A DNA stretch of 34,057 bases from Alistipes sp. (lineage in GTDB: Bacteria > Bacteroidota > Bacteroidia > Bacteroidales > Rikenellaceae): the NCBI GenBank assembly GCA_017505725.1, contig JAFVOR010000006.1, positions 1 to 34,057 of the forward strand, given 5' to 3'. The notes under the pieces are model-generated. The model was given only the letters and a program-made list of their open reading frames with translations, was not told the DNA's origin and made no database searches. Shown here in pieces: positions 1 through 34,057 of the stretch (positions are counted from its first letter, which is position 1; each line of letters starts with the position of its first letter). The translations under genes were made by a program, and so were the position numbers.

Positions 1-231
1 AATGCAAAATGCAGAACCGACGCTGCGGAGCGAGAGCAGAGGGCAAACTTGTTTGCACTATGCCGAGCCGCAAGGAGGAAAAGCCTGCGAAGCAGGATTA
101 ATGCAAAATGCAAAATGCAAAATTAAAAAGCCTTAACTCCCCTTACTAGCCCTTACTAGCCTTTACTAGCCCTTACTAGCCCTTAAAAAAAGAATTTTTA
201 ATTTTTAATTCTTAATTCTTAATTTAACCAA
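1..231. repeat. Intergenic repeat block upstream of argB
   Basis: No gene is seen. In order the block holds two ATGCAAA-type units, a full copy of module A (17-100), three more ATGCAAAA units (about 101-125), a (cccttactag) array of four units (about 139-185), and an A/T array of TTTTTAAT/TTCTTAAT units (about 194-226) running right up to the argB start. The same parts recur in the same relative order elsewhere in the window (for example 13083-13226 and 3602-3656). No TAnnTTTG promoter is seen between the arrays and argB. Confidence 0.8.
17..100 (+). repeat. Module A repeat, copy 1
   Basis: This is an 84-bp element beginning CCGACGCTGCGGAGCG and ending GCCTGCGAAGCAGGATTA. It contains a hairpin GCAAAC-TT-GTTTGC (43-56) and a terminal hairpin CCTGC-GAA-GCAGG. 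Other copies are at 16554-16633, 20394-20477, 30463-30540 and, in part, 30568-30610. The central stem differs between copies but keeps pairing around the same TT loop. No ORF of its own is credible. Confidence 0.8.
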
Positions 232-1005
232 TTGATTACCGTAGTAAAGATAGGTGGCAATGTGATTGACAACGAGGCGGCATTGGAGCGCTTCGTTGCC
301 GACTTTGCACAGTTGCCATCCCCCAAGATACTTATTCACGGAGGTGGTAAGTTGGCTACCCGTTTGGCGGAGAAGCTCGAGATACCGACCACAATGGTCG
401 AGGGTCGTCGTGTGACCGATGCTGCCACTCTCGATGTTGTGACAATGGTCTACGCAGGTTTGCTCAACAAACGCATTGTAGCCAAGCTACAGCGCGAAGG
501 ATGCAATGCGCTCGGATTCTCGGGTGCCGATGGCAATATGATACCTGCCACAAGGCGTAACCCCGAGCCACTCGACTATGGCTTTGTGGGTGACATCGAG
601 GCAGAGAATATAAATCGCAATCTACTATCCTCTCTGCTTGAGAGTGGTGTTACGCCTGTGTTCTGCGCCATTACGCACGACACAGAGGGTACACTACTAA
701 ACTCTAATGCCGATAGTGTAGCCTCGGCAGTAGCGGTGGCTGCAGCAACCATAGCTCCTACCGACCTTGTATTCTGCTTCGAGAAGCAGGGTGTGTTGCG
801 CGATATCGACGATGAGAACTCGGCGATACCGCTCATCACCAAGGCTGACTACCCCACCTTGCGTAGCGAGGGTATAATCAGCAAGGGTATGATACCAAAG
901 ATTGATAACGCCTTTCGTGCCATAGACGAAGGTGTTACTAGTGTCACCATCAAGCACTCCGAGCAACTGAACAATACCGAAGCAGGAACAACGATTAAAC
1001 GATGA
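232..1005 (+). CDS. argB: Acetylglutamate kinase family protein (ArgB)
   Basis: This enzyme phosphorylates the side-chain carboxylate of an N-acylated glutamate with ATP, the second step of arginine synthesis, in the cytoplasm. The 257-residue length fits the short ArgB class. Visible motifs are KIGGNV near the N terminus, the IHGGGK glycine loop at about residue 35, and ISKGMIPKI near residue 217, which is typical of amino-acid kinases. The start must be TTG: the frame is closed by TAA at 220-222 and no ATG or GTG lies between that stop and the KIGG motif. The gene overlaps argE by ATGA. Some Bacteroidota (Bacteroides fragilis) run this pathway with N-succinyl intermediates, so the acyl group could be succinyl here; the sequence alone does not decide. 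It lacks an N-terminal extension of the arginine-sensitive type. Confidence 0.93.
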   Translation: MITVVKIGGNVIDNEAALERFVADFAQLPSPKILIHGGGKLATRLAEKLEIPTTMVEGRRVTDAATLDVVTMVYAGLLNKRIVAKLQREGCNALGFSGADGNMIPATRRNPEPLDYGFVGDIEAENINRNLLSSLLESGVTPVFCAITHDTEGTLLNSNADSVASAVAVAAATIAPTDLVFCFEKQGVLRDIDDENSAIPLITKADYPTLRSEGIISKGMIPKIDNAFRAIDEGVTSVTIKHSEQLNNTEAGTTIKR

Positions 1006-2066
1006 ATGCAATAGAGTTACTGCAACGCCTCATAGCAACCCCATCGCTTTCGGGCAACGAAGAGGGTACGGCAGATATTCTCGCAGCCGAGTTGGCGGTG
1101 CGAGGTGTCGAGGTGCGTCGTCATCACAATAATATCTGGGCACTGAGCCGAGGTTTCGATGCGAAGAAGCCTACGCTGATGCTCAACTCACATCAAGACA
1201 CCGTAAAGCCTTCGGCGGCCTACACTCGCAACCCCTTCGAGCCGACTATCGAGGAGGGACGACTCTACGGACTCGGCAGCAACGATGCGGGAGCGTCGCT
1301 GGTGGCATTGCTCACCACATTCTGCAACAACTACGATACCTCCGATGCACCATATAATCTTCTCTTGGCACTCACTGCCGAGGAGGAGAATATGGGCGAG
1401 CGTGGTATGCGCTCGTTCCTTCCGCACCTTGCAGAGCGGGGCATCAAGGTCGATATGGTCTTGGTGGGTGAACCGACATCGATGGAGGCAGCCACAGCAG
1501 AGCGAGGTCTTGTGGTGCTCGACTGCATAGCTCACGGAAAGAGTGGTCACGCAGCACGCAACGAGGGCGAAAATGCCATCTACAAGGCGATGTGCGATAT
1601 CGAGCGACTCCGCAACTACCGCTTCGAGCGATGCTCCGAGCAGTTGGGCGATATAAAGATATCGGTGACACAGATTGCGGCAGGCACACAGCACAACATC
1701 GTGCCCGACGAGTGTCGCTATGTGGTGGATGTACGCACCACCGATGCCTACTCGAACGAGGAGGTGGTGGCGTTGTTGCAGGGTGCTATCGAGGGCGAAG
1801 CGAAGCCTCGTTCCACCCGTGTACGAGCCTCGGCCATTGCCCTCGACCATCCATTGGTTGCTGCAGCAAGGGCGATAGGTCGCAAGACATTCCTCTCGCC
1901 GACAACCTCCGACCGTGCCATTATGCAGGGCTTGGCGGCTCTAAAGATGGGCGTAGGTGAGTCGTCACGCTCGCACACTGCCGACGAATATGTGCTTGTG
2001 AGCGAGATTGAGGAGGGCATTGCGATATATCAGCAACTACTTAACGAATTGAAGAATACTATATAA
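1002..2066 (+). CDS. argE: M20-family N-acyl-ornithine/citrulline deacylase (ArgE-like)
   Basis: This is a zinc-dependent deacylase that releases the acyl group in arginine synthesis. The 354-residue protein has the M20 metal and catalytic layout: H64 and D66 in NSHQDTV, D95 in GSNDAGA, the acidic catalytic stretch E127-E129 in TAEEEN, E157 in GEPTS, and H325 in SRSHTADE. A dimerisation-domain segment with GKSGHAAR lies in the middle. Its start ATG overlaps the argB stop (ATGA), which implies translational coupling, and argH follows after 5 bp. The true substrate could be N-acetyl- or N-succinyl-ornithine or -citrulline; the placement between argB and argH supports arginine synthesis rather than DapE or a peptidase. 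Confidence 0.88.
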   Translation: MNAIELLQRLIATPSLSGNEEGTADILAAELAVRGVEVRRHHNNIWALSRGFDAKKPTLMLNSHQDTVKPSAAYTRNPFEPTIEEGRLYGLGSNDAGASLVALLTTFCNNYDTSDAPYNLLLALTAEEENMGERGMRSFLPHLAERGIKVDMVLVGEPTSMEAATAERGLVVLDCIAHGKSGHAARNEGENAIYKAMCDIERLRNYRFERCSEQLGDIKISVTQIAAGTQHNIVPDECRYVVDVRTTDAYSNEEVVALLQGAIEGEAKPRSTRVRASAIALDHPLVAAARAIGRKTFLSPTTSDRAIMQGLAALKMGVGESSRSHTADEYVLVSEIEEGIAIYQQLLNELKNTI

Positions 2067-2071
2067 ACAAT

Positions 2072-3364
2072 ATGAAACTTTGGAACAAAGGATTTGAGCC
2101 TGACAAGGCAATCGAGGAGTACACCGTAGGTAACGACCGTCTGCTCGACCTGCGCCTTGCTCGATACGACATCGAGGGATCGATGGCGCATATCAAGATG
2201 CTCGAGACGATAGGACTTCTCGAGAAGGGCGAGCTGGAGCAGTTGCTTGCAGCCCTATCGGAGTTGTTGGATGAGGCGAAGCAGGGCAACTTCGTCATCG
2301 AGGAGGGTGTCGAGGATGTCCACTCGCAGGTGGAGCTGATGCTCACTCGCAAGTTGGGCGATGTGGGCAAGAAGATTCACTCGGGCCGCTCACGCAACGA
2401 CCAGGTATTGGTCGATTTGAAGCTCTTTATGCGTGACGAGTTGCGCGACATAGCACGCCACGCCAAGGCTCTCTTCGACCGTCTGATTGCCCTCAGCGAG
2501 GAGCATAAGGAGACGCTGATGCCGGGTTACACCCACCTACAAATCGCTATGCCTTCGTCGTTTGGATTGTGGTTTGGAGCATACGCCGAGTCACTCATCG
2601 ACGACGTACGACTGCTCGCTGCTGCCTACGACACCGCCAACCAGAATCCTCTCGGCTCGGCTGCGGGATATGGCTCGTCGTTCCCACTCAACCGCGAGAT
2701 GACCACCGAGTTGCTCGGCTTCGAGACCTTGCACTACAACGCCGTAGCGGCACAGATGAGCCGAGGCAAGACCGAGCGTGCCGCAGCCTACGCCATAGCT
2801 GCACTCGCCTCGACCATAGGTCGCTTTGCTATGGATGTATGCCTCTTTATGTGTCAGAACTTCGGCTTCATCTCCTTCCCCGACAACCTCACCACAGGCT
2901 CGAGCATTATGCCCCACAAGAAGAATCCCGATGTATTCGAGATTACGCGAGGCAAGTGCAACCGACTGCAGGCTGTGCCGAACGAGATTGCCCTTATGAC
3001 GGCCAATCTACCACTCGGCTACCACCGCGATATGCAGCTGCTGAAGGATGTTATCTTCCCCGCTACACGCGAGATTTGCGATGTGATGGCTATGGTCGAC
3101 TTTATGTTGCAGCACATACGCATCAATGCCGACATTTTGGAGGATAAAAAGTATGACTACCTCTTTACGGTCGAGGATGTCAACCGACTTGTGCTCGAGG
3201 GCACACCATTCCGCGAGGCCTACCGCGAGGTGGGTATGGCGGTACAGGAGCATCGCTACACCCCTACCCGCGAGGTGCATCACACCCACGCAGGCAGCAT
3301 CGGCAACCTCTGCAACGACAAGATAGTCGAGAAGATGGAGGAGGTGATACAGAGGATGCTATAG
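2072..3364 (+). CDS. argH: Argininosuccinate lyase
   Basis: This enzyme cleaves argininosuccinate to arginine and fumarate, the last step of arginine synthesis; the family is a cytoplasmic homotetramer. The 430-residue protein carries the SGRSRNDQ motif near residue 101 and the superfamily signature GSSIMPHKKNPD near residue 276, which contains the flexible catalytic-serine loop. It is slightly shorter than the usual ~450-460 residues, but no core motif is missing. It is the third gene of argB-argE-argH. No argC, argD, argF or argG lies in the window, so the pathway is split. A long inverted array of 9-mers directly follows the stop. Confidence 0.96.
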   Translation: MKLWNKGFEPDKAIEEYTVGNDRLLDLRLARYDIEGSMAHIKMLETIGLLEKGELEQLLAALSELLDEAKQGNFVIEEGVEDVHSQVELMLTRKLGDVGKKIHSGRSRNDQVLVDLKLFMRDELRDIARHAKALFDRLIALSEEHKETLMPGYTHLQIAMPSSFGLWFGAYAESLIDDVRLLAAAYDTANQNPLGSAAGYGSSFPLNREMTTELLGFETLHYNAVAAQMSRGKTERAAAYAIAALASTIGRFAMDVCLFMCQNFGFISFPDNLTTGSSIMPHKKNPDVFEITRGKCNRLQAVPNEIALMTANLPLGYHRDMQLLKDVIFPATREICDVMAMVDFMLQHIRINADILEDKKYDYLFTVEDVNRLVLEGTPFREAYREVGMAVQEHRYTPTREVHHTHAGSIGNLCNDKIVEKMEEVIQRML

Positions 3365-3710
3365 CCATCCTTCTCCTCTTACACCCTCTTACAGCTCTTA
3401 CAAGGTTGCGTGCCTCTGTAAGAGTGTAAGAGTGTAAGAGTGTAAGAGGGGACTCCGAAGGTGGTCACGGCGCAACGATTATAGGATTTGATAGGATTTG
3501 ATAGGATTCGCACCTGCGGTGCTTGATAGGATGCGCTACAAAGTTCTGCTTCATCCTATTCCCTCCTATTTTGGTCATCTCGTTTTCCGTTTTCCGCTTT
3601 CCCTTACTAGCCCTTAAAAATAATTTTTAATTTTTAATTCTTAATTTTTAATTAGCCAAAGCCAATGGCCAATGGCTTCTAACAAAAAAAGTCCCCGAAG
3701 GGACTTTTTT
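3365..3710. repeat. Repeat-rich spacer between argH and pflA
   Basis: There is no gene. The spacer holds: 3372-3450, ctcttacac-type 9-mers followed by their inverse (gtgtaagag) repeats, able to fold into a long hairpin at the 3' end of argH; 3450-3535, a box B (3451-3476) with the taggatttga spacer and the hairpin GCACC-TGC-GGTGC; TTTTCCG units near 3591; a short cttactag array; an A/T 8-mer array (3617-3656); and the pflA terminator. Confidence 0.8.
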
Positions 3711-3711
3711 T
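3683..3711 (-). terminator. UUCG-loop terminator after pflA
   Basis: Read on the minus strand, AGTCCC-TTCG-GGGACT is followed by a run of T, beginning immediately at the pflA stop codon. An A-run precedes the stem, so it could also stop transcription arriving from argH. Confidence 0.85.
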
Positions 3712-4442
3712 TAGTTGACGAATACCGTCTTAAAGTATTCGTCAAACAACGCTTTGGCACGATCGAGTTGTTCGGGCGTATTCTCCTTCACGCCCTGCAA
3801 CTTATACTCTTGTCCCATAGCCTCGTACTTGTGTACTCCGAGGGTATGGTAGGGCAATATCTCGACTCGCTGCACCATCTCGAACTTGCCCAAGTGCTCA
3901 CCCAAGGCACGGATATCGGCCTCAGCGTCGCTATAGCCCGGTACAAGCACATAGCGCAACCAGAATGGCTTGCCATTGCGCTCAAGCCACTCCGCAGTAC
4001 GGAGAGTCTGCTCGTTGCTACGCTCGGTGAGGAGCTGATGTTGCGACGGGTTGTGTTGCTTGACATCGAGCAATACCAGGTCGACAATCGAGAATAGCTC
4101 CTCGACCCACTCGTTCCATACGGAACCATTACTATCTATACATATATGTATACCTTGCTCCTTGAGTCGCTTGCAGAGAGGTATCAACGCCTTCGCCTGC
4201 AAGGTAGGCTCACCACCACTGAAGGTGATGCCACCACGCTTGCCAAAGAAGGGCTTTTGGCTTACCGCCTGCTCAATGATGTGCTCAGCATCGGTCTCCT
4301 TAGCCTCGCCACACATATCTATCGTATCGGGGTTGGCGCAGTAGAGGCAACGGAAGTTGCAACCTTGCAAGAATACCACAAGGCGTAAGCCTGGGCCATC
4401 GAAGGTGCCCAACGACTCGTATGAATGTACTTTGAGTTTCAT
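3711..4442 (-). CDS. pflA: Pyruvate formate-lyase activating enzyme
   Basis: This radical-SAM enzyme uses a [4Fe-4S] cluster and S-adenosylmethionine to place a glycyl radical on pyruvate formate-lyase. The 243-residue length matches the family. The cluster motif is C28-x3-C32-x2-C35 (GCNFRCLYC), preceded by the FDGPGLR segment typical of glycyl-radical activases, with the GGEPTLQ motif further on. It lies 134 bp downstream of pflB on the same strand. The spacer contains a long inverted repeat that may lower activase expression relative to the lyase. A UUCG terminator follows the stop. Confidence 0.95.
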   Translation of the reverse strand: MKLKVHSYESLGTFDGPGLRLVVFLQGCNFRCLYCANPDTIDMCGEAKETDAEHIIEQAVSQKPFFGKRGGITFSGGEPTLQAKALIPLCKRLKEQGIHICIDSNGSVWNEWVEELFSIVDLVLLDVKQHNPSQHQLLTERSNEQTLRTAEWLERNGKPFWLRYVLVPGYSDAEADIRALGEHLGKFEMVQRVEILPYHTLGVHKYEAMGQEYKLQGVKENTPEQLDRAKALFDEYFKTVFVN

Positions 4443-4446
4443 AGGT

Positions 4447-4540
4447 ATTAATAAAATTAGGGAATTTAATGAAATTAGGGAGATTAAGGATAAGATTTCA
4501 AACCTCTAAACTCCTTAAACTCCCTAAATTCTCTAATGTC
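4447..4540 (-). repeat. Inverted 9-mer array between pflB and pflA
   Basis: ATTAGGGAATTTA (4456-4468) pairs with TAAATTCTCTAAT (4525-4537) with one mismatch. Inside it, TAAGGA pairs with TCCTTA, and attaggga-type units face ctccctaaa-type units. It forms an extended hairpin in the pflB-pflA intercistronic region. Confidence 0.7.
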
Positions 4541-4576
4541 GCTAACGCCCCTAACGACTCTAACGACTCTAATAAA

Positions 4577-6805
4577 TTACATTCGCTCGTGGAACGAACG
4601 CGAGATAACCTCTAACTGATGCTCACGCGAGAGCTTGGTGAAGTTCACTGCATAGCCCGACACACGAATGGTGAGCTGCGGATACTTCTCCGGATGCTCC
4701 ATAGCATCCATCAACATCTCACGATTGAGGACATTCACATTGAGGTGGTGTGCACCCTTTGTGAAGTAGCCATCCATCATTGTCACGAGGTTCTCGACAC
4801 GAGTAGCCTCGTCAACACCGAGCGACTTTGGTACAATCGAGAAGGTGTTCGAGATACCATCCTGCGAGTCACGATAGCGCAACTTTGCAACCGACGAAAG
4901 CGATGCCACAGCACCACACTTATCGCGTCCGTGCATTGGGTTAGCACCAGGAGCGAAAGCGATGCCCTTCTCACGACCATCAGGTGTAGCACCTGTCTTC
5001 TTACCATACATCACATTCGAGGTGATGGTCAAGAGCGACAATGTAGGCTGTGCGCCCTTGTAGATTGGGTGCTTACGCAACTCCTCGTTGAAGAAGTAGA
5101 CGAGGTCAACACCAAGGTGGTCAACACGATCGTCGTTGTTACCGAACATTGGGAACTCCTTCTCAATCTCGAACGACTCGGTGAGGCCGAGCTCGTTGCG
5201 CTTAACGGTAACCTTGCCGTACTTGATAGCCGAGAGCGAGTCGAGGGCAATCGACAAACCTGCAACACCATAAGCGAGGTTGATGCGTGGGTTGGTATCG
5301 ATGAGTGCCATCTGCGCCTTCTCGTAGTAGTACTTATCGTGCATATAGTGGATGATATTCATCGCATCGTTGTAGACACGAGCAATCTCCGAAAGTACCT
5401 TCTTGTAGTTCGAGAGCACCTCCTCGTAGTTGAGCAAGTCGCCCATCAAGGTTGGGATGCCCTTGACCATCTGTGTGCCGGTAATCTCGCAACGACCGCC
5501 GTTGATAGCGAGCAACAACGCCTTAGCCAAGTTGCAACGCGCACCGAAGAACTGAATCTGCTTACCGATAGCCTGGTACGATACGCAGCAAGCGATACCG
5601 TAGTCGTCGCAGAAGCGTACCTCACGCATAAGGTCGTCGTTCTCGTACTGAATCGACGAGGTGTCGATCGAAACCTTTGCACAGAACTCCTTGAATCCCT
5701 CAGGCAACTCCGGACTCCAGAGCACAGTCATATTTGGCTCCGGCGATGGGCCGAGGTTGTAGAGAGTCTGAAGGAAGCGGAACGAGGTCTTGGTAACCTT
5801 TACACGACCATCGTTGAAGCGACCACCGATAGCCTCGGTAATCCAGGTTGGGTCACCCGCGAAGATGTCGTTGTACGACTGCATACGAAGGTGACGCACC
5901 ATACGCAACTTGATTACGAACTGGTCGATAAGCTCCTGAGCGAACTCCTCGGTGATATTGCCCTTGTCGAGGTCATACTGGATGTAGATGTCGAGGAACG
6001 ACGAAACGTTACCGAGCGACATTGCAGCACCATCCTGCTCCTTGACAGCTGCGAGGTAGGCCATATAAACCCACTGCACTGCTTCTTGTGCCGATGTTGC
6101 AGGGCGGCTCAAATCCAAGCCATAGTACTCGCCCATAACGAGCATATCCTTCAACGCCTTGATCTGATCGGCCACCTCCTCACGAAGACGGATTGTAGCG
6201 TCAGTCATAGGCGAGAGGAGCTGCTTCTTATCCTCCTCCTTAGCCTCGATAAGGCGGTTGATACCGTAGAGAGCCAAACGACGGTAGTCACCGATGATAC
6301 GACCACGCGCGTAGTTGTCAGGCAGACCGGTGAGGAAGCCCAACGAACGGAACGAACGAATCTCCTCGGTGTAGACATCAAATACACCATCGTTGTGAGT
6401 CTTGCGGTAGTGGGTGAAGATATCCTTCACCTTCTCGTCGACATCTACGCCCTGCTCCTTGCAAGCACGCGCTACGACATTTATGCCACCAAAAGGCTTG
6501 ATAGCACGCTTTAAGAGCTCGTCGGTCTGCAGACCTACGATAAGCTCATTCTCCTGGTCGATATAGCCCGCCTTGTGCGAGGTGATGGTCGACACAGTCT
6601 TATTGTCGAGCGAACGCACGCCACCACGCGCACGCTCCTCCTCGAGTGCCTCGAGGCACTTGTTCCAAACTTTCAAAGTACGCTCCGATGGACCTGCCAA
6701 GAACGAAGCATCGCCATAGTATGGCGTAATGTTGGCCTGCACGAAGTCGCTCACATCGATTTTCGACTGCCACAGACCTGCCTTAAACTGCTTGTGAATA
6801 TCCAT
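4577..6805 (-). CDS. pflB: Pyruvate formate-lyase (formate acetyltransferase)
   Basis: This glycyl-radical enzyme converts pyruvate and CoA to acetyl-CoA and formate under anaerobic conditions. The 742-residue protein has the adjacent catalytic cysteines Cys406-Cys407 (GIACCVSYQ) and the C-terminal radical site RVSGYAV with Gly717, 25 residues from the end, as in E. coli PflB. The two vicinal cysteines argue for true PFL rather than a diol dehydratase or other glycyl-radical enzyme, which have one. It is the first gene of pflB-pflA and is preceded by a TATCTTTG promoter about 40 bp upstream. It implies an oxygen-sensitive fermentative lifestyle. Confidence 0.97.
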
Positions 6806-6843
6806 AACTTACCTATATTTATAATCTCTATATAATTCGTGCG

Positions 6844-6851
6844 CAAAGATA
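6844..6851 (-). promoter_or_regulatory. Bacteroidota -7 box for pflB
   Basis: On the minus strand TATCTTTG matches TAnnTTTG; the start codon is about 38 bp downstream. No clear TTTG -33 element is seen. Confidence 0.7.
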
Positions 6852-6869
6852 GTAAAATAAACGGAAAAC

Positions 6870-7261
6870 TGCAATAATGCAGAATGCAAAATTAAGGATT
6901 AAGGGCTAGTAAGGGCCAGTAAAGGCAAATAAGGGCTAGTAAGGGCAAGTAAGGGCAAGCAGAAAGCGCACCCCAATAAGCGAACGCAGTGAGCGCCCCC
7001 AGTAAACCCCAGTAACCCCCAGAAATCTCTGCGCCTTGACCAGGGTGGGAGTTCCCGCAACCCTCAGCCTCCCGCGCATCCTATCAAGCACCGCAGGTGC
7101 GAATCCTATCAAATCCTATCTAATCCTATAATCTCTGCGCCTTGACCACCCTTCGGAGTTCCCGCAACCCTTTGCGCCCTCGCGCACCCCTAACGACTCT
7201 AACGCCTCTAACGACCCTAACTCGTTGCGCCTTGACAACCTTCGGAGTTCCCAGAGCCTCT
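6870..7261. repeat. Repeat spacer between pflB and ostA-like gene, with boxes B2-B4
   Basis: There is no gene. From left to right the spacer holds one or two ATGC units, an array of (gctagtaagg) 10-mers (about 6903-6958), a (ccccagtaa) array with a gcgaacgcagtgagcgc hairpin (about 6977-7022), and three box B copies on the minus strand (7030-7055, 7136-7162, 7225-7251). B3 and B2 are separated by the taggattt spacer with its GCACC-TGC-GGTGC hairpin. B4 and B3 are separated by the gttagaggc spacer. Nothing else is recognisable. Confidence 0.8.
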
Positions 7262-10200
7262 TTACCTCAACGACTCTATCCACTCAATTGTTTCGTAGGT
7301 GAGAGTATCTGTTCGGTCACGCCACTCGCGACGACGGATATAGTCCGCCTTGCGCTGCTGCAAGAGTGCATTGATAGGGAAGAGTGGGCGTGTAAGATTC
7401 TGCTTCACAAGGCGTTGCGAAGGGCGCACAGTGCGTGTCACAATGCTATCCTGAGTAGGTCGACGGTTCGCCTCCCACTTGAAGTTTGGCAACTTGGTAG
7501 GTTGCGTCTCAGGTATCTTATCCATAGGATAGAAGGTGTATGTAGGGCTACCTCTGTAGGTGATGCCCGACACGGTCTGTCCCTCGATGTAGGAGGTCAT
7601 ATCGCCCGCCTCGATGTAGGCCATCAGCGTAATCTCCGGCGAATCCTCCTCCTGCATATAGTAGATGGTCTGCACATTGCTCTTCACATCGTTGCGATAC
7701 ATCTGACGATCACGGAAGTGGGCAGTCATCTCCTTACCCGTCACCTGGTTGTAGTGTGCGGTATCAATCTCCGATGCGGTGAGTGGCTTACCCTCAAAGT
7801 CAGCCCTCACAAGCTCGCTCTTCGCGGTGATGGCGTGTGCCACCTCGGAGGTTATCTGATTTGCACCATTCCACATCACAGGCGAGTGGTACATATGGAT
7901 TATTGAGTCGATGGTGGTTGTGGCGAGTGAGTCGCACACCGCCTGGAAGTCACTGCGATACATCTTCACACGGCGGAATGCACGAATCTGACGATAGAAC
8001 GAGTCGATATTCTCCTTCTCCTCCTTGGCCACCTGCGCTGGCGAAGGCACAGGCTTCGGGAAGAGTATCTCGAGCATCGAGTCGAGTTGTCGGTTGACCA
8101 GAGTATCGAGAGGATCAATCTCCGCCTTGAGCAACGAGTCCACACGAGCCAATGTTGCCGAGTCGGCCATCTGCACAAAGATGCCACGACGCTCTTGACG
8201 ACGAATCTTGCGACGTAGCTGCTCGAACTCACGCTCACGGCTCTTGGCGAGGTAGATCGAGTCACGCTCCGCCCACTTGCGATACTGCTCCACACGCTTG
8301 GCCTGACGGGCACGACCTATGCGGTCGAGCTTGGCATCGAGCGAATCCTGCTTCACGCGCTCAAACTCTGCACGCTCCTTGTCGGCAATAGCCGCAAAGT
8401 GCGCCTTCACCTGCTTGTAGGTCATCGTGTCGAACTTGGCAAGGGTATCGAGACGGGTGCTATCCGCCTTCAACGAGTCGGCCTTCAACGAGTCGGCCTT
8501 CAACGAATCTACCTTAACAGAGTCTACCTTGAGCGAGTCACGCCTCAACGAGTCGGTCTTTATGCTGTCAATCTTTGTCTTCAGACTATCGAGTTTGAGC
8601 GAGTCGACCTTGAGCGAATCGAGACGCACCGAGTCGACCTTCACCGAGTCGCGTGCGAGGAGTTTAGCCCTCTTGAGGCTATCCTTCACAAACTTCTCGC
8701 GCTCCTTGGCTATGCGCTCACGCTCTGCATCACGCACCTTTGCCTCACCCAGGAGTCGTTTGATAAGCGGCATACGCTCCGCCTGCTTTGCACGCAGTTC
8801 TGCCTCACGCTGATGGAGAGCCTCCTTCACTGCCCTGTTCAGGTCGGCAGTCTCCGCCTTGAGGAGTCTGCCACGCAGACGCTGTCCCTGCTTGGTGGTG
8901 TCGCTTGCCAACGAATCTATCAACTTGCGACGCAACTCCACCCTCTCGCGCTGAAGCTCCTCCTTGCTCTTTGGCTTCACCGCCACAGAGTCTCGCTTGA
9001 GTGCCACCGAATCTTGCTTGTGCGAGAGCGAATCGCTCTTTGTTGCCAACGAGTCGCTCTTGCCGAGCGGAGCACCCTTCTCGAGCGTTGCATCCTTGCT
9101 CTGAGCGGTTGGCTTGGCTGCGCTTGGCTTACCCTGCATAGCAGCTCTGCCCTCCATATCGCTCTTTGACGAGTGTTGTTGTCTTCCCCTCTGCGTATGT
9201 GGCTGACCACCTCGTTCGCCACCTCGTTCGCCACGCTTTGCACTCTGTGGACCCTTCGACATTGCGCCTCTGCCCTGCATCTGTGCATCTCCGCCAATCG
9301 GCTTATTACCCATCTGCATAGGCTTGCCACCCTGCAAAGCATTACCTTGCGGAGCATCACCCTGCTTCACACCATCCTTGGCCTCACCCTGCTCGGCAGC
9401 CTTGGCAGCCCTCTCGAGCGAATCCTTCAGCGCCTTCTCTATCTTCTCGCGGATAGGGAAGCGGGTGTTCACATACATCGAATCCGACGAGATGAAGACC
9501 GAGTCACCCTGTGTCGTATCGTAGCTTATGAGCGACGGATTCTTCGTCACAAAGACATTACCCGGCTCCTTCCAATACTCGCCCCAATCGCCAAAGAGGA
9601 GCATCTTCTGCACCCTGTCGTCAATCTGAATATTGCGCTTAAGGCGTGCATAGTTGCTATCACGATAGTAGTAGAGCGTATCGCACATCAGCTCCTGATC
9701 CTTGGTGAGGATGTAGCCATTCCGGGTGAGTGTGTAGAGTTGTGTCGCCTTGTCGTAGGTACCACCATCGGTGTAGAGGTAGTCATCCTCGGCTCGTGTA
9801 GCCTTCTGATCCTTGTTCCAAATATTGGTGCGGGTGAAGAACTGCGCATAGTTGGTCTCGGTGTTGTAGACCACCGAGTCGCTCAACATATCGTACTCGT
9901 TATTACGCATCTGCACATTGTCTACGCAGACAATCTCGTTGGTATCGGTGTAGACATAGCCTCGTTGCGACTCGAGTATGTTGTCGCCACTGATGAGGAC
10001 ACCTCCGCCGCTGTAGCGACCAATATTTGTCTTGGTGTTGAATGTGAAGTTGTAGGTCCATAGCGTAGCCTCGCCATCGACCACCTTGATGATGTTGGAG
10101 TAGACCTTCGCGAGGTTGGTCTCGCCATTGTACTCGGCTCTGTCGCCATAGATGTAGGTTGTACCTCGCTTGATGAGGACATTGCCGAAGCACTCGATGT

Positions 10201-10492
10201 GACGCTCATTGTAGCGCACCGCACTATCGGCCGTGATGACCGTACCGTTGTGATAGGCTGCGAAGTGCCCCACCACAACCATCACCTTCTGACCATTATA
10301 CTCCATCTGCCAGCCCTCGTCGGACTTCATATCGACATAGTCGCGCTTTGCCCTCTTGGGCGCAGCCTCAACCCTCTCCTCGCGTGGCTCGGCAGGTGCC
10401 GACACAAACGAAGGAAGGCCACTGCTACCCGCAAAGACCAGACTCGCTAACGCCACGAGCGCAATAAATATAGCTACTACCCTTCTCTTCAC
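7262..10492 (-). CDS. OstA/LptA-like envelope protein with giant low-complexity insert
   Basis: This is a probable LPS-transport/assembly protein of the OstA family. The 1076-residue protein opens with an N-terminal hydrophobic export segment (about residues 4-22). A stretch rich in repeated beta-strand patterns typical of OstA (for example VITADSAVRYNE and YIYGDRAEYNG) covers about 55-350, and a second OstA-like stretch covers about 845-1000 (HMYHSPVMWNGANQ and TAHFRDRQMYRNDV). Between them lies a ~490-residue charged region: Gly/Gln/Lys-rich at about 357-480, Arg/Lys/Glu-rich at about 510-610, and a DSLK-type 5-residue repeat at about 611-684. The family is usually much shorter, from memory. 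It is last in a three-gene operon, 9 bp after the SurA-like gene. Exact location and partners are inferred. Confidence 0.8.
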   Translation of the reverse strand: MKRRVVAIFIALVALASLVFAGSSGLPSFVSAPAEPREERVEAAPKRAKRDYVDMKSDEGWQMEYNGQKVMVVVGHFAAYHNGTVITADSAVRYNERHIECFGNVLIKRGTTYIYGDRAEYNGETNLAKVYSNIIKVVDGEATLWTYNFTFNTKTNIGRYSGGGVLISGDNILESQRGYVYTDTNEIVCVDNVQMRNNEYDMLSDSVVYNTETNYAQFFTRTNIWNKDQKATRAEDDYLYTDGGTYDKATQLYTLTRNGYILTKDQELMCDTLYYYRDSNYARLKRNIQIDDRVQKMLLFGDWGEYWKEPGNVFVTKNPSLISYDTTQGDSVFISSDSMYVNTRFPIREKIEKALKDSLERAAKAAEQGEAKDGVKQGDAPQGNALQGGKPMQMGNKPIGGDAQMQGRGAMSKGPQSAKRGERGGERGGQPHTQRGRQQHSSKSDMEGRAAMQGKPSAAKPTAQSKDATLEKGAPLGKSDSLATKSDSLSHKQDSVALKRDSVAVKPKSKEELQRERVELRRKLIDSLASDTTKQGQRLRGRLLKAETADLNRAVKEALHQREAELRAKQAERMPLIKRLLGEAKVRDAERERIAKEREKFVKDSLKRAKLLARDSVKVDSVRLDSLKVDSLKLDSLKTKIDSIKTDSLRRDSLKVDSVKVDSLKADSLKADSLKADSTRLDTLAKFDTMTYKQVKAHFAAIADKERAEFERVKQDSLDAKLDRIGRARQAKRVEQYRKWAERDSIYLAKSREREFEQLRRKIRRQERRGIFVQMADSATLARVDSLLKAEIDPLDTLVNRQLDSMLEILFPKPVPSPAQVAKEEKENIDSFYRQIRAFRRVKMYRSDFQAVCDSLATTTIDSIIHMYHSPVMWNGANQITSEVAHAITAKSELVRADFEGKPLTASEIDTAHYNQVTGKEMTAHFRDRQMYRNDVKSNVQTIYYMQEEDSPEITLMAYIEAGDMTSYIEGQTVSGITYRGSPTYTFYPMDKIPETQPTKLPNFKWEANRRPTQDSIVTRTVRPSQRLVKQNLTRPLFPINALLQQRKADYIRRREWRDRTDTLTYETIEWIESLR
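8455..8660 (-). repeat. 15-bp tandem repeat encoding DSLKA-type pentads
   Basis: Inside the OstA-like gene, 15-bp units (cttcaacgagtcggc on the plus strand) are perfectly repeated near 8465-8510 and decay outward. They encode repeated Asp-Ser-Leu-Lys-x. The near-identical units at the core suggest recent slippage expansion. Confidence 0.85.
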
Positions 10493-10501
10493 TGCTCGTT
10501 C

Positions 10502-11926
10502 CTACTTACTCTGATACTTCAACCAATTCTTGTTCGAGAACTGCGCATTGCGGAACTCCGGCGCAATGTAGATATACATCGAGGCAATCTTCTTGTCGAG
10601 CCACACCTTGAACTCTCGCTGCTGCTTCTCGTTGAGTGCCAACTGCTCCAGACGCAGATAGTCCTCATCGAGCGAGGCGTTGTGTGCAGGGATAACCTTC
10701 AGCAACTTGACCACCTTGACCAACTCGTTGCCCATCATATCCGACGAGCGGAACGGAGCCGACATCTCACCCTCCCTGAGGCGACGAATCGCATTGTAGT
10801 CGTCGATGCTCTTGCCACCCATAGCACCAAAGTCCTCACGAAGGAACTTTGTAGCGGTGAGCTTGGCATCGTATGCCGAGTAACGCTCCAAGAGGTCGTG
10901 GTTAGTCACCACACCGCCATTCATCTTCGAGTGTTTATCATCAGAGTGCTTCTTCGCTGCAGCCTCGAATGTGAGCGAATCCTTCTTGATGAGGTTGACT
11001 ATGCTGTCCAGGTCGCGCATCGGTGCGAGTATCTCATCCACCGTAAAGGTAGGACGAAGCAGGATGTGACGACAGTGGTAGAGTTGTCCCTTCTTGCCGA
11101 TGAGTTGTATGAGGTGGAAACCGAACTCCGACTCTACAACCTCCGACACCTGCCCCTCCTTCAGCTCCGCCAGGGCATCGGCAAATGGCTTCACAAAGCC
11201 CGCCAGAGGTGCCGGCTCGAGCTCACCACCCTGAATGGCAGAGCCATCCACCGAGTACATACGCGCCAATGTGGCAAAGCGTGTCTTGCCCGTCACGATA
11301 CGCTCACGCATCTCGACAAGACGCTCACGAGTGCGGAGCTTCGCCTCCTTGATATTCTTGGGAAACATCGTAATCTGTGCATACTGATACTGCTCGGCAA
11401 TAACGGGGAGGCTGTCCTTATCCTTCGAGTTGTAGAATCGCTCCACCTCGCCCGGTACAATCTTGGTCTTCTCGATAACGGTCTGCTGCATCATCTGAGC
11501 ATAAGACTGCTCCTCGAGTTGACGGCGCAAGAGATCACGAATGTGGTAGATTGCCATATGCGACCTCTTCTCGAGTGCCGCTATCGAGCCCGCATTGTCG
11601 ACCATCGACTGCACCTGCTGCTCAACACGCTGCGCCACATCGCCCTTGCTGATCTCGATAGAGTCGAGCAAAGCCTGATTGAAGAGCAACTTCTGGAGCA
11701 TAAGCTCCTCGAGTGCCTCATCCTGTGCAGGACGATCAGAGGTGTAACCCTCCGAGCGACGCTGCTCGAGAAGCATCTTGGCAGTCTGCTGAACATCGGA
11801 GTAGCTGATCGAGGAGTTGCCCACCACTGCCACCACCTTGTCGAGCATCACAAAGCGTTTCTGCGCCACCACAGCCGTTGCACCCACAACAGCCAGGCAG
11901 ATAAATATTGAGAGTAATCGTTTCAT
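10502..11926 (-). CDS. SurA-like periplasmic peptidyl-prolyl isomerase/chaperone
   Basis: This is likely a periplasmic chaperone for outer-membrane proteins. The 474-residue protein has a signal peptide (to about VVAQ, residue 22), a SurA_N-type segment (DKVVAVVGNSSISYSDV) and two parvulin-type stretches. The first lies at about 175-280, containing FATLARMYSVDGSAIQGGEL and ESEFGFHLIQLIGKKG. A second, weaker one starts at YHCRHILLRP (about 282). It lies 14 bp after a SurA_N-like lipoprotein gene and 9 bp before the OstA-like gene, a sensible grouping of outer-membrane biogenesis functions. Whether both parvulin domains are catalytic cannot be judged here. Confidence 0.85.
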   Translation of the reverse strand: MKRLLSIFICLAVVGATAVVAQKRFVMLDKVVAVVGNSSISYSDVQQTAKMLLEQRRSEGYTSDRPAQDEALEELMLQKLLFNQALLDSIEISKGDVAQRVEQQVQSMVDNAGSIAALEKRSHMAIYHIRDLLRRQLEEQSYAQMMQQTVIEKTKIVPGEVERFYNSKDKDSLPVIAEQYQYAQITMFPKNIKEAKLRTRERLVEMRERIVTGKTRFATLARMYSVDGSAIQGGELEPAPLAGFVKPFADALAELKEGQVSEVVESEFGFHLIQLIGKKGQLYHCRHILLRPTFTVDEILAPMRDLDSIVNLIKKDSLTFEAAAKKHSDDKHSKMNGGVVTNHDLLERYSAYDAKLTATKFLREDFGAMGGKSIDDYNAIRRLREGEMSAPFRSSDMMGNELVKVVKLLKVIPAHNASLDEDYLRLEQLALNEKQQREFKVWLDKKIASMYIYIAPEFRNAQFSNKNWLKYQSK

Positions 11927-11940
11927 CTTGCGATAGAGTA

Positions 11941-12801
11941 TTATTCGTAAATGCGTGCATAGCCCGAGGTGAAGGCATCCCTCTTCAGACGCTCCTCCTG
12001 ACGGCGTATAACCTCGGCACGATGCTGACTAATCAAAATCTGTCGTATATTCTCCTCCGCCATCTCCAATGGCATAGTGTCACCCACCTGCAAGGCATTG
12101 GTGATGCGGAAGTAGTAGTAATTCTTGTTGTGATGTATGCGCTGCAACTTGCGCACCGAGAGCATATCCTCGTTCTTCGAGTTGCGCAAAAGGGGCAGAT
12201 TACTCAGAAAATCGGAGAATGATACCCACTCATCGAACTGCAGATGGAGAAAGTTGTTCTTGCGACACAACTCCACAAAATCGGCACGATGCTCCGCCTT
12301 CGACGACTCGAACCACTTGATGAGCTGCTCGCGTCGACGGAAATCCTCCGCGATGGCAACTATCTCGCCCTTGACCATAGGATACGAAAGTCGGAAATCG
12401 GCCTTGTGTGCGCTGTAGTAGGCAGCAATCTCGCTCTTCGAAGGCTCGGGCGAAGGCTCAGCCTCGAGGTAGTGACGATCCAGGCGGTGCATCAGCAACG
12501 AGCGATGATACTCCTCGACCAAGCGGTCGATGTCGGCCTCCGAGCCCTGAAAGACCTTCTGCGCCTCCTGCTGCTTGAGCTGACCTACAATCCACTTCGA
12601 GATAAATACCTGCGAGTAGGCGACGCTATCCTGATGGGCAATGCCACTCGGCATCGAAGCGGCCAACTCCGAACGGTAGAGAACAGTCGTTCCCACGCTC
12701 GCAATCACCTCATCGTCAGCCCTAAAGCCCGACCACGAGCCACACGCCCCCGCACACGCGAGAGCTACCGCCACCATCACTATTTCGAAAATCCTACGCA
12801 T
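11941..12801 (-). CDS. SurA_N-like lipoprotein without parvulin domain
   Basis: The 286-residue protein has an N-terminal export signal and lipobox-like sequence ALACAGAC with a likely lipidated Cys at about residue 15 or 20. The region after it (VIASVGTTVLYRSELAASM) resembles the SurA_N/PpiC chaperone start, followed by a long helical domain. I do not see a parvulin signature, so a chaperone rather than isomerase role is likelier. It heads the operon with the SurA-like and OstA-like genes. The start ATG lies only ~9 bp from a TATCTTTG box, suggesting a very short or absent leader; a later ATG (M9) would lose the basic N-region of the signal, so the first ATG is preferred. Confidence 0.7.
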   Translation of the reverse strand: MRRIFEIVMVAVALACAGACGSWSGFRADDEVIASVGTTVLYRSELAASMPSGIAHQDSVAYSQVFISKWIVGQLKQQEAQKVFQGSEADIDRLVEEYHRSLLMHRLDRHYLEAEPSPEPSKSEIAAYYSAHKADFRLSYPMVKGEIVAIAEDFRRREQLIKWFESSKAEHRADFVELCRKNNFLHLQFDEWVSFSDFLSNLPLLRNSKNEDMLSVRKLQRIHHNKNYYYFRITNALQVGDTMPLEMAEENIRQILISQHRAEVIRRQEERLKRDAFTSGYARIYE

Positions 12802-12809
12802 ACAACCCG

Positions 12810-12817
12810 CAAAGATA
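12810..12817 (-). promoter_or_regulatory. Bacteroidota -7 box for the SurA/OstA operon
   Basis: TATCTTTG on the minus strand ends 9 bp before the ATG at 12801. With the usual spacing, transcription would start within a few bases of the start codon. Confidence 0.65.
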
Positions 12818-12849
12818 ATACATTTTTGGGAATTTAACGATAGAATTAC

Positions 12850-13226
12850 AATAAATATTGTAAGGGGGTTACTGGGGATTACTGGGGTGCGCGGGAGGCT
12901 GAGGGTAGTCGGGAACTCCGAAGGTGGTCAAGGCGCAAGTTTATTAGGGTCGTTAGAGGCGTTAGTGTCGTTAGGGGTGCGCTGAAGCGCAAAGAGGCTT
13001 TGGGAACTCCGAATGTGGTCAAGGCGCAACAGAATTAAGGGTTATTAAAGGCTATTAAGGGCTATTAAGGGTGCGCTACAAGCGCAAAAAACATTAATCA
13101 CCCTTAACTACCGTTACTAGCCCTTACTCGCCTTTACTAGCCCTTACTAGCCCTTCATTCTGCATTCTGCATTTTGCATTTTGCATTCTGCATTTTGCAT
13201 TCTGCATTTTGCATTCTGCATCCTCT
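12850..13226. repeat. Repeat spacer with boxes B5 and B6
   Basis: There is no gene. From left to right: (ttactgggg) units (12866-12893), a gggaggctgaggg linker, box B5 (12912-12938), the gttagaggc spacer with a GCGCT-GA-AGCGC hairpin, box B6 (13003-13030), the ggctattaa spacer with GCGCT-ACA-AGCGC, an acattaatcaccctta segment, a (cttactagcc) array (13108-13157), and about nine ATTCTGC/ATTTTGC units (13158-13222) reaching the stop codon of the epimerase gene. The last array is among the longest in the window. Confidence 0.85.
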
Positions 13227-14711
13227 CTACCTATAGTCCTCCGGCGTGGCAGTGCCATACTCCTCTCCGCCATCACCCTCGGGGCGCATCTTGTTCCACA
13301 CCTGCGCAAGGAACGGATTGCGCTTTGCCTGCTCGTCGAAACGCCAAGGTGCAGGGTCACACTCATCACACCAATGACCACCGAGAAGCACCAGCGCAGG
13401 TGAAGCCTCGAAGCGGTGACCGAAGGCACACTCCCACTCCAGCTTTGTGGCGAGGTCACCCTTGACCATACTCTGCGACAAGCACTTTCCACCACGGAAT
13501 GCTGCCGCCTGACGCATATCCTCGATGTCGAGCTCGGCCAACGGTTTGCTCTCGTCATATCCGTGCGAGAGTCGCTCAGCCTCCTCCATACCGGCAAGGC
13601 GAATCTCACACATCTGCTCCCACGAGCCTATCTTGCTGCGCTCCTCACGAGAGCCGAAAAAGGCCTTGATGCGAGGCTCGTTGTTGGTCTCAAGCCAACC
13701 AAGCGTACCGAACGTCTTATCCTTTGCAATGAGTCGCATGAAGGGCTTAATAACCCACGCAGGGGCAATCTTTGCCAACGAAAAGTACCAAGGCAACGTC
13801 TTTGCCATCTGCGCAAAGTAATCCGCAACGGGAACATTGGCACGGAAGTGGAGATACTCCTCGAGCTTGTCCGAATCGAGGTAGTACTGACCGTGAAAGT
13901 TGTGCGTTGCAAACCACTCCACATCGAAAATCTTCTCGGGCGCAGGGCAGTTGATGCACTTGAGCAGATAGCACTCGAAATCGTAGTTGGTAAGTCGGTA
14001 CTCCTCACCGCTACCTATATTGTAGAACTTGCACCAGAACTCCTCGGGCAGACCATCCTCGCAGAGGTTTGCAAGGAGTCGTCCCGAATCCTCGACTGTC
14101 GCCCACTCCAGCACGCCACGAATAGGCACGTGGAACATAATAGGGTCCATATTTTTGAGGATTGCAGGGTAGAGAATACCCGACTGACGAAGGCTTACCC
14201 AATGCTTCAATCCCGACTCGGCGAATATTCGCTCGGCGCGACATTTCGATATAGCGTAGTAGTCGAATATCGAGGGGAAAATCGGGTCACCCGTGCGTGC
14301 CCAATGGAGAGGCTCACGACGGTCACCCGTCTGCGCCACACTACCTATGTAGACCACCTTCACCGCGTCGCTATTTGGCTGTGCCTTAACAGCTTTCACC
14401 ACATTCTCGGCAGCCTTGACATTCACCTCGATAACGCTCTTGGGTTTGTAGTCGGCACGAGGCGAAACCATACCACCGACGTGAAGCACATAGTCGGCAC
14501 CCGTTGCACCTTTTAGAACATCGTCATAGCAGGTCAGATCGCCCCATACAACACGCACCTTGTCGCCATATTTTGCCATCAACTTGCGGTTACGCTTGCT
14601 CTCACGCACCAGCACCGTAATATCAAATTTATCACCTCTGCCGAGCAACTCGTTGAGTGTTGCTCCACCCATAACGCCCGTTGCTCCTGTAAGGAATACT
14701 CGCTTCTTCAT
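13227..14711 (-). CDS. NAD-dependent epimerase/dehydratase with C-terminal Cys-rich domain
   Basis: This is a short-chain-type sugar-nucleotide epimerase/dehydratase or related reductase; the substrate is unknown. The 494-residue protein has the Rossmann GATGVMGG motif at 9-16 and the YxxxK active site (YYAISK) near residue 150. Beyond the usual ~330-residue fold there is a C-terminal extension of ~150 residues, including a Cys-rich segment (about 427-451: WECAFGHRF then HWCDEC) that resembles a zinc-ribbon/treble-clef finger. It is probably co-transcribed with the CPBP protease gene 6 bp upstream. The extended form might be common in Bacteroidales; I cannot check that here. Confidence 0.8.
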   Translation of the reverse strand: MKKRVFLTGATGVMGGATLNELLGRGDKFDITVLVRESKRNRKLMAKYGDKVRVVWGDLTCYDDVLKGATGADYVLHVGGMVSPRADYKPKSVIEVNVKAAENVVKAVKAQPNSDAVKVVYIGSVAQTGDRREPLHWARTGDPIFPSIFDYYAISKCRAERIFAESGLKHWVSLRQSGILYPAILKNMDPIMFHVPIRGVLEWATVEDSGRLLANLCEDGLPEEFWCKFYNIGSGEEYRLTNYDFECYLLKCINCPAPEKIFDVEWFATHNFHGQYYLDSDKLEEYLHFRANVPVADYFAQMAKTLPWYFSLAKIAPAWVIKPFMRLIAKDKTFGTLGWLETNNEPRIKAFFGSREERSKIGSWEQMCEIRLAGMEEAERLSHGYDESKPLAELDIEDMRQAAAFRGGKCLSQSMVKGDLATKLEWECAFGHRFEASPALVLLGGHWCDECDPAPWRFDEQAKRNPFLAQVWNKMRPEGDGGEEYGTATPEDYR

Positions 14712-14717
14712 TGCTAT

Positions 14718-15563
14718 CTATTCTACTGCTTTACACTGCTTGGATAGTTTGAAATAGGCCTCGACAGATGCCGCCACGAAGATAACTACCGCCACCGCAT
14801 AGACCACATAGTAGGTAACACCTCCACCCAAGATTGAGCTAAAGGTGGCATCCCCAAGACCAAAACACAAAAGCGCATAGGCCAATGCGTTGTTGATGGA
14901 GTGGACAATGATGGTGACAAAAATCGACGATGTGCGCTCATAGAGAACACTGAATATCGCACCCGCCACAATAGCCACGATAGAGGTATGCCAATCGGCG
15001 TGAAGAACTCCGAAGAATAGTGCCGAGATAGCTATCGAGAGGGCTATACTCCACCTCTTACGCAGTGTCTCATAGAGAAGACCACGACAGAGCAACTCCT
15101 CCAGGATGGGAGCCGAGATCATCACCGTAACCCACGCCCAGACACCACGACCGACATCTCCACCATTGCTCGACGGAAGCCACGCAAGCAGAGGCTCAAG
15201 CACAATCTGCGACGAGAGCAACCACATCACGCCCACAAAGATGACGCTCGGATTCAACCCGCCGACAGTGTGACGGATAGCAACCGCCCTGCGACCACCT
15301 CGCAGACGCACATAGAGCCACACCAGCAGCAACGCAAAGCCCATCAGCAACGGAAAGACCACCGCATTGTAGTTGGCAAAGGCGACCTGCTCGCACATAT
15401 ACTGCTCGGCAGTGATGCTCTCGACAGGCGAGATTACGGGAGCCTTCGCTCCACAAAGTGCTAACACAACACCACCGATGAGCTGCGCCACGAAGAATAG
15501 CGCTATCATCGCCACCACATCCCACACAAGGGGAAAAATCCTGTTCCGGCTATCGTTTTTCAT
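14718..15563 (-). CDS. CPBP family intramembrane glutamic protease
   Basis: This is a polytopic membrane protein of the CPBP (Abi/Rce1-like) family, which are intramembrane proteases. The 281 residues contain the three family motifs in order: EELLCR (EExxxR) at about 155-160, FGVLH (FxxxH) at about 187, and HSINN (HxxxN) at about 223, all within or beside hydrophobic segments. The first segment begins at about residue 10. The epimerase gene follows after 6 bp. It is divergent from parA, with a TATCTTCG box 23 bp upstream of the ATG. The substrate is unknown. Confidence 0.88.
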   Translation of the reverse strand: MKNDSRNRIFPLVWDVVAMIALFFVAQLIGGVVLALCGAKAPVISPVESITAEQYMCEQVAFANYNAVVFPLLMGFALLLVWLYVRLRGGRRAVAIRHTVGGLNPSVIFVGVMWLLSSQIVLEPLLAWLPSSNGGDVGRGVWAWVTVMISAPILEELLCRGLLYETLRKRWSIALSIAISALFFGVLHADWHTSIVAIVAGAIFSVLYERTSSIFVTIIVHSINNALAYALLCFGLGDATFSSILGGGVTYYVVYAVAVVIFVAASVEAYFKLSKQCKAVE

Positions 15564-15585
15564 CGTTTTCGACCTTTTTCGAGTG

Positions 15586-15593
15586 CGAAGATA
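15586..15593 (-). promoter_or_regulatory. Probable -7 box for CPBP-epimerase operon
   Basis: TATCTTCG on the minus strand is one base off TAnnTTTG, in the short divergent region facing the parA promoter. Confidence 0.45.
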
Positions 15594-15623
15594 ATCATTT
15601 TCGTAGCAAAAAGAAAAACTTTA

Positions 15624-15656
15624 TTTGGGTAAATCAAATTAAAATTACTAAATTTG
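15624..15656 (+). promoter_or_regulatory. Promoter of parA
   Basis: TTTG (15624-15627) and TAAATTTG (15649-15656) are separated by 21 bp, close to the Bacteroidota spacing. The ATG is 33 bp downstream of the box. Confidence 0.7.
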
Positions 15657-15689
15657 CCCGATTATTATTTATAATAACCACTTAACTAT

Positions 15690-16469
15690 ATGGGAAAAGT
15701 AGTAGCATTAGCTAATCAGAAGGGCGGCGTAGGCAAGACCACCACCGCGATAAATCTCTCGGCCTCAATAGCCTTGCTCGGCAAGAAGGTGCTTCTCATC
15801 GATGCCGACCCGCAGGCAAATGCCACATCAGGCCTGGGCTTCGACATCAACACCGCAGGCATCTACGAGTGCATCACCGGTGAGTGCAAGGCGGAGGATG
15901 TGATGCTCAAGAGCGGGGATGTGAAGAATCTGTGGGTATTGCCATCGAGCATCAACCTCGTGGCTGCCGACACCGAGCTCCCATCGATGGAGAACAGCCA
16001 CCACGTCATCAAGGGTATTATCGACGGCGTGCGTGACCGCTTCGACTACATCTTTATCGACTGCTCGCCTTCGCTCGGTTTCACCACGGTAAATATCCTC
16101 ACCGCAGCCGACTCGGTACTTATCCCTGTGCAGTGCGAATACCTCGCGCTGGAGGGTTTGAGCAAATTGCTCAACACCATCAAGATCGTGAAGGGCAACC
16201 TCAATCCGTCACTCGAGATCGAGGGTTTCCTCCTCACTATGTATATGCGCAACCGTCTGAACAATCAGGTGGCAAACGAGGTGCGCGAGCACTTCGGACA
16301 GCTCGCCTACGACACAGTTATTCAGCGCAACATCCGCTTGGGCGAAGCACCTTCGCACGGCAAACCTATTATGCTCTACGACGCATCGGCAAGCGGTGCA
16401 ACAAACTACCTGATGCTGGCCAAGGAGTTTTTGAAGAAGAATCGTAAAAAGGCAGGAGTTAAGAAATAG
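15690..16469 (+). CDS. parA: Chromosome partitioning ATPase ParA/Soj
   Basis: This is a ParA/MinD-family ATPase that, with ParB-parS, segregates the chromosome origin region. The 259-residue protein has the deviant Walker A KGGVGKTTT (about residues 11-19), LLIDADPQANAT as the A'/switch region, and FIDCSPSLG as Walker B. It lies directly upstream of parB, but the two are separated by 267 bp that contain module C copy 1, so they may be separately regulated. I saw no parS-like TGTTTCACGTGAAACA in the window. Confidence 0.95.
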   Translation: MGKVVALANQKGGVGKTTTAINLSASIALLGKKVLLIDADPQANATSGLGFDINTAGIYECITGECKAEDVMLKSGDVKNLWVLPSSINLVAADTELPSMENSHHVIKGIIDGVRDRFDYIFIDCSPSLGFTTVNILTAADSVLIPVQCEYLALEGLSKLLNTIKIVKGNLNPSLEIEGFLLTMYMRNRLNNQVANEVREHFGQLAYDTVIQRNIRLGEAPSHGKPIMLYDASASGATNYLMLAKEFLKKNRKKAGVKK

Positions 16470-16518
16470 AGCAACAAAAAACATTTCTCCCAAAAGGGGA
16501 AATCGGAGGCGGTTAGAC

Positions 16519-16526
16519 TATTTTTG
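16519..16526 (+). promoter_or_regulatory. Possible -7 box inside module C copy 1
   Basis: TATTTTTG fits TAnnTTTG and overlaps the left arm of a module C stem. If used, the parB leader would contain the rest of the element. The same octamer occurs in the pth copy (27163-27170) but is AAATTTTG in the prfB copy. Confidence 0.35.
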
Positions 16527-16553
16527 TGCGTTACGCAGTAGTGGGAAACGCAA

Positions 16554-16633
16554 CCGACGCTGCGGAGCGAGGGCAGAGGGTGCTTGCACACTTTGCCGAG
16601 CCGCAAGGAGGAAAAGCCTGCGAAGCAGGATTA
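16554..16633 (+). repeat. Module A repeat, copy 2
   Basis: This 80-bp copy has central stem GTGC-TT-GCAC (16580-16589), different from copies 1, 3 and 4 but still paired. It is flanked by CAA on the left and TAA on the right, and it lies inside module C. Confidence 0.8.
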
Positions 16634-16736
16634 ACATACTCGACGTATGTGAGTATTCACACTGCAAGGAAGGTGCAAAAAGAGTCAACCGGAACGATTT
16701 AGGATGCAAAGAATAAAACGATAACAAGATATAATA

Positions 16737-17606
16737 ATGAAACAAGAGAAAGGATTAGGCAAGGGTTTAAGCGCCCTCTTTGGCGAGAATATCAAGGTTA
16801 GTTCAAAGCCAATGGCCGAGATGGTCGAGATTGCGCTCACGGATATCGTACCAAACCCTACACAGCCTCGTACCGAGTTTGACGAGGAGGCACTCGAGGA
16901 GCTGGCAGACTCGATTCGTCAGTTGGGACTCATTCAGCCCATCACAGTCAAGCGCGAGGGCGACAAATATATCATCATCAGCGGCGAGCGTCGCTGGAGA
17001 GCATCCGAGAGAGCGGGCCTGGTGAGCATCCCTGCCTACATTCGTGAGGTAGACGATACCACCCTCCACGCAATGGCCCTCGTTGAGAATATCCAGCGTG
17101 AGGATCTCAACGCCATCGAGATCTCGCTCGGTATGCAGCGACTTGTCGAGGAGTGCGGACTCACACAGGAGGCCTTGGCAGAGCGACTCGGCAAGAAGCG
17201 ATCGACAGTGGCCAACTACCTCCGTCTGTTAAACTTGCCCGAGGAGGTTCAATTTGCCATCAAGAGCGGACTCATCTCGATGGGACACGCCAAGGCTATC
17301 GCCTCGGTAGAGAGCAAGTCGAAGCAGCTCTCGTTGCTCAAGCGTTGCATCAAGAGCAACCTCTCGGTGCGTCAGCTCGAAGAGTTGGTACGCCTCGCTT
17401 CGGACAAGAAGAAAAAGGTTGCCACACCTGTTATCGACGAGGAGTATCCGGAGTCGTACAGTCGTTTGGTTGAGCACCTCGAGAAGTTCTTCTCGCAGGA
17501 TATCGCAATCAAGCGTGGCAAGAATGGCGGTGGTAAGATTATCATCGACTTCTCGTCGGATGCCGACATCGACAAGTTTATCAGCAAGTTTGCAAAGCAC
17601 AAATAG
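16737..17606 (+). CDS. parB: Chromosome partitioning protein ParB/Spo0J
   Basis: This is a CTP-dependent DNA clamp that loads at parS and spreads. The 289-residue protein has an N-terminal ParB/Srx domain with NPTQPRTEF, LGLIQPITV and the CTP-binding GERRWRA (about residue 83), then ENIQREDLN and a helix-turn-helix segment (TQEALAERLGKKRSTVANYL, about 141-160), and a C-terminal dimerisation region. The gene is followed after 3 bp by the DUF5683 gene and then mltD, making a segregation plus envelope operon. Module C copy 1 forms most of its upstream region. Confidence 0.95.
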   Translation: MKQEKGLGKGLSALFGENIKVSSKPMAEMVEIALTDIVPNPTQPRTEFDEEALEELADSIRQLGLIQPITVKREGDKYIIISGERRWRASERAGLVSIPAYIREVDDTTLHAMALVENIQREDLNAIEISLGMQRLVEECGLTQEALAERLGKKRSTVANYLRLLNLPEEVQFAIKSGLISMGHAKAIASVESKSKQLSLLKRCIKSNLSVRQLEELVRLASDKKKKVATPVIDEEYPESYSRLVEHLEKFFSQDIAIKRGKNGGGKIIIDFSSDADIDKFISKFAKHK

Positions 17607-17609
17607 AAG

Positions 17610-18875
17610 ATGAGGATATTGCGACATATAGCACAACCAAAGGGCAAGGGCATTACGCTTCTGCTCACCTTGCTGTTTGTTTGCATATCGTTCTCGAGCA
17701 ATGCACAGGTAAACCCATTTGCACGCGAGTTACGCAGCAAACGCACCATTGTGCGTGCAGGACAGATCTACACCCCCGACTCGTTGGAGGTGCGACGCAA
17801 CGACTCACTGCGTGTAGCAAAGTTGGCCGACACACTGCGTAAGCTTTCACCCGACTCACTTGCCAAGGTGGGCGAGATTGTGCGCAAGCAACTCCCCGAC
17901 TCACTCCGCAAAGAGATATTCGGTGCACCAAAGCTCGACTCACTCGCTGTGGACTCGCTAAAGCGTGATTCGCTGAAGATCGACTCCACACTCACCGAGC
18001 GTCAGCGCAAGCGCATCGAGAAGCGAGAGAATCGCACCCCATACTTCTCCGACTCGATGTCGTACCGCAGATTCACCCTCACCTCGGCAGTTCTGCCGGG
18101 CTATGGCCAGATCTACAACAAGCAGTATTGGAAACTGCCGATACTCTACTCCACTCTCGGAGCTTCGCTCGGTATGTGCATCTGGAGCGACACCAAGTAC
18201 AAGCCACTCAAGGCGCAGTACGAGAGCATCACCGACCAGAGTCTGCTCCGCACACCCGAGCTAAATGCCCTGCAGAGCGAGATGATAAAGTACAACACGA
18301 TGCGTCAGGCCTTTATGATTACGACCATCGCCTCGTATGTCTACTTCCTCGGTGATGCCGCAGTCAAGTACGCCACGAGTGAGGTGTCACCCGTAAATCG
18401 TGCCACCACACTTGCCCTCATCTGCCCGGGTGCCGGACAGATCTACAACAAGAGCTACTGGCGTGTGCCTATCGTGGTGGGAGGTTTTGCCACCACCATC
18501 TACTGTATCGACTGGAACAACCGAGGTTATCAGCGATTCAAGAAGGCCTACCGACTCAAGGCCGACTACGACGCCAACTCGCAACTCTACCCTAACGGTT
18601 CGCCCGACGAGTTTGCAGGTCGCTACAACACCTCGTTCCTCAAGAACCTTCGCAACAGCTATCGTCGTAACCGCGACTTGTGTATAATCCTCACCGCAGG
18701 ACTCTACATTCTTCAGGCTGTCGATGCCCACGTCGATGCACACCTGCAGAGCTACGACATATCCAAGGATTTGAGTGTAAGCCTCACACCTGCAATCGGT
18801 TACTCCTACAACCGTATGGCACCTTATAGCGGTGGAGGTACAACACTCGGTATGAACTTAAATTTCACATTCTAA
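17610..18875 (+). CDS. DUF5683 membrane protein with duplicated GQIYN segment
   Basis: The function is unknown. The 421-residue protein begins with a signal/hydrophobic segment ending near SNAQ (about residue 33). A linker of repeated DSL motifs follows (about 85-128: SPDSLAK, PDSLRK, DSLAVDSLKRDSLKIDS), and then the DUF5683-like membrane region. The LPGYGQIYNKQYW segment near residue 160 recurs as CPGAGQIYNKSYW near 272, each followed by hydrophobic stretches, and the C-terminal part has RRNRDL and DAHVDAHL. The C terminus ends in an aromatic residue. It is tightly placed between parB (3 bp) and mltD (3 bp), so a role near cell-wall or envelope maintenance is inferred only from context. Confidence 0.8.
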   Translation: MRILRHIAQPKGKGITLLLTLLFVCISFSSNAQVNPFARELRSKRTIVRAGQIYTPDSLEVRRNDSLRVAKLADTLRKLSPDSLAKVGEIVRKQLPDSLRKEIFGAPKLDSLAVDSLKRDSLKIDSTLTERQRKRIEKRENRTPYFSDSMSYRRFTLTSAVLPGYGQIYNKQYWKLPILYSTLGASLGMCIWSDTKYKPLKAQYESITDQSLLRTPELNALQSEMIKYNTMRQAFMITTIASYVYFLGDAAVKYATSEVSPVNRATTLALICPGAGQIYNKSYWRVPIVVGGFATTIYCIDWNNRGYQRFKKAYRLKADYDANSQLYPNGSPDEFAGRYNTSFLKNLRNSYRRNRDLCIILTAGLYILQAVDAHVDAHLQSYDISKDLSVSLTPAIGYSYNRMAPYSGGGTTLGMNLNFTF

Positions 18876-18878
18876 ACT

Positions 18879-20240
18879 ATGCAGCAACGCACTCTCGTAC
18901 TGCTCGTTTTGCTACTCCTATGCGCCCCTGTCACCTACGCAGCCAAGCGCAAGAGCAACAAAGAGCAGCAACAAACCGTCGTCATACCCGTCTACGACAC
19001 CATCCGCGTGGTGGTGACCGACACCATCAAGGTTGAGCCTAAACCCGCACCTCGCATCGACACGCTCCGCCTTGCTCACACCCCCGCCGAGATAGACTCG
19101 TTGGTCGAGGTGTGGTCGGCACTCCATCAGGCACAGGGCGAGAAGCGATTCTTCGAACTCTACAATGGTGATGCCGACTCGGTAGCATCGATGCCAGTGG
19201 ATACACTCTACAAGCGACGACTCCACGATATGGTATCGCCTGTGCATCTGCCCTACAACTACATCGTGCGCAACTACATCAACCAATACCTCGCAGGTCG
19301 CTGGAGTCCGTTGCGAAATGTTCTGGCACTCTCGGCATACTACTTCCCGATTATCGAGGAGATGCTCCACGCTGCCGATCTGCCTCTCGAACTGCGCTAC
19401 CTCCCCATCATCGAGTCGAACCTCTCGATTCGTGCCACCTCACGAATGGGTGCTGTGGGATTGTGGCAGTTTATGCCGGCTACGGGCAAGAATCTCGGTC
19501 TGGAGATCAACTCGCTGGTAGACGAGCGTTGCGACATCGTCAAGTCGACTCGCGCGGCGTGTCAATTCCTCAGCCACCTATATAAAGTATATGGCGACTG
19601 GACACTTGCCATTGCCGCCTACAACTGTGGCCCGGGCAATGTGAATCGTGCCATTGCTCGCGCGGGTACAGAGTGCAAGAGTTTCTGGGATGTCTACGAC
19701 TATCTGCCGAAGGAGACTCGAGGCTATGTACCGAAGTTCGTGGCTGCCGCCTACGCCTACACCTACCACGAAGCACACGGCATCACACCAGGCACCACAC
19801 CCGTATGCGTATCTACCGACACGGTGATGGTGCACAAGGTGATGCACCTTGGTCAGGTAGCCTCGACGCTCAACATCCCTATCGAGACGCTGCGTGACCT
19901 GAATCCGCAGTACAAGCTCGACATCATCCCTGCCACCACCAAGTCCTATGCACTGCGTCTGCCTACCCGCTACACCAGCGAGTTTGTCAGCCACGAGAAG
20001 GAGATTCACAGCAAGGACTCGCTCTACCTCAAGGAGTATATCAACCCCGCCAACCTTGAGAAGAAGCGTGCCGAGGGTGTGGGCTACATCTACACGGTGC
20101 GTAGCGGCGACAATCTTGGCCTTATCGCCAAGCGCAACCGCACCACCGTCAAGGAGATTATGAAGTGGAACAATCTCAAATCGACAGTTATCCGCCCAGG
20201 ACAGAAGCTCCGCATCGAGAAGCCAAAGCCGCGAGCGTAG
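18879..20240 (+). CDS. mltD: Membrane-bound lytic murein transglycosylase D-like, with LysM
   Basis: This enzyme cleaves peptidoglycan glycan strands to 1,6-anhydro products. The 453-residue protein has a signal peptide (to about YAAK, residue 22). An SLT domain covers about 160-285: the catalytic Glu is in YLPIIESNL (about 178), with GAVGLWQFMPATG and AIAAYNCGPGNVNRA. A weak LysM-like stretch lies at about 310-360, and a clear C-terminal LysM (YTVRSGDNLGLIAKRN, about 402-446) binds the glycan. It is the third gene after parB and DUF5683, separated by 3 bp. Confidence 0.92.
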   Translation: MQQRTLVLLVLLLLCAPVTYAAKRKSNKEQQQTVVIPVYDTIRVVVTDTIKVEPKPAPRIDTLRLAHTPAEIDSLVEVWSALHQAQGEKRFFELYNGDADSVASMPVDTLYKRRLHDMVSPVHLPYNYIVRNYINQYLAGRWSPLRNVLALSAYYFPIIEEMLHAADLPLELRYLPIIESNLSIRATSRMGAVGLWQFMPATGKNLGLEINSLVDERCDIVKSTRAACQFLSHLYKVYGDWTLAIAAYNCGPGNVNRAIARAGTECKSFWDVYDYLPKETRGYVPKFVAAAYAYTYHEAHGITPGTTPVCVSTDTVMVHKVMHLGQVASTLNIPIETLRDLNPQYKLDIIPATTKSYALRLPTRYTSEFVSHEKEIHSKDSLYLKEYINPANLEKKRAEGVGYIYTVRSGDNLGLIAKRNRTTVKEIMKWNNLKSTVIRPGQKLRIEKPKPRA

Positions 20241-20640
20241 TGAGAATGCAAAATGCAAAATGCAAAATTGAGAATGAAGGGTTAGTAAAGGCTAGTAAAG
20301 GCTAGTAAGGGGCGTTAAGGGTAGTTAATGGGAGTTAAGGGTGATTAATGTTTTTGCGCTTTAGCGCACCCCTAACGACACTAACGCCTCTAACCGACGC
20401 TGCGGAGCGAGAGCAGAGGGCAAACTTGTTTGCACTATGCCGAGCCGCGAGGAGGAAAAGACTGCTTCGCAGGCTTAACGACCCTAATTAACTTGCGCCT
20501 TGACCACCCTCGGAGTCCCCGCAACCTCTCAGCCTCCCGCGCATCCTATCAAGCACCGCAGGTGCGAATCCTATCAAATCCTATCAAATCCTATAATCGT
20601 TGCGCCGTGATGCCCTTCGGAGTCTCCTCAACCATCCCCC
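20241..20640. repeat. Repeat spacer downstream of mltD with boxes B7 and B8
   Basis: There is no gene. The spacer holds: ATGCAAA units (20246-20268); (ggctagtaaa) units (20279-20316); gttaaggg units and the attaatg segment; a GCGCT-TTA-GCGC-type hairpin near 20357; the gttagaggc spacer interrupted by module A copy 3 (20394-20477); box B7 (20493-20519, minus); the taggattt spacer with GCACC-GCA-GGTGC; and box B8 (20600-20627, minus). The order mirrors 12912-13222 read in reverse. Confidence 0.85.
20394..20477 (+). repeat. Module A repeat, copy 3 (inserted in a box B spacer)
   Basis: The central stem GCAAAC-TT-GTTTGC matches copy 1. The terminal hairpin is ACTGC-TTC-GCAGG rather than CCTGC-GAA-GCAGG, so the loop is in the opposite orientation. 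It is flanked on both sides by TAA within an otherwise continuous gttagaggc spacer. Confidence 0.85.
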
Positions 20641-20641
20641 A

Positions 20642-20676
20642 CAAAAAAGTGGAGATTCCCAAACGGAAATCTCCAC
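20642..20676 (-). terminator. Terminator of the small outer-membrane protein gene
   Basis: On the minus strand a GTGGAGATT stem (plus-strand 20649-20657 with 20668-20676) closes a short loop and is followed by TTTTTTG. It begins 22 bp after the stop codon. Confidence 0.85.
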
Positions 20677-20698
20677 CAAAACTTTGTACAAATCTATA

Positions 20699-21193
20699 TT
20701 AGAAGTGCCAAGTTGCCGAAAGAGCGACATTAGCAAAACCTGGGCCATAGATACCTACATGTTTTGTATCACCCGCATACTTACCAAAAGTGCCACCAAT
20801 TGCAATCATTGGCGAGTAGTCGAGAGCCAAACGAATAGGCACCTTGTTGAACTTGATACCGAACTTAACATCACCGGTAACACCACCATACATAAAGCCA
20901 CGGCTACCACCCAAGCTAGCACCAACACCAGCATCGAGGTACCACTTACCTACCGATGGAGTCCAATCCCAGTTGCAGCAGTTCCACTGGTGGAGAGCTG
21001 TAAAGTCAGCAGCAAGACCACCGAACAAACCGAGACGACCCTCAACATACTTATCCGACGAGTAGAAATACTCACCAACAGCCTGCACACCATAAGTTGC
21101 ACGGAGACCGGCAGCCCAGTTAGTCTTCTGAGCCGAAACGGTTGCTACACAAAGCACTGCTACCAAAACGAGAAAAATCTTTTTCATACGCAT
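20699..21193 (-). CDS. Small outer-membrane beta-barrel protein
   Basis: The function is unknown beyond a probable outer-membrane barrel. The 164-residue protein has a signal peptide (cleavage likely at SAQ, about residue 22). The mature part is rich in Gly and alternating aromatic/hydrophobic strands, such as AGLRATYGVQAVGEYFY and VKFGIKFNKVPIRLALDY, and ends in WHF with the terminal Phe typical of Bam substrates. Two cysteines are adjacent (NCCNW). Translation could begin at Met1 or at Met3 (21187); both keep the basic signal N-region. A strong TTTG-N19-TAAATTTG promoter and a terminator make it a single-gene unit. Confidence 0.8.
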   Translation of the reverse strand: MRMKKIFLVLVAVLCVATVSAQKTNWAAGLRATYGVQAVGEYFYSSDKYVEGRLGLFGGLAADFTALHQWNCCNWDWTPSVGKWYLDAGVGASLGGSRGFMYGGVTGDVKFGIKFNKVPIRLALDYSPMIAIGGTFGKYAGDTKHVGIYGPGFANVALSATWHF

Positions 21194-21249
21194 AAAAATT
21201 TAGATGTTAATAAATATAAGTATTACTATTTTTGCCAATTTTCCTATTG

Positions 21250-21280
21250 CAAATTTAGTTTTTTTTTCAGAAACTGCAAA
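21250..21280 (-). promoter_or_regulatory. Promoter of the small outer-membrane protein gene
   Basis: On the minus strand TTTG (21277-21280), 19 bp, then TAAATTTG (21250-21257): an exact Bacteroidota arrangement. The leader is about 55 nt. Confidence 0.85.
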
Positions 21281-21358
21281 TAATTTCAATATTTTTTATA
21301 GCAAAAAATCGCCATAGACCAAATTGAAAAACTATTTTCGATAAATCTTGGTTGAAAA

Positions 21359-21389
21359 TTTGCAAGTAACGAAATTTTCACTACCTTTG
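21359..21389 (+). promoter_or_regulatory. Promoter of tRNA-Val
   Basis: TTTG (21359-21362), 19 bp, then TACCTTTG (21382-21389). The tRNA begins 17 bp after the box. Confidence 0.85.
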
Positions 21390-21405
21390 CACCCGCAAAC
21401 ACAAA

Positions 21406-21480
21406 GGGAGCTTAGCTCAGCTGGTTTAGAGCATCTGCCTTACAAGCAGAGGGTCGGGGGTTCGAATCCCTCAGCTCCCA
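21406..21480 (+). tRNA. tRNA-Val (anticodon TAC)
   Basis: The acceptor GGGAGCT pairs with AGCTCCC. The D-arm is GCTC...GAGC, the anticodon arm TCTGC-CTTACAA-GCAGA gives anticodon TAC, and the T-arm is GGGGG-TTCGAAT-CCCTC. The discriminator is A at 21480 and CCA is not encoded. It has its own promoter and terminator. Confidence 0.97.
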
Positions 21481-21487
21481 CAAAATC

Positions 21488-21517
21488 AAGACGACTTCTT
21501 CAAGTCGTCTTTTTTTG
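21488..21517 (+). terminator. Terminator after tRNA-Val
   Basis: AAGACGACTT-CTTC-AAGTCGTCTT is a 10-bp stem followed by a run of T. Confidence 0.92.
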
Positions 21518-21760
21518 TGTCCGCTTCGGGCTTCGTTCAGCTGGTGGCGGTGTGGCAGAGTTGTCTGCGCTGTGTGCGTATGCGAGATAGTCATTGTTGC
21601 TACGCAACTACGATAGCAAATTAAATCTCATCAGCTCAAATAAATTTGGCTGCTGCTATTTAATTCACTCTCTAAAACCCGAGGGTTTTAATGCCTATCT
21701 CTCACACTCCGTCGCTTGCTCTGCTCAAACCTGCGGCAGCCGTTCGAATCCGAGGTGTCG
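21518..21760. other. Unexplained spacer with long imperfect dyad
   Basis: No gene is found. Several inward-facing complementary pieces are present: GCAGAG with CTCTGC, GAGATAG (about 21584-21590) with CTATCTC (about 21694-21700), and ATAGCA with TGCTAT. There is also a perfect TAAAACCC-GA-GGGTTTTA hairpin (21673-21690). The left part (GGTGTGGCAGAGTTGTCTGC) looks like the D-arm region of a Ser/Leu tRNA and the right end has GTTCGAATCC, but no tRNA can be folded. Confidence 0.4.
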
Positions 21761-22192
21761 GAGACTCCGAAGGTGGTCAAGGCGCAACAAATTTAGGGTC
21801 GTTAGAGGCGTTAGAGTCGTTAAGGGTGCGCGGGAGGCTGAGGGTTGAGGGAACTCCGAAGGTGGTCAAGGCGCAACGATTATAGGATTTGATAGGATTT
21901 GATAGGATTCGCACCTGCGGTGCTTGATAGGATGCGCGGGAAGCTGAGGGGTTGTCGGGAACTCCGAGGGGCATCACGGCGCAACAGAATTAAGGGCTAT
22001 TAAAGGCTATTAAGGGTTATTAAGGGTGCGCTACAAGCAAAAGAAAAAAAACATTAATCACCCTTAATCACCCTTAATCACCCTTAACTACCCTTAATCA
22101 CCCCTAACGACCCTAACGCCTCTAAAATAATTTTTAATTTTTAATTCTTAATTTTTAATTTTTATCGCCCTTAAAAAACCCTTACAGAAATA
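21761..22192 (+). repeat. Three chained box B cassettes (B9-B11) and trailing arrays
   Basis: The region holds box B9 (21762-21788), the gttagaggc spacer, a gggaggctgagggttg linker, box B10 (21850-21877), the taggattt spacer with GCACC-TGC-GGTGC, a gggaagctgagggg linker, variant box B11 (21958-21985), and the ggctattaa spacer. Then come attaatcaccctta units (22052-22105), ctaacgac units and an A/T 8-mer array (22129-22163). This is the longest chain of cassettes here. Confidence 0.85.
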
Positions 22193-22194
22193 AC

Positions 22195-22230
22195 AAAGTG
22201 TGCCCAAGCCCAAAAGATTGAACACACTTT
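22195..22230 (-). terminator. Possible terminator of the GH3 gene
   Basis: AAAGTGTG (22195-22202) pairs with CACACTTT (22223-22230) around a 20-nt loop, about 25 bp after the stop. The T-run on the minus strand is weak. Confidence 0.4.
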
Positions 22231-22253
22231 ATTGTTTAGATTATAAGGATAGC

Positions 22254-24731
22254 TTACTTAACGGTAAGTTTGCCATTGAGGCGGATGTCGGCAGACGAAG
22301 CGCCAACATAGACGCTGAATACGCCCGGCTCAACCTTGAACTTACGCTCGATAGGGTCGAAGAAGCGGAATGCCTCATCGTCGAGACGCACGCTCACACG
22401 CTTGGTCTCACCAGCCTTGAGGTAGACCTTATCGAAGCCCTTGAGCTCCTTGGCAGGGCGAACGAGCGAACACTCGTCATCGCCAACATATACCTGTGCA
22501 ACCTCGGCACCTGCCATCTTACCCGTATTCTTAAGATCGAAACTTACGACAAACTCCTTGCCCTCGGCCTTGATATCGAGGTTCGAATACTCAAACGAGG
22601 TGTAGCTCAAGCCGAAGCCGAATGGGAAGAGTGGCTTAACGCCAGTCTTTTCGTAGCCACGATAGCCCATAAATAAGCCCTCGCGGTACTCAACGCGAGC
22701 GTGTGGATTAATGGTGTGCGTGCGAACGCGATCAACATTCTCGTGGTAATTTGCTGCACTTGGGTTATCCTCCAACTTACTCTCTACAGAGATAGGCAAC
22801 TTGCCCGAAGGCGAGATCTTACCGGTAATAATCTCCGAGATGGCAAGACCACCCTGCTGACCCGGATACCAAGCCATCAACACAGCCTTAACCTTGTGCA
22901 TCCACGATGCCATCTCTACTGCACCACCTGCGTTCAACACAACCACGACATTCTTGTTGTGCTTGAGAACCATCTCCAAGTATTCAACCTGTCCGCGTGG
23001 AAGTTCGAAGGTACGATCGGAGTTCTCCTTCTCCGAACGCTTGCTGTGACCAAGACATACCACAACGCAATCAGCCTCGGCAAAGGTCTTTGCATTTGCG
23101 TTATCGTCGGTAAATGGAAGGTCGAACATCATCTCGGCATTGATTGAACCACCGAGATTCTGATGCTGCAACTCAATCTTGTAGGTCACGCCAGCCTTCA
23201 TCTCGAGAACCATATAACCCTCCTGATTGCTATCCTTGTGCCAACGGTCACGCATTACAAGTTGGTCATTGACATAGCAACGGTATCCGTCGTTGGTGTT
23301 TACTGTAAACTCGTAGACCACATCCTTGGCAGGCTTGTAATAGAATGTGTGGCGAGTCGACACATTGATCATATCGTTGTGTGCGCCAAAGACATTCTCC
23401 AAGATACCCACCTTGTCGGTTATGAAGCTGTGTGCCGGCTTACCCTGCAACTCGGCATTTGTGTAGTACTCGGCTGCAACACCCTTCTTGGTCAACGCCT
23501 TGTCGGCATAGACAACACCAGGAAGAGGCTTGACGGTGGTAGACATAGGCACGAATGTACTCTTGATCTTCTTGTCGATGCTCTTCATACCCTCGGCTAC
23601 CGAGCAGGCCATCAATGGGGTAACAAAGCCGCTACCGCCACCTGTTACAATCTTATCGGCGTTATGACCACAAACCACAACCTTACCCTTCTTGATAGGG
23701 AGGAAGTTATTCTCGTTCTTGAGCATCACGATTGCGCCACGCGAAAGCTCGTGAGCCACAGCGTCGCACTCAGGGTTGTTCTCCGGCAACGACTTGTCGA
23801 GCTGCTCACGCTTGTCGAACTCGAAAGCGAAGATGGTCTGGATGATATTCTGACACTTTTTGTCGAGTGCACGCTCATCGATAACGCCCTGCTCAACCAA
23901 CTTCTTGATAAGCTCAGGCTTCTGGCACTGTGCCAATGGCATCTCCAAATCGACACCCCAGCGAGCTACATTCACAGGCGAGTAGCACGATGTCCAGTCC
24001 GACATAACAAAGCCATCGAAGCCCCACCAATCGCGCAAGACAGTCTGGTTGAGATACTTATCCTCCGATGCGTGTACGCCATTGAGGAGGTTGTACGAGG
24101 TCATAATAGTAGCTACATTACCCTCCTTGACTGCCTTCTCGAAAGCCGGGAGGTAGATCTCGTTCAAGGTACGCTCGTCAACATCCGTCGAGACGCTGTG
24201 GCGAGCCCACTCCTGATTGTTACCTGCAAAGTGCTTGATACAAGCCATCACACCCATACTCTGCACACCCTTGATGTAGGCAGAGGCAATCTCACCTGCA
24301 AGGAATGGATCCTCACCGAAGTACTCGAAGTTACGACCACACAATGGCGAACGATAGATGTTGGCACCAGGGCCAAGAAGGATATGCACACCGCGTGCAC
24401 GAGAGTCCTTACCGAGCGAAACACCCATCTTCTCGATGAGTTCGGTATCCCAAGTTGCAGCCGCTGCAACACCCGACGGGTAGAGGGTACTCTTGGTGTT
24501 GTTACGAACGCCCTGCGGACCATCGGCCATACGCACTGCAGGAAGACCAAGACGAGGAATCGCACGCACATACCAGCGTTTGTAACCACCGATGTAGTCG
24601 ATTTTCTCCTCGAGAGTCATCTTCTTGACCACCTCAGCAGCACGCTGTTTGTGAGCCTCGGTAACCTTGTACTGTGCCGACAACGAGAGTGTCAGCGCAG
24701 CAAACATTAGAAATAGAATTGTTTTTTTCAT
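22254..24731 (-). CDS. bglX: Glycoside hydrolase family 3 (beta-glucosidase-like), secreted
   Basis: This is a secreted retaining beta-glycosidase, probably acting on beta-linked gluco-oligosaccharides; the exact substrate is open. With the start at 24731 the protein has 825 residues, with signal peptide MKKTILFLMFAALTLSLSAQ. Order: GH3 barrel with nucleophile Asp245 (FVMSDWTS), the alpha/beta domain (VVVCGHNADK), a PA14-like insertion (TNDGYRCYVNDQLV and following), and a C-terminal fibronectin-III-like domain (AEVAQVYVGDDECS). A longer reading frame opens at 24785, but its first 18 codons overlap the TATCTTTG box at 24774-24781, and the signal peptide begins at 24731, so the shorter start is chosen. 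Confidence 0.9.
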   Translation of the reverse strand: MKKTILFLMFAALTLSLSAQYKVTEAHKQRAAEVVKKMTLEEKIDYIGGYKRWYVRAIPRLGLPAVRMADGPQGVRNNTKSTLYPSGVAAAATWDTELIEKMGVSLGKDSRARGVHILLGPGANIYRSPLCGRNFEYFGEDPFLAGEIASAYIKGVQSMGVMACIKHFAGNNQEWARHSVSTDVDERTLNEIYLPAFEKAVKEGNVATIMTSYNLLNGVHASEDKYLNQTVLRDWWGFDGFVMSDWTSCYSPVNVARWGVDLEMPLAQCQKPELIKKLVEQGVIDERALDKKCQNIIQTIFAFEFDKREQLDKSLPENNPECDAVAHELSRGAIVMLKNENNFLPIKKGKVVVCGHNADKIVTGGGSGFVTPLMACSVAEGMKSIDKKIKSTFVPMSTTVKPLPGVVYADKALTKKGVAAEYYTNAELQGKPAHSFITDKVGILENVFGAHNDMINVSTRHTFYYKPAKDVVYEFTVNTNDGYRCYVNDQLVMRDRWHKDSNQEGYMVLEMKAGVTYKIELQHQNLGGSINAEMMFDLPFTDDNANAKTFAEADCVVVCLGHSKRSEKENSDRTFELPRGQVEYLEMVLKHNKNVVVVLNAGGAVEMASWMHKVKAVLMAWYPGQQGGLAISEIITGKISPSGKLPISVESKLEDNPSAANYHENVDRVRTHTINPHARVEYREGLFMGYRGYEKTGVKPLFPFGFGLSYTSFEYSNLDIKAEGKEFVVSFDLKNTGKMAGAEVAQVYVGDDECSLVRPAKELKGFDKVYLKAGETKRVSVRLDDEAFRFFDPIERKFKVEPGVFSVYVGASSADIRLNGKLTVK

Positions 24732-24773
24732 AAAATTTATAATTATTGGTTGTGTAAATCTCCACCATCCGGA

Positions 24774-24781
24774 CAAAGATA
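24774..24781 (-). promoter_or_regulatory. -7 box of the GH3 gene
   Basis: TATCTTTG on the minus strand gives a leader of about 40 nt to the ATG at 24731. It is divergent from the PHP gene promoter. Confidence 0.7.
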
Positions 24782-24835
24782 GCACTTTTTTAGCTCATTT
24801 ACGAAATTCCATTCGACAAATCACGAATAATTTTA

Positions 24836-24843
24836 TAATTTTG
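24836..24843 (+). promoter_or_regulatory. -7 box of the PHP phosphoesterase gene
   Basis: TAATTTTG ends 30 bp before the ATG. The -33 element is weak (TTCG at 24812-24815). Confidence 0.65.
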
Positions 24844-24873
24844 CAGTAACAACTTATAACAAACAAAAAAACT

Positions 24874-26019
24874 ATGAAGAAAGCATTCTTAATTGCATTG
24901 GGTCTATTTATGACCTGTGCAGCATTCGCACAGGAGTATCACACTCACTACCAGAGCAAAACAGAGCCACAGACTCTCCTGCCAATCGGAGCAGCACCTC
25001 GCTCGATTCGCCAAGAGATCATCCTTCCGAAGGTGAACGGATATAACCTCTACTCGGCAGACTTGCACATCCACACCACCTACTCGGACGGTGTGCTCAA
25101 TGTGAGGGGTCGCACCGACGAGGCTTGGCGCGATGGCTTGGACATCATCGTGGCTACTGACCATATGTCTATCCGCCCTGTCAAGGATACCGAGGGTCAG
25201 CAGACCCCTGCCGATGTGAAGGCAAAGCGTGGCGCACGCGTGGCAAAGGCTGCTGCCGAAGTTGTGAAGACGGCAGAGAAGTACGGTCTTTTGGTTATCC
25301 CCGGCGTGGAGTTGACCGGTGACGCAAAAACTCAGGGCCACTTCAACGCCCTCTTTACCACCGACAACAAAGCTATCTACGACTACGACGGTATTCAGTC
25401 TATCCGCAATGCTCGCGCACAGGGTGCCTTGATTATGCACAACCATCCGGGTTGGCGTCACAAGACCTTGGATAGAACCCCATTCGAGGAGCAGGTATAT
25501 GCCGAGAAGTTGGTCGATGGCGTTGAGATTATGAATGGTTTCTACTTCTATCCACGTGCTATCGAGGAGGCAAAGGCTCGCAAGTGGTTTATGACTGCCA
25601 CCACCGATGTCCACTACACAACAGCTCAGCAGTACAATGCAAATGGCCACCTTCGCAATATGACCATCGTATTTGCCAAGGATTTGACCCTGAAGGATGT
25701 ACGCGAGAGCTTGGAGGCACGCCGCACATTGGCATACTCGTTTGGCGTACTCGCCGGCGAGGAGGCTCTTCTCAAGGAGTTCTTCACCGCATCAATCCAG
25801 ACCAAGAAGATCTTGACAAGCAAGAAGACCACAAGCGTGCAGCTGACCAACACAACCTCGCTCCCATTCGTGATCCGTGTGGGCAAGGGCAACCCTACAG
25901 TACTCCCTGCATTCTCGTCGGCGATTGTTTCGGCTCGCACAGGCAAGCCTGTAGAGTGCACCGTACTCAGTATGTGGTCGGGTATGGAGCAACACCCTGT
26001 AGTGAAGTTGAAGTACTAA
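24874..26019 (+). CDS. Secreted PHP-domain phosphoesterase (Sb-PDE-like)
   Basis: This is a metal-dependent phosphoesterase of the PHP superfamily, exported from the cytoplasm. The 381-residue protein has a signal peptide (to about AFAQ, residue 20). PHP metal motifs follow: H65-I-H67 with D72 (ADLHIHTTYSDG), ATDHMSIRP, PGVELTGD, HNHPGW and ATTDVHYT. The spacing and the GHFNALF and DGVEIMNGFYFYP stretches resemble the group annotated as Sb-PDE family phosphodiesterases. The natural substrate is not evident. It is divergent from the GH3 gene, and a strong terminator follows, so it is a single-gene unit. Confidence 0.82.
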   Translation: MKKAFLIALGLFMTCAAFAQEYHTHYQSKTEPQTLLPIGAAPRSIRQEIILPKVNGYNLYSADLHIHTTYSDGVLNVRGRTDEAWRDGLDIIVATDHMSIRPVKDTEGQQTPADVKAKRGARVAKAAAEVVKTAEKYGLLVIPGVELTGDAKTQGHFNALFTTDNKAIYDYDGIQSIRNARAQGALIMHNHPGWRHKTLDRTPFEEQVYAEKLVDGVEIMNGFYFYPRAIEEAKARKWFMTATTDVHYTTAQQYNANGHLRNMTIVFAKDLTLKDVRESLEARRTLAYSFGVLAGEEALLKEFFTASIQTKKILTSKKTTSVQLTNTTSLPFVIRVGKGNPTVLPAFSSAIVSARTGKPVECTVLSMWSGMEQHPVVKLKY

Positions 26020-26044
26020 GGGTACCTTAATATTGTTAGTAGAG

Positions 26045-26082
26045 CAGAGAGTATCCCTAATTCGGGGTACTCTCTGTTTTTT
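26045..26082 (+). terminator. Terminator of the PHP gene
   Basis: A 13-bp stem CAGAGAGTATCCC / GGGGTACTCTCTG (one wobble) is followed by TTTTTT. Confidence 0.92.
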
Positions 26083-26147
26083 ATTATAAAACTGCTCTTT
26101 TTATGAATTTTTAGTGATTTTATTGCTTACATTTTGTAAATAATTAG

Positions 26148-26155
26148 TATATTTG
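26148..26155 (+). promoter_or_regulatory. -7 box of argR
   Basis: TATATTTG lies 30 bp before the ATG. The A/T-rich dyads around it could host ArgR autoregulation, but no clear ARG box was identified. Confidence 0.6.
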
Positions 26156-26185
26156 CACTACGCAAATTAACACACAAATTAACCA

Positions 26186-26659
26186 ATGGGAAATAAAACA
26201 GAACGATTGAACCTCATCAAGCGTATTGTTTGTGAGGAGTTGATTGGCTCACAGGAGGACCTTATCAAGCGTCTTGCCGATCACGGCATTCAGGCCACAC
26301 AGAGCACATTGTCGCGTGACTTCAAGGAGATTAACATATCCAAAATGCCACACCCGGACAGGGGCTACATCTATGTATTGAGCGAGAAGATAGGTGCCGA
26401 AATAGTTACAAACACGGCAAATATTGCCGATGCTGTGCTCAGCATCAAGTTCTCACATAACATTGCAGTCATCGCCACCAAGTCGGGCTACGCAAGTGCA
26501 ATCTCGGTGATTATCGATGGTCGCAAGAGCAAGGACATCCTCGGCACCATCGCCGGCGACAACAACATCCTGCTCATCCTCCACGAGGAGTCTACCCACG
26601 AGGCAGTATTGGCACAGATGTGCGCAATGTTCCCTGCACTCCGCTACACCACCGAGTAG
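26186..26659 (+). CDS. argR: Arginine repressor ArgR/AhrC
   Basis: This is a hexameric arginine-responsive transcription regulator. The 157-residue protein has an N-terminal winged helix (SQEDLIKRLADHGIQATQST then SRDFKEINISK, about 24-55) and a C-terminal oligomerisation/arginine-binding core (about 80-157) containing GTIAGDN at 120-126. Most described ArgR proteins read GDD here, so the second acidic residue is Asn in this protein. It is monocistronic between its own promoter and terminator, about 23 kb from argB-argE-argH in this window. Confidence 0.93.
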   Translation: MGNKTERLNLIKRIVCEELIGSQEDLIKRLADHGIQATQSTLSRDFKEINISKMPHPDRGYIYVLSEKIGAEIVTNTANIADAVLSIKFSHNIAVIATKSGYASAISVIIDGRKSKDILGTIAGDNNILLILHEESTHEAVLAQMCAMFPALRYTTE

Positions 26660-26679
26660 AGCAACAAGGGTATAAAAGA

Positions 26680-26716
26680 GAAAACTGCTATCCCGAAAGG
26701 GTAGCAGTTTTTTTTA
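26680..26716 (+). terminator. Terminator of argR
   Basis: AAAACTGCTATCCC-GAAA-GGGTAGCAGTTTT (one bulged base) is followed by a T-run. Confidence 0.92.
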
Positions 26717-27140
26717 ATGCAGAATTGAGATAAAGGGCCAGTAAGGGCTAGTAAGGGCGATAAAAATTAAAAATTAAAAATTAAAAATTCTTTTTTAAGG
26801 GCCAGTAAGGGCGAGTAAGGGCTAGTAAAGGCTAGTAATGGTAGTTAAGGGAGTTTAGCGCAGCAAAATGGCATTCGCTCCCGCTGGTCGCTGAATGGCA
26901 ATGAATGGCAATCGCTCGTTACACTCGCTGAATGGCAATGCGCCTCTCATTAAGCACTCCTCTGGAGTGCGATGCCATTAAATGCCATTAAGGGCTGAAA
27001 GCCCGAATGTCATTGAATGCCATCCTTTGTAGCGCACCCTTAGCCTCTCGCGCACCACTAACTACCGCGAACTACCGCTACTGCTGTTGCAACCTCTAAC
27101 GCCCCTAACGACACTAACGCCTCTAACGCCTCTGAAAAGC
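26717..27140. repeat. Repeat spacer between argR and module C copy 2
   Basis: There is no gene. The spacer holds (gctagtaagg) units flanking an A/T array of AATTAAAA (26761-26792), then 26866-27030 built of aatggcaat units in direct and inverted orientation. These enclose hairpins such as GCACTCC-TCT-GGAGTGC and AGGGCT-GA-AAGCCC. Last comes a block of ctaacgcc 9-mers (27096-27135). The aatggcaat family is not seen elsewhere in the window. No box B is present. Confidence 0.8.
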
Positions 27141-27142
27141 AA

Positions 27143-27267
27143 AAAAATCATTTTTATTAGGCTATTTTTGTGCAAGGCTAGGGAGCAAAAGCGGAGCATA
27201 CTATAAAGTATGTGAGCATTTTGCTATCCGACGACTTGTGCAAAAAGAGTCAATAAAAATGATTTTT
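27143..27267 (+). repeat. Module C structured element, copy 2
   Basis: The outer stem AAAAATCATTTTTATT (27143-27158) is the exact complement of 27252-27267. Then TTTTTGTGCAAG (27165-27176) pairs with CTTGTGCAAAAA (27235-27246), AGCAAAA (27184-27190) with TTTTGCT (27219-27225), and the apical CATACT (27197-27202) with AGTATG (27207-27212). The right end overlaps the pth stop codon by two bases. Confidence 0.85.
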
Positions 27268-27829
27268 ACTTTTTGTTGAATGCATTCATAGTACGATCCA
27301 TTCCCACTGATACATAGGAGAGAATGGCGTCGCTGAACAGTTTGAGACGCTCGTCGAGCTTTTCGCGTTCCTCGGCGGTCCACTCGCCAAGCACATAGTC
27401 GACCTGATGACCGCGAGCGAAGTCGCCTCCGATACCGAAGCGCATACGAGCATAATCCTCACCACCAAGGAGTTCGGTGATGTTCTTGAGGCCGTTGTGA
27501 CCACCTGCACTACCCTTCTTACGCATACGAAGCTCGCCAAAGTTGAGGGCGATATCGTCGACCACAACAAGGAGCTGCGCCTTGTCGATCTTGAGCTCGG
27601 TGAGCCAATATCGCACAGCCTTGCCGGAGAGGTTCATATAGGTGGATGGTTTCAGCAGGGTTACGATATGGCCGCGATGGCGGAACTCCGCAACCGCACC
27701 ATAACGCCCCGAAACAAAAGAGGTGTTGGTCTCGGCAGCAAGCCGATCCAACACCTTGAAACCTATGTTGTGGCGAGTCTCGGCATACTCTGCACCGATG
27801 TTACCCAAGCCGACAACCAGATATTTCAT
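27266..27829 (-). CDS. pth: Peptidyl-tRNA hydrolase
   Basis: This enzyme releases peptides from peptidyl-tRNAs dropped by ribosomes. The 187-residue protein (from 27829) has N10 in GLGN, catalytic H20 in ETRHNIG, the acidic pair D91-D92 in VVVDDIALNFG, and N112 in AGGHNGLKNI, all as in bacterial Pth. The frame is open to 27883, but the first 18 codons of that longer form are outside the conserved protein and overlap the rplY stop region, so MKYLVVGLGN is taken as the start. It lies 22 bp after rplY and is probably co-transcribed. Module C copy 2 begins at its stop codon. Confidence 0.94.
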   Translation of the reverse strand: MKYLVVGLGNIGAEYAETRHNIGFKVLDRLAAETNTSFVSGRYGAVAEFRHRGHIVTLLKPSTYMNLSGKAVRYWLTELKIDKAQLLVVVDDIALNFGELRMRKKGSAGGHNGLKNITELLGGEDYARMRFGIGGDFARGHQVDYVLGEWTAEEREKLDERLKLFSDAILSYVSVGMDRTMNAFNKK

Positions 27830-27851
27830 AACTCTCAGTAAAGCTAAAAGC

Positions 27852-28421
27852 TTACTGCTGGTTAGCAGCACCACGCGATGCACGAGTTACACGAACAGCG
27901 CAAACTGCCTGAGTAGCTGGCGAGAGGAACTTCAAGCCCTCGAATGCGAGGTCACCAACGAAGATGGTCTGACCAACCTTCAATGGAGTTACATCAACAA
28001 CCAACTCATCTGGAAGATTCTCCATCAAGCCGCTAACAACCAACTTACGAGCCGAGAGAGCCAACTTACCACCGATCTTAACACCCTCTGCGTTACCTGT
28101 GAGGCGAACTGGGAGAGCGATTGCTACAGGCTCGCCGTCAACTACGCGGTAGAAATCTACGTGGAGGACCTGCTCACGGATTGGGTGGAACTGAGCCACA
28201 CGCATAACTGCCTTCTCGATCTTACCGTTGAAATCCAACTCTACGATGAACGAGCTTGGAGTGTAGATCAACGAGCGGAGCTCCTTCTCATCTACAACGA
28301 ATGCTACATTCTCACCTGCACCATAGAGGTTGCAAGGTACCAAACCCTCGCGACGAACAGCCTTAGCTGCCTTCTTACCGAACTCTGTACGGAGCTCAGC
28401 CTTCAAAGTCAAATGCTTCAT
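27852..28421 (-). CDS. rplY: Ribosomal protein L25 / general stress protein Ctc
   Basis: This is a 5S rRNA-binding protein of the large subunit. The 189-residue length is that of the long, two-domain TL5/CTC form: an N-terminal L25 domain (LKAELRTEFGKKAAKAVRRE at the start, with LYGAGEN and HVDFYRV) and a C-terminal beta domain (VRLTGNAEGVKIGGKL) extending to about residue 180. It is first in rplY-pth, a pairing common among bacteria. A TATCTTTG promoter lies about 96 bp upstream, leaving an unusually long leader with a small hairpin. Confidence 0.94.
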   Translation of the reverse strand: MKHLTLKAELRTEFGKKAAKAVRREGLVPCNLYGAGENVAFVVDEKELRSLIYTPSSFIVELDFNGKIEKAVMRVAQFHPIREQVLHVDFYRVVDGEPVAIALPVRLTGNAEGVKIGGKLALSARKLVVSGLMENLPDELVVDVTPLKVGQTIFVGDLAFEGLKFLSPATQAVCAVRVTRASRGAANQQ

Positions 28422-28461
28422 AATTGTTTAATTTTTAAAGTGTTACCTTGGGCGGCACTCA

Positions 28462-28482
28462 ACTTTTAGTCGTAGTAAAAGT
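28462..28482 (-). promoter_or_regulatory. Leader hairpin upstream of rplY
   Basis: ACTTTTA-N7-TAAAAGT is a perfect 7-bp stem within the predicted ~90-nt rplY leader. A regulatory role is only inferred from position. Confidence 0.35.
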
Positions 28483-28516
28483 CCCATAACCGCTTGCATT
28501 TTTCATATTTCGGGCA

Positions 28517-28524
28517 CAAAGATA
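28517..28524 (-). promoter_or_regulatory. -7 box of rplY-pth
   Basis: TATCTTTG on the minus strand is flanked upstream by an A/T 8-mer array (28531-28567). Confidence 0.7.
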
Positions 28525-28622
28525 CAAAAAAAAAATTGAGAATTAAGAATTTAGAATTAAAAATTATTTTCGTCTGTGTTCCTTTCCTTGAAAATCGCAA
28601 AAACCCTCCACGAAATTCCACT

Positions 28623-28639
28623 TTGACAAGAGTTGTCAA
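28623..28639 (+). promoter_or_regulatory. Perfect dyad, candidate operator of the small Cys-rich operon
   Basis: TTGACAA-GAG-TTGTCAA is a perfect 7-3-7 palindrome, ending 10 bp before the TAATTTTG box. It covers the place where the -33 element should be. No regulator is identified. Confidence 0.6.
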
Positions 28640-28649
28640 AATGGGGCTG

Positions 28650-28657
28650 TAATTTTG
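28650..28657 (+). promoter_or_regulatory. -7 box of the small ORF pair
   Basis: TAATTTTG lies 30 bp before the first small ORF, directly after the dyad at 28623-28639. Confidence 0.7.
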
Positions 28658-28687
28658 CATCGTCAAACCAATAAAAAGTGTAGAGTT

Positions 28688-28810
28688 ATGATGGATGTTT
28701 TTGTATCGGCAGTTGAGATTATGGCAAAGTTGGCCGTAGTAGTTGTGATGTTGGGCTCGTGTGCAGCCGTATATATAAATGGTAATGATAACGCAAAGAG
28801 CGAGGCGTAA
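28688..28810 (+). CDS. Small hydrophobic protein, 40 residues
   Basis: The family is not recognised. The ORF ATGATGGAT...GCGTAA encodes 40 residues with a single hydrophobic helix (about residues 13-30: AKLAVVVVMLGSCAAVYI) and a short polar C-terminus (NGNDNAKSEA). It lies 30 bp downstream of a TAATTTTG promoter, and the next small ORF starts 3 bp after its stop, followed by a terminator. The promoter, tight spacing and terminator make this pair credible although it is short. The start could also be the second ATG. Confidence 0.6.
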   Translation: MMDVFVSAVEIMAKLAVVVVMLGSCAAVYINGNDNAKSEA

Positions 28811-28813
28811 AAG

Positions 28814-28984
28814 ATGGGATTCGTAGTGTTGATTGTTGCGTGCCTGCTACTATTAGGATGTGTGATAGCATTGGTGGCACAGGGGAACAAGGGTAGCGAA
28901 GAGGCGTGCCCACACGGATACGACGACTTCGGTTGTCAGCCGAGTTGCCCTTTGTATAAGGATTGTTGGGGTGAGGAGAAATAG
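28814..28984 (+). CDS. Small Cys-rich membrane protein, 56 residues
   Basis: This is a short single-pass membrane protein: residues 2-23 are hydrophobic (GFVVLIVACLLLLGCVIALV), followed by a polar tail with four cysteines (C32, C41, C45, C51) in ACPHGYDDFGCQPSCPLYKDCW, a C-x8-C-x3-C-x5-C pattern that could bind a metal or an Fe-S cluster, or form disulfides. Two further cysteines lie in the helix. It is superficially like other short Cys-tailed membrane proteins such as those associated with FeoB, but I cannot assign the family. It follows the 40-residue ORF by 3 bp and is ended by a strong hairpin. Confidence 0.65.
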   Translation: MGFVVLIVACLLLLGCVIALVAQGNKGSEEACPHGYDDFGCQPSCPLYKDCWGEEK

Positions 28985-28986
28985 AA

Positions 28987-29011
28987 AAGTCGAGCATTTG
29001 CTGCTCGACTT
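28987..29011. terminator. Hairpin between convergent genes
   Basis: AAGTCGAGCA-TTTGC-TGCTCGACTT is a perfect 10-bp stem, 2 bp after the small Cys-rich ORF and 24 bp from the stop of the convergent hydrolase gene. The following T content is modest, so a bidirectional terminator is likely. Confidence 0.75.
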
Positions 29012-29034
29012 CTCTATTTGCAAACGAGTGACGA

Positions 29035-29775
29035 CTACTCCATCGGGAATACCCTCACCTCGCAGACGCCCTCGAGCGACTTGACCAAAGCGTCAATATC
29101 GGTCTTCTCCTCAACCTGACCATAGTGGTATGGGTAGAATATTGTCGGCTGAATCGCCCTAACCACACGCTCGGCTTGCGCGATGGTCATTGTATATGGC
29201 TGGTTTACAGGCAAGAATGCAATATCCACGCCCTGCAGAGCCAAGACATCGTCGTTGTCCTCGGTATCGCCCGCAACATAGATGGTGGTGCCACCGAGTG
29301 TGATGAGGTAGCCGCAATCCTCTCGTGCCTGTGGGTGGAAATCGGTGTGTCCTTCGCTGATGTTGTAGGCCGGCACAGCCTTCACCGAGAGCCCCTCGAA
29401 AGGCTCGGCAACGCAACCCGGCAACATTGTGGTGCAGTCGTGCTCGAAGGCCTCGGCAGAGGTCTTGTCGCATAGAATGGCGCAGTTGTCGCCCTTGATT
29501 TTCTCGACGGTAGCCATCTCGAAGTGGTCGTAGTGGGAGTGGGTGATGAGAATGGCATCTGCCTTTGGCATCTTCTCCCACGCAAAGTCGCCTACGGGGT
29601 CGATGTAGATATGCTTGCCATCGTGCTCAATAGCAAACGAGGCGTGAGCCAGAAAGGTGAAGGTGATCTGCGAACCATCCTTTGCCACCACCTTATCCTG
29701 CGGATAGGATGGCGCCTTCTTACAACAACCGAAAAGCGAAAATAGTCCCATAGCGAAAACGAATAGTTTTTTCAT
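29035..29775 (-). CDS. Lipoprotein of the metallo-beta-lactamase-fold hydrolase family (UPF0173/UlaG-like)
   Basis: This is a metal-dependent hydrolase of unknown substrate, anchored in the envelope. The 246-residue protein starts with a lipoprotein signal ending LFGC (Cys17). MBL-fold motifs: FLAHASFAIEHDGKHIYIDP as the first strands, T-H79-S-H81-Y-D83-H84, VAGDTEDNDDV with the metal-bridging Asp, and YPYHYGQ with a late His. Most UPF0173 proteins are cytoplasmic, so the lipobox is noteworthy. It lies 8 bp downstream of apt and is probably expressed with it; no functional link is obvious. Confidence 0.85.
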   Translation of the reverse strand: MKKLFVFAMGLFSLFGCCKKAPSYPQDKVVAKDGSQITFTFLAHASFAIEHDGKHIYIDPVGDFAWEKMPKADAILITHSHYDHFEMATVEKIKGDNCAILCDKTSAEAFEHDCTTMLPGCVAEPFEGLSVKAVPAYNISEGHTDFHPQAREDCGYLITLGGTTIYVAGDTEDNDDVLALQGVDIAFLPVNQPYTMTIAQAERVVRAIQPTIFYPYHYGQVEEKTDIDALVKSLEGVCEVRVFPME

Positions 29776-29783
29776 AATATCAA

Positions 29784-30344
29784 TTAGATGGTCATCAACG
29801 ATGTGACAGGCGCAATCTTCTCGAGACGCTCCTTACCCTTGATCTCCTCGATCTCGACGAGGAATACAAACTCCTTGATCTTCACATTATAAGGCTTGCC
29901 ATCGCGGTAGACGGTGAGCTTGGAGAGCGACTCGGCAATACCGAGTGCAGTACCACCCGTTGCAAGCACATCATCGAGCACGGTCACATAGAAAGTATCA
30001 CCCTCGGCAACACCCGCTGCGATATCGCTCAAGCGATAGTAGAGTTTGTCGAAGCCATACTCCTTCTCGATGCAGATCTCCACGAGGTCGCCATCGTTGA
30101 ATGGGAGCTTGCCACTCTTACGCATAGGGATGATATTCTCAACAATGCCATCCTCGGAGAGGAGCGGTGCAGTGAAGAGGAATGCACGAGCCTCGGGTGC
30201 AGCCACATTTGGTGCGGTAGTTGCCTGCTTCAACGCCTCGACAACCTCGCGAAAGGCCTTCTTCGACTGCAAAAATGGGATGATATCGATGAAGTTGATA
30301 CCCTCCTTTGGGAAATTCTTGTAAAATTTGAGTGTCTCAATCAT
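29784..30344 (-). CDS. apt: Adenine phosphoribosyltransferase-like protein
   Basis: This enzyme salvages adenine to AMP with PRPP. The 186-residue protein has FPKEGINFIDIIPFL near the N-terminus and the PRPP loop VTVLDDVLATGGTA at about 118-131, plus RKSGKLPF near residue 80, as in APRTs. The normally conserved PxxxGIxxRG-type flexible region appears altered (TAPLLSEDGIVENIIPMRKS), so the base specificity is less sure than the family. It has a TATCTTTG promoter 33 bp upstream and a lipoprotein hydrolase gene 8 bp downstream. Confidence 0.83.
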   Translation of the reverse strand: MIETLKFYKNFPKEGINFIDIIPFLQSKKAFREVVEALKQATTAPNVAAPEARAFLFTAPLLSEDGIVENIIPMRKSGKLPFNDGDLVEICIEKEYGFDKLYYRLSDIAAGVAEGDTFYVTVLDDVLATGGTALGIAESLSKLTVYRDGKPYNVKIKEFVFLVEIEEIKGKERLEKIAPVTSLMTI

Positions 30345-30376
30345 ATTCTGTAGTGACTTAAATTTCTAATTACCTA

Positions 30377-30384
30377 CAAAGATA
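30377..30384 (-). promoter_or_regulatory. -7 box of apt
   Basis: TATCTTTG on the minus strand gives a leader of about 25-30 nt. Confidence 0.7.
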
Positions 30385-30462
30385 GTACAAAAAAACGGAA
30401 AACGGAAAGCGGAAAACGGAAAACTTTTGTTTTTCGATTTTCGCTTGGAGTGGAAAACGGAG

Positions 30463-30540
30463 CCGACGACAAGCCGAGAGCAAAGAATGCTTGCATTCTA
30501 TGCCGAGGCGCGAAGGAGGAAAAGCCTGCGAAGCAGGATC
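30463..30540 (+). repeat. Module A repeat, copy 4
   Basis: This copy has central stem AGAATGC-TT-GCATTCT (30484-30499), 7 bp, with a different sequence from the other copies but the same TT loop. The terminal CCTGC-GAA-GCAGG is conserved. It is followed by aaaacgg. Confidence 0.8.
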
Positions 30541-30567
30541 AAAACGGAAAACTTTTTGTTTTTCGGT

Positions 30568-30610
30568 CTATGCCGAGGTGCGAAGGAAGAAAAGCCTGCG
30601 AAGCAGGATT
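30568..30610 (+). repeat. Module A repeat, partial copy 5
   Basis: This is the right half only, from TATGCCGAG to GCAGGATT. It lies 28 bp after copy 4 and is flanked by the same aaaacgg unit. Confidence 0.75.
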
Positions 30611-30678
30611 AAAACGGAAAACTTTTCACGACGAAGAGGCGTTACAAGAAAAGTCACTCAACTACACTCTCGAATAAT

Positions 30679-30709
30679 TTTGAAAAATGCAACATATTTA
30701 CTAACTTTG
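30679..30709 (+). promoter_or_regulatory. Promoter of the CxxC membrane protein gene
   Basis: TTTG (30679-30682), 19 bp, then TAACTTTG (30702-30709), an exact Bacteroidota arrangement. The ATG is 22 bp after the box. Confidence 0.85.
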
Positions 30710-30730
30710 CAGAAGTTAATGCGCTAAATT

Positions 30731-31723
30731 ATGAAATTCGTAAAGTTTATTCTTCTCGTTTTGCTCGGTTTGTTTGTCTATTGGGCAGCAGCAGACGACA
30801 CCTTTGCAAACTTCTTGACAAACCTTGCCGACGATGCCAAACCATTGGCAGAGACTATTGATGCCAAGACCAACGCACTTATCGACAAGATCAATGCCGC
30901 CGATATAAAAGAGGTGACACTCCATCTCAATCGAGGTCTGTTTATTGGCAGTTGTGTTGCGCTGGCGCTCTCGCTACTCTACCTCTGGGTGTTTAAAACG
31001 ACAGCCACGAAGCGTAATACCTATAGCGATATCAAAACCTACGCCGTTCTCTCGGCTGTCTGTGTCGTTCTGACCCTATTCAAGCAGGATACCGCAAATT
31101 GGTGGGCAATACCGACGATACCTATCATCGCTTTTGTTGTATTCTATCCACTGCTCTATCTCCCATATTACCGATACCTAAGATGGGTGTTTGCCTTCTT
31201 CTTCGACATTACGGTAATTGTTGTAGGTTTTGTCTATGTGCCTATGTGCGCTACTGATGCACCGCTCTGGGCCAGGATTATGACCTTGGTTATGACCGCT
31301 CTTGTAATTTGGTATGCGTGGACACACCGCAAGCGAGATGCGTGCGAGGGGTGCAAGAGGCACGTCGAGCTTGATTATCTGGGTCGCACTATCGACAAGA
31401 CAGAGATTAAATATAGGGATTTTGATCAAAACCAGGTTGAGTCCTACAGGGTAAAAACCACCTATAAGAATGGAAGTAAGGTTAGTGAGGAATATATACC
31501 AGAAAAGTCAAAGAGAGTAAAAGGCACTTACAAGTATATCAATAGGTACTATACCGACACCTACCGTTGCCCATATTGCGGACACGAGCACACCACTTCG
31601 GATGTCGACGAGCAGAAAAAGACGCTTGGCTACCAGCAGCGCGAGGAGGCTGCCGGAATATACGAAGGCGATCTGCCATACGCATCTGACTACACCAAGC
31701 CGAAAGATATTAAGAAATGGTGA
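30731..31723 (+). CDS. Unknown polytopic membrane protein with zinc-ribbon-like Cys pairs
   Basis: The family is not recognised. The 330-residue protein has an N-terminal hydrophobic segment (about 4-20), an amphipathic stretch (about 25-65), then about five membrane segments (about 68-88, 103-120, 126-145, 150-172, 178-197). A soluble C-terminal domain follows with two CxxC pairs, CEGC at about 204-207 and CPYCGHEH at about 280-287, enough for one zinc ribbon interrupted by a basic, Tyr-rich insertion. It has its own strong promoter and terminator and no gene partners. A lack of similar neighbours gives no hint of role. Confidence 0.7.
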   Translation: MKFVKFILLVLLGLFVYWAAADDTFANFLTNLADDAKPLAETIDAKTNALIDKINAADIKEVTLHLNRGLFIGSCVALALSLLYLWVFKTTATKRNTYSDIKTYAVLSAVCVVLTLFKQDTANWWAIPTIPIIAFVVFYPLLYLPYYRYLRWVFAFFFDITVIVVGFVYVPMCATDAPLWARIMTLVMTALVIWYAWTHRKRDACEGCKRHVELDYLGRTIDKTEIKYRDFDQNQVESYRVKTTYKNGSKVSEEYIPEKSKRVKGTYKYINRYYTDTYRCPYCGHEHTTSDVDEQKKTLGYQQREEAAGIYEGDLPYASDYTKPKDIKKW

Positions 31724-31753
31724 TGCGCTATGCTACACCACGCGTACCATAAT

Positions 31754-31793
31754 AAGAGCCTGTCTAACAAGCAAAAGTTGGACAGGCTCTTTG
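31754..31793 (+). terminator. Terminator of the CxxC membrane protein gene
   Basis: AAGAGCCTGTC pairs with GACAGGCTCTT around a loop that can add AC/GT pairs; a short T-rich tail follows. Confidence 0.8.
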
Positions 31794-31828
31794 TTGATTT
31801 GACAAACACACTATAATCTCAAAAATTT

Positions 31829-31958
31829 GGAATTTTTAATTTTTAATTTTTAATTTTGTGGCAACATTACCACAACCCTCCAAAAGTTGGAGGTGATTGA
31901 GGATAATAACAAACAACAAAAAACCAAAAACCCTCCAAAAATTGGAGGTGATTGAGGA
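31829..31958 (+). repeat. A/T array and 30-bp direct repeat before module C copy 3
   Basis: TTTTTAAT units (31829-31857) are followed by two near-identical 30-bp copies, 31874-31903 and 31929-31958 (one base different). Each contains a CCTCC...GGAGG hairpin and ends GGTGATTGAGGA. The second copy forms the left arm of module C copy 3; the first is an orphan left arm. Confidence 0.8.
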
Positions 31959-32062
31959 AATTTTGTGCTAAACGAGGGAGTGAAAGCGCAGCATACTAAA
32001 AGGTATGTGAGCATTTCACTATCCGAAGAGCAGTGCAAAATTTACCAATCAGAACAATTTTT
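31937..32062 (+). repeat. Module C structured element, copy 3
   Basis: Arms: AAAAATTG (31937-31944) with CAATTTTT (32055-32062); GATT (31950-31953) with AATC (32047-32050); AAATTTTGTGCT (31958-31969) with AGTGCAAAATTT (32032-32043); AGTGAAA (31979-31985) with TTTCACT (32014-32020); apical CATACT (31992-31997) with GGTATG (32002-32007). It ends 5 bp before the prfB ATG. Confidence 0.85.
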
Positions 32063-32067
32063 GTTTT

Positions 32068-33157
32068 ATGGATATTAAAGAGATTATAAGGCGTCTGGAT
32101 ACGCTGGGGAGGTGCCTTTGACATCGACCAGAGGAGAATAGACCTCCAGAATGAGGAGGAGAAGACATTGGAACCGAACTTTTGGGATAACCCCGAGAAG
32201 GCACAGGAGCAACTGCGCAAGGTGGCGAATATCAAGAGTTGGGTGGAGAGCTTCGACAAGGTGAAGAAGTGCGTAGATGAGGCGATGCTGATGCCCGAAT
32301 TTATTGTAGAGGGGTTGGCATCGGAAAGTGACGCAGAGGCTGCATATAGAGAGGCGGAGGAGTTGATAGAGGAGTTGGAGTTGCGCAATATGCTCTCGGG
32401 AGAGGAGGACAAGATGGGCGCAATTATCGACATAAATGCGGGTGCAGGAGGCACAGAGGCTTTGGATTGGGCCTCGATGTTGCTCAGAATGTACACCCGC
32501 TGGTGCGAGGCCCACAACTACAAGGTGAAGATGCTCGACTTTCAGGAGGGCGACGAGGTGGGTGTCAAGTCGTGCACTATGGAGGTAGAGGGGGAGTTTG
32601 CCTACGGATACCTCAAGAGCGAAAATGGCGTGCATCGTCTGGTGCGTCTCTCGCCGTTCAATGCCAACAACAAACGACAGACAACATTTGCTTCGGTGGC
32701 CGTTACGCCTGCGGTGGATGACTCCATCGAGGTGGTGGTCAACCCTGCCAATATCGAGTGGGAGACATTCCGTTCGAGTGGCGCGGGAGGTCAGAATGTG
32801 AATAAGGTGGAGACTGCAGCTCGCTTGCGCTATCACTTCAAGGATGAGCAGACGGGCGAGGAAGTTTCGTACATAATTGAGAATCAGGAGACTCGCTCGC
32901 AGCTGATGAACAAGGAGAATGCAATGCGTATTCTTCGTTCGAAACTCTATCAGTACGAATTGGATAAGCGACGCGCAACACAACAGGCCATCGAGGCGGA
33001 CAAAAAGAAGATTGAGTGGGGCTCGCAGATTCGCTCGTATGTACTTGATGACAGGCGAGTGAAGGACCACCGCACGGGCTTTCAGACTACCGATTGCGAT
33101 GGCGTACTCGATGGCGACTTAGATGGCTTTATTAAAGCGTACCTAATGGAGAATTAG
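32068..33157 (+). CDS. prfB: Peptide chain release factor 2, programmed +1 frameshift
   Basis: RF2 recognises UGA/UAA stops and triggers peptide release. The first frame runs from the ATG at 32068 for 17 codons to an in-frame TGA (32119-32121). The context GGGGAGGTGC then CTTTGAC is the classic RF2 site: an internal SD-like GGGAGG and slippery CTT-TGA-C. A +1 shift continues from GAC at 32120, giving about 362 residues in total, the usual RF2 size. The SPF tripeptide (VRLSPFNA) and the GGQ motif (SSGAGGQNVNKVET, near residue 240) are intact. The pre-shift part is short, and upstream ATG 32005 is followed at once by TGA. Module C copy 3 occupies the upstream region. Confidence 0.95.
32107..32122 (+). 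promoter_or_regulatory. RF2 autoregulatory frameshift site
   Basis: GGGAGG (32107-32112) lies 3 nt before CTT TGA C (32116-32122). When RF2 is low, ribosomes pause at TGA and shift +1; when high, they terminate. Confidence 0.93.
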
Positions 33158-33168
33158 AAACATTTACA

Positions 33169-33176
33169 TATATTTG
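33169..33176 (+). promoter_or_regulatory. -7 box of the namZ-like gene
   Basis: TATATTTG lies in the 43-bp prfB-namZ gap, 24 bp before the ATG. The downstream gene may also be read from prfB. Confidence 0.6.
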
Positions 33177-33200
33177 ATATTAACCCCTAAAACTTCTATT

Positions 33201-34057
33201 ATGAAAAAGTTATTATTCTTACTGCTTGCGCTGATTTGTATGTCAACAACGGCATCGGCTGCAAAAGTTATTTGCGGTGACGAGCGTACCGATGTATGGG
33301 TACCGATGTTAAGAGGCAAGAAGGTTTGTCTTTTGACCAACTACACCGCAACAATCAATGGAAAACATCTTATCGATGTAATGTTGGAGAAGGGCATCAA
33401 CTTGGTTGCCATTGCAACACCGGAGCACGGATTAAGCGGTAAAGCCTCTGCGGGTGCCAAAATTGCATCTTCAACATACAAAGATACCGGTATTCCGGTG
33501 TGGTCGCTCTACGGAAAAACACGCCGTATGACTTCGGAGCAAGCTGCGCAGTTCGATGTTCTGGTTTTCGATATTCAGGATGTCGGCGTTCGCTTCTTCA
33601 CCTACTATGTAACAATGTTATACACCTTTGACGCACTCGCCGACCAAGGAAAACGATTAATCGTCTTTGACCGTCCTAACCCTAACGGAATGTATGTGGA
33701 TGGTCCTATCCTCGAAGAGAAACACAAGTCTTTCGTTGGCGGTCTGCCTATTCCTGTTGTACACGGATTGACAATGGGCGAGCTTGCACAGATGGCAGTA
33801 GGCGAAGGCTGGGTTACAAAGGTGGATGTGGAGGTTGTATGTTGCCAGAACTACACTCACCAAACCCGTTATCAGTTGCCTGTTAAGCCGGGTCCAAATG
33901 TACGCACAATGCAGGCTGTATATCTCTATCCTTCGACCTGTTTGATTGAGGGTACAGTATTCTCGGAGGCTCGTGGTACAGATTTCGGTTTTGAGGCTTA
34001 TGGTCACCCAGATATTGCTCCTACGGGATTTTCATACACTCCACGCTCAATAGAGGG
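33201..34057 (+). CDS. namZ: DUF1343/NamZ-like exo-beta-N-acetylmuramidase, 3' truncated by window edge
   Basis: This is a member of the DUF1343 family, whose characterised member NamZ (Bacillus subtilis) is an exo-acting N-acetylmuramidase in peptidoglycan recycling. About 285 codons are visible, starting with a signal peptide (MKKLLFLLLALICMSTTASA). Family-like stretches are LRGKKVCLLTNYTA, TPEHGLSGKASAGA, PVWSLYGKTRRMT, FDIQDVGVRFFTYY, DRPNPNG, and STCLIEGTVFSEARGTDFGF, which contains a conserved E-x-T-x-x-S-E-A-R-G-T core. The end is outside the window. A periplasmic role in murein breakdown fits with the mltD gene elsewhere, though there is no direct link. Confidence 0.88.
   Translation, partial: MKKLLFLLLALICMSTTASAAKVICGDERTDVWVPMLRGKKVCLLTNYTATINGKHLIDVMLEKGINLVAIATPEHGLSGKASAGAKIASSTYKDTGIPVWSLYGKTRRMTSEQAAQFDVLVFDIQDVGVRFFTYYVTMLYTFDALADQGKRLIVFDRPNPNGMYVDGPILEEKHKSFVGGLPIPVVHGLTMGELAQMAVGEGWVTKVDVEVVCCQNYTHQTRYQLPVKPGPNVRTMQAVYLYPSTCLIEGTVFSEARGTDFGFEAYGHPDIAPTGFSYTPRSIE

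Follow-up and report, generated by a model that had tools for sequence, protein, structure and literature searches.

In neisserial NIMEs, a 20-bp dispersed repeat, dRS3, and RS repeat families form intergenic arrays, as set out in excerpts of the published account (PMC3898611). Pneumococci and S. suis have BOX, an intergenic element built of modules, in which the ends are fixed and the middle varies; alternative modules occur in S. suis, and BOX is considered mobile and non-autonomous (PMC3049150, in extract). The BrickBuilt MITE of Porphyromonas gingivalis contains a 23-bp repeat of a single kind, a leader and a tail, and has IS5-type ends GAGACC... (PMC4596501, in extract). REP sequences are GTAG/CGTC-tagged palindromes (PMC3733652, in extract).

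The repeat described here was studied in a 34,057-nt stretch of an Alistipes sp. genome (contig JAFVOR010000006.1), hereafter the window. Measured against the excerpts cited above, it is similar to NIMEs in that a fixed tag, the box, is combined with many partner repeat families, the spacers, between genes. However, dRS3 has the form ATTCCC-N8-GGGAAT, whereas by-eye comparison reveals no such inverted ends in the box consensus GGTTnTGnGAACTCCGAAGGTGGTCAAGGCGCA, and the RS partners are families of 30–160 bp, whereas the spacers are typically built of four tandem units and end in GCGC. With BOX, compared by the architecture given in published descriptions (boxA-boxB(n)-boxC), the repeat shares modularity, an intergenic location, a fixed end module and a variable middle. 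According to the same extracts, BOX carries a pair of end modules, its boxB is copied as a single unit and it is enriched between convergent genes, whereas here there is usually one end module, several unlike middles, a preference for four small units, no strong fold of box plus spacer and an even orientation to genes. BrickBuilt, as far as its extract describes it, is likewise a Bacteroidetes intergenic repeat with tandem units within a MITE frame, but its ends and units do not match by eye, and the best repeat lags in the spacers are 9–11 bp as against its 23-bp repeat. REP/BIME and REPIN are also high-copy mosaic extragenic repeats; the box, however, is not a GTAG/CGTC-tagged palindrome in the sense of the extract, and no Y1/RAYT gene was found in eight box genomes. 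No description of a box/spacer element was found in the open-licence PMC literature on repeats of Alistipes, Rikenellaceae and Bacteroidales/Bacteroidetes or in the 10 listed of 47 papers on intergenic mosaics. The element seems comparable to neisserial NIMEs and pneumococcal BOX, appears different in sequence and looks new among such mosaics.

Boxes and arrays in the window

All 11 boxes located by a preliminary description of the window are present at those positions. In one table of boxes from the wider set, some on the minus strand are displaced by one base. An ungapped scan with the pattern RACTCYGAAGGTGGTCAMGGCGCA, allowing up to three mismatches, recovered eight of them; in 100 shuffles of the window, the mean was 0.00 and the maximum 0 matches. 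The other three have more than three mismatches, with one additional central base (7136–7161) or a replaced centre (7030–7054 and 21959–21983). The box had been described as 26 bp long. It is real, but its firm core measures about 24 bp, is preceded by a weaker GGTTNTCGG-like lead-in and includes a variable 9-bp centre between the conserved arms ACTC and TCAMGGCGCA. A fixed boundary had been set as a test beforehand, and the inner edge GGCGCA is 97–100% conserved per position in 201 copies, with free sequence beyond it; these copies were picked by similarity to the box (up to five substitutions), a selection that favours a fixed edge, and one of them, kept in the set, is probably a chance match within a gene (L035, position 938).

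The box is directional. On the plus strand, a box at 3450–3474 is followed by a type B spacer with taggatttga units, a CGCACCTGCGGTGC palindrome and a GCGC end (3475–3536). The next array is on the minus strand and, in the reading direction of the box, comprises a box (7226–7250) with a type A spacer of gttagaggc units (7182–7225), the box with the additional base and a type B spacer (7074–7135), and the box at 7030–7054, whose centre is replaced by CCCACCCTG, with a type D spacer of ttactgggg units and a GCGCTCACTGCGTTCGC palindrome (6966–7029); beyond the array lies a C-rich tail of 10-bp units (6891–6955, minus strand). On the plus strand, a type D spacer remnant with no box (12868–12893) precedes a box (12913–12937) with a type A spacer (12938–12982) and a box (13004–13028) with a type C spacer of ggctattaag units (13029–13076), onto which a C-rich tail (13092–13150) folds back (fold of 13030–13148, z −6.7). 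A second minus-strand array contains a box with a GGGCAT centre (20601–20625), a type B spacer (20539–20600), a box (20494–20518) and a type A spacer (20364–20493) broken by another dispersed repeat (about 20394–20477). The last array, on the plus strand, runs from a box (21762–21786) through a type A spacer (21787–21831), the linker gggaggctgagggttgagg (21832–21850), a box (21851–21875), a type B spacer (21876–21937) and the box at 21959–21983 to a final type C spacer (21984–22031), again with a C-rich tail folding back onto it (22051–22118; fold of 21985–22103, z −6.6).

The boxes had been said to lie only between genes. In the window, this holds with respect to open frames of at least 90 aa for every box except 20601–20625, which overlaps the opposite-strand open frame 20600–21283; this frame looks spurious, because the strand opposite to it encodes a signal-peptide-like protein. 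Of 196 boxes in the full set of fetched stretches, 10 nominally lie inside an open frame of 110 aa or more. Tabulated against the flanking genes, orientation is even (31/31/28/26; 141 arrays minus 25 at stretch edges), and a gene-linked terminator or regulator was rejected on this ground. Boxes point in alternating directions along the window, and for this reason a replication-polarity signal of the Chi or KOPS kind was dismissed.

An RNA family, one of the options raised earlier, was not borne out in the frame of box plus spacer: folding was no better than that of shuffles (median z 0.31 and −0.30 in the two strands, n = 174), and no Rfam family was found. The lowest group medians were −1.8 (spacer alone, type H) and −1.0 (reverse strand, type D). 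At the gathering threshold, Rfam returned tRNA only. In E-value mode, used for one array, the matches with E < 1 were eukaryotic microRNA hairpins far below threshold, which are taken to reflect the long foldback. A resemblance between box and 5S rRNA was considered and dropped; no 5S appeared in the Rfam scans. Type C together with its C-rich tail does fold far beyond shuffled sequence (four examples gave z of −3.3 to −6.7, and 37 copies a median of −3.8), and some boxes stand right behind an apparent intrinsic terminator (noted by eye at L081, L099, L110 and L128). Both observations would suit a functional RNA or a host gene-control element under selection, such as a structured RNA, terminator, Rho site or attenuator. 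Against the even orientation, the shuffle-like fold of box plus spacer in both strands, the absence of an Rfam family and the lack of the element at most orthologous gene ends, such a role is quite improbable.

Spacer types and the four-unit length

The four spacer types recognised earlier were recovered (A 4, B 4, C 2 and D 1 in the window). In the fetched stretches of this genome, 11 type A, 25 type B, 22 type C, 12 type D and 5 unclassified spacers were counted, and in all at least eight families follow the box, the unit types being sorted with hand-made patterns that left 24 of 201 boxes unclassified. The dependence of box-to-box distance on spacer type was reproduced in the fetched stretches of this genome, the window included: 82, 89, 89, 89, 90, 90, 90, 91 and 92 bp for type A, and 105–108 bp in 15 of 15 cases for type B. 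The right end required correction, since GCGC, previously assigned to a hairpin following the spacer, is the end of the spacer itself. It is within reach in 191 of 201 spacers, preceded by T (125), A (51), G (13) or C (2), although the spacer end was located by searching for GCGC and is to that extent a matter of definition.

Once inserted palindromes are removed, spacer length corresponds to four G-rich units of 9–10 bp in 151 of 201 cases, the unit sequence varying by type; the other 50 deviate from this length. The palindromes are optional and sit at unit junctions. Each counted palindrome adds about 15 bp to the raw spacer length (medians 44, 58, 73 and 89; slope 14.7; 198 of 201 spacers). 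Both this count and the constancy of the stripped length are partly tuned, as the pattern list was built by hand from the same data. The G-strand repeats resemble short telomeric runs: TTAGGG, TTATGGGG, TTTAAGGAG and TTCTAGGGG.

An intramolecular G-quadruplex could arise from four G-rich units, its loops holding the palindromes as hairpins. On the box strand, 198 of 201 spacers contain more G than C, four G-runs of at least two bases occur in 162 of 201 stripped spacers, and a G4Hunter score of 1.2 is reached by 81% of type D and 100% of type F and H copies, F and H also scoring above their shuffles. However, the threshold is reached by 48% of type A and 0% of type B, C, E and G copies, the scores of A–E and G do not exceed those of dinucleotide shuffles, and an AAAGG unit is usually kept in type C and a GTG or GAG unit in type A of this genome. 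As a common principle the G-quadruplex was rejected, because four of eight types never attain the score, and a DNA-structure element of this kind is very unlikely. It is similarly a remote prospect that a folded single strand serves in making or reading the cassettes: four G-strand repeats would be counted with the palindromes looped out, and all units of one spacer would change together between families, as would fit templated (reverse-transcriptase-like) synthesis or a single-strand transposition step behind the fixed box. We know of no such spacer-writing system in bacteria.

Type C is never followed by a box in the genome of the window (0 of 20, P = 3.7e-7); in genome G070 (SIG186), a box does follow one of eight type C copies, which counts against type C closing the arrays. 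Some type C copies have the ends GGCGCA...TTGCGCC, which may correspond to terminal inverted repeats of the MITE kind. G070 also contains five convergent box pairs, with a box at either end of 212–234-bp elements, and a sixth pair, 247 bp apart, whose arms are unlike. This MITE-like arrangement is the ground for regarding the box as a recognised end. Most copies have a single box and not two, which counts against a mobile element. Cassettes measure approximately 70–250 bp and, judged by length and open frames, are short, multi-copy and without coding capacity, as MITEs are.

Distribution and exchange of spacers

A box profile run on this and related genomes, as had been proposed, revealed a multi-copy family. 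Among 91 genomes of the genus, 10 have matches, a single one in two cases, whereas 59 other genomes of the order have none. Matches per genome numbered at least 77 (G000), at least 77 (G070), 76 (G057), 54, 50, 45, 17, 3 and 1; the remaining 82 genomes of the genus comprised one with a weak match (G042, E 0.005) and 81 with none. No match was found in viral contigs searched with one exact pattern, or in plasmids and phages searched with one array of this genome, and a viral or plasmid origin was rejected on that basis. Most gene ends adjoining the window boxes are box-free in relatives, although at most sites a single flanking gene was matched and the other neighbour often differed, which is weaker than a true empty site. 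The intergenic DNA of sister species is too diverged to align, and no target-site duplication was read in it.

Spacers differ within one genome, and the earlier view of the repeat as modular and not simply duplicated was upheld: of five genomes tested, four show no association between the variant of the box and the type of its spacer (p = 0.46 in this genome), the exception being G070, with a weak link (p = 0.03). Spacers are more alike than the boxes preceding them in 9 of 11 genome-type groups, most strongly in type B of this genome (identity 0.967 versus 0.806, n = 23); the other two groups, type A of this genome (0.813 versus 0.861) and type B of G057 (0.889 versus 0.889), have no such excess. 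At several sites common to different species, the box is kept and the spacer differs. At one site, the box is present in five species and most of the spacers differ, and two pairs share both flanking genes and, within 1 bp, the box distance, with spacers D and C (L110/L128) or B and D (L101/L122). Other sites speak against exchange: type D is unchanged at one site in three species (L108/L148/L156), and type C recurs at an epimerase site in this genome and G005 and at another site in this genome, G070 and G078. Spacer replacement at common sites could also be imitated by independent insertion into one hot spot.

These data bear on plain segmental duplication with replication slippage, in which box and spacer are copied jointly and the repeats expand and contract with no exchange. 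Tandem arrays with a near-constant period within each type, the 50 spacers of deviating length and the weak linkage in G070 agree with it, as does the location of 14 of 52 box matches in this genome within 200 bp of a contig end, where repeats tend to lie and where the element matters for genome assembly. Yet slippage would be expected to scatter unit numbers, whereas the four-unit length prevails (151 of 201 spacers), and neither the free assortment in most genomes, nor the excess likeness of spacers, nor the different spacers behind a box at common sites suits joint copying, which makes this explanation improbable. A rather unlikely alternative is a mosaic formed at the box as the crossover site of a dedicated, putative site-specific recombinase. 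The conserved arms of the box around a variable centre, the same free assortment and the analogy to dRS3 (PMC3898611, in extract) would fit, but neither arm is an inverted copy of the other, and ungapped searches bias towards a fixed centre length, one window copy having an additional centre base. The cassette is supported as a pattern, and an active exchange machinery remains putative.

The repeat is probably a non-coding, non-autonomous intergenic mosaic element of one group of Alistipes-like species, to which mobility and an enzyme are ascribed by inference. The box with its GGCGCA would be an end recognised by a host- or IS-encoded enzyme, and copies would insert between genes whichever way these point. 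What lies behind an occupied box may then be replaced through recombination or gene conversion with other copies, or through re-insertion, anchored on the left by the box and on the right by GCGC and the linker. Such replacement would let spacers spread through the genome independently of their boxes and let arrays grow at the linker. Arrays usually end with a form that has two arms, either type C plus the C-rich tail or type G with two boxes. Neither a transposase nor a recombinase nor an autonomous relative came to light, the search covering the Y1 transposase family only: PF01797 was detected in none of the eight box genomes first surveyed (drafts of 85–92% completeness), 1 of 91 genomes of the genus and 5 of 14 control genomes. 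A RAYT/Y1 transposase was rejected as the mobiliser, being absent from the box genomes searched.

To our knowledge, bacterial intergenic mosaics (NIME, BOX and BIME) are known as patterns, and the recombination of their parts is poorly understood. The mosaic element of Alistipes-like species has a sharp, testable grammar of a constant end, interchangeable middles, four preferred units and uncounted palindromes, and close relatives offer sites that are filled, lack a box or are filled differently. Such an element could be a tractable case for the exchange of short non-coding modules within a chromosome.

Copies, distribution and anatomy of the box

All 11 boxes previously described in the window were recovered; the chance expectation for the box pattern is 0.00. 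The source genome (2.36 Mb, 105 contigs) contains 52 matches to the 20-bp core at up to three mismatches, with one match to the reversed pattern, and at least 77 matches to the box profile. A scan of genome contigs with one exact box pattern returned 15 stretches from six MAGs, each titled Alistipes sp. or Rikenellaceae bacterium; the named sources of two of them are sheep colon and water deer rectum. The window would accordingly derive from a relative of Alistipes. At up to two mismatches, the box was found in 8 of 150 genomes (the source genome included), all among the 91 same-genus genomes, and in none of the 59 genomes of the same order outside the genus. The profile matched 10 of the 91 same-genus genomes, with at least 77 (source genome), 54, 17, 50, 76, 3, at least 77 and 45 matches per genome and a single match each in G058 and, weakly, G042. 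In a one-protein tree of 14 genomes, with moderate support at most forks, the eight box genomes group together with G058; the two label changes were equalled in 1 of 500 shuffles. Viral contigs gave no match to one exact box pattern, and plasmids and phages gave none to one box array.

The anatomy was derived from 201 boxes of eight genomes. A weak GGTTNTCGG-like lead-in is followed by AACTC, a variable centre and GTCA-M-GGCGCA, with the GGCGCA conserved at 97–100% per position. Behind the box lies the spacer and then GCGC, located in 191 of the 201 cases and preceded by T in 125. Hand-made patterns split the spacers into eight unit families, leaving 24 of 201 unclassified: A (GTTAGAGGC), B (TAGGATTTGA), C (TTAAGGGCTA), D (TTACTGGGG), E (TTTAAGGAG), F (ATAGGGGTT), G (AATGGCA) and H (CTAGGGGTAC). 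The quadruplex score was passed by 81% of D, 100% of F, 100% of H and 48% of A spacers, and by 0% of B, C, E and G.

Other repeats occur nearby. A second dispersed repeat (...CGACGCTGCGGAGCGAGAGCAGAGGG...GGAGGAAAAG...) lies at about 20394–20477 of the window, and also at 15–101 and 16548–16634. Its copy at about 20394–20477 splits the type A spacer that belongs to the box at 20494–20518, and the GTTA of that spacer seems to stand on both sides of it, like a short duplication. A GAGCGAGAGC(A/T)GAGGG-like end directly precedes several boxes in source-genome stretches (L014, L020, L030, L032). A 15-bp repeat, CCTTCAACGAGTCGG, is present at 8452–8656 within the long OstA/LptD-like gene (7262–10492), and two more repeat pairs, at 31874–31958 and 30497–30626 (30-bp and 60-bp units), lie outside open frames of at least 90 aa. 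By eye, further short tandem units (TTTTCCG, TCTCGTC, AATTGAC, TTTTGCA, CTCACTA) abound in the intergenic DNA of several species, and which of them are prominent varies by species among the fetched stretches.

Spacer interchange and presence at gene ends

The proposal that one box with different spacers constitutes a modular element was supported as a pattern. In the source genome, the mutual information between box variant and spacer type was 0.185 versus a shuffled mean of 0.184 (p = 0.46, n = 70); the middle also assorts freely in the same-genus genomes G057 (p = 0.82), G005 (p = 0.99) and G078 (p = 0.26), the exception being G070 (p = 0.03). The 23 full-length type B spacers of the source genome share 96.7% pairwise identity, and the boxes preceding them 80.6%. 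Spacers were more alike than boxes in 9 of 11 genome-type groups and equally alike in one (type B of G057); source-genome type A was the sole group with spacers less alike than boxes (0.813 vs. 0.861).

The interval between the epimerase-family gene (13227–14711, PF01370) and the next gene carries a box in the source genome and four of eight near relatives. There the source genome has spacers A and C plus a D remnant, G057 has GGGGTTATT-like units, G049 has D with palindromes, G070 has A and G005 has C. The box is missing from G068, G078, G058 and G047 (the latter with an altered neighbour) and from the more distant loci displayed (G022, G081, G030). Two pairs of fetched stretches with both flanking genes shared likewise differ in spacer: D and C in L110 and L128, where 56 and 55 bp separate the box from the gene end, and B and D in L101 and L122 (81 and 80 bp). 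There are counter-cases: L108, L148 and L156 all have D, with one extra palindrome in L156, and type C is common to the source genome and G005 at the epimerase site and to the source genome, G070 and G078 at the cluster 11 site. The 22 shared gene-end entries include single sites seen from both flanks, several one-flank entries and some unclassified spacers. L108, L148 and L156 come from three species that have a 91–92% identical flanking protein and closely resemble one another in the intergenic DNA surrounding the box, a likeness which may reflect recent exchange.

At other gene ends beside the boxes of the window, a box was found in none of four relatives with the orthologous gene on the 3′ side of the lyase (argH-like) gene, one of six (G070) on the 5′ side of the pyruvate-formate-lyase gene, one of seven (G049) on the 3′ side of the SLT/LysM gene (an eighth locus, in G058, stops at the gene) and none of three on the 3′ side of the GH3 gene. 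These uneven occurrences at orthologous gene ends, in one-flank comparisons of 300–520 bp per site with genes named by Pfam and the second neighbour often different, suggest that box gain and loss are quick.

Arrays, two-armed forms and possible mode of exchange

Box-to-box distance varies with spacer type in the source genome, as the preliminary description had stated: 82–92 bp for A (9 cases) and 105–108 bp for B (15 cases). Array orientation relative to flanking genes is even (31/31/28/26; of 141 arrays, the 25 that lie at stretch edges are unclassed). The suggested RNA family is not supported for the box-plus-spacer frame, which folds no more stably than shuffles on either strand (n = 174).

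No next box follows type C in the source genome (0 of 20, P = 3.7e-7; two further copies lie at stretch edges), and one follows 1 of 8 in G070. C-rich units behind type C pair with its spacer, and spacer plus tail folds with a z of −6.6 and −6.7 for two window copies, −5.9 for one in G070 and −3.3 for one in G047. Among last-in-array copies, the median z was −3.8 for type C (n = 37); type G reached −2.6 (n = 9), the medians of A, B, D, F and H lay between −0.3 and −1.7, and that of E was +0.45 (n = 4). Five convergent box pairs in G070, 212–234 bp apart, have the box as a terminal inverted repeat; a sixth, at 247 bp, has unlike arms.

The element combines a fixed end, a freely assorting middle, uneven presence at orthologous gene ends and two-armed forms. 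It is probably mobile, and an enzyme would recognise its box or GGCGCA. Recombination or gene conversion, with the box and the GCGC/linker as anchors, could swap the middle, or re-insertion could replace it, perhaps behind terminators, a position that some boxes occupy as judged by eye; middle exchange and hot-spot re-insertion cannot be separated at species-level sampling. In architecture the element resembles NIMEs (PMC3898611) and BOX elements (PMC3049150) in how it works, under rules of its own; the box does not match the dRS3 pattern of NIME. The element may be a MITE, with inverted ends in one species (G070). A RAYT-linked REP was rejected, RAYT/Y1 transposase having no match in the eight box genomes.

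Preference for four units per spacer

Spacers prefer four units, to whose length palindromes are added. Median raw length was 44, 58, 73 and 89 where 0, 1, 2 and 3 palindromes were recognised (n = 100, 53, 38 and 10), and 44, 44, 41.5 and 40.5 once these were removed. Stripped length fell within 38–48, equal to four units, in 151 of 201 spacers (16 shorter, 34 longer), and G-runs numbered four in 114 of 201 and three to five in 179. Mean unit identity within a spacer, at the best lag, was 0.60–0.79 in seven types and 0.49 in type G, mostly exceeding that between different families at the same positions (0.34–0.60; F/H 0.68). Since units are mostly more alike within a spacer than between families, a spacer's units have changed in concert, with their count remaining close to four. 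This joint change at a near-constant count is the most surprising feature of the element and goes beyond the preliminary description.
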